In this document: one piece after another, positions 1 through 64,000 of the stretch
How the letters are laid out: the number at the start of each line of letters is the position of its first letter
How positions within the stretch are numbered: the stretch's first letter is position 1
NCBI RefSeq assembly: GCF_018446385.1
Contig: NC_055989.1
Location: 131,343,004-131,407,003, forward strand
DNA length: 64,000 nt
Source: Zingiber officinale
Taxonomy: Eukaryota; Streptophyta; Magnoliopsida; Zingiberales; Zingiberaceae
Reading direction: 5' to 3'
Program-made: the position numbers and the translations under genes
Notes under the pieces: model-generated
Database searches by the model: none
Seen by the model: the letters and a program-made list of their open reading frames with translations, nothing else
What the model was told of the DNA's origin: nothing

Positions 1-402
1 GAGCGGACAGAGTATCGTACGGTGGAAGTTTCCACCGTCACATCCGGGATATGCTCGGACGATTGCGGAATGGCGTCAGGCATGCTTTTCTGACACAACA
101 CTACCGAGGTATGTTTGGGGAAGCGTGCACGCATCGAGAAGCGTGCCCACGCCTCCCCGGGGTCCTATATAAGGACCCCCAGACTTCGACGGAGGTATGC
201 GATTCTCATCACTGTAGCCACAGTAGCGTTGCCTTGCTCTTCTTCTTCTTCACTGTCTGACTTGAGCGTCGGAGGGTCATCGTCAGGAAACCCCTCCCGG
301 CTCGGCTTCTTTGCAGGTTCGCCGGAGATCCACATCACCAGTCGAAGACAGCGGAGAGTGCCACGTCCCTAGTGTCCATCGACTCAGCGCTCGGACAGGA
401 TC
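1..402 (+). mobile_element. LTR-like fragment, probably Ty3/gypsy, 5' end outside window
   Basis: GC-rich block unlike the AT-rich DNA after it. A TATA box (TATATAA, 166-172) is followed by a stretch with the wording GACTTGAGCGTCGGAGGG, which I know from plant gypsy LTRs. The block ends near GGACAGGATCA at about 402. Upstream of the TATA lie a hairpin with 9-bp arms (19-38) and the palindrome GCGTGCACGC (123-132). No primer-binding site or gag follows, so it looks like a solo or truncated LTR. Class is inferred from LTR style only. Confidence 0.5.
159..179 (+). promoter_or_regulatory. TATA box enclosed by inverted repeat (LTR promoter)
   Basis: GGGGTCC (159-165), TATATAA (166-172) and GGACCCC (173-179) form a perfect 7-bp inverted repeat with the TATA box as the spacer. 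The same layout recurs in the copia LTR and in the LTRs of element A. Confidence 0.6.
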
Positions 403-1530
403 AGTTTGTAAGATTGAATGTATCTTATTTTTTTACCCAAAAATATGAATATGTATCCAAGATTTATAGATTTCTTTGTTAATTCTTCATTTGTCTTTAA
501 TTCATTTCTTAATCTAGCAAGTTCAAATGGTAGGTTCTAGCTGAGAACTTTGTAGCTCTTGCATGAAATGTGATTCTATCATTTAAAACTCATAAAGAAA
601 TTGTGCTACCTATTTCTTGATCTGTAGTTGCTTGGTTTCATTGTGATATTTTAACATATAGACTTACAAAACCTGGTTCTCTAGTAGATTGAGGTGTTAT
701 TGATAAAGTGAGAAACATAGATAAGTTGATAAGAACGTGTTAAAAGACGAGATAGACGGTCTTCTATTTTCTAATATTGAAAAGTAGGTAGAGAGAATTA
801 GTTACAAAATAAAGTTTGTATCACTAGAACGTGTTAAACATAGATAAGTTGATTCTGTGTCAAACTGAATGTCATATTATCATTATCATTAATCTCTGTT
901 GGTCTCAGTTATTTAGGGTCAGTTGATGAATCTATCTCCCGTTTAACCCTACAAAAGTATGTATCACTAGAAATTTTTAATTAGAAAGTAGAATTTGTTC
1001 ATTGAGTTTAATTTTTAATTAGAAAGTATATAATAATTATGTGAGTTTGCTTATTGTCTTGAGTTTAATATATAGATGTTGTATCTATTGTTAGTTTATT
1101 GTCTTTGTTAAATATATTCATTGAGTTTCATGTATTGATTAAGTGAGTTGTTTCATCTTAATTATAATGTAATAATTTTATTCTTCGCAGATCAATGTGG
1201 AAAGATATTGAAGTGGAGTTTTCTTTCCAAGAATTGACTCATATTTTCCGAGAAGATGTAATATTACTAGAAAGATTCAATCCAAAAAGAATTTTTGCTT
1301 TTGTATAAATTTAAAATGGATCCAAAGTTTGTGGATTATGTGTATATATTTTATATTTGAATTGTATGATACATTTCTGGTTTGGTCAGTTGTACTATAC
1401 TTTCATGGTATTTTAATTGATAAGTTATACTTTCATGGTATTTTAATTAGTGTCATTTATAAGGGTTTAATTAGTTAATTAGTAGTGTAAATATAATAGA
1501 CAACGGTTTTATAAATAGATCAGATTTATC
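403..1530. other. AT-rich intergenic DNA, no gene seen
   Basis: Low-complexity, stop-rich sequence with short direct repeats such as the phrase TACTTTCATGGTATTTTAATT, twice near 1400-1450. I see no coding signature on either strand. Confidence 0.6.
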
Positions 1531-1533
1531 TTT

Positions 1534-1741
1534 TACTAGAAATTTAAAAAAGACAACACTTTTTAAGCTTTGCAAAAGTGTTATTTTTGTAAAAAACGAC
1601 AACATTTTTAAAGTGTTGCAAAAGTGTTATCTTTGTAAAAAATGACAACGTTTTTTTAATTATTATTTTTAGTGGACTTTTAACAACGTTTTTTCAGTCA
1701 TATATAAAAAGCATTGTCTTTCAACTTTTTTACTTGTAGTG
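1534..1741 (+). mobile_element. CACTA-like transposon terminus (fragment)
   Basis: Repeated motifs of the form GACAACACTTTT / AAAGTGTTG (1550-1660) look like CACTA subterminal repeats. The stretch ends with TTTTTTACTTGTAGTG, the reverse complement of a CACTACAAG-type terminal repeat. No matching 5' terminus or transposase is visible, so this is a relic or non-autonomous piece. Confidence 0.4.
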
Positions 1742-1939
1742 GATGCTAGTTGTTTTGGATATGATGTGTTGGATGTTGTTTAATTGTGTATGAATATGAT
1801 GTGTTTCATTTTGGATAACTTATTTGAATGTTAGTAAAATGTGTTAGATATGTTAATTGTAGGATGTGTTGGATATGTTTAATTGTAGGATGTGTTGTAT
1901 GTTTGATATATGATATGTAAACATGATAAATGCACAAAC

Positions 1940-2480
1940 AGTGTGAAAAAATTTTGATTTTTGCAATAAAATTTGTGACCAAAATATTTTTGTCTCAAAC
2001 TTAAGTTTATCGTAAATCTAGATTCATTGTAAATTTGCGACACATTCATATTCGTTCCAAATCTGTGACGAATCTGGATTCGTCCTAAATCTACAATAAA
2101 TTCAGATTCATCACAGATTTAGGGCGAAAAAATATTTTTGTTGCAAATTTGCAACAAAGAAGGGATTTTTTTTGTGTGGTTTCTTCGCAAATAGGCAACA
2201 TTTTTTGCGGCAAAAAAATAATTCGTCGTCAATCTGTGATGAAAATATATGTTCATTGCGGATTTGAGATCATGAAATTTGTGACAAATTAATTTTCATC
2301 GCATATTTGTAACGAAATATGCGATGAAAATTAAATTTGTCGCAAAAATTGCAATGAATTTTCATAATTTTGTTGCAAAATTTGGTAGCGGCGGATTGGC
2401 GACAAATTTATTTTCGTCAAAAGATTTTTTTTAAAAAACTCATTCCAAAAATCGTTCAGAATATCTTTTTTTTTTTAGTG
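1940..2480. mobile_element. Palindromic AT-rich repeat region, CACTA-like
   Basis: Dense repeats of GCGACAAATT-type motifs in both orientations (about 1975-2400). CACTA-like ends appear at about 2160-2180 (TTTTTTTTGTGTGG) and about 2469-2480 (TTTTTTTTTTAGTG). Contains the long hairpin at 2283-2341. No transposase ORF. Confidence 0.3.
2283..2341. repeat. Long near-perfect hairpin
   Basis: Arms 2283-2308 and 2315-2341 are complementary apart from one unpaired base, with a 6-nt loop. The inner 18 bp of each arm (AATTTTCATCGCATATTT and its complement) match perfectly. Confidence 0.8.
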
Positions 2481-2559
2481 ATCGATCAAATGACACACTT
2501 ATTTTTCATTTTACTCCTCTCATCAACCACTATAGTTCTACATACATTCAAAGAATAAA

Positions 2560-2780
2560 ATTAGTGTGGTATTAAATTTCAAAATATAAAACTATTGTGA
2601 TGTTGATTTTCAAAATACAGCATTATTTTGGTGTTGATTTTTAAAACAGTACCACTTTGGTGCTAATTTTTAAAAAATAGCACCACCACTAAATTAGTAT
2701 TAAAGTAGTGTTATTTTTAAAAAATAACACCGCAATGATAATAACTTTTTTAAATCAACACATCTTGATTTTTGAAATAA
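2560..2780. repeat. Degenerate tandem repeat of about 32-40 bp
   Basis: Repeats of GTGTTGATTTTCAAAATA-like units with variants in both orientations. Possibly the edge of the CACTA-like region. No coding content. Confidence 0.4.
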
Positions 2781-2789
2781 AGTATCACA

Positions 2790-5700
2790 TTAGCAAGGGA
2801 GGAACTAGGATATTAATTTAGTGTAGGCGTGGTCACTCATGCTATTTGACAAGGCAACAACGTGATAGTCTCACGAGCGACTGCTGCCCCATCTAGCAAC
2901 GATGTAGGAATGTATCTAACCGTTGTACGACCAATATCACAAGTCTAACCCATGGTGTTTAAGCAAGCGCCGTGCTTGAGGATATCTATGGCAATTTCTA
3001 ACTTGTCTTCCAGTTTTAAAAACTTTTTTGTTTCATTTTATAATATGAGCTATGGAGCTATTGTTTTAATTTTATTTTTCAAATCTTTTTTTGGCTTTCT
3101 CTCCACAACGTGTAATGTTGCAATTTGTTGCTCAGTGTGGACAATTCGTAATGGGAACTTGGCTTTCCCTTCACAACGTGTAATGTTGTGTTATGTGGTC
3201 CAATGTGGACAACTACTCACACTGGGCCTACGTTGGCTCCACATTGTTCTTTGAATTCAATATCATAATTATCTGGGGTAAAATGAGAAATAAATATGTC
3301 TTTTACAAAATCTAAAAATTAGGTAAATCTTTGAAAAAAAATTCACAACTTTAAAGAGAAAAGCACCACATTTGATTTTGAGCCTTCAACCGTACAAAGA
3401 TCAATTGCACAGTGTTTTCCGTGACTAACGTTCACGAACAAAGGAGTGAGTATTGTTTGAACTTTTGTAAAAATTTACTCTGCGACTTCCTTTTTCTTTT
3501 CTAAAATTTACTCTTTTGGTTCTGCTTCAGCTGCTGCTGAAGAAAGAGAAGACAGATGAAGCCACCATACCCATGACCACTCATTATGTTATTTTTCCTT
3601 CACTTAAATTTTTTTTACAAGAACACAGATGATGAAGCAAAAGGGGAAGCACGGGCGGCTCCTCTCCTCTCCTCCACGGGCGTTGATGGCGACCACTCGC
3701 CCGTCCCCCGGTATTCAAGGCAGCGTCGCTCCACGTTAGGTTATCTTTCACCTCTCTTCTTTTCTTGTTACATATCTATTCACTGTCACTGTGGCACTGC
3801 TGCATTCATGCATGCATGCATGGGTTTACGTGGGACGGCGTGCCCGGGCAGCTCTTGCTCTGCTATCCTTCCAATCATAAAGAATGGAGTGCAATATGAT
3901 TTTCCCTGACCACCTCGGTTCCTGCGTCACTGCTTTGGCTGCTTTCCATTCATTACTGCTCTTCCATTGGTCCTCGAGGTGTTCTACTGGTCCAGCAAGG
4001 GGACCCTTGTGTACCATTCTTTGTGCTGTTCCTCCCTGCTACGTCTCTTTCTCCTCTCTGTTTATTTGTTGGCCAGTAATGTCTTTAACTATAACATTGA
4101 AAAAGAGAAGTTTATGGCCTTTCTAAAACACCATTTAGAATATGAGCGAGTTGATATATTGTGGTGAAAGTCTCTTCGGTCACTGAGACCTCACTGTCCT
4201 GTGCCAAGGTTTGCATTCACTTGATAACTGAGAACTTTGACCTACTCGGACGCCAAAAGTATCACCACTTTGACAAAGAGACCGACCAACCCTACTTAAT
4301 GCTGACCAAACAGAAACCTCTTAAGGTTGACAAATAAATTTTCTCAGTCAAGTGCGAGTAGTAACACAAAATTGACAAGAAAATAATAATATCAAAAGAC
4401 ATGTATACATCAAGAAGATGGATGGGTCACCTCGCTGAGCAGAGCAGAGCAGCTCTGGTGCCAATCCAAAGAGAAGAGAGAGAAGTAGAAAGCAGACTTA
4501 ACGTTGCTGCTGCAAGTCTCTGTCTTTAGCTGCTGCCAGCGAAGAAAAAGGGGGAGATAATTAAATGTAATTGTGAGATAAATGTCACATATATACGTTG
4601 TACTAGTCATTGTTTTATTATAGCTTGCAAGTTAATTATAACTAAAGACCAAAAAAAAAGGGTTAAATGTACTTTAGTGCTGTCAGAAAAAGAAACAAAT
4701 GTGAGAAACTAAAGAGTGTGTTAAAAGGTGCAGTAAATATTGGTCTCATCCATGAAAGGCAAGAAAGGATTCTTTATTTTCATTTAATTGATCTCATCCA
4801 TGAAACTTTATGCTTTCAGTTATGCCTTTACCTGCTTTATTTTTTTTTTTTAACTTTTGTTTGAATCAATAATTAAGTTGCTTAATTAGTTTTGGTTTTG
4901 ATTTTCTTACCATTTATTTTCAGTGTAGAAGAATGTTGAATAGGAACTAGCTAGTCAGACAACAGTACCAACAAAATTTAATCAATACTTAATTTAATGG
5001 AGGATTTTATACCAACATGTAAAAAAATTTAAATCCATATAACAACTTTATCCACATAGATGTGGAACAGTAGTAAAGTACTTAGAGGAATAATTAGAGA
5101 ACCATTATACAGAAGTTGTGTTTCAAATTTACTCGGTAAGTAAACTAGAGAGTCAAACGGTTTATCTTCATAATTAGTCGGGTGAAAATATAGAGAGAGA
5201 CAGCTCTTGGCATGGGGTAGGGAAGTGGGGGAAGAAACAGGAGCAGTGTCCTATGAAACAAAAGCAATGCATTATGGACAAAGCAATCAAAAGGCAGAGA
5301 TGGCTTGTTAAAGTTTCTGACATGTATACATGCAAGTGAGGGAGCACAAGCACATGAAGAAAGCAGAATTTTGCTGTGCCATAATCTCCTTTTTGTCCCG
5401 GATCATGCGATTTGTAAGTTTGTTTCAATCTTGCTGATTAAAAGCAACTAATCAACGTAACATGCCTTGTGCATATATCAATCCAAGTCATAATTAAACT
5501 TAAGGGATCGATAGAATTATATTAAGGAAATGCATGCACTAACTAAGAGTACGTACTTTGATTAAGAATATGATTTCGATGACAAAAGGAAATGCATTTG
5601 AGAAGAGAGACTTTGTTAGATGATCTTGTTGATCTATAGATAGAATACATCTTTCAATTTTCGATTTGTAGATGTGTATCTCATGTCTCCCTTTTCCTTT

Positions 5701-7130
5701 CTTGGGAGAATATAAAGGAGGAGAAAAAGCACATCAAGACATTCATGAGAGGTAACTTTATCGCCCCTTTCCTCTCAAGACACACATGTAGCATAATATT
5801 GAGGGTTAACGATAAAATGTTTCGGGTTGAAATATACAGTACATAGAGAAACAATCTCCCTTTCTTTTTCTCTTTTTCTTTCCCCTCCTCTCTGCCTTTT
5901 GGTTCAATTGTCTCCTTGTCTCTCTTTCTTTTGAGCTCTTTATTTAGCCATGAGCAATGCTCCTTTTGCACTTTTAAATAGGTCATTGAGGCCCCCTTAA
6001 AGAGAACTCGAGATTAGGTTGGCTCGAGCTCAATGTCTCTGACACACATGACGAGTTCAAATCCGAACACATTTCCAAGCTTTTCGATTGCACGCCCTTC
6101 TATAAAAAAGTGATAATGGAAACTTTATAACATATAACTAAATCAATTAACTTAAAGTGTTTGCTTTCTATAATCAATTTCTAAGAGAAAAAATATACTT
6201 ATTTGTTACCTTAAATGACTTCATACTTGTTGTGGTGGAATCACTAGGAAAGCCAGTGGAGGAGCCTCCCCTACTACAAAGAAGTTCATCACATAAAATT
6301 TTAGTTTTGTACCACTAAATCCAATCGTACAATTAATTCTAAACCAATAGAACAAAACCTAGATTACCTCTTCATTAAGGGAGGTTAAATCCATCTAATA
6401 CATGTACATTAGCACCCCAAAAGCTAGCATAAGATTGATACACCTTTCTCACTTTTGGTTCTTTTTAGGGTTTTTGAACCATTGAAATTAAATGAATCAT
6501 GTGAGTGATTCACAATTAAAGCTACGATATTTAGTTAAATTATGAAGAGCCATGGTGGAAAGCTAAAGGGCTAAAGAGATAGCATGGCATGGGAAGGCAA
6601 TTCCCACCCTCATCATTGTGCACTCCATGGCTTCATTGAGAAGCCATTGCCAACACAATTTCTTTTTCTCCATTTTTTTCATATTTAAATAATTAATTAA
6701 TAAGGATGAAAATAAATTACTTATGATTTTTTACAACTTTATATATCGTCCAATATATACTCAGGATGTCCCACGGGTATAGTGCAATGGTAAAGTATTT
6801 AAAGGAGCAATAATAAGAACAGAGTTATATATATACCCAAGTCATTTGGATTTATTTGCCTAAGTATTTATTGGATTATTGAGTAAATCTAAATCAACAA
6901 TTTAAGTATTAATTGTGTAGTATTTATTTGGTTTTAAAAGCTCCCATTCATAAATATATATACATATATCGCATGCATATACGTAATCATTATTATATTC
7001 CATCTTCAAAGATATTTTTTCAAAATTTGAAAAATATCTACTTCTCAATTATATATATATTAATCATACATTTATTTTTCTTGTTTTAAATGAATTAAAA
7101 ATAATAATAAATTAACAAAAAAAATATATA
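2790..7130. other. Intergenic DNA downstream of the KANADI gene
   Basis: No gene confidently identified. It holds an imperfect repeat around 3100-3220 (CACAACGTGTAATGTTG twice). If the KANADI gene has C-terminal exons they should lie here on the minus strand, but I could not find a codable LEFTLGRP-like end. Confidence 0.5.
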
Positions 7131-8421
7131 TCACCTCGATGAATTATTGCTCCCAAAGTCATTATGAGTGGCTCCATGATGTGCTCTTACTCTTTGCGTG
7201 CTTGGATTAATTTCCGGCAAATTGTCATCGCATATTTCTCCATTGAACCCGTTCTCAAATCCATCAGATTGCCCTACAGTTAATTTATACAATAAAAAAT
7301 AAAATCAAATAAAAGAATTAATTAAAGAAAAACACAAAGAAGACAATGCGGATATCTAACACTTGGAGAGAGAAAAAAAAAAAGAAACTCTCTCTCTCTA
7401 TATATATTTTTTACATTAATCTTAAAGTACCTGAAGAAACTATTGTCGTGTCAGTGTTCTTCACAGTTCGATACATCTACAAATTTACAGAAATGCATGA
7501 TTAATTAATTTCTATAAACAATACGATAAACAACTATTAATGTTTAATTACCTGCAAGTGAGATTTGACATGAGCCAAGGTGAGATCCTTCACATCCATG
7601 AGCTCCAACACTGATTTGGGCGTCGCTCCTATTATTATCATTATTATTCATGCAAAAAGAAATTTATTAATATTTTTTTATCTCATAAAATAAAATGACT
7701 TTTAAATATAATTATTTCATAATAATCGAATACAGTATATTGGTAGACATACTAGTATTATATACAAGTATAAAAACAAAAGACGAGTATATGAATGATA
7801 ATCGTACGTACTCTCGTGGCCTCCGAGCAACTCGACCGCGTGCGCGAACCGTGCGTGGAGGTTCGTCGTCCACCGCATCCTCGGTGCCCTAGCGCCGCCT
7901 CGCCTGGTAATCATGAGGGGCATTCTCATCGCCGATGATCTCTGGGCGAACCCTAATTGCGAGGCGGCGAAGGGGAACGCGAAGTTGCTGGAGGACGAGG
8001 AGGCCTTGCACAATGGTCGGCGTTGGAGAGCCAGGAGAGAAAAGGAAGGTGGAGGGTTGTGGTAGATAGGGATCCCCTTTATGGGCTTACTATCTTCATA
8101 ACCTCCTCCTTCACCACCGCCGCCGCAGCCGCCTCCGCCACCGTCCACTCCTCCTCTTCGGTGAGGAAATAGGTGAGAATAGGGGTGAAGGCGGAGATTG
8201 TGGTGCTTACAATTACTACTAGCAGTACTATTCGAGCTTGGCGAGGAGAGATCTAAATCTATAGTTGCATCTCGGCGGTCGGAGGCGGCGGTGGGTAGTG
8301 GCCTTCTCCAAAACTCTAGCTCAAAGCTCTGATCGATGAGATTAGGGTTCTTCCGAGTTGAAGATCGAGAGGTGGAGCTTGGAGGGCTGATTTGGAGAGA
8401 TAAGTCAGGGAAAAGCTCCAT
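7131..8421 (-). CDS. KANADI-type GARP transcription factor (SHALLOT-LIKE/ATS class)
   Basis: DNA-binding factor of the KANADI family, which sets abaxial identity in leaves and ovules and acts in the nucleus. Minus-strand exons join in frame: exon 1 8421-7812, exon 2 7628-7552 (77 nt), exon 3 7476-7431 (46 nt), exon 4 7273 to 7135 or to the in-frame TGA at 7131-7133. The start MELFPDLSLQISPP matches the SLL1/ATS N-terminus, so I prefer it over an in-frame ATG 11 codons upstream. Next come an acidic/Ser-rich part, a Gly-rich run, the conserved KPIKGIPIYHNPPP, then the GARP domain: RAPRMRWTTNLHARF, VELLGGHE, ATPKSVLELM and LAHVKSHLQMYRTVK span exons 1-3. After exon 4 (ending NNSSR) relatives continue to a LEFTLGR-like end that I cannot locate. 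The protein is either short (291 aa) or exon 4 splices on at GTGATA. Family call is firm; 3' end is open. Confidence 0.88.
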
Positions 8422-8605
8422 TTTGTAGTCGTCGTCGCCGATGACGGATCTCAAACCTCTGTTCTGACCTCTGTCTTTTAGGTCTTGAATTTGGGGCTCT
8501 AGGGTTTGCGATGTGGTGGTGGAGAATTAATCGGAGTCAGAGGAGAAGGAGGAAATGATGTGGTTGGTTGAGGAGGAAGAAGGTAAAGAAAAGGAGAGGG
8601 GGGAA

Positions 8606-8626
8606 GAAGAGGATAAAATATATAAG
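8606..8626 (-). promoter_or_regulatory. Possible TATA box for the KANADI gene
   Basis: On the minus strand TTATATATTTTAT lies about 190 bp upstream of the chosen ATG, within a purine-rich tract. Position and composition fit a TATA box; no transcript evidence. Confidence 0.35.
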
Positions 8627-9905
8627 AGGAGGAGGAGGAGGAGAATGTGGAGTGAGAAATAATTAATGTGGAATTTAATATTTTTTGAGGAAGAAAACGA
8701 CACTTCAGTGAGAGGTGTAATAATTGACTATTAATGGTATTAATTTGAAAAACAAGTAAAAAAATAAATAATTGATTATTATTTTTTTTTCAAAAAAAAA
8801 GAAAATCAAGACAGTAAATAGGGGAATATTATTGTTGGTTTGGTTTTGCAGTTGACTCTGGTGCAGTTTGGCAAACTGCAGCAGTACTGAGACAATGTGA
8901 GGTCTAGATCTCAATAGTCCATCTCAATAGAGTTTTTTAAAAAAAAAATCAGCCACAGCCCGGGTTTGATTATATTTGAGGTCATCTTCAGAATTAATTA
9001 ATTTAAAAAATTAAACATCTAAATTATTAAAAATATATATATAAATCTTATTATTATTATTTTTTGAGTGTGTGTATTTATTAGGTTTAGGAACTATTTT
9101 GGTCCGTGTCGGTTGGCACGGGCAGAATTTATTATTTTGTCTGTTGATGAGTGTGTAGTGTGTTAAATGAGGTTGTGAGCCAAGTTTACAAGACGAAACT
9201 TCCACGGATGGGCAATTAATTGTGATCGAGCTTCTGAAAGAGCACTATTCAAAGATTGATACGTGGACAGTTGATTGTACTAACTATCTGTTGAACTTAC
9301 CGTGTTGTATTTGTGGACGTCGACCAACTGTATCACTCAACTATTAACTTATTCTCTGGTGCATCAGTCCAACAGTCGACTGACCCTAACGAGTTACGAT
9401 TTCGCTATTACATTGGTTCGGAGAGAAGAGGTTTCGTTGTTTAGCAATGAGAGTTCTACTAGAGTAAAAGGCTTTTCGTTTCTCTTTTCAATCAAATGTT
9501 TTTTTTTTATTTTTCTACGTACGTCTCGTTGGAAGCTCCTTTGTACGATCCCAAGAATTAAAATTTCTAAACATTAATAAATAGTTTTAAAGAATTAATT
9601 AAGTTTTGAAAAGTGAATTATTGTTTTAAAGGCATGTCGGCAATTGACAGGAGCTCACTGATTATGATAGACGAATAAACAGAATGGAATTCCCCACTCT
9701 CCTAAATAATAATAATTTAACTTATTAATTCATTAACAAAATGCTTTCTGTGAAAACAAATTATGAGATCAGAATACACTCTCAATAATCGGAAAATATG
9801 GATTTCCACACTCTGTAGAAATTAATATTTCAATCCCTCCATATAAGATATATCAAAATAGACATAGTAATGTTTCTATCCTAGTAAATAAACGTTCATT
9901 ATGAA
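8627..9905. other. KANADI upstream region, no gene seen
   Basis: AT-rich sequence with A/T runs and a GA-rich stretch at 8540-8660. Open frames here are short and resemble no family I know. Confidence 0.5.
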
Positions 9906-9910
9906 AATAA

Positions 9911-10864
9911 TGTTGGAAAAACTTGAATAGAAATATGACGTATGGTTTCAATCCTACAAAAAAAGTGAAGTCTTCCGGCTGATTCAGAACAAAGGGGGTG
10001 AGAATCCAGGGGCCGAATGACATCAACCCGAGGGGTCTTTTTGTGAACCAATTGCTTGTAAAATCAATCATGACATGATATGTCTGCATAAGACAACTTG
10101 TTGGCCAGCATACAAGACAAGAAAGGTCGCCAGCTTACCTGCACGCCACGTGGCAAGCTTGCCTGCTCGCCACGTGGCAAGCTTGCAAGCAAGTTGGCAA
10201 GCACAACGTGGCTTGCTTTGCTCGTTGTGCTTGAAAGCATAACAAAGGCTGAGGTCTATATAAGACCAGTGAGAGGATTGAAGCAGATTAAGAGAACAAC
10301 TCAAGTGATCTTTGAGTGAGAAAACTTAAGTGAGATTTGTGTGAGCTTTGTGTGAGAAGAGCTCAAGTGAGCACGTGCTTCTCTTCATCCTTGACTCCCC
10401 ATATTTCCTTCCCTTATGTTGTGCACTTCTTTTGGTCAACAGAAATAGTGATAGTTTTCGGATCTAGTTCAGATCGTCACGACAACCAGTGCTCGGTTGT
10501 GCTCGTGATCTTGCCGTTTTATCCTGGGAAACAGACGTCCACCTAATCCTCTGAGCACCGCGGAGGGGCCGAATCTGTTTTAAGGAGACAACGCTCTGCT
10601 GAACTCGGCATCCACTCTGAGTTCGTGTTGCAGCTCTCGACATCCTGTCAGCAACTCTCAGCAGCAACGTGGCGCCGCTCAACAATTCACGGTGTTCGCA
10701 ACTCATCTACTCGGCGCGTGGCTCGGCTCGCTAGAGTCGACAGTTTGAGATTATCTGCTCAAACCTACTTGATTGTAAGTTCTTGTGACTCTGGTACACA
10801 CTCAGAAGCGTGGAAAAGAGCGTCTGAGACAATCACACAGATTGTAACGGGTTTACTCCCAACA
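9911..10864 (+). repeat. 5' LTR of the copia element
   Basis: 954 bp. Contains tandem GCCACGTGGC/GCAAGCTTGC palindromes (about 10139-10190), a hairpin GCACAACG...CGTTGTGC (10201-10230), and a TATA box at about 10257 flanked by GGTC and GACC. Matches the split 3' LTR (957 bp total) with scattered, mostly transition differences. Confidence 0.9.
10139..10265 (+). promoter_or_regulatory. LTR promoter: G-box palindromes plus TATA box
   Basis: GCCACGTGGC occurs twice in tandem, each followed by CAAGCTTG. CACGTG is the plant G-box/ABRE core bound by bZIP and bHLH factors (established). TATATAA follows about 70 bp downstream, between inverted GGTC/GACC arms. Stress- or light-responsive transcription is a plausible inference. 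Confidence 0.55.
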
Positions 10865-10913
10865 AAACTTAAAACAGATTCGGTCTATTACCATAGCGGC
10901 AGAAAATGTTGAG

Positions 10914-11774
10914 ATGCAACAGGCTCAACATGTGCCGGCCTCCTCCGCGCCGATTAGGAATGTGTCAATCAATCATGGGGGAAAGCCAGAAAAATTCACA
11001 GGCGTGAATTTCAAGCGGTGGCAGCAGAAGAGGTTCTTCTACTTAACCACGCTAGGTCTGACACGTATCTTGACCGAGGAAACTCCCAAGGTTGTTAAGG
11101 GTGTAGATGAGGTGAACACTCTCCTTCTGATCGACAAATGGAACGATTCTGAGTTCCTCTGTCGAAACTACATCCTTAACAATCTTGTCGACTCACTCTA
11201 TCTTGTGTATTGTGAGATGAAAACGGCAAAGGAACTGTGGGAATCTCTGGACAAGAAATATAAATCGGAGGATGCTGGGCCCAAAAAGTTTATTGTTGGT
11301 CGTTTCCTGGACTATAAGATGAGTGACTCGAAGTCTGTAATCAGTCAAGTCCAGGAGCTTCAAGTACTCTTACAAGAAATTCACTCAGAAGGTATGACTC
11401 TGAGCGAAACCTTCCAAGTGGCAGCTATCATCGAAAAGCTACCAACTGGCTGGAAGAACTTTAAGAATTATCTGAAGCACAAGCGGAAGGAAATGAACCT
11501 GGAGGAACTTGTTGTTCGCCTTCGTATAGAAGAAGACAACAAGAATTCGGAGAGAAAATTGTTCTCTCAGGCTACTATAAAAACCAATGTTGTTGAGCAC
11601 AGACAAAGCTCAAAACGAAAGCATCCAAAATCTTCCACGACGCAACCCAAAGGACAAAACATGAAAAAGAAGTTCTTAGGGAAATGCTACAATTGTGATC
11701 GTATGGGTCACAAGGCTTCAGACTGTAAAAGGTCAAAGAAGAAAAAGCTTGAGACCAACCTGGCAGGAGAATAG
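10914..11774 (+). CDS. Copia gag (UBN2 family, zinc knuckle)
   Basis: 286-codon open frame encoding the capsid-like Gag that packages element RNA in cytoplasmic particles. An N-terminal [13 protein letters not shown] motif and central UBN2 fold are followed by a basic tail and a CCHC zinc knuckle at about residues 258-271 ([14 protein letters not shown]). All four zinc ligands are intact. The frame ends at an in-frame TAG at the gag/protease join; relatives usually read through as one polyprotein, so this stop is probably a mutation. The rest of the polyprotein follows immediately. Confidence 0.85.
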
Positions 11775-11777
11775 GAT

Positions 11778-14700
11778 ATGGATCTCTGCGCCGTGATCTC
11801 TGAGGTGAACCTAATAGGTTCCAATCCTCGGCAATGGTGGATCGATACTGGAGCCACCAGACATGTGTGCTGCAGTAAGGAGCTACTCCACAACTTCGAA
11901 GAAGTCACTGGAGATAAACTGTTCATGGGGAACTCAGCAACCTCGGACATAATGAGCCAAGGAAAGGTGGTGCTGAAGATGACCTCTGGCAAGGATCTCA
12001 CTCTGAACAATGTGCTGTATGTTCCGGAGATTCGAAAAAATCTAGTATTCGGATCACTGTTAAGCAAGCATGACTTTCGCATTGTCTTTGAGTCAGACAG
12101 AGTTGTACTGTCCAAAACGGAGTGTTTATAGGAAGGGACTATGTATCTGATGGGTTGTTTAAGCTCAATGTAATGGCCATTAGGCCCAAGATAAATAAAA
12201 ATGAAAGCTCTTCCACTTATATGCTTGAGTCTTCGTGTTTGTGGCATGGTAGACTAGGACATGTTAACTACGATGTATTGCGTAGATTAATAAACATGCA
12301 TAGCATACCTACATTCCACCTTGACCCAAAACACAAGTGTGAGATTTGTGTTGAAGCAAAAATGACAAGGTCATCCTTTCAATATATTGAAAGAAGTAAT
12401 GAACCACTTGACCTAATCCACACTGATGTGTGCGACCTAAAAGGTACGCCAATACGTGGTGGTAATAAATATTTCATCACTTTTGTAGATGATAACACAA
12501 AATACTGTTATGTGTATCTTCTCAAAAGTAAGGATGAAGCTATAGAGAAATTTGCTCTCTATAAAAATGAGGTTGAAAACCATCGTGATAGAAAGATTAA
12601 GGTGGTTCGAAGTAACCGAGGGGGTGAATATGTATCACCATTCGCTGAGTTGTCTACTAAACATGGGATCAGACACGAAACAACAGCTCCTTATACTTCC
12701 CAGCAAAATGGAGTTGCTGAGCGAAAGAAACGAACTCTAAAGGAGATGATGAATGCTCTTCTATTAAACTCTGGACTGCCAGAGTTCATGTGGGGGGAAT
12801 CTATGTTAACAACTAATTACCTTTTAAATAAGGTGCCCCGGAAGAAAATAGATAAGAGTCCTTATGAGTTGTGGAATGGAAGACAACCCTCCTACAAATA
12901 TTTACGAATGTGGGGGTATCTTGCCAAAGTGTTGGTGCCTGATCCGAAAAGGATTAAGATATGACCAAAGATTGTTAATTGCATCTTCATTGGCTATGCA
13001 CAAAACAACATTGCGTATAGATTTTGTGTGTATGAGTCACACATACCGGAGATACACAAGAACTCGATAATCGAATCGAGAAATGTCTCGTTCTTCGAGC
13101 ATGTGTTTCCATATAAGACTCGGGAGGATGCTAGCTCCTCAAAACGGGCAACCGAAACACCAGGCGAAGAAGAAGATGATGATGACGAGGAAACCATGGA
13201 GGTTGAGCCTAGACTGAGTAAAAGAGTTCGGGTAGAAAAATCCTATGGATCGGATTTTATCACATTCATATTGGAAAGTGAGCCCCAAAGTTACTCAGAA
13301 GTTGTAGGCTCTTTTGATGGACCTCATTGGAAAGAGGCAATTGCATCTGAGATAGAATCTATCTTGCAAAATCACACTTGGGAACTTGTGGATCTTCCTC
13401 CGGGAAGTAAACCACTAGGGTGTAAGTAGATCTTCAAGAAGAAAATGAAAGCAGATGACACAATCGATAAATACAAGGCCAGATTGGTAATCAAAGGATA
13501 CCGACAACGAGAAGGCCTTGATTACTTTGATACATACTATCCGGTATCTAGAATAACTTCCATTAGAGTATTGTTGGTTATCGGTGCTCTATGGAATCTC
13601 GAAATACATCAAATGGATGTAAAGACAGCTTTTCTAAACGGGGATTTATAAGAAAAAATCTATATGGACCAACCTGAGGGGTTTTCTGTATCAGGACAGA
13701 AAAACAAGGTCTGTAGATTGGTGAAGTTATTATATGGTTTGAGACAAATACCAAAGCAGTGGCATAAGACATTTGACAATGCCATGAAGGAATGTGGCTT
13801 CGAGATCAATAAATGTGATAAATGTGTCTACATGAGAACCACAGAGAGTGACTATGTCATCTTGTACCTCTATGTAGATGACATACTTATCATTGGAAGT
13901 AATGATAAAATAATCAAATCCACTAAAGATATGTTGAACTCAAGATTTGACATGAAAGACATGGGCCTAGCTGATGTGATTCTAGGAATCAAGATTCTTA
14001 GAACGACAGAAGGACTTGTTCTTAGTCAGTCTCATTACGTGGACAAGATTCTTGAGAAATTCACTAAGGGTGATACTGCGTTGACACGAACGCCGATAGA
14101 TACGAGTCAACATCTATCGAAAAATCGAGGTGAAAGTATCTCGCAGATAGAATACTCTCGAGTGATTGAAAGTCTGATGTACTTGATGAATTATACACGA
14201 CCAGACTTAGCCTACGCAGTAAGCAGACTGAGCAGATACACGAGTAATCCCGGTATTGAGCACTGGAAAGGGATAACAAGAGTACTGAGATACTTAAGGT
14301 ACACTCGTGAATATGGACTGCACTATACAAGATATCCTGCTGTGATCGAAGGATACAGCGATGCAAGTTGGATATCTGATATACAAGACTCTAAGTATAC
14401 GAGTGGATATGTCTTCACTCTAGCTGGTGCAACTATTTCCTGGAAATCTTCTAAGCAAACCGTAATAACCAGATCCACGATGGAATCTGAGTTTGTAGCT
14501 CTTGACAAATGTGGTGAAGAGGCCAAATGGCTACGACAATTCTTAGAAGATATTCCATGTTGGCTAAAACCAGTGCCGGCGATTTGCATACATTGCGATA
14601 GTTGATCAACAATCGGTCGGGCACAGAGCCATCTGTATAATGGTAAGTCTAGACATATACGTCATAGATATAATACCATTAGACAACTACTCTCAACTGG

Positions 14701-14794
14701 TGTTATCACGGTTGACTATGTGAAGTCAAAGGATAACTTAGCGGATCCGCTAACCAAGGGGTTAAATCGAGAGTTAGTTGCAAGCTCATCATAG
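11778..14794 (+). pseudogene. Copia pol (protease, integrase, RT, RNase H), inactivated
   Basis: Protease: [10 protein letters not shown], active-site DTG, near 11838. Integrase: WHGRLGH pre-integrase motif, zinc finger, and a core where the second catalytic Asp is replaced (RSNRGGEY rather than RSDRGGEY, near 12610). Reverse transcriptase keeps YVDD (near 13875) and QMDVKTAFLNGDL. RNase H contains YSDASW and ends LADPLTKG. One single-base deletion near 12113 shifts the frame. In-frame stops follow at 12964, 13429, 13651 and 14605. Apart from these lesions the protein is full length, so decay is recent. It cannot make active pol. Confidence 0.92.
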
Positions 14795-15322
14795 GAAATG
14801 GGCTTGATGCCGTTGTCAGCGATCAGTGCAAAGGACACCCAACCTATGCTGACTGGAGATCCCAAGAACTAGGTTTAAAGGGACAACTCATCTGCACTGA
14901 CTAGACACATTGTGGGGAATAGTCCAATGAAACAGTGACCAAACCAGGGTAAGCTGATAGACTTTTAATGATCAAGAAGAGTAAAGTATAACTCTTGAGG
15001 GATCACCTATGTGCGAAAGAAGTGAGGCCGCTTCGAAAAGAATTGAAGGCACAATTCGTAGAACTTCTCACAGAATCAGGTGTGTTCATGGCCAAGAATA
15101 AACACACTCATAAGACCTGAGCTATATCAGGGAGAGTCGTGGGTACACCTCTGTCCATGCTCACACCAACGGTCGAACAGTTCAAAGACCTCACATCTAC
15201 TAATCAGCCAGTGAATAAACAGAGTTTACAAGGGAAGGCTCAAAGGGTAACACCTACCTATCCTATACTCGACTCAACTGTCGAAGACTATCACACATCT
15301 TTGTTCCATTCATGTGGGGGAT
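14795..15322 (+). other. Copia 3' untranslated region and polypurine tract
   Basis: Non-coding stretch between the RNase H stop and the 3' LTR, ending in the purine tract GTGGGGGAT that primes plus-strand synthesis in this class. Confidence 0.7.
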
Positions 15323-15358
15323 TGTTGGAAAAACTTGAATAGAAATACGACATGTGGC
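15323..15358 (+). repeat. Copia 3' LTR, left piece
   Basis: First 36 bp of the 3' LTR, matching 9911-9946, cut by the insertion of element A. Confidence 0.9.
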
Positions 15359-16323
15359 TGTTGGTGCAGCGGAGACCGGCAAGAGGGGGGTGAATTGCTG
15401 AAAACAAGAAAACAAAAACTACCCTCCTCGGATTTCAACTCAGAATTAAATCAGCAATAAAAAATAACAGCAACTAAATTAATGAAACAGAAAAAGAAAT
15501 AGGAACAGAAAAGACTCAAGGATTTAACCTGGTTACAACCAAGGAGGTTGTTAATCCAGGACAGTAGAAAAGAGTGCAGTAAGAAAAATCTCCTTCTCTG
15601 AAGGCGGAGAAGCCTTTTACACTTTTGAAGCTCACTAATTGCTTAGGAATTGCTTACAGATTGATTGCTTGAGTTGTTGTTGAATTCCTAGCTCCAGGGG
15701 CCTTTATATAGGCCCTGGAAATCTTATCCCGAGAGTCCAACGCGCCTCCAACAGAGTTCAAGGCGCCTCCAACTCGATCTGCGGATAAAACTTTATCCGC
15801 AGCGCAAACGGTCAAACTGGACTGCTCAAGGCGCCTTGAACAGGCTTGAAGGCGCCTTCAAGCCTGTTCAAGGCGCCTTCAATCTTGTTTAAGGCGCCTT
15901 CAAGCTACAGTAACTTCTGCTACAGTAACTTCTGCTACAGTATTTTCCAGCTTATTTTGACTCCTTTTCTTCTTCGCTTTGGCTTCCGAAGCTCCGTTCT
16001 TTTGGGTGATTGCGGCCAACCGGAATAGGGCTCACCCGAACCCAATTCCCGGCCTTCTCCTCGAGCAGCCTTCCGTCCCGGCTTAACGTCCCTCGAACGC
16101 CGTGCACGCTCTTCACGCCCACCGGAGTACTCTTCCGCAGCTCTCTCATCCTTCGGACGCACCGAGCCCGTCGGCTCCCTTCCCGTGCCGTCCTTCTCGC
16201 TAGCTGCGTCTTCCGCTCGACTTCCTGTGCTCCTAAGCTCCTGCACACTCAGACACAGGGATCAAACACAGCAGGACCTAACCAACTTGGTTGATCACAT
16301 CAAAACTACCACGGGGTCCAACA
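15359..16323 (-). repeat. Element A 3' LTR
   Basis: 965 bp, TGTTGG...CCAACA. Minus-strand TATA box (TATATAAA) at 15710-15703 lies inside CCAGGG/CCCTGG inverted arms. U3, on the high-coordinate side, carries an array of GGCGCC palindromes (15740-15905) and a perfect hairpin GCGGATAAA/TTTATCCGC at 15781-15800. Confidence 0.92.
15828..15879. repeat. Perfect 52-bp palindrome in element A LTR
   Basis: The sequence 15828-15853 is the exact reverse complement of 15854-15879. Three AAGGCGCCTT units lie at its two ends and centre, with GAACAGGCTT spacers. The other LTR has the same structure centred at 19155/19156 with one mismatch. Confidence 0.9.
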
Positions 16324-16559
16324 ATCTCCCCCTTTTTGATGTGCATCAACCTAAGTTCAAGTTAGGGTTAAAAATAGACAAAAATAGTAATTTAAAGGTA
16401 AATTACTAAACTGATAAGTTAAACATAATTTTTGCAATTAGTAAAATTGCAACACTTTTTATAAAAAAAATAATAACAGAAATTTTAAATTTTTTCTAAC
16501 TCCACCTAAACTTGTACTTCTGTCTCCCCCTTTGATCACAGCAAAAATGGGGTCTTAAG

Positions 16560-16960
16560 AATATTCAAGTAAGATTGAAGTTTTTTGAAAATTTTATAAG
16601 TTAAAAATGAATTTTCGAAAAAAAAATTGCTAAGTTAAAATAAATTTTTCTAAAAAAAATTTCTAAGTCAAATTTTTGAATTTTCAGAAAAAATTTTCTA
16701 CCTCAATATAAATTATTTTAAAAAAAAATTCTAAGTCAAAATAAATTTTTCCCAAAAAAATTTCTAAGTCAAATTTTTGAATTTTCAAAAAAAAATTTCT
16801 ACCTCAATATGAATTATTTAAAAAAAAATTCTAAGTCAAAATAAATTTTTCCCAAAAAAAATTCTAAGTCAAATTTTTGAATTTTCAGAAAAAATTTTCT
16901 AAGTCAATAAAAAAATTTCTAAGTCAAATATTTTTTTTTTTTTAATTTTCACAATATGAC
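16560..16960. repeat. Degenerate AT-rich tandem repeat inside element A
   Basis: Units containing CTAAGTCAAATTTTTGAATTTTC and a CTACCTCAATATGAATTATT variant recur with a period of roughly 110 bp, plus shorter sub-repeats. They fill the space between gag and the 3' LTR, where pol would lie in a complete element. Confidence 0.7.
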
Positions 16961-17191
16961 TTTTTAGAATTTTAAAAAGATTTAAAAACTTTTAAAGCAT
17001 TATTTGTTTCTAGTTTAATGCTTTTTCAGAAAGTTAATTAAATATTTTCTTTCAATATTTTAGCTTCCAGGTCGTGGCGAGGCACTAGACCTTCTTGGTT
17101 ATTGGAGCAACAACCACTTCCTTAGACAAAGCTTCCATAAAGAATTTCAATGTTTAATTTTCTCACTTTAAGCTTTTTAATTTTTGAAAAA

Positions 17192-18595
17192 TTAATTAAG
17201 CACAGTTTTTAGAACCCAATAGAGGTTCCTCCCTACAGGATTATTCAAAAATCTAGGGGGTACATAGTTTCTTGGTATTTTCCTAAGTTGTCCTTGATGC
17301 TTCCTTATATACCAATTTAATTTACCATAAATTCTAATTTTTGACTTTGGAAATTTCTTTAAGCATGCATCATTTTTCAATTTTTCAATTTCTAATTGTA
17401 AATTTTCATTTTCTGATTTCAAATTTTCATTTTCTTTTTCTAATGTATCTAATTCTCTAGAAAGAGCTTTAATAAATCTAAAAGACTGATTCGGGGTAAG
17501 ATTGCGTACCTTACTTACCTGTTCTGGTGACGCTCCCCCTTCACTGCTGCTTTCTTCTGACGTTCCTCCCCCTTCGTCGATGCTCATCTCTGAGCTGGAC
17601 GTTTCTTCTTGCTGATGATTGGCCATCAGTGCTAGTCCCGAGAATTCTTCGACTTCCGATTCGGAGGATGACGAATCATCCCACGTAGCCTTTAGGTTCT
17701 TGTGTTTGGAGGGTTCTGACTTCTTGTATTTTGACTTTTCCCTTTCTTTCTCTTTTCTCTTTAGTTTTGGGCAGTCATCTTTGATGTGCCCCTCTTCGTT
17801 GCAGTTGTAGCAGCGAACCATCCTCTTCTTTCAATGATGCCTCTGCGATTTAAATTTATTAGTACTGAAAAACTTATTGAAGCGTCTTACCAGTAGTGCC
17901 GCTTCGGATTCGTCGACTGAGGCTTCGGAGTCAGAACTGTTCATCTTTACCTTTAAGGCAATGTTCTGACTTGTCTTTTCTGCTCCGTTGGGTTCTGAAA
18001 CTCGAGATTCGTGAAGTTCAAAAGTTGAAAATAATTGTTCTAAAGTACTTACCTCGAGGTCCTTAGAGATGTAATACGCATCTACTAAGGAGGCCCATTC
18101 TGGAGTTCTCGGGAAGGCATTGAGCGCATATCGGATGGAATCCCGGTTGGTTACCTCTTCGCCAAGGTTCGTTAGTTGCGTTATCAGCTCCTTGATTCTC
18201 GCTTGGAGTTGCGCTACCTTCTCGCCTTGGTTCATCCGGAGGTTCGTTAACTGGTTCCGGAGGATGTCGCGCTTCGCTAGCTTCGCTTCGGAAGTACCTT
18301 CGTGTAGCTCCAGGAATTTTTCCCAGAGATTTTTCGCTGAGTCGTAGCTTCCGATCCGATTTACTTCTTGTGGTGGCAGCACACTGAGCAGGTGGAACTC
18401 TGCCTTTCTGTTGGCGACGAAATCGGCTTGCTCCTTCTTGCTCTATGTGTTTTCTTCTTTGTCTTTCGGCGCTGCAGAACCATATTTCATTGTAATAAGA
18501 ATATCAAAATCCGTTTTAAAAAATACCTCCATTTTGCGCTTCCATGTGGCGAAGTCTCCGTCGAACTTTGGGGGATGAATGTTCGCTCCGGCCAT
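17192..18595 (-). pseudogene. Element A Gag (zinc-knuckle, coiled-coil), two nonsense codons
   Basis: One continuous minus-strand frame from ATG 18595-18593 to the stop at 17192, about 467 codons. It has two in-frame stops: TAG after KDKEENT, and TGA at about 17831-17833 just before the zinc knuckle. Parts in order: N-terminal ANIHPPKFDGDFATWKRKM, helical capsid region with LHEGTSEAKLAKRD, CCHC knuckle CYNCNEEGHIKDDC (about 17815-17770), acidic Ser/Glu-rich stretch, a Leu/Glu coiled coil, and a C-terminus with NLYWVLK. Element B has the same order and a NLYWVPK ending. In SIRE-like copia elements a WVPK motif precedes protease; here the element simply ends. Assigning it to that group is inference. 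Confidence 0.88.
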
Positions 18596-18646
18596 CGTCT
18601 TGATCGTAGTGCTTCAGTTGGCGATTAGTCCTTCTGAGGCGATCAG

Positions 18647-18658
18647 GCTCTGATACCA
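18647..18658 (-). other. Primer-binding site of element A (tRNA-Met type)
   Basis: On the minus strand TGGTATCAGAGC starts 2 nt after the 5' LTR. This 12-mer is the usual plant initiator tRNA-Met primer site. Confidence 0.9.
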
Positions 18659-18660
18659 CT

Positions 18661-19626
18661 TGTTGGTGCAGCGGAGACCGGCAAGAGGGGGGTGAATTGC
18701 TGAAAACAAGAAAACAAAAACTACCCTCCTCGGATTTCAACTCAGAATTAAATCAGCAATAAAAAATAACAGCAACTAAATTAATGAAACAGAAAAAGAA
18801 ATAGGAACAGAAAAGACTCAGGGATTTAACCTGGTTACAACCAAGGAGGTTGTTAATCCAGGACAGTAGAAAAGAGCGCAGTAAGAAAAATCTTCTTCTC
18901 TGAAGGCGGAGAAGCCTTTTACACTTTTGAAGCTCACTAATTGCTTAGGAATTGCTTACAGATTGATTGCTTGAGTTGTTGTTGAATTCCTAGCTCCAGG
19001 GGCCTTTATATAGGCCCTGGAAATCTTATCCTGAGAGTCCAAGGCGCCTCCAACAGGGTTCAAGGCGCCTCCAACTCGATCTGTGGATAAAACTTTATCC
19101 GCAGCGCAAACGGTCAAACTGGCCTACTCAAGGCGCCTTGAACAGGCTTGAAGGCGCCTTCAAGCCTGTTCAAGGCGCTTTCAATCTTGTTTAAGGCGCC
19201 TTCAAGCTACAGTAACTTCTGCTACAGTAACTTTCTGCTACAGTAATTTCTAGCTTCTTTTGACTCCTTTTCTTCTTCGCTTTGACTTCCGAAGCTCCGT
19301 TCTTTTGGGTGATTGCGGCCAACCGGAATAGGGCTCACCCGAACCCAATTCCCAGCCTTCTCCTCGAGCAGCCTTCCGTCCCGGCTTAACGTCCCTCGAA
19401 CGCCGCGCACGCTCTTCACGCCCACCGGAGTACTCTTCCGCAGCTCTCTCATCCTTCAGACGCACCGAGCCCGTCGGCTCTCTTCCCCTGCCGTCCTTCT
19501 CGCTAGCTGCGTCTTCCGCTCGACTTCCTGTGCTCCTAAGCTCCTGCACACTCAGACACAGGGATCAAACACAGTAGGACCTAACCAATTTGGTTGATCA
19601 CATCAAAACTACCACGGGGTCCAACA
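18661..19626 (-). repeat. Element A 5' LTR
   Basis: 966 bp, about 97 percent identical by eye to 15359-16323. TATA box at about 19012-19005 (minus), inside the same inverted arms. Upstream U3 palindrome array at about 19040-19205. Confidence 0.92.
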
Positions 19627-20547
19627 TTTCAGTCCCACAAAGAAAGTGAAGCCTTCCGGCTGATTTAGAACAAAGGGGGTGAGAATCCAGGACCCCGGAT
19701 GACATCAACCCGAGGGGTCTTTTTGTGAACCCATTGTTTGTAAAATCAGTTAGGACATGATATGTCTGCGTAAGACAACTTGTTGGCCAGCATACAAGAC
19801 AAGGAAGGTCGCCAACTTGCCTGCACGCCACGTGGCAAGCTTGCCTGCTCGCCACGTGGCAAGCTTGCCACAGCTTGCATGCAAGCCACGTTGTGGCTTG
19901 CTTTGCTCGTTGTGCTTGAAAGCAAAACAAAGGCTGAGGTCTATATAAGACCAGTGAGAGGATTGAAGCAGATTAAGAGAACAACTCAAGTGATCTTTGA
20001 GTGAAAACTTAAGTGAGCTTTGTGTGAGTTTTGTGTGAGAAGAGCACAAGTGAGCACGTGCTTCTCTTCCTCCTTGACTCCCCATGTTTCCTTCCCTTCT
20101 GTTGTGCACTTCTTTTGGTCAACAGAAATAGTGATAGTTTTCGGATCTAGTTCAGATCGTCACGACAACCAGTGATCGGTTGTGCTCGTGATCTTGTCAT
20201 TTTATCCTGGGAAACGGACGCCCACCTAATCTTCTGAGCATCGCGGAGGGTCCGAATCTGTTTTAAGGAGACAGTGCTCTGCTGAACTCGGCATCCACTC
20301 TGAGTTCGTGTTGCAGCTCTCGACATCCTGTCAGCAACTCTCAGCAGCAACGTGGCGCCGCTCAACAATTCACAGTGTCCGCAACTCATCTACTCGACGC
20401 GTGGCTCGGCTCGCTAGAGTCAACAATTTGAGATTATCTGCTCAAACCTACTTAATTATAAGTTCTTGTAACTCTGGTACACATTCAGAAGCGTGGAAAA
20501 GAACGTCTGAGACAATCACACAGATTGTAATGAGTTTACTCCCAACC
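19627..20547 (+). repeat. Copia 3' LTR, right piece
   Basis: 921 bp continuing the LTR from the point matching about 9946, again with tandem GCCACGTGGC and a TATATAA box. Followed directly by the AATAA target duplication. Confidence 0.9.
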
Positions 20548-20552
20548 AATAA

Positions 20553-22420
20553 TACTCAAATACTTGTAGCATTCTTCTGTAAGTCAACATCTTCTATTTT
20601 ATATGTAGTTAATTTTTGATCCTTCTATATAGGGCCGCAGCTGGAGGACATCCAAAAAAATAAGTGTTCTTATGTTTCTATCGTCTATCTACGTTTCTTG
20701 TCCTCTAAATAGTCATGCTTATCCTTGGTGGAAAGACATTTCTACCTCAACATCAGAATATACTATATGTCTCTAAATCTTTGATGAGTGTCTCTAAATT
20801 AATTCATCAATTCAATTAGGATTAGACGAATTAGATACAAGGACCATCCGACATAAAATTTTCATCAAAACGAGATTTTTAGAAAGGATCTATTATACGT
20901 AGTTTTATTCTATATTATAAGAGAATATTTTCAAGACGTGAATTCATAACTGTCGGATTACACGATAACAATTTTACTATCATACTAGGACGAGTTGAAT
21001 AAAATTTTATGCACAAGAAAAAATGCACATACATTTAAGAGGGTGTTGCCCAGGGAATTTGGAAAAGGAAAAGTATATATGAACATTTAATTGTTTTCTA
21101 AGCGACTAATTGGCCTTATTCCTACGTGCACTTAATTATAGGGCCATGAGATCATGTGAGGTAGGCCCCTTCGAATAATTATTAGCCAAAAGTTAAGGGT
21201 TTAAAATTAGTATTAGACTAGTCAAAGAATTAATTTTAATAATTTTTAAGGATAATATAATATTATTTTGTAATGTGCATTGATGCATGGAAAAGATAGG
21301 TAGAGACTTTTCAACCAATGGCCCATGTCAATTAATGTCAAGTCAACATGAAATTAATTAAGTTGATGGATTAATTTCTCTTTCTCCCTTGCAAGTTTGA
21401 TATTTCTTGTAACGTAAATCATAGGGGGAAAAGTAAAATTTTAAACCTAATTTTATTACACAATGATGACCTTGGTTGGGGCCATAAAATTATTAATTTA
21501 TATATTGCAAGTGACATTTGACTAACCTTGATAAAATTCGATATCATTTAATGAGTTACATTTTTTTTTAGTTTCAGTAGGACTCGAGTTTGGTTTTGAC
21601 TAATCTAACCATGTATTTTGATTTTTGACGATAAGGATGACAAGCACAAACCGAGAAGCAAATAAAAATACCATCCCAAGTAGACAAGAAGAAATTTTCC
21701 CATACCATGAGAGAATCGATTAATACGAGACTTGATTCTTGCCTGATTTAGCGCTAAGTGTTGGGTTAGGTCAATCGAGATCGGCACATCAAGGAGTCCT
21801 TGATGACAAGAGACATACGACCAAATGCCCTATTCGCTATCTAAGTGGTTTTCATGTCACTTAAAGCTTATCGTCAACCTTTCCAATTTGTTTTTGTTTG
21901 TGTGGATGAGGAGCATTTCATTCACTCAATCATTCAAACAGTGCCTGTGTAATCTGTCCACGTCAGCAAATTAAGGAATATTAGAATAGTTTATAATATT
22001 AATAAGAGGAATAACTATTTAATTAATAATAGAGTAATTGTCTAATTGGAATGTATGTATGTATTCTTATTGTAATTTCTGATTATTTCATAAGCATTAT
22101 AAATTTAAAATTGTAATAATTTTTATTATTATTTTATATTTGGCTCAAACAGTAAAAAATTATTTCGATAATATTTCAATTTAGTTTTAATTTTTTTTTC
22201 TTAATAAACTAACGAATGTTTGAAATTTTATCAAATTTGCAACTTATTCACATGCTATATTTTCGTGTAAAAATGGTACTAAAGTACGATAAAGTATAAT
22301 CATACTTGGGCCGAATGATAACATCAGTTTGCAAATGATTCATAATTATATATTTTTTTTCCATTTTTTTTTCTTAAAAGGTAATTTAGAAACAAAATTT
22401 AAGATTATATATATAAACAC
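20553..22420. other. AT-rich intergenic DNA, no gene seen
   Basis: Short frames only, no recognised protein or RNA signature. Precedes a cluster of small inverted-repeat elements. Confidence 0.6.
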
Positions 22421-22422
22421 AC

Positions 22423-22571
22423 GTTGCACATCCATCTGTGATGAGCACCCCGTATTTTTTCTAAAAAAAATTAGCTTAGAGTTTATAGTTTAAGATATAG
22501 TATTTAAGTTAAAAGAATTGATTTTTTTTTAAAAAAATTAATACTAAGTGCTCACGGATGGATGTATAACA
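22423..22571. mobile_element. MITE-like element with about 20-bp terminal inverted repeats
   Basis: Left end CACATCCATCTGTGATGAGCAC pairs with right end GTGCTCACGGATGGATGTA (reverse complement, few mismatches). The interior is AT-rich and non-coding. A half-related end (CTTATGGTGGTTACCTTGTGAGCATCA, about 22612) sits just downstream and resembles the MITE at 30365. Confidence 0.5.
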
Positions 22572-22782
22572 TATCACCTTGCATATTGACACCCCTCCAG
22601 ATACCCTACTTTTCTTATGGTGGTTACCTTGTGAGCATCATATATATTTTTTATTTTTTATTTCTTTAACTTTAATAGTATAACATAAATTTTAAACCAT
22701 AAAGTCTAAACTCTAAGTTTTAAAAAATAAAGAAAATTATATATAGAGAGAGAGGAGTTTGGTATAAAGAATACTAGATATC

Positions 22783-22974
22783 TTGTAGGAAGTCCAATTG
22801 GATCAATAAGACCAAACGACTGCCTGAAGTCCATATGAGTATCTGACAACAAGTCTTAATGGGTCAAAAGATCATACGTCAAGGAGACAAGTCCGTAAAT
22901 GGTAAGGGGAGGTAAGAAACTAGAGAGAGGATTTCAGTGAGGACTAGTCCTAGTGAAACTGTAGACGTTGGTCC
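22783..22974 (+). mobile_element. SIRE-like LTR (element D), left piece
   Basis: Phrases such as GAAGTCC, TGGTAAGGGGAGGTAAG and AGTGAAACTGTAGACGTTGGTCC match the LTR style seen again at 27420-27500. Cut by element C; continues at 29465. Left boundary approximate. Confidence 0.5.
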
Positions 22975-24970
22975 TATTAAGACACTCCTAGAGCTAGAGG
23001 GGGATGATTAGCTCTAATCACTTTGTTGATGATGATTTGTAGTGGAAACTTGAAACAATACTAACACCATTGATTTTACTTAGTATCCACCTCTTTAAGA
23101 TGACTAAGCTAAGGGTCCACTCTCCTCACTCACAAATATATTATGAAAACCTCCTTCTAGGAGGCGGAGAAGCCTCCTACAAATGTTCTCACATGAACAC
23201 AACAAATATAAGAAATACAACAAGAATAAGGAAATAAATACAATAATAAAGGAATTTTGCTCTTAATCTATTGTTGCTATTAGGGCTATAAATGAGTTGA
23301 GCGGAGCTTTGGGGTGTTCAAACTTGTTTAATAAGGTAACCGAGCCAAGACGATCTTAAAATAAACTAAGCTTTTGAAATGATTATTCAAGCTTAGTTTG
23401 GTTTATTTTTTATGAGCTTGAGCTTGTTTGAAACTTAACTTGAGCTTGGTTCATTTAGATGTTATCGAGCTCTCAATTCAAGCTTGTTTGATTGTTTGAA
23501 ATTTTAAGTTGTTGATTGGTTATTGAGCTTAATAATTCAAACTTATTTGTTTACTTTATTTTATTTTATTATTTATTTAGCATATTGATAAGAGTTTTAT
23601 TAATAAATATAATTCGTGAACATTGTTCAAGAACGTTATTCACGAGTATTAACGAGCAAAACATATATGTGTTCAAGCTTGTTTGTTTAGTTTAACGAGT
23701 TATTTAAGTTTGTTTGTTTAATTAATCTTGTGTATATTGAATGAACATAAAAAATCTCTTACCAAGCTGAACACCAGGCTTATTTACGAACGTTTGATTC
23801 ATTTACAGTCCTAGTTGTTATGGATTGCCTCTTGATGCTTGGAAAGTGTAGCAACACTTGTTTCCAAATGCTTCAAGAACTAGTAGAGAGGGGTGGAGAA
23901 GAAGATCTATGATTTCAATCTTAAAAGCCTCTATATCTCACGGATTAGGGTTCCAATCGATTGACATTACCCTCAATCGATTGTCATGTTAGATCAAAAC
24001 AAATCTAGTTGTTCAAACTTCATAACGGCTCTTTCTACTTCCCCCAATCAATTACCTAATCAATTAACTGCTTCAATCGATCACCTGATCGATTAAGAAG
24101 TGTTTGCTCACGAATTCCTCCTAATTGATTAAACTCCTTGTAACAAAAACAACTCCCCAATCAATTACCTAATTAATTGGAGGGATGAATCGATTGGCCA
24201 ATCAATTCAGTACCTCTACGTGCACGTAATTTAGGCCCATATCAATTAGCCAATAGATTGGTGAAAGCTTAATCAATTCAACTTTCTCCTCTCTCGTGAC
24301 ACACAGCTCTCAATTGATCAGATGATTGATTGACTTTGGCCCAATCCTAACTTGCTTAACTCAAGTCTAGGGTTTCCTTGACAATCTTAGGTCAACCGTG
24401 ACCTGTTGGACTTCCCCACCAAGTGTTCGGTTAACCTTTGACCCACTTGGACTTTGCCAACTTCCTATTGGACTTCCGATCACCAAGTACAATCCTTCTT
24501 AACTCACTTAGATTTTTCTATTGCCTAACCATAGTCAGGACTTTCCTCTTGCCAATGTATAATCCTTCTTGACCCACTTGGATTTTTCTTTGCTTAACCG
24601 TAATTAGGACTTCCCTTTACCAATGTGTGGTTCTCTTTGACCCACTTGGACTTTCCCGTATCAACGTATGGTCCTCCTTGATCCACTTGAACTTTCCCTT
24701 GCTTATCCCTCGAGTTAGGACTTTACCTTGCCTAACCTCTAAATTAGGATTTTGCCTTTGCCTAACCTCTAGTTAGGACTTTACTAAGTCAACTATCAAG
24801 CCCACCATGACCTATTTGACTTTCTTCTCCTATATCTTTAAGTATCCAATCAATCTTAACCTCTTTCAGATCTTTTCCAAACATATTGTCCAAAACTCGA
24901 AACTCAAGCTCGAACCCACTCGAGTTTAGTCAAATTGGTCAACCATAACCCAAGGACTATTGTACTAATA
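22975..24970 (-). repeat. Element C 3' LTR
   Basis: Similar to 28109-29464 over its length apart from the 533-bp insertion. Holds clusters of CAATCGATTG-type palindromes, for example 23954-23963 and 23974-23983, and a run of CTTGACCCACTTGGACTTTCC-like tandem phrases (24400-24800). Confidence 0.8.
23281..23813. mobile_element. hAT-like MITE with 8-bp target duplication
   Basis: 533 bp. Ends TAGGGCTATAAATGAG and ATTCATTTACAGTCCTA are inverted copies. Flanks GTTGCTAT (23273-23280) and GTTGTTAT (23814-23821) form an 8-bp target duplication with one change, the size typical of hAT. The matching site in the other C LTR lacks it. No transposase. Confidence 0.85.
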
Positions 24971-27900
24971 ATCTCCCGCTTTTTGATGTTTAACAATATG
25001 TTTAAGTTATGATAACCTATATTAGCCCAATTCATATATACCAAATGCATGAATGTAGATTTCTAACTTAAACAACACATTTTCTCCCTCTTTGACACTC
25101 ATAAAAAACTTTTTACCTTAAGAGTCAATTTTGTCAAAGGAACTCAATGAAAGTTTCATACCTTTCATTGTATCTTATGCTCAACCTTGCATAACTCCAT
25201 CACAATGAAGATTTCTAATTTTCCATTGTGTCCAATGCTCATCCTCGAGCCTTCATAACAATGAAAGTTCCCTATTTTCCATTGTTTCTTCATCCTTATA
25301 TAAAAGGATCATACTTTTAAGGAAGACTTCCCTCTCAAAACATGCACTAAATTTTTATCATTGCACCAACAATAATTTGGAGTTCCTAAACCTTTAGGAA
25401 ATTTAAAATTCAACTTTGAAACTAAATCTCCTCCTAAACTTCAATTTAGTCTCCTTTAATCATTCCTTTCTTATTTTTATCAAGAAAATCATCCTTAAAT
25501 ACTTATCAATGCATTTTAGAGAGTTAGGAATGGTTAACATTACTAAACATGATTTAATAGACTAAAATTAAATCATTTTAGCAAAAAAAAAAGTCTTTTC
25601 AATCGATTGAAATTGAGATTCAATCAATTAATTCATCTCAATCGATCAGCTCCACGAGCCTCTGTGCTCACGGAAATGCATCTTAATTGATTGATCAATC
25701 AATTTCAACTTTTAATCAATCACTTATTCAATTCCGCGAGCCTCTATGCTCACAGAAAAACCCTTTAATCGATCACTTGATTGATTCACTCAAGTCTCAA
25801 CTAATCATTTGATCGATTGGAGTTTCTAATTTTTTTGAATTCAATTTTAGACTGAATTTTAGAAACTCGTAAATAATTCTATAAGTTTTCAAAAATCATA
25901 AAATTTTACGTAGATATTATTTATATTATATACTTTTAGGGAAAAATAGCTTTATATGAAAATAACTTCCATCTTCAAAGATTGATACAAAATTAGAAAT
26001 AATTGAAAACTTCAATATTTCACTCTACTTTATATTCAATTAATCAATGACTTCTATCAAAAGATAGACTTCACCAAGATTTTTCAAAATAATTTTAAAA
26101 TGATTATCAAAATAAATTTCCAACTATGTTCTTTAGGCTAAATGCATATGACTTGTACACTTATTTTCCCAATGATTGGACTTCACATAATCTATTATTT
26201 TGACGATGCTAAAACTCTAAAAAGATGCACTAAATCAACATCTTGAGTTTTGTTATCTTCCTAACATCTCAGTTGTATCAATTGGGTCCCAAAAACACAT
26301 ACAAGTCAAACGTATGGTCTTTGAGGTGTAAAATGGATTTTCCCTAAACTAAGGGATCATGTATATCTAATTAGGTATTTAAACTTTAATCATCCAACCT
26401 AGGATGTCAATTTGTGTCATTGTCCTTAACTATAGGAAATTTAAAATAATACATGAGAATGATTATGACATACATCACATTAGTATTTTTCAAAAGAAAA
26501 ACTATCATAACTAAATGATGCATGTATAGCATGACATATGTTCAATTTCATATGGATATGAATGCAAAATATGATGCATGACATGTGATAGGACACACAA
26601 TCATGACAATTTTAGTATAAAGGAAATACTTAGATTATCTATTTATGTATCACTAATTAATCGCTAATTTTTTTTAAAAAAAACCTAAGTTGCCCTTATC
26701 TTCTTAAAAAAAGGTCAAAAACTCAACTTGACATTTCTTTGACTTTTAATACTAATTATGTCAATTTGATCAAGCTCCATTCTTAATATTTTATTGGCAC
26801 ATTTTACTCTTCAAGAGTAAAGATTAAACCTTTCACTTTTAAGGTATCACAATATCTTGAAAATGTCTTAAAGTGTCAACTTGACCAAGGTTGGGTTAAT
26901 TACCCTTCCAATTTGAGTTGACACACTCTAAACTCATCTAGAGTGTAGAGAACATGCTCTTAGAAACCTAAAACATATTGGTGTTCCTTGGGTGTTCTAG
27001 GTATTTATTAGGGTAACTTCCCTCGATACTTTCTCAATGACCTTTCTAGGCTTCTTAGAAGCTTTGGTCACACTAGATTTCTCAAGGTCAACCCTAGGGA
27101 TAACTTTCCTGTTGATGTAGGTTGCATTGATAATCAAATTTTGATCTATGACAAATAGGTTAAAGTTAGATGTGTTGTTTGTCTAAACTCTTTACCAAGT
27201 GTACAGGACATGATGGATCTAGAAGACTAGACACTACGCAAAAGTCCAACTAGGTTGATAGCTGGTATGAAGTCTAAATTGGTTGAGATATGGCAGGAGA
27301 AAGTCCAGCCAGGTTGGTAGCTGGAATGAAGTCTAGATCGGTTGACATCTGGCAGGAGAAAATCCAAATTGATTGAAATCTAACAGGAAGTCCTGGTGGG
27401 TCAAGGGACTTGAAGTCTGTAGTTGGTAAGTAGAGGTAAGTAATTGGAGGAGAGATCAGTGAGGGTGTGTTCCCGATTGATGGAACTGTAAGCGTCAGTC
27501 CAGCTTAGGTCCATTTGAGAAAATCTAAGTTGAGACCTTGACTAGATCCTGATCTCAGGGAGATGAAATCTAATTACTACTACTATCCTATTGTATTGTG
27601 TTAACTTTATTTTGTAGGATGAATATATATTTTTGTTGTTGTCTAGACTAATCCTTTTTTGCAGGAAAGAAAGAACTGAAAAAGGGTCACTGGGCACCTA
27701 GAAGGAATTCGAGTGCTCGAACCAGCTTCGCTCGGGTGGTTGCCAGGCACTCGGGTTGTCCGGGCGATCAGAGTTGGTCCAACACCCGAACTAGAAAAAA
27801 TATCCAAAAGCCGAGTTAGAGCACGACGACTTGCCAAACCCACGTCAACAGTCCAGGTGCTCGGAGAGGGTCCAAGCATATATCGTATCTGAATTTCCAA

Positions 27901-28108
27901 AAATCAAAGCTTCCAATTCAGAATGGTGGAGGTGCTCGAATATTGTATCTGAATCCATCTTGACACTCCATTTTTTACTTGAGCTTCTTGAATGATAATT
28001 TCTTAACTTCAAAATTAGGGATTCAAGCTTCAATGTCTTCTTCTTCCTCTAGCTCGTTACTCTCTCGGTGATTAGTCCTATGAAGAGTGATCTTGCTCTA
28101 ATACCACT
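24971..28108 (-). other. Element C interior, mostly non-coding
   Basis: AT-rich decayed interior. It contains another LTR-like segment (27114-27960), scattered CAATCGATT-like palindromes (25590-25820), and a gag remnant next to the primer site. No intact pol domain seen. Confidence 0.6.
27114..27960 (+). mobile_element. SIRE-like LTR fragment inside element C
   Basis: Starts TTGATGTAGGTTGCATTGATAA and carries a tandem repeat of about 66 bp (27245-27380, units with AGTCCAGCCAGGTTGGTAGC). Shares phrases with D (GGTAAG-AGGTAAG, GATGGAACTGTAAGCGTCAGTCC). Boundaries approximate. Confidence 0.5.
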
Positions 28109-29464
28109 TCTTAGGACACTCCGAGAGATAGAGGGGGTGAGTAACTTCAATTGCTTCGTTGATGATGATTTACAATGGAAACTTGAAACAATGTTAACAC
28201 CCTTGATTTTACTTGGTATCCACCTCCTTGAGGTGACTAATTCATGGGCCCACTCTCCTCATTCACATATACATTATGAAAACCTCCTTCTAGGAGATGG
28301 AGAAACCTCATATAAACATTCTCACACGAACACAAAAAATATGAAAAATATAACGAGAAATACAATAAGAATAAGAAAATAAATACAATAATAAAAGACT
28401 TTTGCTCTTGATCTCTTGTTATTGTGGATTGCCCGCCTCTTAATGTTGTGGATTGCATCTTGATGCTTGGAAAGTGCATCAATACTTATCTTTAAATGCT
28501 TTGAGAACTGGTGGAGAGAGGTAGAGAAGAAGATCCGTGATTTGAATTTTTGAATGCCTCTATATCCCGCGGATTAGGGTTCTCAATCGATTGACCTTAC
28601 CCCTATCGATTGCCTAATCGATTGGAGAGCTGAATCAATTGGCCAATCGATTAAGCACCTCTCTATGCACATGATTTAGGGCCCCAATCAATTAGCCAAT
28701 TGATTGGTGAAAGCTTAATCAATTGGCTAATCGATTCAGCCTTATCCTCTCTCGTGACACAGCTCTCAATCGATCAGTTGATCAATTGACTTTGGCCCAA
28801 TCAATTATCCAATCGATTACTCAACCCTAACTTGCTTAACCCAAGTGTAGGGTTCTCTTGCCCAACCTTGGTCAACCGTAATCCACTAGGACTTCTCCAC
28901 CAAGTATCCGGTCAACTTTTAACCCACTTGGACTTTGTCAACTTCCTGTTGGACTTCCAATCATCAAGTGCAATCCTTCTTGATTACCTACTTGGATTTT
29001 CCTCCTGCTTAACCATAATCAGGACTTTTCTCTTGCCAATGTGTGATCCTCCTTGATCCACTTAGACTTTTTTTTGACTAACCGCAGTTAGGACTTCCCT
29101 TTGCCGACGTGTGGTTCTCCTTGACCCACTTGAACTTTCCCTTTCCCTTTCCAACGTGCAGTCCTCCTTGACCCACTTGGACTTTCCCTTGACTAACCCT
29201 CGAGTTATGACTTTACTTTGCCTAACCTCTGAGTTAGGACTTTGTCTTTGTCTAACTTTCAGTTAGGACTTTACCCAGTCAACTATCAGGTCCTCCATGA
29301 CGTACTTGACTTTCCGCTTTTATATCGTCAAATATCCAGTCAACCTTGACCTATTTGACCTCTTTCAGATATTTTCCAAACATATTATCCAAACATCGAA
29401 ACTCAAGTTTAGTCAAACTGATTAACCTTGATCTGAAAACGATTACACCAATAATCTTCCAACA
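28109..29464 (-). repeat. Element C 5' LTR
   Basis: 1356 bp. CAATCGATTG at 28584-28593, with several more ATCGATTG variants to 28830, lies upstream (minus sense) of a TATA-like GATATAGAGG at about 28566-28557. Confidence 0.8.
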
Positions 29465-30344
29465 AGTCCAACTTAGATCCAATCTGAAATCTAAGTTTAG
29501 ATCAAGATTAAATCCCGATCTTAGTTAGACAAATCTAATTCACAAATATATAAATTGTTCATGCATTTGTGCTAACTCTATTTTGCAGATACTTTTGTTA
29601 TTAGACTAACATGTTTTACAGGAGTTTGAAGTGAAAAGTCAAGCTATAATGAACAGTACTCCATGCGCCTCAGTTGGTTAGAGGCACCTCTAGTGAATAG
29701 AAGCCCCTCGGGTACTTGGAGGCACCCCAAAGAGGAAGCAGTAGAGGCACCTCAAATGACTAGAGACACCTCGAAACTGATAAGCGTGAAGGATGAGCTT
29801 TGACGCATGGGAGGCGCCTCAGATCCATTGGATGTGTCGTCAATACCTTATAAAAGAAGTCTTCGGTCATAGCTCAAGACATCAATTTTTGATAAAGTTT
29901 CTACTCGATTCCACTATGCCATCATCTTGCTACTGCTTTGCGACCGTACTGCGTTGAACTCATGCTCGAGCCAACTTCAACAGCAAGAACCATGTCGGCG
30001 TCGAATTTCATTGTTGGCAAAATAATTTATTGTTGATTATTATTTTATTTACATAAGAAAGTGTAGTGTGTTACACTTTCTTCAATATCTTTGTATCCAA
30101 TCTCTCTAACCGAAGGTTTTTAAGAGAATTTAGTGAATTATCCATTGGAAACATCCCAAGGGAGCGTGAGTCTTGGACTAGTAGTTGTTAGGCTACGAAC
30201 CAAGTAATTGATCATGTGTTGTTCTTTATCTTGTCTCACTAGGCTTTTATTCCACGAAGCACTCGTTTTTGATAAGTTTTTAAACAAAAAAAAGTTTTTA
30301 AAATTACACGTGATTCACCCCTCTCACGTAGAAACGATCTTACA
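29465..30344 (+). mobile_element. SIRE-like LTR (element D), right piece
   Basis: Continues the LTR from 22974. Has GAGGCGCCTC (29811-29820) plus decayed GAGGCACCTC copies (29680-29770), then TATAAAA at about 29855. Ends near GATTCACCCCTCTCACG (about 30330). Confidence 0.5.
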
Positions 30345-30364
30345 TATATAAGAATGTTATTCAA

Positions 30365-30541
30365 CTTACCTTATGATGTTCACCTTGTGAGTACCAAGTA
30401 TTTTTTTTAAATTTTTTTTAGAGATTAGGGTTTAGTTTTTAGGATTTAGAGTTTGGATTATAGTATTAAAGCTAAATAAAAAAAAAAAATCATACAACAA
30501 ATTTCACATGGTGCTGACAAGGTGAGCATCATAAGATAAGT
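30365..30541. mobile_element. MITE with 27-bp terminal inverted repeats
   Basis: Left end CTTACCTTATGATGTTCACC and right end GGTGAGCATCATAAGATAAG are inverted copies with few mismatches. The interior is AT-rich and holds a TTTAGAGTTTGGATTATAGT phrase found in other small elements here. Confidence 0.7.
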
Positions 30542-31463
30542 AGGCTATTAAAACTATATACGACTGACTTTTGGACACCCCGAGTTCATTCAGTCATTCA
30601 CAGAGTCACGCACGAGCAGGTGTGCAGGCCAAAACTCCTATATATATACACACATGAAATTGTTAGCCAACACACCCCATTTGTGCATGGCGATGGATGA
30701 CTGAGTAGGATTTCAAGCGCCCCGAGTGCTCAAAATAGACTCAGGGCACCGAAAGCTCACTTAGTCGCCCACGTGTGACACACAAAGGGGATGTGCATGC
30801 TAACATTTTTTTTCTCTCTCTTGCTATATATATATATATATATAAATTTTTTAGTTTGCACATCCGCCCTTACACGAACTCTATGAATAACAAAGTAAAC
30901 TTTGGACGTTTGAAGTCAGTCGAGGAGTTCGGATCACTTTCAAACACCCTGAATTCACTCAATCACACATAGAATCATGCCCGAGTATGCAACCTAACAA
31001 ACTCCTATATATATATATTTGGATGTCCAATGTGAACGTCACAGCCGGTGAAATGTTGAACTTTTTTAATTTTTTAATTATATCAATAAAATTTTAAATG
31101 TAGAGCTTAAGTGTTGGATTATAATATTAAGTGTAAATAATTTTTTTTTCTTCGATGTCCACTGCAGGATAGCACTTTTCTTATCTTAAAAATCTAAGGA
31201 ATTCATAATAGATTTTCTTTTTCCTTGCAAATCAGCAAATGTGTTTAAAAATATGATTATAAAATAATAACAAAAAAAGAATGGCATGGCAGATAGTATC
31301 ACACTTGGTTCTAAGAGGATGAGGCTCTGAATCTCCTCCATTCATAAACCACATCCACACCCACTCTGCAAATCCACAGCCCAATTCCTTCTCCTTGTTC
31401 TCTTCTTTTAAGAAGAAGAAGAGGAGGAGGGAATTAACTGTTTTTTTTTTTAAGGTTAAGAAG
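30542..31463. other. Region upstream of the GCSH gene
   Basis: AT-rich. A further small inverted-repeat-like element may lie at 31020-31180 (GGATGTCCAATGTG and GATGTCCACTGCAGG ends). The gene's promoter and 5' UTR lie in the last few hundred bases; no clear TATA box was assigned. Confidence 0.45.
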
Positions 31464-33520
31464 ATGGCCTTGAAGCTGTGGGCCTCTTCAGCTGCCAATG
31501 CCCTCAAGCTCTCCTCCAGGGCTGCTGCTCCTTTCCCTGCCTCATCAATCTCCAGGTGCTTCTCATCTGGTAAGCTTCGTGAGCTGTTACTCTCTTTTTC
31601 ACTGACTTAAACTGCATTGGAGAAGGTCATTCGGGAAGCTGCTTGCTATGTGTTTGAAAGAATTCCCATGAGAGTTTATTGCTATTTCTGCCCGTCCTAA
31701 AAGAAGAGTTTCTGTTTTGATAGACTTGTCATTATGTTTGAGACAGAACTCTTAGGGTTTGGGGGGAAAGTGATACGAAAGATGCACATGAATGATGGTA
31801 AACACAGCCCTAATCTCAATAAGAAAGCTTATTGAGGTGCTGTAGCTAGTTTGTATGAGTTTCTTCTCTCTCTCTTTTCTTTTCCTTTTTTATCTTTGTG
31901 TTATTTTGTTTGTTTATTGAGAAGAATGTTATTGTTTTTTTATATAAACTTGTCGTTATGCTTTCGGTAGCTTCCTTGTGAGAATTTGAGACCTTTTGTG
32001 TAATTTTGAGATCTTTCTCAAGCTCCTTTCTTTGGTCTTGTTTCTTTTTCCTTGTTTTGAGTAGCTTAATGTGTTTGATAATTTTCTTGAGAAAGTTCAT
32101 TTAGAGAAGTAACTTATCATACATCCGAAAGAATTCAGAAAGGGTTTTGTATGACTTTAATTATGAGATTTTGAGAATTTTATGTTTGTTTTCAGAAATA
32201 TGTAGAAACTTTTCTCAAAATTTATATCAAAAGAAGTGAATCACTTCATTCTGATTTTACCCCTAGTAAACCCAATGATCTAGAACATTGTTTACATGAA
32301 TGGCCTTACTTTGTCTCCTTTTATTGTGTTTAGTGTTGGGATTATAAGTATCTTTGATACTGCTAGATGTGATTGAAGACTGTTCTAACACCGGTTGATA
32401 GAATCTACCACAAGCATGTGTCTTCGCGTCCCTTGGTAGAATGGCACAAATACATGAAGTAAAACACATGCAATTTAGCTTTAGACTCTACTCTTAGTAT
32501 TGATGAAGGAAAGTGGAAAAAGAAAGCTCTCTTATTTACATACGTCTTGATCTGTCATAGTCTCTAAACACACTTCATGGATATACTTCGTAACACACCA
32601 CTTACTAATTGTCGCCATGTAAAACTATGCCAAAAACCAACTAAGAAGATTCTAAAAATAGGATTTTTTTTATGCCATTATTATGTCAAACCCCATATTT
32701 AGTCTAAATATCCTTTAAAAAATCATCCAATATAACTGAACTCATTTTTACTAAACAAAACATTTAATTTCCTAAAATGTAATAACTCAAGAAGAAAATT
32801 ATATACCAAAAATTTACTTATACTATTTTGATCTTCAACTTCTGTCTTTGCTCTTGCAGTGATTGATGGCTTCAGGTACAGTGATTCTCATGAATGGGTG
32901 AAGCATCAGGGGGATGTGGCCACAATTGGCATCACTGACCATGCTCAGGTTCTAATTCCTTCTTATCTCAACTAACTAACAGTTATAATTAAAAAGAAAA
33001 GAAATATTGCCATTAATGAATTCTGAAATGGCAAATTATAATTTAATTGATTTAGTTTTGTGTAGAACTTGATGAACAAACAAGGTTCATATAATCATCT
33101 GAAATAGTTAGGACAAACACTACATCCATATCTTTACAGGGTCATCTCGGAGAGGTGGTCTTCGTGGAGCTGCCAGAATCCGGCACATCAGTCACGAAAG
33201 GAAGCGGCTTTGGAGCTGTGGAAAGTGTCAAGGCCACAAGCGATGTCAACTCTCCGGTCTCCGGTGAAGTCATTGAAGTCAACTCCAAGCTCACCGGGAC
33301 GCCTGGCCTGGTAAAATGAGATCTTGCCTCAGAATCAATTCAACACCCGAATCAAAACACTGATGTGCTTTTTGTTATCATTATTATCATGTAGATCAAC
33401 ACGAGCACATATGAAGATGGTTGGATGATCAAGGTGAAGCCTAGCGATCCATCTGAGCTTCAATCCTTGATGGATTCGAAGGAATACTCCAAGTTTTGCG
33501 AGGAAGAAGATGCGCACTAG
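31464..33520 (+). CDS. GCSH: Glycine cleavage system H protein, mitochondrial
   Basis: Lipoyl carrier of the mitochondrial glycine decarboxylase complex; it shuttles the aminomethyl group between P, T and L proteins in photorespiration and one-carbon metabolism. Exons in frame: 31464-31569, 32860-32948, 33140-33310, 33395-33520; 163 aa, the usual precursor size. Residues 1 to about 34 form a Ser/Ala/Arg-rich mitochondrial presequence ([16 protein letters not shown]). Mature part: YSDSHEWVK near the start, [20 protein letters not shown], then ESVKATSD, whose Lys is the lipoylation site, and a C-terminal [16 protein letters not shown]. All conserved blocks are intact and splice sites are canonical. 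Intron 1 is long (about 1.3 kb). Expression in leaf tissue is expected from the family, not shown here. Confidence 0.96.
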
Positions 33521-34677
33521 AGTATACAGATCGATCAATCTTGTTGCTTGTTACTGACAAGTTCAGTTCCTATGTGATCTTCTTCTTCCTGTTAATGCTT
33601 TCCCTTTTTCCTTTATTTTTTAAACAAAAGATTAAAAGGTGGAAACTTTGTTGTCTATACTTCTACGTGATAATTCCATTCGGTCTATTTCATTGTGTAA
33701 GAGCTAGATTGGATAAATGGATCGAGCAAGTTAGATGAATTGCACGATGGATCAAGTGACCCGTACAAGTGGTTCGATCGAGTTGAATGTGCGTCGGTCG
33801 TGTGAACTTCATGTGGGACCAACCTTAGGGGATGGAATGAGTCGATCATATTCAATATTTGGACTAACAAAACGAGCTAAACATGCTTAACAAGATAGAC
33901 TAATCGAAGTGGTCAAACAAGCTAAATAGATTGAATTATATATATCCCTATTGAGTGAGCCAAGTGACTCATCGAAGAAGACTTTAACAAATAAACCGAT
34001 GCAATTAGATAGGCAAGGAGTCACAAAGTGAGCTAGATGAGCTAGGCGATGAATCGAATAAGACGATATTAAATTGAATTGTTCTACTTATGGAGGGAAA
34101 AACCATCAATTTATTTTATAGAGAAAAGAAAATAAATTATGGAGATATAATAATAATAATAATAAAGAATATTTAGAATATCATCAAGTTAATTGTTGAC
34201 GTGGAAAAGAGAATGTTGATGGGTTTGAAAAAAAAAAGTTTAAATCAAAATTGTCAACCATTTGACATGTTTGACGTTGATTGTTGTGTATTACAGTCAA
34301 GATATAAGAGCTGTAAAGTAAGGGAGGTGAGCTCATCAGATCATCTCAAGGATTATCTATATATTTGATATTAGTGTTCATTTGAAAAATGAATTTAATG
34401 ATTTGTTAGACGCCAATTGCAATTTATCGATGTTTTGAGAGAATATATGTATATATAACATTTATATGCTGCGGATTTCATCAGAGCTTTTTGTTTTTTA
34501 TTTTTTCTTAGCTTGCTATTATTTCATTATCCTGCACATCCCGTGAATATCTTTAAAAAAAATTATTTTGAATTTTTTTTTACTTAATACTATAATTCAA
34601 CCTCTAAATACTAAAGATAAAATTTTATTGGCACAATTAAAAATTAAAAAAAAATAAACAAAATAAAATCATCATGG

Positions 34678-34678
<1 letters not shown>
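33521..34678. other. Downstream of GCSH, no gene seen
   Basis: 3' UTR of GCSH, then AT-rich DNA with no recognisable coding. Confidence 0.6.

Positions 34679-34732
<54 letters not shown>
34679..34732. repeat. (AT)n microsatellite
   Basis: About 27 uninterrupted AT units. A shorter AT run (about 35713-35735) borders the far side of the foldback element. Confidence 0.95.
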
Positions 34733-34733
<1 letters not shown>

Positions 34734-34735
<2 letters not shown>

Positions 34736-35705
34736 ATGTTGCGCTACGCTACAGTGTGACTGTGCGCATTGCTTAGCATATCCGCTTTCTCGTTTTTTTA
34801 ATTAATCATTTTTTTTATTATTTTTTTTATGATTTTGAATTTAAAAAATTTAACATTTCCTTATATAAACCGCATAGATATATCACCTAAACATATTATA
34901 ATACTATATAAATACTTAAATTTATTTCATTTTAAATTTGTTTAATTATATATTATAATCTAATTAGGAAACCTAAACCCTAAACGTAAAATCTTTAAAA
35001 AATAATACCTTAAAAATTATAACCTAATTGAGAACTTTGAACATATAAATAAAATCTAAAAAATATTTTAATTAATCTTTTAATTCAAAATATAAAAAAT
35101 AAAAAATATATTATTTTTTTTAGATTTTGAATTAAAAAAAATTAATATTTCCTTATATAAATAGTTAATACATTAATATATCCCCTAAACACATTACAAT
35201 ACTCCGTAAATACTTAAATTTATTTCATTAAAAATTAAAAAATAATATCTATTATTTTTTTAGATTTTGAATTTAAAAAATCAACATTCCCTTATAAAAA
35301 TCGCTAATACATTAATATATCCTTTAAGCATATTACAATACTATGTAAATAGTTAAATTTATTTCATTTTAAAATTTTCTTTTAACTAAACACTATAATC
35401 CAATTGGGTTATAATTTTTAAGCTATTATTTTTTAAAGATTTTACCTCTAGGATTTAGGCTTCCCAATTGGATTATAGTATTTAGTTAAAAGAAAAATTA
35501 AAAATAAAATAAATTTAAGTATTTATGGATTATTGTAATATATTTAGGAGATATATCTATGCGTTACTGATTTATATAAGAAAATGTTAAATTTTTAAAA
35601 TTCAAAATAAAAAAAAATAATTAAAAAAATGATTAATTAAAAAAATGAGAAAGCGGATATGCTGCACGACGCGCACAACATGCACTATAGCATCGCGCAG
35701 CATAT
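34734..35705. mobile_element. Foldback transposon-like element, 972 bp
   Basis: Outer 60 bp (ATATGTTGCGC...TAGCATATCCGCTTTCTC) matches the reverse complement of the far end (ATATGCTGCGC...CAGCATATCCGCTTTCTC). Inverted similarity continues inward for about 300 bp per arm. Inside, a unit of about 105 bp (GATTTTGAATTTAAAAAA...AAATTTATTTCATTTTA) occurs three times directly (34831-34940, 35120-35228, 35263-35373) and once inverted (about 35500-35610). No transposase. Inserted in an AT microsatellite, so the target duplication cannot be read. Confidence 0.8.
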
Positions 35706-35739
35706 CGGAATTATATATATATATATATATATATACACC

Positions 35740-38060
35740 TCTTCCTAATTTTCTTACCTGCTTTTTTTCCATTATTTTTTTTCGAGTTGTTTAGTATAAC
35801 TAAATTCTAAATAATTTGCTATGTTAATTTTCTTAAATTTAGAGGGAATTTTAATGGGTAAAAATCAAAAGATGCCCTAAATTATGTAACTCCTCAAAAA
35901 TGCGTCTCTTTTTTTAATTAAAAAAAATCAAAAGGGTATCCTATCAAATTTTTTTATCTTAAGAATATTCTTATTTTCAGCGCTATTGTAACATCTATGA
36001 TTAACTGTTATAATATTATTTCTTACTTTTTTTAGTGTTAGTATAGTAGTTATGATTATGTAACAATTGCAAGTGTAAAAACTCTACAATTGTGTACGAA
36101 CTATTTAGTAGTTTCTTTAACTGTGTAATTGCTACAACTATTTTTAAGTTAATTTGATCAATTTAAATTTATTTTTGATAAAACTTAAATAATTTTGTCT
36201 AAATTAATAAAGAATATTTTGATAATAATATCTTAAAAATTTAAGATTTAGCTACAATCGGATAGCAACTACATAAGTAGCTAGTATAACTATGTAACAA
36301 CTATTTAAGAGTCGCTATAATTATTTTTAAAGTGTAGTTGATCCATTTTAAATAATTTTGAACAAGTTTATAAAAAATATTTTAATAGAATAGTATATAT
36401 ATATATATATATAATAATTTTGATTAAAATGAAATAATTAAAATTTCACATTATAGTAACTATTGAGTAGTTAGAAATAAAAGATATTTTAAATATAAAA
36501 CACGGGAACTATTTTTTTTTTTTGAAAAAAAAAACTAAGCTTTCATGATTTGAGACCGTCCATTTGATTTTTGTTAATTTTAATTTAGAAATGGCGCATC
36601 CCTTTCATGGCCTGCGGACGCACGTTGAATGTCATTATCGATTCAACATCGCGGCATTAACAAAATGAAGTCACTTATCCACTATTTTGTGGAATTCCAA
36701 CAAAAAGCTTCTTGTAAGAGGACATTTACACAAAGCAAAAGTTTTTTTTTTTCCATTTAAAAAACTTTTTAAAATTTTGAAGTAGGATTTAATTAATACT
36801 ATGAGCTGTTTTTCTTCGGCTGAGGTTCTAATTGGATGAAGAAATAATTATGCTAATAATCTTTTATTTCAAATGTTTAACACGATGAAATGTTAGTCAA
36901 CAACCAACCCTTCACCTCTTTGTCTGTCCACTTCAACAATTGATGATCGCTTTATATTCCTATTCTAATAGTCCCTTTCATTCGATGTCATTGTCCAACC
37001 CTTCTATTCCTCGTTTAGCTATCCGGTATCTCTTAGCCACCACTCGAGACGAAATTTGCTCCACATTCAATCTAGTGATCCTCCCTCAAGGAGGAGCTCC
37101 AATGCTTGACTCGTCTCAAGGAGGAACTTCCTCTCCCGGCTCCTTCCTAATGCATAGCAAACAAGGATCGAGATGCTCTTTTGCTCACATTTGCAAATTA
37201 GTGAAGAATCACCATGAATTCAATTTGATAAAGTAAGTGTAGGTCGAGAATACCGAACTCGATCCATCCGCATCAATCTGATAGACTAGGCAAGGATCAA
37301 GACAAAGATCAAACACTAAGCGGGGAAAAATCACCCATCAAAGGGTCTCAATTCAGCACATAAAACCTAACTTTTTTCCCTCATACAAAGTTGATCACAG
37401 TTGGGCAACCATTCTTTACAAATATAAAATACAAATAAATATATAAAAAAAAAGGTTAGTAATGGAAACAAAGACCTAATTGCGCATCTTTATCACTTTA
37501 AAGAACAAGAGGTCCATAACAAAAGAAAATGAAAGCCTTATCACTTGTTGGATAAAAAAGGCGGGAAAATGTTACTATTGTTACAATAAGATGATGAGGG
37601 GAAAAAAATGAATAAAAAAGCTAATTTAATTTAATTTTTTATGATTTTTTTTGCAAAAATATTTTACACAGATTTTATTATTAGTCTCATCTAACGGCTG
37701 AGTCCTATTTATTGTTTTTGTCTTTTTTATCATCATCATTTTAATTTCCCCAACAAATTCCCCTCTGGCACACACTCCTGGCTCGGCCACGAATGTGGAA
37801 TCTAGCTGTTGTTGTATCCCCACTCAACCCTCAACAGCGACGCGCCTCCATTAGCCGACAAATTGTTCGACGAAATGACTCAACCATCTCTTTCACATTT
37901 CCTAACATCACGCAGCGTCAGGAGTGGCGGCTGCTTGATAAGCCACGGCAAAAACCCAACTTTAATACGAGCTCTTACGTCTCACATACATGCACTTCAT
38001 TATTATTTCTAGTATTTTAATGCCTTGGTTCTTGACTTAGGAATAAGTGGATATATCAGT
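35740..38060. other. Intergenic DNA, no firm gene
   Basis: AT-rich with poly-A/T runs. Open frames at 36940-37236 (+) and 37809-38012 (+) match no family I can name with confidence. Confidence 0.5.
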
Positions 38061-38062
38061 GT

Positions 38063-38520
38063 TGAACTTTTGGGGCTGCGGACTGTGGTGGCCGTCAGAA
38101 AGGTAGACAATTTGCGTCGGGGATGATGTGAAAGGAAGGAAAGGAAAGGTGTAAAATTTCTGGAGATATTAAAGAATTAAACTTACAAATTCTCTTGTTG
38201 TTTAGTAATTCCATTTTGGACAGATAATCATAATTCAAATTGAACTTCTTTACTGGGAAGGAACTGTACCTTGACCTGTAAGATCGGTGTTCAAGTTTTG
38301 GGGCTGAGGACTGTGATGGCTGCAGAAAGGTAGACAATTTGCAAAGGGGATGATGTAAACGGTCAGGAAAGTTGAGGTGTAAAGTTTCTGGAGGTATTAA
38401 ACGAATTAAACTTACAAATTCTCATCTTGTTTAGTAATTTCATTTTGGACAGATAATCATAATTCAAATTGAACTTCTTTACTGGGAACGAACTGTACCT
38501 TGACCTGTAGAAAATGTTCT
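38063..38520. repeat. Tandem duplication, unit about 228 bp, two copies
   Basis: Copy 1 about 38063-38291, copy 2 about 38292-38520, aligned on TTTTGGGGCTG, AGAAAGGTAGACAATTTGC and CAGATAATCATAATTCAAA. Small indels give offsets of 228-229. High similarity, no clear coding function. Confidence 0.85.
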
Positions 38521-40130
38521 GGGCTGCAAGGAATCTGTGCTTCACCTTTCCATGTTCTTCTAAATCATCTTCTACAAGCAAATTGGAATTTGGAAGAAGG
38601 ATTCAATTGCATGGAAAGCCTCAAAAAATAATCATAATAATATAACACAAGTCTGTTTCAGTCATCATCAATAGTATTAGACCAACACTAAGAAGAAACT
38701 ATATCTGTCAGAATAAAGAATTTTAGTTTGAGATATTTGGATAATCCAAGACAGATTTGAGCACTAAACCTGCATGCTGCATACAGTAATTACGAGTTTC
38801 TGTGACTTAGATACTGCAGAAAAGTATGACAAATTGCAGAAAAAGCTACAACTCTACACAACTCCACGATAAAAAGTAAGATAGCGTAGCGGAGTTATCA
38901 CGACGCTACAAGAATTGCTGTTCTTCATATAAAGTCCAAAAGGCCATAATTTTACTGCTTGATCAAAAGGACTAAAATCTTGCTCCAAGATATGGACTGT
39001 AGCAGTTCGAGAGTGGAGATTTTTCATAAAACTAGCGTAGCTTTGATCTAAGTCTCATCCATTTTCCTGTAAAGTGAAGCAAGAACGTAAGGCATGTCAA
39101 ATTCAGACCTGTATGTCCACTATGAATCTAGGTCCATATCGCAAGTCATGTCATGGCTTATGTGTGATGTGGGCTTTCCATCCTACTATCTTAGCTTTTG
39201 GAAATAGTGTCTCCATTACATATCAATCCAAAACAACCTTGGCAAATCTCATCCAACCGTGAAGGTAAGGGTCAACTCTTGAGTGGATCACGATTGAATC
39301 ATGTGTGTTCACAGATCAGAATGAATTGCTATTCGCATGCTTCAGACCCGTTTAGGTTTGAGGCACTATGTTTGACTTTCGAAATTAGTTTGGCCACAGA
39401 TGGAGAAGAAAGAAACATGGATTTTTCTCATACATTATGCATGCATAATTTGAAATAAGACTCCAAGATCAAAGAGAATTTTAACTCAATTATCTCTCCC
39501 CTTGCAGCTAAAAACTTACTCAAGAAATAATTTCAGTATTTATGCAAGAGTTTGAGATCTTAATTCTCTGCAAAATAAGTAACTCAGCTCCAAAACTAAT
39601 TCCCTATATAACTTGGATACCTTTTTGGCTAAATGATATGTGAGCGTTGCAGCAAATGTTGCGAGAGTTTTCAAGGAACTTGGTATTCTATTTTCGCACC
39701 CTACTAAGAAGTGTTGAGCGAAATATACTTGATGCAAATAAAAAATATATAAAGTATTGTGAAATATTTGAACTTTCAACTTCGAGTTATTGTAATAAGA
39801 AGTCCATAATGAGCAAATCATCAGGGTATGATAGATAATTTGAAGGGAAAAAAGGATAATCGATGGTCCTAAAGCTCCTGATTTAATTTTCTCTAATAAT
39901 AAAAACTTCCTTTCTATTTAAACCTATTATTTAAGTTGTCCAACAAGGCATGTCTTGTACATGCAATATGCATGAATCCAAATCCAACTGGAAAACCTTG
40001 TGTCCCCTTTAAATTCCTTTGGTTGTCATTTTCAATTTGTTCATGTTTTTGATTCCTCCATGAGGCCAAACCATATCACATATCATGTGGGCACCCTCTA
40101 ATCTAAGCCATTGATGCATTTCCCTCACTT

Positions 40131-40139
40131 CTATAAATT
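40131..40139 (+). promoter_or_regulatory. TATA box of the NPF7 gene
   Basis: CTATAAATT, 113 bp upstream of the start codon, followed by a pyrimidine-rich leader. Good spacing for a plant core promoter. Confidence 0.6.
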
Positions 40140-40251
40140 CAAACCTCGCCAGCCTCCCTCGGCACCAATTGTCCATTCTCTTTCTCCCTTTCTTCTCCCC
40201 TGAACTCTACTCCTGTGCTTCTCTTCGCATTTTGACATCCCAGTCGGAGCA

Positions 40252-43200
40252 ATGGCTAAAACTGACAAATCTAACATGGTCAGTAGCTTATCGAGGATAT
40301 TATCGACTAATAGGCCATGAAATTTAGATCTGAATGGCTGGTTAGACTGACAAAATTGAGCTGAATACTGCAGGAGACAAGAGGAAGCAAAGATGAGGAG
40401 TACGAGTACACACTCGATGGATCAGTGGATTTCAGAGGAAGGCCTGCAGTCAAGGACAAGACTGGAGGCTGGGTGGCTGGATCTCTTCTTCTAGGTAATA
40501 TTTGATTCAGTAACTAAATCATGAGGGAAAAAGTATTAGTATTTTTCATTCATATTTAAAATAGAAAACGATTATTAACAGGAAACTGTGTATTAAGACA
40601 CCGAAAGAACCCAACTCTTTACTCTAAAACGATATCAACAGACCTTTCACAGTTTCTGGTTCTTTAGAAGCAATAACATGAAAAAAAAAAAAACATTGAT
40701 GAAGTTGGAAAAAATAGATATCTGCTGATGTTCTGAACTGTCTTATGATACTAAATTTCAAGCACTGATTTGGATTTCACCGACTATTAAGTCAAATCAA
40801 CTATCAAAAACAATCTACACAATAGGGCCATAAGGCAAGTGAAATTTCATAAAAGTGGCATTTCTAAATGCTATAGTTGTTCCTTAGTATAGATTATCTA
40901 AGTAATGGTGTTATTCTGCCAGACAAGGAGTAGAGAGGAAAAATAGATTAAAACATATCAACCTAGATATTCAAGGGCCATCAATAAATTGAGTCACATG
41001 TTGGTTAAAAAGGTGGCAACAGCACAAGCAGCATGAGTACAGATCATTACAGATAAACCAATATATAAGTGGGTCTATTTGGTTGTGGATGCTCTAAGTG
41101 TGTTTTTTGGTTAGCTATGATATCTACGGTTTACACGAAAGCACAAGTAATACTTTTCCTGTAGAATAGCGTATGGTTGATTCTTTCTTGGTTTTGACAA
41201 TGAAATATATACTAACCTGGCAATCATAGAAGCATCATATCTGATGGTGCCTGTCACTGTCTGCAACTACAGTTTGCATCGACCACATAAGTCTTTTGCA
41301 TGAGAAAAATGGAGCAATTTAAAAAAGGAAAATGAAGCAATATAAACAAAAGAAAAAGATAGGTGGTGTATTTTATTACAAAATCTTATCCTAGGCATGT
41401 TTTTTTCAACTTTAGCCTAATAAGGTCAAAAGGTATGAATTGCTCACAAGGTTAGTTCAGGCTGGAGATTAGCAATAACCCACTCAAACTTGAACTTGAC
41501 TCATCTTAAGACAGTGAGTACTTATCTAAAAGTTTACCCTTGGTTCTATGTTCATATGAAAACATCTTCTGTGATTAAAAGTTACTGAAATTTGGTGGGA
41601 GCATCTCACATATAGTTAAACTCTGGTACCACCTCATGACACAATTAAATATGGGTATAAATCTGAACAAAATTACATATGAATAAGATTCATTCAAAGT
41701 GTGCATGTATGCAACCTAATTCAGACAATCTATGAACGTATGTTTTTTTTTCACAAATTGCATGTGTATGATGCTGAAATAAAAACTACATATTTGGGTT
41801 CCTTCCAATATAAGGTGGCTATTAAGTGGTTTCAACGTCTTAATTATAGGTCACTTCAAGGTATTTACCAGGCAAGTAGATTTGTAAATTAGTTTGCATA
41901 GTAAAAAAATGATGTATAATGGCCCACAATCTATTTTGCGAAATGAGCTCAAGATTTATAGACAAAAAACTAGATTTCTTAAGCACCTTTAGAACTACAC
42001 AAGATAATTTGGGGTCTCACACACTTTAACTTGACATAAACTTAGATGAAAACTACACAAGATAATTTGTAAATTATTCAGCATGGTGAACACTAACAAC
42101 TTATAGCATGATTCTCTTTCAAAAATCTTATTTATTGAGTTTTTTTAATTATAAAAAAAATTACCTAGCCTAAATATGAATCACTTGATAATTAACATCT
42201 AAAGATACATGTCCATCTAAATATACTTCGTCTCCAAAAATCAAAGCAACTACTGTTTTGGATTCTAGAGGAAAGCTGGATATAGTAAAAAATGAACATA
42301 AGGGAAGAGATTTATATTCGTGGTCTCTCCTTTAAAGCAAGCTGCATTAATGAATGGTGACAATTTGAACATTATCACATAGCAATGGCCCCAAACATTA
42401 TAAATATAGCTAGCAGTTCCCAAGAAACTGAGGTTGATAGTTTTATGAACTTTTTTTTAAAGTAGAATAACTCATATTCAAATTGAATCCCAATGATACA
42501 AGTGAGACCCAACAATACAAGTGCAAGTGGCTGACACGCCTTAAATAGTAGTTCAATCATCAAGTTTAATAATCAGAACATGCATGCCAAACTTATGTGT
42601 GATAACTTAGACAAGCAAAAAAGGCCATCAAATAAAAACTGTTTCTCTCTGATGACACAGTGAATTCAAGTCAGACTAGCCACAATAATTCATGGAGAAA
42701 TTATCATGTTTCCATATCAAGAAAATCATACCAACATCAGCATAATTGAGGATCTACTATGGAAGCGACTATCTGCATTATGTATCTCTTAAATCTTTCT
42801 GCAGTTTACACTTGGAACTAACCATGTGCCTTCAATTTTTATTCAGTGAATCAGGGATTAGCCACGCTTGCATTCTTTGGGGTTGGAGTCAACCTGGTAT
42901 TGTTTTTGACAAGAGTTCTGCAGCAGAACAATGCAGAAGCAGCCAACAATGTCAGCAAATGGACAGGCACAGTCTATATCTTCTCGCTCGTAGGGGCCTT
43001 CCTCAGTGACTCTTATTGGGGAAGATACAAGACTTGTGCCATTTTCCAAGTCATCTTTGTAATAGTAAGTCATTCAATTCATGCATTGAACACAATACTT
43101 TAATCTGCGATACACCTTATCCTGTAGACACACTTCAATTTCCAAAATCTGGGTTCTACTAGTTAAATAAGGGAGAAGTAATCTTTTACAATTTACCATG

Positions 43201-45041
43201 CAAATAGTTATTAGATTCTAAGATTCTTAGCTAATAAAATGAAATATGATTCATTGTATTGGCAAATCTAATTCAGTTGTGTTGACATGACAATTATTTA
43301 CATGTATCATATTGCACTTTTTCAAGAAAAGCATATCATTGTGCAATGTAGGCTAGCAAAAACTTACCAAATACTATTTTTAATTGCAGGGATTGGCGCT
43401 GCTCTCTCTTTCCACTCACCTATTTCTTCTCAAACCCTCAGGGTGTGGTGATGAGGATCTTAACTGTGGACCACACTCAAGCCTACAACTTGCGATCTTC
43501 TACCTCTCAGTCTACCTGGTTGCTCTAGGAAATGGAGGGTACCAACCAAACATAGCCACCTTTGGGGCAGACCAGTTTGATGAGGAAGATTATGTAGAGT
43601 CCCACTCCAAGATTTCATTCTTCAGCTACTTCTACTTAGCCCTCAACTTAGGCTCTCTTTTCTCCAACACATTCTTGGACTACTTCGAGGACAAGGGTAT
43701 GTGGGCGCTAGGCTTTTGGGCATCAACTGGGTCTGCGATGCTGGCCCTGGTCCTCTTCCTCTGTGGCACCACCAGTTACAGACACTTAAAGCCTAACGGC
43801 AACCCTCTCACTAGGGTATGCCAGGTCATCATCGCTGCATCAAGGAAGTGGAGGATCAGAATGCCACTAAGTGGCAAAGATCTGTATGAGGTGAAGGTCA
43901 AAGAGGCTGCAGACTCACATGCTAATGGAAGCAGAAAGTTACTCCACACTGAAGGCTTCAAGTAAGTTTCTGAATCTTTTTTCATCTGAAGTATAACTTA
44001 AATTTTGTCTCTCATAGTGAAACCCTTGCTAGCTGGTACCACCGTAAATTGGTTCAACATGCCCTAGGAAATCTTTCATTGAGAATAAGGACCATCATGT
44101 GAACCTCAAAATCCATTTTCATAGCTTACACGTATTAGCTGCATCTTCATTAAGCTAAACTTGGCATGATCTGTTGTTGTAGATTCCTGGACAGAGCAGC
44201 AGTCGTTGATCCAGATGATTTCATAACAAAAAACAATCAATTGAGTTCTTGTAATCCCTGGCGTCTGTGCCCCATCACGCAAGTCGAAGAGCTCAAATGT
44301 GTGCTCCGTCTCCTTCCCATATGGATGACCACCATAATCTACTCAGTCGTTTTCACACAGATGGCCTCCCTCTTCGTCGAGCAGGGTGCAGTCATGAACA
44401 ATAATGTTGGCGGTTTCCATATTCCTCCTGCAAGCATGTCTGCCTTTGACATCGCCAGTGTAGCACTCTTCATATTTTTCTATCGCAGGCTACTCGCTCC
44501 CTTGATTTCGAGATGGAAGAAGGATAGAAAAGGGCTCACAGAACTGCAAAGAATGGGAGTTGGGCTCGTCATAGCAATTATGGCAATGATTTCTGCAGGA
44601 GCAGTCGAAGCCTACAGGCTGAAGAATGTATGCAGTGATTGTACAGATGACAGTTCTCTAAGTATCTTATGGCAAATTCCTCAGTATATGCTGATAGGAG
44701 CTTCAGAGGTGTTTATGTACGTGGGTCAGTTGGAGTTCTTCAATGACCAGGCGCCGGATGGACTGAAAAGCTTCGGCAGCGCACTCTGCATGACCTCGAT
44801 ATCACTAGGGAACTATGTGAGCAGTCTTCTGGTGACCGTAGTGATGGAGATAACGTCTAAAGGCAATTGCCCAGGATGGATTCCAGTAAACCTCAACAGA
44901 GGGCACATGGACAGGTTCTACTTTCTCCTTGCAAGCCTAACTGCTGCAGACCTTTTGGTGTTTGTTGCCTGTGCAAGATGGTACAAGAGCATCAAGTTAG
45001 AGGGAAGGTATGAGGACAATGAAGACACCTCCAATGTCTGA
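40252..45041 (+). CDS. NRT1/PTR family transporter, NPF7 subfamily (NPF7.2/7.3-like)
   Basis: Plasma-membrane MFS transporter. In Arabidopsis NPF7.3/NRT1.5 loads nitrate and K+ into xylem and NPF7.2/NRT1.8 retrieves nitrate (established for those genes only). Exons in frame: 40252-40278 (9 codons), 40374-40494, 42847-43064, 43390-43961, 44183-45041; 598 aa, close to NPF7.3. Shared blocks include NQGLATLAFFGVGVNLVLFL, WTGTVYIFSLVGAFLSDSYW, NGGYQPNIATFGADQFDE, FFSYFYLALNLGSLFSNT, WRLCPITQVEELKCVLRLLP and VFTQMASLFVEQGAVMN. The proton-coupling ExxER motif usual in helix 1 is missing: that position reads NQGLA, as in NPF7.3. About 12 membrane helices are expected, with a central cytosolic loop around exon 4/5. 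Intron 2 is 2.35 kb. Which NPF7 member it is cannot be settled by eye. Confidence 0.94.
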
Positions 45042-46200
45042 ATGTGATTTAAGCATTGATTCTTTAATTGATGCAAAGAAAAAGGTCTAATATATTTTAG
45101 TTCGCTAGAAGTTATGTGAGAGCTTGACCAATGCTTTTGGGCATTGTGAGGAAGCAGATGCCTGCCATGACATGAAACACAAATCCTTTGGGCGACGCAA
45201 TGCTTCAAATAAATAAGGGAAAGCTGTTCCTAGACAATGGAAATCACTACTATCTTTATTCCAAGAAGGGGAGAAAGCAGCTTTGTCAAATAAAAACATT
45301 GTAGAACTGAACTAATGTCTAGTTTAGTTGGCCAGATTGCTGCTAACAGAACCTTCATGCTGTATAATATTATGAATTTAGACAATAATACTTCCAATTA
45401 AACTCTTTTACTACCAAAAGGACAGTTGCATGAAAGATGGATACAAAGAACAACAACTCACACTGATACTTCATTCAATTATTGTGCAATAGATAGATTT
45501 CATGAGGTTTCCACCACCTCTTCTGCTAATGCAAATTCTGCCAAATGTTCCAACGTCCAAGGCTTTGGTGTTGATGCACCTCAAGGTGTGTCATTGCTTC
45601 CTAGACACTTCAAGATTTTAATCTGACTGAATTGGTAGCCTTATTCTTTCAGTCATAATTTCAAGCAAGAGAACAAACCTCACAGATGAATGATGCTGGG
45701 AATTTGGGCATACCATCACATTGATTCACCAGATCATGGTTGTCTCGAGTTCCAATTCCCCTTTTTCTTATATTTTTATTCATGACCTGAGATAGCTTCT
45801 ATAAGGAGGTAGACTTCCCTCTGCAACCGCTCAAACTTGAAAGGCCTTCTCCCATCCCTGAACAGCTGTGGAATATGTTCTTGAATCCACTCCCAGTCCA
45901 ACATCACTCCCCAAAACTCTACAGCAGTCCTCCATTTCCTGCAGCATCCTAGGCTCTTCTCCATCTTGTAATTGTTGTTGATTGAGCATTCATCTACAGA
46001 AATTATCACAATTGTCATCCCACCATCTATAGAAATTAGAAAACATCGTCAGTGTTACAAGAACGAGGTCCTGCAACAGCTTTAATCAGTAACGACAAGT
46101 ATCCTACTGTAGAAACATGACAAAAGACGAAATCGCTCGTCCTCAGCACTCCCGTCGCACCCAACTCCAGATCATCACGAGGGAGGTAAATCACGACAGC
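45042..46200. other. Downstream of NPF7, one unassigned minus-strand frame
   Basis: 3' UTR, then intergenic DNA. A minus-strand frame at 45776-46018 (80 codons) has protein-like composition (WRTAVEFW, DWEWIQEHIPQLF) and might be a terminal exon, but I recognise no family and found no partner exons. Confidence 0.3.
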
Positions 46201-46208
46201 CGAGAGAG

Positions 46209-46433
46209 TAAGTGACGGTGGAGTGAGTTGCACAGGGTCCGGGGATTTACGCCTGACAGTCCTACGGTTCGATCACGTGACTTCATATGACAAGTATACC
46301 ACCATTTAACATCTCGAATAAGTGATGGTAGGATGAGTTGCACAGAGTCCGGGAATTTATGCCCGACAGTCCTACGATTCAATCCTGTGACTTCATATGA
46401 CAAATATACCACCATTTAACATCTCCAATGACC
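46209..46433. repeat. Tandem duplication, unit about 110 bp
   Basis: Two copies starting TAAGTGACGG (46209) and TAAGTGATGG (46319) share GAGTTGCACAG, GTCCGGG, GACAGTCCTAC and GTGACTTCATATGACAA. Non-coding; about 85-90 percent alike by eye. Confidence 0.8.
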
Positions 46434-46559
46434 CTTGGGGTCTAAGTATCCTACTGCATATAGCCTTCACTATTCAAAGAGAGAGAAGAGAGATAGAGAG
46501 AATGAGACTGCAAAGTGCCACCGATCCCTCTAGTCCAGTAAAACGGAACTCACTATTCG

Positions 46560-47035
46560 GAAGTTTTTGAGATGCGAAAGTTATCTTCAACTCCGCCACG
46601 CTCTTAATACAAGATGCTTTCGACTTCCCTGGCACTGCTACAGCTACCTTCTCCCACCTCACGGCGACATCCTTGGAGAATGCCCTAAGTGCATCGAGAA
46701 GTGCAATATCCTCTCCCGAGCTCTAGGTTCCAGCCCCTCCACCATTCTCCTTCGTGGAATCACCATACTCCATTAAATTTCCGCCTCGAAGTTACGGCTC
46801 GATCTCGGCGGTAGCCACCCGGTTATCCACCGTCTTCCTCTGATTCAAAAACTGTCGATACGAATCCTCAGACGCAGGGCTTCTCTCCGATAATGCTATC
46901 CAACACGCGCCGCCCTCGGACAACTTCTGCTATCTTCTCCTGATGCCGTGTCTCGCCGGCCGGGGGCTTCGTGATCTGCCTATTGAGAAGCTCCAATCCG
47001 CAGCATCGGTCCGTTCTTATACAACAGTCTTCAAA
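46560..47035 (-). pseudogene. Broken two-SANT-domain MYB gene copy (MAMYB-like)
   Basis: Minus strand, no introns. The first block (LELLNRQITKPPAGET, then EKIAEVVRGRR) resembles the first SANT repeat of plant MAMYB-type proteins. A frameshift after GEKP is followed in another frame by SEDSYRQFLNQRKTVDNRV. After a stop and a gap comes the second SANT repeat, [15 protein letters not shown] and [17 protein letters not shown], where TAG replaces the expected Trp just before SSGED. Order and spacing fit one ancestral gene. It lies divergently just upstream of ALG14. Lack of introns suggests a processed copy, but I cannot rule out an intronless parent. Family named from memory of conserved blocks. 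Confidence 0.65.
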
Positions 47036-47099
47036 ACGATTTTTTTTAAATGATTTTTTTTTCAAAAGGGACATTATAATAAAAATAAAGGCTGGCTTT

Positions 47100-48020
47100 T
47101 TTATCTTTCAGGGAGCGAAATGAAATTATTTAAATTCAGGTGGATAAAAAAGATGAAACTTCGGCAATATTTGTTGATTAAATTACGCATTTCGCCTCCG
47201 TTTGCGTCGCCGGCCGCCTCTGCGATCCACCTCCATCGCGCGCCGCTCGCCTCGGCCGAAGGTTCGCGCACAGCCTCCCAATTCCAGATCTACACCGCCC
47301 TGCCTCCGTTGAAGCACCACCGAGCCTCCGCAATCGTTTGACCCCTTTTCTCTTTGATTCTCATCTATCCGGGTGCGCCTTATCACTTTTTCCTTTTCTC
47401 TTTTCTCTACTTTTTCCCCATTTCCTTTTTCCTGCCATTTCCTCCCAATTTTCGATATGGTAGGTATTTTGGGGGTATCCCAGCCTCTTTCGACCAGTGA
47501 GCGTCTGATTTCTGGTAAAATCTTTGATGATTACTGCAAACCACGATCTGGATCGGCGATTCTTCTAATCGAGTCGACGTTTAGACTGTGATTTTTTTAG
47601 CAATGATCTTTGATTGATTCAGAAAATGGATTGTGCATTTCTCAATGGTCACACGCACACGTAAATTCTATATTGCTATCATATACTTATTAGAGTACTG
47701 GTATTTATTTTGCGCAGTAAGGACGCAATCTAATATACACTCGATATTAGCGTCATTATTTGAAATTCCATGTTTGATTGTTAGCATTTTATATTTTTGT
47801 GTCAACTGCCTTGCTCGTGATACAATCTAATATACTCGATAGTTTGCTAGTTTTTCTTTCTTGTATCGTGTAAGGTTGCTATTCTTTTCTCATATTTCTT
47901 AGTATCTAAACTAAAGTTTGCTATTGCTCAGGATTTTCAGTGTGAGACTCGTATTCTGATGCAATTGTTCCTTGTTCTACAGGAGGGGAAAAAGGGGGGT
48001 CTTCCATCAACTTAAAGGGC
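47100..48020 (+). other. ALG14 promoter and probable 5' UTR with intron
   Basis: GC-rich segment 47180-47340 suits a promoter or first non-coding exon. A strong acceptor (TTCTACAG) at 47982 precedes the ATG by 38 nt, so a 5' UTR intron is likely. Exact first-exon ends are not determinable here. Confidence 0.45.
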
Positions 48021-50939
48021 ATGGGGAAAGTTAATGATGGAATTTTGTGCTTTATTCTCCCAATTTTTGTCACTATTATAGCGGTCCGTTTGATGTATGT
48101 GCTGTATTGGGTCAGAAAACCGAATAGATCTTTGAGAACGGATAATCTAAGAACGCTCATTGTCCTTGGCTCAGGTAAACGAATTTTTATAAAAGGCTAT
48201 TGTCTTGTGTCTATTGGGTCATGACATGGGATTGGTTGTGAGGTCTCACAGATTTAGACAAAAGAATTACTGGACATTTTGTTAAATATAGACACATCAA
48301 TTTTGGTGTCATTGAGTTTGTAATATTTTTTATTGATTAAGTTTGGTGTCTGAAATACCATCCTTTGTCATCAATGACAATATATAGCTCCCATGCATGA
48401 AATATTCAGTTTGATCAAGTGATTTGGTATGCAGGGGGGCATACAGCTGAAATGCTTAGAATTGTAAATGTCCTCCAGAAGGATAGATTTGCTCCAAGAT
48501 TCTACATTGCAGCTGCAACAGATAACATGAGTCTGCAAAAGGCTAAAGTTTTGGAGGAATCTTTGATCCAACAAGAGGTACAATTTGAATTACATTTAAC
48601 TTAAAAATAATTGCTTATATTGTCTGCCCATTTTGGTTGACTGTGATTTTCTATTCCTTTGGTTGATATCTCTGTTTGTCAATTAAAGCTTGTTATTAAG
48701 CATCCCTTACCTCTCCGAAATAACAATAAATGAAGCAATAGAAATAAATGAAAGAAAAGGGAAGTCTGCCCTTAGTTTTCAAATTGGGTTGATTCTGGAC
48801 CTGAATTGTCAAAGTGATTCCATATTTCTTGCTTTCTCCTTTTTGATGGAAATTAAGAAGCAATACTTGAAAATTCACCTATAACATTATCGACCATAAT
48901 AAGCCAAAATCATATGGAATTGGATTGGGAACCCACAATATAGATATATTTTATCACAATAAAGCAATTTTGAATTTTGGTTAACAAATTTGATGAACTT
49001 GTTGATTGCAACATGCAAAGTAATGCTATTAAGGGACACACATAGGCACTAAGGTGCTGCACCTTAGGCTCCTTTAGTAGATTAGGTGAGGCAAATTCAC
49101 TAGGCACAAGAAAGGCACTATGACATTCACCTTGACCAATAGCCCAAGGCATGAAAGATAGCACTCAATACTAAGGGTCTGAATCTTTTCTTGATTAAGA
49201 TGATGACTTCATCATTTGGATAACATAAATTTTTTGTATCACATAACTTATCACGCTATGACGCTAACTGCTATTTATTACTTTTAGTAATGATATTATA
49301 TGTTACCATATGTACTATGATGGTAATGTGAGAATTTTATTTATGTGATTAGAATGACTTTTCTTGCTAATGGATTACTTCAAGTGTTACATTAATGCCA
49401 GTTTGTGTTATATTGCATGTGTGTATATAACACATTCAAATTATATACTCAATAGTATGAAAAGGTATGCCTCACTTCTAGGCGCATGCTTTCACCTAGG
49501 CTTAACATCTCTTGTAGTCTAGCGCCTTCAGAACATTGATGACATCAGTGATTCTTTCATTAATTGATTTTCCAAAAGACAAGATGGATAGCAAGGACTG
49601 AGGAGATATCCAAAATTAAGAGAAGACCTAGAGAAGCAATGGACTCAGAGGATTCCAATAAAAGCTCACTGCCTCCTTTTCCTTTCTCTAGGATTGGTTA
49701 AGGCCTAGGCCCCTTATACTCTCTCTTTTTGTTAAATGTCTAAGTATTATGTTGCTGATTCCAAACCAACTGATCAGATCTTGATATTTTTCAAGTTTTT
49801 ACCTCTAGCTAATACCATTGTGATTTCAATTCTGCAACCTGAGCAATCCTCATACTGTTATTATATTGTGCTTTGTTCTAACGCCCGTGAATTTTATACC
49901 TGGCAACTTGTTGGTTATTTTTTACACTAGATTTTGAATAAATTGTTCACTAAAATGGATACTATGACACTCTTTAAGCAATTCAGAGATATTTTTCATT
50001 TTCTATTTTTATTGCAACTGCTACAGATTCTTTTGTTTGGATGGCTTTCAATTGACATTTCTTGATGATATTGTTTTACAATTTATTTATGCCCCCAAAG
50101 CTCACCATTGTTGTTCCATTGTCTGATCTAATAGGTTATTCTTAATTGGGATTGCAGAACAGTGGAAGAAAGATGGTTGAAGCTTCCCAGTTTATTCAGA
50201 TCTATCGAAGTCGTGAAGTAGGACAATCATATGTAACCTCCATTGCAACAACTTTGATAGCATTGGCACATGCAGTGTGGCTAACTTTCAGAATCAGACC
50301 TCAAGTGGTATTTTCTTCTAAAGTTAAATTGTTCTCTGAGTTATTATGATTTTTATAAAACTTACTACTTTCATATTGCTTATTCTTTCTACACAGATTA
50401 TTTGTAATGGTCCTGGTACCTGCATACCTCTTTGTACATCTGCATTTCTATTCAAGGTTTGATGATACTCAGTTCACCTCTTAACAATTTGTGCCCAAAA
50501 GTTTATCATGGATTTCTGATTGTTTTTCTTTTTTACTTTAAGAGTGTTATCATACAGCTTGTGCCTTGTCATAATTCATGACAGATGGATATCAAATCAT
50601 AAAATTGTTAGGCTATATTGATAGCTGCTACAATATTTCATTGTAGTTATTTCTTGATAGTTATGCTCATTTCTTTAAGTCAGATATCACCCAAGTTTTA
50701 GATTCATCTTATTCTTACAAAACTAAATTATATCTCAAGGAAATCTGATATTTCATCCTCAGTTGGTTGGCCTAGGATGGTCGAACATTTTTTACGTGGA
50801 GAGCATTGCACGCGTGAGGAAGCTTTCATTAAGTGGCTTGTTGCTTTATAAGCTACTCCTTGCTGATCAGTTCTATGTGCAATGGCCCCAGTTGCAAAAG
50901 AAATGTCCTAGGGCACATCTTGTTGGTTGTCTCATGTAA
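48021..50939 (+). CDS. ALG14: ALG14, ER membrane subunit of UDP-GlcNAc transferase
   Basis: Anchors the catalytic subunit ALG13 to the cytosolic face of the ER; together they add the second GlcNAc to dolichol-PP-GlcNAc in N-glycan assembly. Exons in frame: 48021-48174, 48435-48577, 50158-50307, 50397-50456, 50763-50939; 227 aa, close to plant homologues (about 230). An N-terminal membrane helix (ILCFILPIFVTIIAVRLMY) is followed by the signature LIVLGSGGHTAEML across the exon 1/2 join, RSREVGQSYVTSI, RPQVIICNGPGTCIPL, FYVESIARVRKLSLSG, and the end FYVQWPQLQKKCPRAHLVG. All expected blocks are present and splice sites canonical. No ALG13 is visible in the window. Confidence 0.95.
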
Positions 50940-53900
50940 AAAACAGAAGGCTCTGATGTTACTCATCCAGGTACTTCCTGTGTTCACATGTTTGGTTTAT
51001 TGTTACCTTTCATATTGTATTGCACTCAGTAAATTCCAATATTCATTTACCCCTGTTTATTGTCTTCTTGACAGTACAAACAGATTCCTGTATACGAGTT
51101 GGACAACAGAAGACCTAAGTGCAAGCTTCAATACAACAGCAAAAATTTAGAACTATGCAGTTCTCTTGAATCTTTGTCCACATAAAAAGTTATCTCAAAG
51201 CTGCCTGCTTCTTGTGATTTATGACATTTGGTTTTCTTTTTCTCCTATTATGGATATCAATGGCTGAGCTAATTACAAGGATTTGGTTTATAGTTTAATG
51301 GCACTCATCAAAGATTGTTGGCATATCTATCTTTGTGTGCTTCCAGTTCATTATATGCTATTCTCACCAAGTTCTTGGCTCGTCATAATAAATGTTTGTT
51401 GATTGCTGTGTTCTTCAGCATCAAACTATCTCTGCTACCATGTTTGGGTATATGTTATGTGAATCAGTGGTATGGCATTTATTCATATCTGAGCTAGGAA
51501 TATTTCAACGAACTGTATTAGGGCTTTTGATCAACTAAGCTTGGAACACAATATTTTTGTTTGAGCACAATTGACTGAATGACTTTGGTCAGTTGGCTGA
51601 ATGATGTACAATGGCCTGGGAGCACTATTCAATTCACTGTGAACAATACTGTAGGGTTCAGCATTCAATTTATGTGCAGTCAGTCAAATGAAATCCTGAC
51701 TTAGTTGATTGAAAGTGTCTTCTTTAATCTTTTTGAGGTGAACGGTGGACCATGGTATTTAAGCTTCGTGGATCTTGTTTGGGGCAACATAAGATATAAA
51801 ATTTATTCATTTTTCTACCCTCAACATCTCAAACAACTCTAAGATCTTGGATTGATCACGGCTTCAAATCTTTAAAATTCTCAAGTTCTTTTGGTAATGC
51901 TACTTTCTCCCTTGTGCTCAATGGTATCAAGCCAGACGCCCCCATGGGTTGACATAGCTGGTACCAGCATGAGTGGTTACTTCAATAGGTCTTGGGGTAC
52001 AAAATATCTCGCTGGATGTCTGACCTTCTCGATGCAAAGGGTTATTGCGCTAGGGCAAATGCCCCCATGATTTATCCCCTTCTAGAGAGTATGAGACTAT
52101 CCTAGAGGGGTTGCTAAGGTGATTCTCCAATGGTATCAAGCCAGACCATTCCGATCGTACACAGTAGGATAACAGACTCAGAGTTTGTTATTTCAGCCAA
52201 CTCAATTTTGTCTCCCAGTTTAATCAAACGTGTGTGTTTGTTTGTAATCTATCCTCATATGTATATCCCATTGCAATCACAAGGTCCATGAAGATGACCT
52301 GAAATTGGGAGTTATGATGTGTGGAATTATTGGTGAATAGCTGTATTCCCATTAGATTGACCCAAGTTATGAGTTTTTTCCTGATCTGACTTGCAACTGA
52401 GTGCCTATAAACATAAACATTGGGTCTTGCTCTATTCGTTTAAGCTTTTGCAACTGGTCATAACTCATGTCATGTTTTTAACACGTTTGCAGAATTCCAA
52501 TTAATTCTGAAACATGAAGACCAGAAGTACAGCACAGAACAAGATAATGCAACAATCTCAGAGCATTTTAGGTAAAGTTGGTCGAAGTCTAACCATCACT
52601 CAGCTCTTTATCTTTTGAGTTGTTAACTTAAGACACTAGAAGCATCAAACTTTTGGCACTTTTTGAATCATCTTCTAGTTTGGTTTCCGTCATGCTTAGC
52701 TTTTACTGAGAATAGTACTAATCCTCCTCAACTTTATTCAAAAGTCCCACTTAGTTTCTTTTGTCTAGTATTTGACAGAAAGCCACTTATCTCTTCCAAG
52801 CATCCAATACACTTGTATGGATCTAGTTCCTAATGCTGAGGAATGTAGCCACTTGGTTATCACTTTTGGCCACCTCTTGCCATTTTAGCCGGACATTTGA
52901 TAAGTTGATTGTCATTCGATCATTGTGTGTGGTATTAGTACCTCTCTTTCCATGGTTCAAAATCAATTTTGTTACTGATGATCATGAACGATCAACTATG
53001 TCATTGCTCTTATTCGCTATAATTATCTGAAAAAGTAGGCATGCTTATTGCTTTTCACTCTTTCTTTTGGCGCTAGCCACGTTGTATCTTTTAACCTTCA
53101 AAAACTGAAATAATATTATCCTCAAACTATGCTTGTGTGATCTTAGTCATCAGTGGATAGTGTATTATTTTCTTATCATACAGCAGGTGGTCATCATCTG
53201 ATTCCTTTGGTAAGAAATTTACCTTCTCACTAAATAGTTAAATTTTGCTACCATTATTGCGGGATTCATCGTTTCACTCATTTAGTTATGTGCAAGTTAA
53301 TATTTGTTGCTTTTTAACTCATTCGCTATTTTGATTTGATGGACCTTGATGATGAGCAAGTTGAACAACAAATATCCACTCACATGTTAGTTTACTAACT
53401 TCTCCTTAATGGATAGCGGACTTGAGAATTTGGCTATTAGGATGGGTCTTCATGTGTTATCTTGGCGGTCGATGGGAAATTTCAGTGGGGCGGTCACCCC
53501 AGATTTGACGTTACTTAACTAGTTAATGATTATTTTTTTTATTAGCTATGTTGCATTTTTTTATCTTTAGTAGTTGGCCTTAGATAAATCTGTTGAAACA
53601 AGGCCCATGTGATGCCTATCATGATTCATCAATGGTTGTAGTCCTTCCTATCTTTTCATGTAGCAAGTTCATTTCTTAGATAGGTTTAGATTATTTTTCC
53701 TCCCATTTTTTCATGTAATAATTCAATGTTATTTTCTAATGATCTTATACAATGATATTAAGGTAACTAATGAAATTCTTAAACAGAACTTGTTCGAGTC
53801 TTTTTGTGTTTTTTAATTCATCAACCTTTATCCTAGAAAAGTTTGGAATATGGTTCCATTATAATCATTCCTCTAAGTGAGACCATTTTGTTTTATTTCT

Positions 53901-54554
53901 TTAGCTTATTTGAGCACCTTCTCTTGTACATAGGCATTCCTGTTCAGCATTGAAATATGTTCTCAGGGACAGTAATTATATAAACTATATATTTATGCCA
54001 AATCCACTAGTGGTACAAAAATGTCCTTAGCAATTAAATAGATTGCTCAGCCAGTAAATTAATGCTCTTACTCAGTTTTAAATGTTAGTAGTCATGTAAA
54101 TGAGCTGAGCTAAATTGAGTTGAATTTATTTGTTCTCTTTACTTTTTTTATAATGTTTAAGTTTATTTATTTGGCTTGTTCAAGTTTGTTTATAAATGTC
54201 TCAAACAATTTTGATGAGTCTCATACTCAGTTTATATCAGCCCTTTAATCTGTTTTTTTTTTTTTAAGTTTGATGATCATTTCAAACGATATAAAGTGGA
54301 AGCACTAGGCTACATCTTTCAGTTGCTTTTTGGATTGCTTGTAGCATCGAATCTGAAGGCCTTTTTACAACTTCAGTTCCTCTCCGTCAAATGTTACCTT
54401 TAAATCAGCATCGGAATTGGAATCCCGACTATGTGTTTAAGAAATTACGAGGAAAAAAAAATCTTTACAAGCTATTAATTCATCTAATACTTCTTGATAT
54501 TTCTCTAAATTGTACTTGATCTTGTGTGAAAATAGGAAGGTGGAAAATTGAGGA
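50940..54554. other. Intergenic DNA between ALG14 and the gypsy element
   Basis: ALG14 3' UTR, then repeat-rich DNA. The phrase AATGGTATCAAGCCAGAC occurs twice (about 51923, 52130) around a segment that looks like an old repeat. No gene identified on either strand. Confidence 0.5.
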
Positions 54555-55422
54555 TGTGATAGTTTTACTGATCGACTGTAGACTTTACTCTGCTCGACTA
54601 TAGACCTCGATTCGCTTTGTAAAATAAGTAATGTCAGTGCTAAGTCAGGGAAGAGGTCCCCAGTATTGGTCCTCCGACGTTTAAGTTAGTCATCGGAATT
54701 ATATAAGAAGCGGAGCAACAATAGAACTAGTATCAAATAGTAATAACGCGTACTTCCACCAGTGATGAATCCCCCCTTTATATAAAGCTCTACTGCGTGA
54801 TGTGCACGTTTCTCTAGATGTGGGTGTATTTTCCGATACATCCTATCAAAAAACCTGTCAGGAAAGTTCCTTTGACACCATACCTTAACAGGGCATGCAT
54901 ATCTCTGATAAGAAAGTAAAAGCTTCCGTCGTACGATCCGCCTGTCGACCATGTCTCGAGTCAACGACACCCAAAAGGATGTCAAGAGATACTGCAGTGG
55001 TCCCGTTGCTTGGTCGAGCGGGATAGCTGCTCGACCAGGACTCCGCTTCATCCTTGACCAGGTCTCATTGCTTGGTCGAGCGGGATAGCCACTCGGCCGG
55101 GACCCCTCCGCTTTGTCGACCTTAGTTGTTCTCCCGTGCAGTGACTGTGTAGTAACATGTCCTCCTCCGTTCGGCCAAGCTATACGAGCTCCTTTGGCGT
55201 CCTACTGTTCCGTACTGGGTGTCGGCTGTCTTACGTATTATCTTGAGCTAGACATGTCGCTTGGACATGCCTCCCACAGGTCGGGCCCTGACTGTCCCGA
55301 CCTACCGTCACAATTGTCCTCCGTTCGGCCCTTTGACACCTAGGTGTTGACCTCCTTGACTTTGACCTCCACCTTGGCAATTGACCCCGTGCCAGGTGGG
55401 CCTCCCTTTATCATCCATCACA
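54555..55422 (-). repeat. Gypsy 3' LTR
   Basis: 868 bp from TGTGATGG to CTATCACA (minus sense). TATA-like CTTTATATAAAGG at about 54790-54778. Inverted GGTCGAGC/GCTCGACC (55012-55036) and a second TTGGTCGAGCGGGATAGC copy (about 55071) lie upstream. The end has AACTTAAACGTCGGAGG, similar in style to the 1-402 LTR. Confidence 0.75.
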
Positions 55423-55950
55423 AGCCTCCCCCTCAAGTTTAGTCGAAGAAGACTGCAAGTCCGACTGACTGGACTAGTAGAGTCTTTGGCAGCTTCCACC
55501 GTTTCACCATTCGGCTACATATCGCCAGGCTAGGCCCGTAACTATTGCTCGGACCACGTCTTTCGAAGAAGATTGTGCCTCGGTCATTCGGTTGTATGAT
55601 AATCTGTTATCTGTGCCCAGTCGGGACAATAAGCGACTACACTTGGCGAATTTTCTTCTTTCCTTATGCCTCCTCGGTTGAACATCTTGACGTCGTCCAA
55701 ATTTCTTGAAGACCATGCAAATCTTCGATCATTATGGCTGAACACGTGGTCATACCTTTTAATTAAGTCTCATTAATGACTCCCGGTGATTGAACGCCAC
55801 GTGCCCTCCATTCTGCCGCTGCACGTTTGACATGACAGGCGGATATCCGCTGGCGACGCGACAGGTGCCTTTTCGAATTCAAAGGTTGGATCTTCTCCTA
55901 GTTTTTCACAACCCTGGATCGGACGGCTCAAGCCGATCGGCCGCGAGGCT

Positions 55951-55957
55951 TATAAAC
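55951..55957 (+). promoter_or_regulatory. TATA box for the antisense ORF
   Basis: TATAAAC in a GC-rich context about 200 bp upstream of the antisense coding exon, oriented with that ORF and against the host element. Confidence 0.5.
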
Positions 55958-57787
55958 CCGCGTGCGTCGCCGTCTTCTTCCTTCCTCACGCTTTCATCTT
56001 TAAGCTTTCTCCACGGCGCTTCGCTTCTTCTTCTTCTCCGGCAATATTTCCCGTAAGCTCCTTTACTTTTTCTCATTTGAATATGTTTGTTGTTCCTCCT
56101 CACCTCTGTTTTCAATGGTCAGTTCCTCGTAACCTCTTGTCCATGTCCTTGGGCTCTGATATACTTCCACCGAGTCCAGGTTCGACGGGGATGATATTGA
56201 AAACTTGAAATCCATCTATGAGTTTCCATCCAACCACGAAATTGGCATTCCTTCCACGTACAATCGGTCGCACGCCCCTCCACTGGGTTTTTTGTGTTTT
56301 TTTAAGGATAAGTTCATCGCCGGTCTGCGGTTCCCTGTCCACCCTTTCTTCTCCGCAGTCTATAAATATTTCCGTATTTCTCTTAATCAATTAATGTCGA
56401 ACTCCTTCCGGCTGCTGTGCGGGGTCATAATTTTGTTCCGCATGCATGACGTTCCTCTGACTCCTCGGCTCTTCCATTACTTATGTTACCCAAAAATATC
56501 CTAACTGGGGACCTTTCTGTACCAAGCCCGAGTGGGATTGATTTTCTTTGATAAAATGTTGTCCTCCAATAAGTATTGGAATGACCACTACTTCTTCGTT
56601 CACTTTCCCGAGCGACCAGATTTTCTAACCAACTAGTAGTTAGAAGTGACAAACCCACCACCGCTCAAGAAGTACAAAAGTCGATCGGACTATCTCTAGG
56701 CAGCCTCAAGCTTGGCCGGTCAGAAGTACCACATCCATAAGTTGTTGGAGGGCGTCCTCTATGTGTTCGGCTTGAGTCCGATCTGCACGAAGCTTCCGTC
56801 CAGCTTAGGTATGCCCTTTCTTTTCCCAATCTTTGAATCTAACTGACTTTTCCTCCTCTTTTTCAGCTCGAATCATGTTGCGAGCATGTCTGGCCGGCAA
56901 GTGCAAGCTCACAAACGCAGAGATCAATGCTGCAGTCGTGGCCGAGCTGGAGGGCCACGACCTGCATCCAGTCGGCTCCCACGAAGATCCGCTCGACGAC
57001 GATGAGAGAACACAAGCACTGGGGAGCGGAGGGGGAGCCAGCCAGACGGCTGCTAGTGAAGCGGCAGCTACTGTGGACCTTCCGCCTAAACAGCCGTCGA
57101 TGATTTCGATTAAGGTCGCTTCGAAGTCAGCTACTTCCGGCAAACCCCTGCGACAGCGCAAGAGACGCCGCGCGGAAGTGTCCTCCCGTTCTACAACTTC
57201 TGCCTTGCAGACCCCAACACCGATCGTTTCTCGACCCTTCTCCGAGCGGGGTGAGACCTCCATTCCTCCTCTTGAGCAAGGAGTCGCAGAGCTTCCGGCT
57301 TCCATGTCATCCGATCGGACACCCTCACTATCCGTGCTGCCTTAGGGGACAATTGGTGCGCCGCCGGTCGCCTTCATGCCACCATCTTTGCCAGCGGCCC
57401 AAGTGTCTCGAATCCGACCAGTTTCGACGTCCTGGTCTTCAAGCAGGGTGACTTCAGCCCCCTCTGGCCCGAGCAGCCAGAGGCAAATAACGGCGATTAT
57501 CCATTTGTCGACCGACGAGTATCAAAGTGCGGACGACCCGACGTCCCTCACCCTTGAGCACCATATAAGGATTCAAGGGCCACTAGCACATATATGGGCT
57601 GATGCCCTGGCCCGTGCGATGGTCATTTCTCTGCTCGCCAACAGTCACACCCAGATGTCCAATGGGGTATGTACGTTGCTTTTGTATTTACTTTTTATCC
57701 GTTTGGCACTTACAGTTTTCCTGTTGCTGCAGTTCTATGTGGAGAACCTGGCCATGTGCCACAGACTCTCATATTTGGAGTATGAAG

Positions 57788-58836
57788 TGTTGGTGCAATC
57801 GACCCAAGTTTGATCGGTATGATCATGGTTTTGATATGTGTGTCAAAGAATTTAAATTAGGCTTTCATATTGGTTTGATATGTGTGTTTGGGTCATGCAG
57901 GATTTGGTGAAACACACATGAGGAGCTTGGTGTGGCCAAGTTTAGGAAGCTCATCCAAGGGCTCATATCCTTGAGTCGGTGAAGGATGGTGTGGAAGACA
58001 TCCGAGGGACCGCCGGACGAGGAGCAATGCAGTGGAGCCGAGGGAAGCGGACTTCAAGACAACGTGAAGGATGACACAGAGATGAGTCATGGGCTCGGGT
58101 GCATCTGAGGGACGAAGGCCGAGGAAGAGGGCTTCAAAGGCAACTCCGGAAAGGATGAATGGAGTGAATGTAAGGTACCAGTCGACTGGTCCAAATTCAT
58201 GAAGAGCACAGAATGGTTCTGTGCTTGTCGGTTGCGAAGACCAATCGACTGGTGTTGGCACCAGTCGACTAGTATATGGTCGTTGGCAGAAAATGAGTTC
58301 TACAAAGAGTCGTTGACTGTGTCTAACGGCTATATCAGTCGATTGGTGCATAGACCAGTCGACTGATGTCGGGTTGAGTTTATTTGTTGATCAACTCTCT
58401 CCACTTATAAAAGAGGAACTTTGGGACATGAAGGAGGTTACTGATTATTGTTGAATCATTCCTTTGTCATTGTCCAAAGCTTCCAAGTCATACTCTTCTT
58501 CCTACTTTTAATCTACATCTTGTAAAAGAATAAGAAGAGTGCTTTGTGAGAGATTGTACTCCACCGAGAAGGAGTAAGCTCTAGCCGGAGATTGCCGAGG
58601 ACTGATTCATCGAAGGATCAAGGGTTCGTCCACCTCAAGGACACGCCGTGGAGTCGGAGCAAGCAATCTCTGAACCACATAAAGAAATTGTGTTAGCGTG
58701 TGTATTCTCTCTTGTTTGTTTTCATTGTTTTAGTTTTCATATTTCCGCTACGCACTAATCTTTGTAAAGAAGCGATTGAAGTTGGGGGTGACCTAGCTAT
58801 CCAACCCCCCTTCTAGTCGGCCACCGATCTTCTACA
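57788..58836 (+). repeat. Element B 5' LTR
   Basis: 1049 bp, TGTTGG...CTACA. Palindrome ACCAGTCGACTGGT at 58177-58190 and near copies at about 58240, 58270, 58335 and 58355. Hairpin GCACAGAA/TTCTGTGC at 58206-58224. TATAAAA at 58406-58412. Confidence 0.92.
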
Positions 58837-58838
58837 AG

Positions 58839-58850
58839 TGGTATCAGAGC
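58839..58850 (+). other. Primer-binding site of element B (tRNA-Met type)
   Basis: TGGTATCAGAGC, 2 nt after the LTR; the same sequence and spacing as in element A. Confidence 0.9.
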
Positions 58851-58898
58851 GAGGAAGCCCTTCAACGGACTAATTGCCAAGAAGAGCAACATCATCAA

Positions 58899-60549
58899 AT
58901 GGTCGGCTCAAGCATTCATCCACCCAAATTCGAAGGAGAATTCTCTTGGTGGAAAAAGAGAATGGAGGTATTTTTTAAAATCGATTTTGATATTATGTTA
59001 ATCATGGAAAATGGTTTTGAAATTCCTAGGGATCAAAACAATGAGATATTAGAGAAAATAAGATGGAACAAGAAGCAAAGGGAAGAGCATCTAGCAAACT
59101 CAAAGGTCTTACATCATCTACTAAATGTCCTTCCCCAACAAGAAGTAACAAGGGTTGGGAACTACTCAAGCGCCAAGGAGTTATGAGAAAAACTAGTAGA
59201 ACTTCATGAGGGGACATCGGAAGCAAAACTAGCAAGAAGGGATCTTCTCCGAACTCAACTCAACAATATCAAACTAGAAAAAGGAAAAAATGTATCAATA
59301 CTTCATGCTAGGATTAAAGAAATTTTGAATGGACTGTAGGTGAGAAACTTTCAAACCGAGATATCTTGATGAAAGTCATCAATGCTTTCCCAAGAATCAC
59401 AACTTGGAGCTCCATTGTAGATTCATTCTACATTTCAAAGGATCTAGAGAAGAGCTCTCTAGATGAATTCTTTTCAACTATGGAGCTCCATGAGACACGG
59501 ATTGAAGGATTAAATGGAGAAGTCAATAGATCAAGAGGAGTAGCCCTTGTGACAAACAAGGGAAAGGGGAAGAAGAAGAAATCTCCATGTCCACCATCTT
59601 TCGATTCCGAGGAATCAAGTGCCTCAATGGATAGCGATCAAGAGGCATATATGGTAAGGAAGATGAGAAAAGCATTTAAATCTTTTTCTACTAACAAATC
59701 CCATGCTAGGAAAAATTCAAGAGGCAAGAGTAGAACTAGGAAGATAATTTGCTACAATTGCCAAGGAGAATGATACATGAGGGATGAATGTCCTCTCTTG
59801 AAGAAGAAAGAAGAAAGGAAGAAGAGAATAAGAAGTCAAAAGAAAAAGGGAAGAAGGGTAAAAAACTTTAAGGCAACATGGGATGATCCATCGTTATAGG
59901 AGGAAGAAGAGCACCATGTATCCCATTTCGCACTAATGGGAATTGATGGCATTGCCTCCATCTCATCCGAAAGTGAAGAAGGAAAGAGCTCAAGTGAAGA
60001 TGAAGAAGGGAGCTCAAGTGAAGGGGGAGGTCAAACTTCGAATTCGGACTTCTCGGTAAGTGAGGTACATAATCTTCCTCCCCATGTTTTAATTAAAATT
60101 ATTGCAAGTACAAATGATGATTTATTTAAGGCTAAAAAGAAAAACAAATCCTTGAAACATGATATTTGCATGCTTAAGGAAAAATTAGAATCCGTGCCTA
60201 TTAGGGATAATGATATATGCATGCTTCTTCTACAAATTCAAATGATTCATGTTTAGAAGAAGAAAATAAGACTTTAAGGGAAAAGGTAGCATACCTTATC
60301 AATGCCCTTAGAAAATTTAAAATTGAATTCAAAACCCTAAACATGATAATTGGGAGTCAAAGGGCAAGTTTCAACAAAAAGGGTTTAGGGTATAAGGAAT
60401 CCAACAATAAAAAAGTCTATCATTGTATAATTGCTAAGGGGCAACCCAAGATAAAGACCATAGATAAGAGATGGATTCCTAAGGAGTATTTGGTAAACTC
60501 AATTAAGAATAACCTCTATTGGGTGCCAAAATCAATCCTCAAGAGTTAG
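58899..60549 (+). pseudogene. Element B Gag, frameshifted
   Basis: Starts SSIHPPKFEGEFSWWKKRM, parallel to element A. Trp to TGA change at about 59185 (KEL then EKL). LHEGTSEAKLARRD follows, then a stop and frameshift near 59337, then FYISKDLEKSSLDEFFSTMELHETR. The zinc knuckle is lost: CYNCQGE is followed by TGA, and the ligand His reads Tyr. After it come an acidic Ser/Glu tract, a Lys-rich coiled coil, another frameshift near 60250, and a C-terminus with RWIPKEYLVN and NLYWVPKSIL. About 550 codons originally. No protease follows. Confidence 0.85.
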
Positions 60550-61488
60550 AGGATTTTAGGTTTAGTCAACCATTGAAATCATAATTCAAATTCTTGAAAA
60601 ATGATTGACTTGAGACTTTAAGGGGGAGCACTTAGCCTTGATAGAAATTCATGATAAAGAAGGCTAAGTAAAGGTTACCTTTATTATATCTCACAATGAA
60701 TTGCATTCTATTTCTAAATATAAATGTGAGATGATAAGATGATACTAATAATTCACTTATGTTTATGACATTTTGATGAATTATGAAATGTATCAATTTT
60801 TTAGTAATCATAGACTAACTATGAGGAAAGCAAATGTTTAATTAATGGACATCTTGCCCATAGATCATAGTTGGATATTTTAAATGTTTTGAAAATAATT
60901 CTATGTTTTATTTACAGTGAATAGTTATTTTGAAACATATGATTGCAAAACTGGGTTTAAAATTGATATATAATTGCATGTTTTTGAGATTTGGCTAAAA
61001 TTTCAAAAATACTTTGACTTTTCATGAAAACATATTTTTTTCTAGTTAAAGGACATTTCAAGAAATATATTTTCCGAATTTCATGGTTTTTCAAATTTTT
61101 TGGAATTTTTTATGCATTTCTGAGTTGGTTGCAAAAGGTTGAAATTCGATTTCAGAATATACCAGTCGATTGTGTCAGCTACCAGTCGACTGGTACCAGC
61201 TTTCCAGCATACTGTTGTTTTCTGAGATCAAATTTTTTGGTCAAAATTTGGTCAGACTTGATGCCATAGAATGTATGATTGTTTGGTACAATTTTTTTTT
61301 ATGGTGTCAAAGGGGGAGAAATGGATAGGTTTAAGTTAGAAGCCTTTATTTCCATACTTGTGTGCAAAACTTGAAAATTAAGGTTGAGAGCATATGTTTA
61401 GGGGGAGCTTGATTTTATGTTTCATGTTTACATATTGCTTGTAATTTTCAAAGTTATTATTTGTGTCTAACTTAAACATATTACCACA
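60550..61488 (+). other. Element B non-coding interior
   Basis: AT-rich space between gag and the polypurine tract where pol would normally be. Contains another perfect ACCAGTCGACTGGT at 61181-61194 next to a decayed copy at 61161. Confidence 0.6.
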
Positions 61489-61506
61489 CATCAAAAAGGG
61501 AGAGAT

Positions 61507-62577
61507 TGTTAATGCAATCGACCCAAGTTTAATCGATATGATCATGATTTTGATGTGTGTGTCAAAGAATTTAAGTTAGACTTTCATATTGGTTTGATAT
61601 GTGTGTTTGAGTCATGCAGGACTTGGTGAAACACACATGAGGAGCTTGGTGCGGCCAAGTTTGGGAAGTTCGTCCAAGGGCTCGGATCCTTAAGTCGGTG
61701 AAGGATGGTGTGGAAGACATCCGAGGGACCGCCGAACGAGGAGCAATGGAATTGAGCCGAGGGAAGCGGACTTCAAGGCAACGTGAAGGATGGCACGGAG
61801 AGGAGCCGCGGGCTCGGGTGCATCTGAGGGACGAAGGCCGAGAAAGAGGGTTTCAAAGGTAACTCTGGAAAGGATGAGTGGGAGTGAATGTAAGGTACCA
61901 GTCGACTGGTACTTGGACCAATCGACTGGTCCAAATTCACGAAGAGCACAGAATGCTTCTGTGCTTGTCAGCTGCGAAGACCAGTCGGCTGGTGTTGGCA
62001 CCAGTCGACTAGTATTTGGTCATTAGCAGAAAATGAGTTCTGCATAAAGTCGTTGGTTGTGTCTAACCGCTACATCAGTCGACTGGTGCATGGACCAGTC
62101 GACTGATGTTGAGTTGAGTTGATTTATTAATAAACTCTCTCCACATATAAAAGAGGAGCTTTGGAACATGAAGGAGGTTACTGATTATTATTGAATCACT
62201 CATTTGTCATTGTCCAAAGCTTCCAAGTCATACTCTTCTTCCTACTCTTAATCTCCATCTTGTAAAAGAAGAAGAAGAATGCCTTGTGAGAGGTTGTACT
62301 CCATCGAGAAGGAGTAAGCTCTAGCCAGAGATTGTCGGGGACTGATCCACCAAAGGATCAAGGGTTCGTCCACCTCAAGGGCACGCCGTGGAGAAGGAGC
62401 AAGCAATCTTCGAACCACGTAAAGGAATTGTGATAGCGTTTGTATTCTCTCTTGTTTGCTTTCATTATTTTAGTTTTCTTATTTCTGCTACGCACTAATC
62501 TTTTATAGAGAAGTGATTGAAGTTGGGGGTGACCAAGCTATCCAACCTCCCTTCTAGCCAGTCGCTGATCTCCTACA
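61507..62577 (+). repeat. Element B 3' LTR
   Basis: 1071 bp, highly similar to the 5' LTR. It has one extra palindrome unit (ACTTGGACCAATCGACTGG, about 61911-61930), which explains most of the length difference. TATAAAA at 62146-62152. Confidence 0.92.
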
Positions 62578-62960
62578 CGAAGTCCAGCAACTGCGTGCTT
62601 CGAGCGGCCAATCGACTGCTTCACAGGCACACATGGAGCATATGATCACCGAAGTGTCCCAATTAAAAGACGATCTGCAACTGAGCTCTGAGCTGCTGGA
62701 GGCAGAAAAGGGGAAGAGTGCCAAGCAGGCAACGCAGGTGGCGAGGCTCAACAAGCAGGCCGCCTCATTTGAAGCAAAAATCCACTCGGCCAACACCAAG
62801 AAGCTTCGAGCTATCGAGGATTTGGAAATCAAGAACAAAGAGTTTCGGGTGTTGGCTCAAAGTCTGAAGGAAGCGAAAGCCTCCCTAACTACCGAGCGGG
62901 AGGGTCGGTCAGCTGAGTTCTCCGCTGTGAAGACCCAGCCTGTTGCAAAGGATGAGGAGC

Positions 62961-64000
62961 TGGCCAAGTTGAAGGCGTACCTGGAAGCATCACGAGAAGC
63001 CCTCGAGGTTTATCAAGGTGCTGAGTCCAACTAGTTCGAGCTCATGAAGCAGGACTACCTTCGCTCGGATGCCTTCAATGACCAGCTCACCGATCGGGCG
63101 CTCCATCTCTTCAATCTTGCCATTGATGGGACGCTCGACAAGCTGAAGGGTGACGGTTATATCTCGACCGCTCTGACAAACAAGGTCATCAGCCGTGACA
63201 AATTGACCGAGTCGCTGCCTAACGATGTGCTAGATTACCTCGAGTGAACCTGCTCCTGTGAATCTTGTCTCATTTTTTATTGCTCCTTAAAATTTTTCTA
63301 AATGTTAATGGAAGAAAGCCCATTCGACATCTTTTCCTTTTATGTATTGATCTCCGCTCTGCTCGAGTAGGACCACTTACCGTTTTTGCAAAAAATTTCT
63401 TAAGTGTGGCTCCATGAACTATCGAGCAGCGACTTTATATTCATAGATCATCTTTATGCATAGTAGGCTTAGCTTTAGAGCGGTCGATCAACCGTTTTTC
63501 ATTGTAGCCTCAGATTTAGAGTCGTCGCTCGACTATTGACGAAGACCGGAGTTTAACATCACCGCTTGACAGTTGAAATGTGTATGTACGAGTTTAAGGT
63601 CACCGCTTGGCCAAGTTGAAGGCGTACCTGGAAGCATCACGAGAAGCCCTCGAGGTTTATCAAGGTGCTGAATCCAACTAGTTCGAGCTCATGAAGCAGG
63701 ACTACCTTCGCTCGGATGCCTTCAATGACCAGCTCACCGATCGGGCGCTCCATCTCTTCAATCTTGCCATTGATGGGACGCTCGACAAGCTGAAGGGTGA
63801 CGGTTATATCTCGACCGCTCTGACAAACAAGGTCATCAGCCGTGACAAATTGACCGAGTCGCTGCCTAACGATGTGCTAGATTACCTCGAGTGAACCTGC
63901 TCCTGTGAATCTTGTCTCATTTTTTATTGCTCCTTAAAATTTTTCTAAATGTTAATGGAAGAAAGCCCATTCGACATCTTTTCCTTTTATGTATTGATCT
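62961..64000. repeat. 647-bp tandem duplication, second copy cut by window end
   Basis: 62961-63353 repeats at 63608-64000 at an offset of exactly 647 bp; by eye I find one difference (GAGTCC versus GAATCC). It duplicates the 3' end of the antisense ORF plus its downstream sequence. Near identity means very recent duplication or an assembly artefact. Confidence 0.95.
63248..63607. other. Gypsy interior downstream of antisense ORF
   Basis: Non-coding, with phrases such as CGGTCGATCAACCG and GACCGGAGTTTAACATCACCGC; part of the 647-bp unit. No ORF seen. Confidence 0.5.

Follow-up and report, generated by a model that had tools for sequence, protein, structure and literature searches.

Several LTRs in a 64,000-nucleotide stretch of the ginger (Zingiber officinale) genome, referred to here as the window, carry short palindromes just upstream of the TATA box, and the palindromic word differs from family to family. 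A preliminary description had taken the families to be unrelated and had proposed convergent or fast-switching promoter modules. Are these palindromes more than chance, how are the families that carry them related, and what could preserve symmetry while the word itself changes?

We classified the LTRs by two Sirevirus anchors: a 5' LTR/PBS junction reading CA / A[TG]TGG / TATCAGAGC, and the PPT AGGGGGAG followed by AT and then by the TG of the LTR start. The PBS junction alone is not specific to Sireviruses, as one element (N6) has CA/ATTGG/TATCAGAGC yet a PPT reading AGTGGGAG. In family A, whose 5' LTR (18661..19626, minus strand) and 3' LTR (15359..16323, minus) are 97.7% identical, both anchors match exactly, with CA/AGTGG/TATCAGAGC at 18658 and AGGGGGAGAT directly followed by TG at 16333, both on the minus strand; its 2.3 kb internal region contains gag domains only (Retrotran_gag_2 and zinc knuckle, Pfam). 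The LTRs of family B (57788..58836 and 61507..62577, both plus) share 88.6% identity, with an exact PBS junction at 58839, again with AGTGG, and a PPT/attachment site at 61497 that is one base off; no Pfam family was found in the ORFs tested from its 2.7 kb internal region. Family C is decayed: read from the sequence, its 5' LTR (28109..29453, minus) has GA for CA at its end and TA for TG at its start, the PBS junction is GA/AGTGG/TATTAGAGC, and the PPT side reads AGCGGGAG AT TA, with one change in the PPT and one in the TG. Its 3' LTR (22977..24970, minus) is split by an insertion (~23276-23815). Judged by these anchors, families A, B and C are Sireviruses (Ty1/copia), members of one genus; family D is probably one too. 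The description of the families as unrelated was therefore wrong, and convergence between unrelated families is rejected for A, B and C. The strong cases thus come from a single genus, for which the trait has been described (PMC2829016).

The palindromes are organized as arrays of repeated motifs (RM). In family A, copies of AAGGCGCCTT spaced by 21 bp (15828..15900, minus) include a perfect 52-bp palindrome (15828-15879), and a degenerate proximal pair (15732..15773, minus) lies 33 and 54 bp upstream of TATA. Two hairpins of other sequence were seen in the same LTR: a GATAA hairpin (15779..15802, minus) between the two RM clusters, and a 7-bp stem (15693..15719, minus) whose loop holds the TATA box (15702-15710). 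The 5' LTR of family B has five units of CAGTCGACTG at ≤2 mismatches (58177..58365, plus; TATA at 58406), and its 3' LTR has three pairs at 20-bp spacing (61897..62109, plus; TATA at 62146), of which the TATA-proximal pair forms a 16-bp stem. Further copies, read from the sequence, lie outside U3 in the linker ahead of the 3' LTR (61161..61197, plus), where an unsystematic look for multiple PPTs also gave a second AGGGGGAG at 61400. The CAATCGATTG array of family C spans ~28584-28830, with a TATA-like site near 28565, and RM copies occur in its 3' LTR from 23954 on. For family D the array alone was delimited, not the LTR ends: seven units of GAGGCGCCTC at ≤2 mismatches (29662..29820, plus; TATA at 29849), four of the six gaps being 19 bp. 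Its sole perfect stem of at least 8 comes after TATA, and the upstream array is visible only as degenerate units.

Three other loci had been grouped with these families. The copia element at 9911-20546, typed by RVT_2, rve and Retrotran_gag_2, is not a Sirevirus, lacking both TATCAGAGC next to the 5' LTR end and AGGGGGAG ahead of the 3' LTR; its 5' LTR (9911..10863, plus) has two G-box palindromes GCCACGTGGC at 10145 and 10169 and a TATA box at 10257. The supposed gypsy palindrome turned out to be a stem, TGGTCGAGC/GCTCGACCA, with a 9-nt loop (55011..55037, minus), in a fragment for which we found no partner LTR and no Pfam domain in the ORFs tested. The truncated LTR-like fragment at 1-402 has GCGTGCACGC at 123..132 (plus) and TATA at 166, and it too had no partner LTR. 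Exact copies in the window number seven for AAGGCGCCTT, three for ACCAGTCGACTGGT, four for CAATCGATTG, one for GAGGCGCCTC, four for GCCACGTGGC, two for GGTCGAGC, and one each for GCTCGACC and GCGTGCACGC. Thus all strings named in the preliminary description exist, and U3 palindromes do exceed shuffles (below), but two of the strings also occur outside LTRs (ACCAGTCGACTGGT at 61181 and CAATCGATTG at 25600) and the gypsy one is not a palindrome. A CpG centre was found in five of the seven strings (A, B, C, D and copia), but the fragment's string is centred on GC and the gypsy pair has no palindromic centre at all. The window is also rich in AT-rich palindromes.

Beyond the window, we collected 23 LTR starts: 15 consecutive exact PPT places (among the matches listed), all within the first 1.8 Mb of contig C1, six PPT matches from tiles and two from the window. 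Left out were other one-mismatch PPT matches, judged to be non-Sirevirus junctions, and one LTR (L007 9451) with too little tile remaining; the exact PPT pattern biases the sample to well-preserved elements. Removing L031, L035, L037, L038 and L043 (no or doubtful TATA) and L012 (many TATA-like sites) left 17 LTRs, in which, where several TATA matches were present, the box was picked by our judgement. The grouping of LTRs (A lineage, F1-F5) is likewise our own, from the BLAST table and shared LTR starts. Over the 400 bp that precede TATA, hairpin-forming repeats account for 17.9% of the sequence across the 17 Sirevirus LTRs, versus 0.5% in dinucleotide shuffles, which do not keep tandem repetition. 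In this region 13 of 17 LTRs had a higher coverage than any of their 60 shuffles, as did none of 15 further upstream and none of 17 downstream of TATA, so both the excess over shuffled U3 and its confinement to the stretch before TATA held in the Sirevirus LTRs tested. By a cruder score, which set the most repeated palindrome of each LTR against those of 40 shuffles, 16 of 23 LTRs passed (13/15 of the consecutive C1 set, 3/8 from tiles and window), and seven did not (L034, L043, L005, L007, L012 and both L015). For L042 this score picked CGGTCGACCG, from a 41-bp tandem that lies far upstream and is distinct from its CGGGCGCCCG units. Elsewhere in the genome, 250 kb of sequence held 79 CG-centred 10-bp palindromes with at least four G/C versus 28.2 expected (2.8x), as against 1.24x for GC, 1.11x for TA and 0.51x for AT centres; 13 of the 79 were TGGCCGGCCA, which is not a Sirevirus RM. 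Genome-wide, ACCAGTCGACTGGT occurs at 22,812 places versus 5 for the reversed string. We conclude that the palindromes are genuine and well in excess of chance.

LTR copies lacking the Sirevirus PPT octamer (N1, N2, N4-N9) gave a mixed picture: in four of eight, hairpin content was higher than in any of 40 shuffles, the hairpins being a few isolated ones and not a repeated array. N6 and N7 are mutually related and have a Sirevirus-like PBS junction, and N6 has a TGGCCGGCCA palindrome on either side of a TATA box.

The arrays have a recurrent geometry. RM units lie ~12 to 275 bp upstream of TATA, mostly in pairs 19-21 bp apart centre to centre (12 bp in some families), and each hairpin arm is often a palindrome by itself. 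At ≤2 mismatches, unit centres stand 33, 54, 122, 143, 164 and 185 bp from TATA in family A and 45, 65, 139, 159, 222 and 242 bp in the family B 3' LTR; family C has 12 units between 23 and 249 bp, and family D seven between 33 and 182 bp. The distal and proximal distances are 122,143 and 33,54 in A, 123,144 and 33,54 in L044, 113,132 and 14,34 in L032, 111,130 and 14,33 in L033, and 112,131 and 33 in L042, which belongs to another family. Similar distances are therefore found despite different words, AAGGCGCCTT in A and L044 and CGGGCGCCCG in L032, L033 and L042. In this respect the preliminary description was right: form and place are similar between families, here related ones, and the words differ. 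The pair spacings of 19-21 bp approximate two helical turns; we do not claim helical phasing of all units, as the 12-bp families and the gaps between clusters (48, 63, 68, 74, 79 and others) share no phase. A strict 4-nt spacer was also weakened: it was seen in 28/28 units of GATCGATC and 29/36 of GATCGGTC within a 3-5 nt range, and in 17/29 and 17/25, respectively, when up to 30 nt were allowed. TATA lies in the loop of a stem of at least 7 in 6 of 23 LTRs, where 0.87 would be expected for randomly placed sites, but the A lineage supplies five of these six, and we rejected this as a general rule.

Changes in the stems tend to be two-sided. Among 28 distinct units of GATCGATC, the outer pairs 1-3 are complementary in 93, 89 and 89% of cases, versus 56-58% with arms swapped between units; among 36 distinct units of GATCGGTC, pairs 2-3 are complementary in 86 and 92%, versus 51 and 58%. 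None of 2000 shuffles reached the observed pairing for either word, although these counts overstate independence because the units are related by descent. Genome-wide, and with expectations calculated by us under independence, the symmetric double change 5/10 of the B motif occurs 815 times versus 101 (~8-fold), the symmetric double 3/12 occurs 282 times versus 120 (2.4-fold), and a non-symmetric double 540 times versus 220 (2.45-fold). As the 3/12 double shows no excess over the non-symmetric control, we discarded rapid copy-over correction of palindromes as an explanation.

The phenomenon is known in other plants. Sirevirus RMs, family-specific and palindromic, have been published by Bousios 2010 (PMC2829016), and share with the ginger arrays their palindromic form, several copies per LTR, one word per element, a position upstream of TATA and additional linker copies in some elements. 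The Tnd-1 RM in its Table 3, ACAATCGATTGT, includes CAATCGATTG of family C, and the Vitis RM CGGTCGACCG is one symmetric pair of changes away from CAGTCGACTG of family B. There, CGG-CCG is given as the core of all RMs but that of Tnd-1; in ginger it is present in CGGGCGCCCG of F3/F4 and missing in A (AAGGCGCCTT), B (CAGTCGACTG), C, D (GAGGCGCCTC) and GGATCGATCC. Since Tnd-1 lacks it as well, it is the signature that fails, not membership in the class. What the ginger data show is that words differ between related families with mirror symmetry retained; pairing at a repeated spacing, two-sided changes and TATA distances are measured here and do not appear in the portion of PMC2829016 consulted. 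The LTR palindromes of maize Sireviruses (Ji, Opie and Giepum; Bousios et al. 2016, Genome Research, as cited in the parts seen of PMC5311732 and PMC10760457) resemble the ginger arrays in forming a palindrome-rich cis-region of highly variable sequence. Classic copia elements also have repeated or symmetric tandem U3 boxes upstream of TATA, among which the parts of PMC2829016 seen name the symmetric box I of Tnt1. The copia G-box pair at 10145 and 10169 is of this kind; such boxes are few in copy compared with Sirevirus arrays, and the element in the window has neither a Sirevirus PBS nor a Sirevirus PPT.

To account for the presence, position and symmetry of the motifs, the switch of word with symmetry kept and the similar TATA positions, we propose that Sirevirus U3 RMs are an upstream promoter module of short dyad-symmetric words, often paired, each dyad putatively bound by a homodimeric host factor, a reading for and against which we give about equal weight. 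Such a factor (or two adjacent dimers) would bind each dyad and drive transcription. Its need for symmetry would hold transposing lineages to symmetric words, whereas the word itself may change when a different factor is used or when silencing by small RNAs against one particular sequence makes escape advantageous. More tentatively, and with considerable doubt, the paired-dyad frame at similar TATA distances may be what is conserved, the word in it having been replaced repeatedly with both half-sites changing together. This would have given at least seven words or stems in this genome, as the words followed different homodimeric host factors or evaded sequence-specific small-RNA silencing. Hairpins of other sequence occur in the same region (the GATAA and TATA hairpins and a CTAGCCGTTGC stem), and a single dimer-site model leaves them unexplained.

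Such unrelated stems side by side are what one might expect if the arrays act as nucleic-acid hairpins: U3 lies in the 3' end of the element RNA, and the stems would serve stability, packaging or 3' end formation, secondarily feeding small-RNA silencing. The 400 bp before TATA fold as RNA more stably than their shuffles do (mean z -6.3, below -3 in 13/17), with means of -1.8 further upstream (3/15) and -0.55 downstream (0/17). By reading, the outer stems of the GATAA hairpin differ between LTRs; their pairing is complete in A, L032 and L033, extends over most of the stem in L044 and is partial in L007 and L015_1942. Maize Sirevirus palindromes are reported as small-RNA hotspots (in the parts seen of PMC5311732 and PMC10760457). 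However, a hairpin needs neither similar TATA distances between families nor arms that are often palindromic themselves. Sense-strand stem mismatches, moreover, are about equally G.T and A.C (26 versus 23; 15 versus 12 in the 450 bp before TATA), and thus give no sign of RNA-strand selection, a comparison of low power because most copies are decaying. We therefore dropped RNA-only selection through a G.U bias, and the broader hairpin explanation seems to us unlikely.

Symmetry could also be mutational, produced without selection by reverse transcriptase template switching at short inverted repeats, arm copying and snap-back inverted duplications. The mutually reverse-complement spacers of the 52-bp palindrome in A and the 24-bp stem of L041, made of two whole units, look snap-back-like, and the 5/10 doubles are in excess; the 3/12 doubles, however, are not above the non-symmetric control, the process should act anywhere in the element whereas stems exceed shuffles only before TATA in the LTRs tested, and the similar TATA distances and the CG centre would be unexplained. 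We consider this origin quite unlikely. Chance, or plain tandem duplication of an incidentally palindromic word, is very improbable: Tandem Repeats Finder does pick up the A and copia arrays, AT-rich palindromes are frequent in the window and the best-palindrome score fails in 7/23 LTRs, but dinucleotide shuffles do not attain the values observed in 13/17 LTRs, different palindromic words are repeated in different families, and the changes are two-sided.

If the proposed promoter module preserves its geometry as words switch, ginger offers within a single genome a natural series of promoters differing in one dyad word, and it becomes directly testable whether promoter turnover is driven by host factors or by host silencing. 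If it does not, ginger still extends a described motif class by a plant lineage and by new words, and shows that CGG-CCG is not a general signature of that class. In maize, Sireviruses account for a large share of the genome (PMC5311732 and PMC10760457, parts seen), and their PPT sites are very abundant in the ginger assembly, which includes both haplotypes: CAAAAAGGGGGAGATTGTT matches exactly at 44,572 places, versus 0 for the reversed control. In an unsystematic look for a polyC integrase signal, a further Sirevirus feature, C-rich runs were seen distally in many of the LTR copies.

Families A, B and C in the window (contig C4, 131343004-131407003, of a genome of 3,090,333,446 bp in 211 contigs) are Sireviruses, and family D is probably one. 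By the primer-binding (PBS) and polypurine-tract (PPT) criteria in excerpts of PMC2829016, A and B have the exact Sirevirus 5' LTR/PBS junction, CA/AGTGG/TATCAGAGC, and C an altered one, GA/AGTGG/TATTAGAGC. The PPT/attachment sequence AGGGGGAGAT|TG is exact in A, has one mismatch in B, and reads AGCGGGAG AT TA in C. Family A encodes the Pfam domains Retrotran_gag_2 and zf-CCHC, and no Pfam family was found in the B ORFs tested. Family D has an array and TATA box of the same kind as the others, with undefined LTR ends.

The preliminary description had reported family-specific, mostly CG-centred palindromes about 30-250 bp upstream of the TATA box in supposedly unrelated LTR families, and had read them as convergent or fast-switching promoter modules. 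The observation was largely right and the interpretation partly right. Every string it named is present in the window; the arrays are degenerate, the exact copies being merely their best members. Allowing up to two mismatches, unit centres lie 33-185 bp upstream of TATA in A (6 units), 45-242 bp in the 3' LTR of B (6), 23-249 bp in C (12) and 33-182 bp in D (7). Placement within an LTR did not hold for one copy of ACCAGTCGACTGGT (61181, in the linker before the 3' LTR) nor for one of CAATCGATTG (25600, outside the C LTRs), and the "gypsy" site consists of a stem closed by a 9-nt loop. A partner LTR was found neither for the "gypsy" fragment nor for the one at 1-402.

The phenomenon is already known. 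According to excerpts of PMC2829016, a highly repeated palindromic motif (RM) is a trait of Sirevirus LTRs, absent from classic copia; its words mostly differ among 13 elements (Table 3 entries include Tnd-1, ACAATCGATTGT, and Vitis, CGGTCGACCG), and it clusters upstream of a conserved TATA box and marks CpG islands. Passages of PMC5311732 and PMC10760457, both citing Bousios 2016, describe maize Sirevirus palindromes as variable, fast-evolving small-RNA hotspots. Since the trait was thus already published, the arrays here are an independent rediscovery. The host added to it is very probably new. No report of Sirevirus palindromes in ginger was found among the top-ranked literature matches, which is weak evidence of absence, and no word beginning with "sire" occurs in PMC8342452, the haplotype-resolved ginger paper (3.09 Gb of contigs, 22 pseudochromosomes, Copia 33.66% of the genome). 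The analysis further contributes words that lack the CGG-CCG signature, the frequent arrangement of units in pairs, two-sided changes within units, and TATA distances that stay similar when the word switches.

Shuffle controls were applied to 23 Sirevirus LTR starts (15 consecutive exact PPT places on contig C1, 6 in sampled tiles, 2 in the window). The best-repeated palindrome exceeded all 40 shuffles in 16 of them: 13 of the 15 on C1 (L031 and L033 narrowly; L034 and L043 failed) and three of the other eight (L010, A and B; L005, L007, L012 and both L015 copies failed). Among 17 LTRs with an assigned TATA box, inverted-repeat coverage (the share of bases lying within perfect inverted repeats with arms of 8 or more and loops of 0-12) averaged 0.179 over the 400 bp upstream of TATA; in dinucleotide shuffles the average was 0.005. 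All 60 shuffles were exceeded there in 13/17 LTRs (not in L034, L044, L007 and L015_1942), in 0/15 further upstream and in 0/17 after TATA. Mean RNA-fold z was -6.3, -1.8 and -0.55 in the same three regions, with values below -3 in 13/17, 3/15 and 0/17. In Sireviruses, shuffled sequence therefore does not yield as many palindromes, nor are they equally common away from TATA, in line with the preliminary description.

In six LTRs of the A lineage (L032, L033, L044, L007, L015_8683 and L015_1942), the initial 140-326 bp can be aligned with A at 79-87%. A and L044 repeat the word AAGGCGCCTT, the other five CGGGCGCCCG. In A and L044 the units stand 33/54 and 122/143 bp from TATA, in L032 and L033 14/33 and 111-132 bp; some units are absent or displaced relative to TATA in L007 and both L015 copies. 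Paired units are mostly spaced 19-21 bp apart in A, L044, B, D and our family groupings F3 and F4, and 12 bp apart in C and the GGATCGATCC arrays. In the GATCGATC and GATCGGTC families each unit is a stem whose spacer usually measures 4 nt. Between RM clusters, a GATAA..TTATC hairpin is common to A (15779-15802), L032 (LTR position 636), L033 (498), L044 (542), L007 (496) and L015_1942 (517), with no match in L015_8683; its outer stems vary between these LTRs and are fully paired in A, L032 and L033, mostly paired in L044 and partly paired in L007 and L015_1942. Three related LTRs (L030, L036 and L041, at LTR coordinates 1126, 1201 and 1148) share an identical 11-bp stem, CTAGCCGTTGC(gac)GCAACGGCTAG, just upstream of TATA and unrelated to their RM.

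Two-sided change was analyzed in distinct units from the tiles and C1 LTRs, leaving out the window. In 28 GATCGATC units, outer pair 1 is G-C in 19 and A-T in 7, pair 2 G-C in 19 and C-G in 6, and pair 3 T-A in 18 and C-G in 7. In 36 GATCGGTC units, pair 1 is always G-C (36/36), pair 2 T-A in 22, G-C in 6 and C-G in 3, and pair 3 C-G in 26 and T-A in 7. In both families complementarity was higher with the unit's own arm than with a swapped arm, a result matched by 0 of 2000 shuffles; the units are related by descent, so the two-sided changes are not independent events. A looser version of the same effect appears in 224 stems built on a 6-bp core, where the values at pairs 7-10 are 0.41-0.47 vs 0.21-0.27. 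Genome-wide, ACCAGTCGACTGGT occurs at 22,812 places (reversed control, 5). Its position-5 symmetric pair is changed on one side at 1,527 and 1,512 places and on both at 815, 8-fold the roughly 101 expected by our arithmetic from genome counts assuming independence; for position 12 the figures are 1,662, 1,643 and 282, 2.4-fold the expected 120 or so (reversed control of the both-sides string, 80). A non-symmetric double (266 and 274 vs about 220 expected, 2.45-fold) measures age and subfamily heterogeneity, and by this comparison one symmetric pair is in excess and the other is not. The 8-fold excess perhaps reflects a separate subfamily with a CAATCGATTG core, and decaying copies show no sign of correction towards symmetry.

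The reading of these sequences that we consider most likely, with about an even chance of being right, is that the arrays would form a dyad-symmetric upstream promoter module, read as DNA, whose symmetry transposing lineages keep. That they act instead as RNA or cruciform hairpins is unlikely; the strongest point for a structural over a site-based reading is the presence of unrelated stems side by side, including, in five LTRs of the A lineage, a stem with TATA in its loop. Perfect stems of at least 7 bp enclose TATA in their loop in 6/23 LTRs (A, 15693-15719; window 159-179; the LTR starts L032, L033, L007 and L015_8683) vs 0.87 expected at random positions, and the stem sequence in A is unlike that in its relatives. 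Reverse-transcriptase template switching as the source of the symmetry seems slightly less likely again. Chance, which has on its side the LTRs that failed the shuffle comparisons and against it those that passed, is highly improbable.

In an independent count, CG-centred GC-rich 10-bp palindromes reach 2.8 times the third-order Markov expectation in 250 kb of tiles (window excluded), and other centres 0.51-1.24 times. The commonest such words are GGATCGATCC (14), TGGCCGGCCA (13), CAATCGATTG (8) and CGGGCGCCCG (8); TGGCCGGCCA is not a Sirevirus RM. Of eight LTR copies that lack the Sirevirus PPT octamer, N5, N6, N7 and N9 exceeded 40 shuffles and N1, N2, N4 and N8 did not; among Sirevirus or Sirevirus-like copies, b3, A, B, C5' and C3' did, and b1 and N3 did not. 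The shuffles were also exceeded by D, through a stem downstream of its TATA, by the gypsy-like stretch and by the 1-402 fragment. The PPT of N5-N7 is AGTGGGAG, not the Sirevirus octamer, and the Sirevirus-like PBS junction is exact in N6 and has one change in N7. In N6, TGGCCGGCCA occurs twice about 190 bp apart (L021, 5852 and 6042; L022, 3201 and 3394), and in L021 one copy precedes and one follows the TATA box.

The element at 9911-20546 is a copia (RVT_2, rve, gag) in which neither the Sirevirus PBS nor the PPT was found. Family A is inserted about 35 bp inside its 3' LTR (15323-20546). Each copia LTR has a pair of G-box palindromes, GCCACGTGGC (at 10145-10178 and at 19827-19860); the two members are spaced by 24 bp, lie some 83 and 107 bp upstream of TATA and are part of a larger imperfect inverted repeat. 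The window also contains an exon of a PTR2-family gene (44154-45038) with eight genome matches, paired on C4/C3 (100 and 99%), C5/C6, C21/C22 and C17/C18, the pattern expected if the assembly contains both haplotypes. A 393-bp direct repeat (62961-63353 and 63608-64000; 99.7% identity, 254 bp apart) has its second copy cut by the window end.
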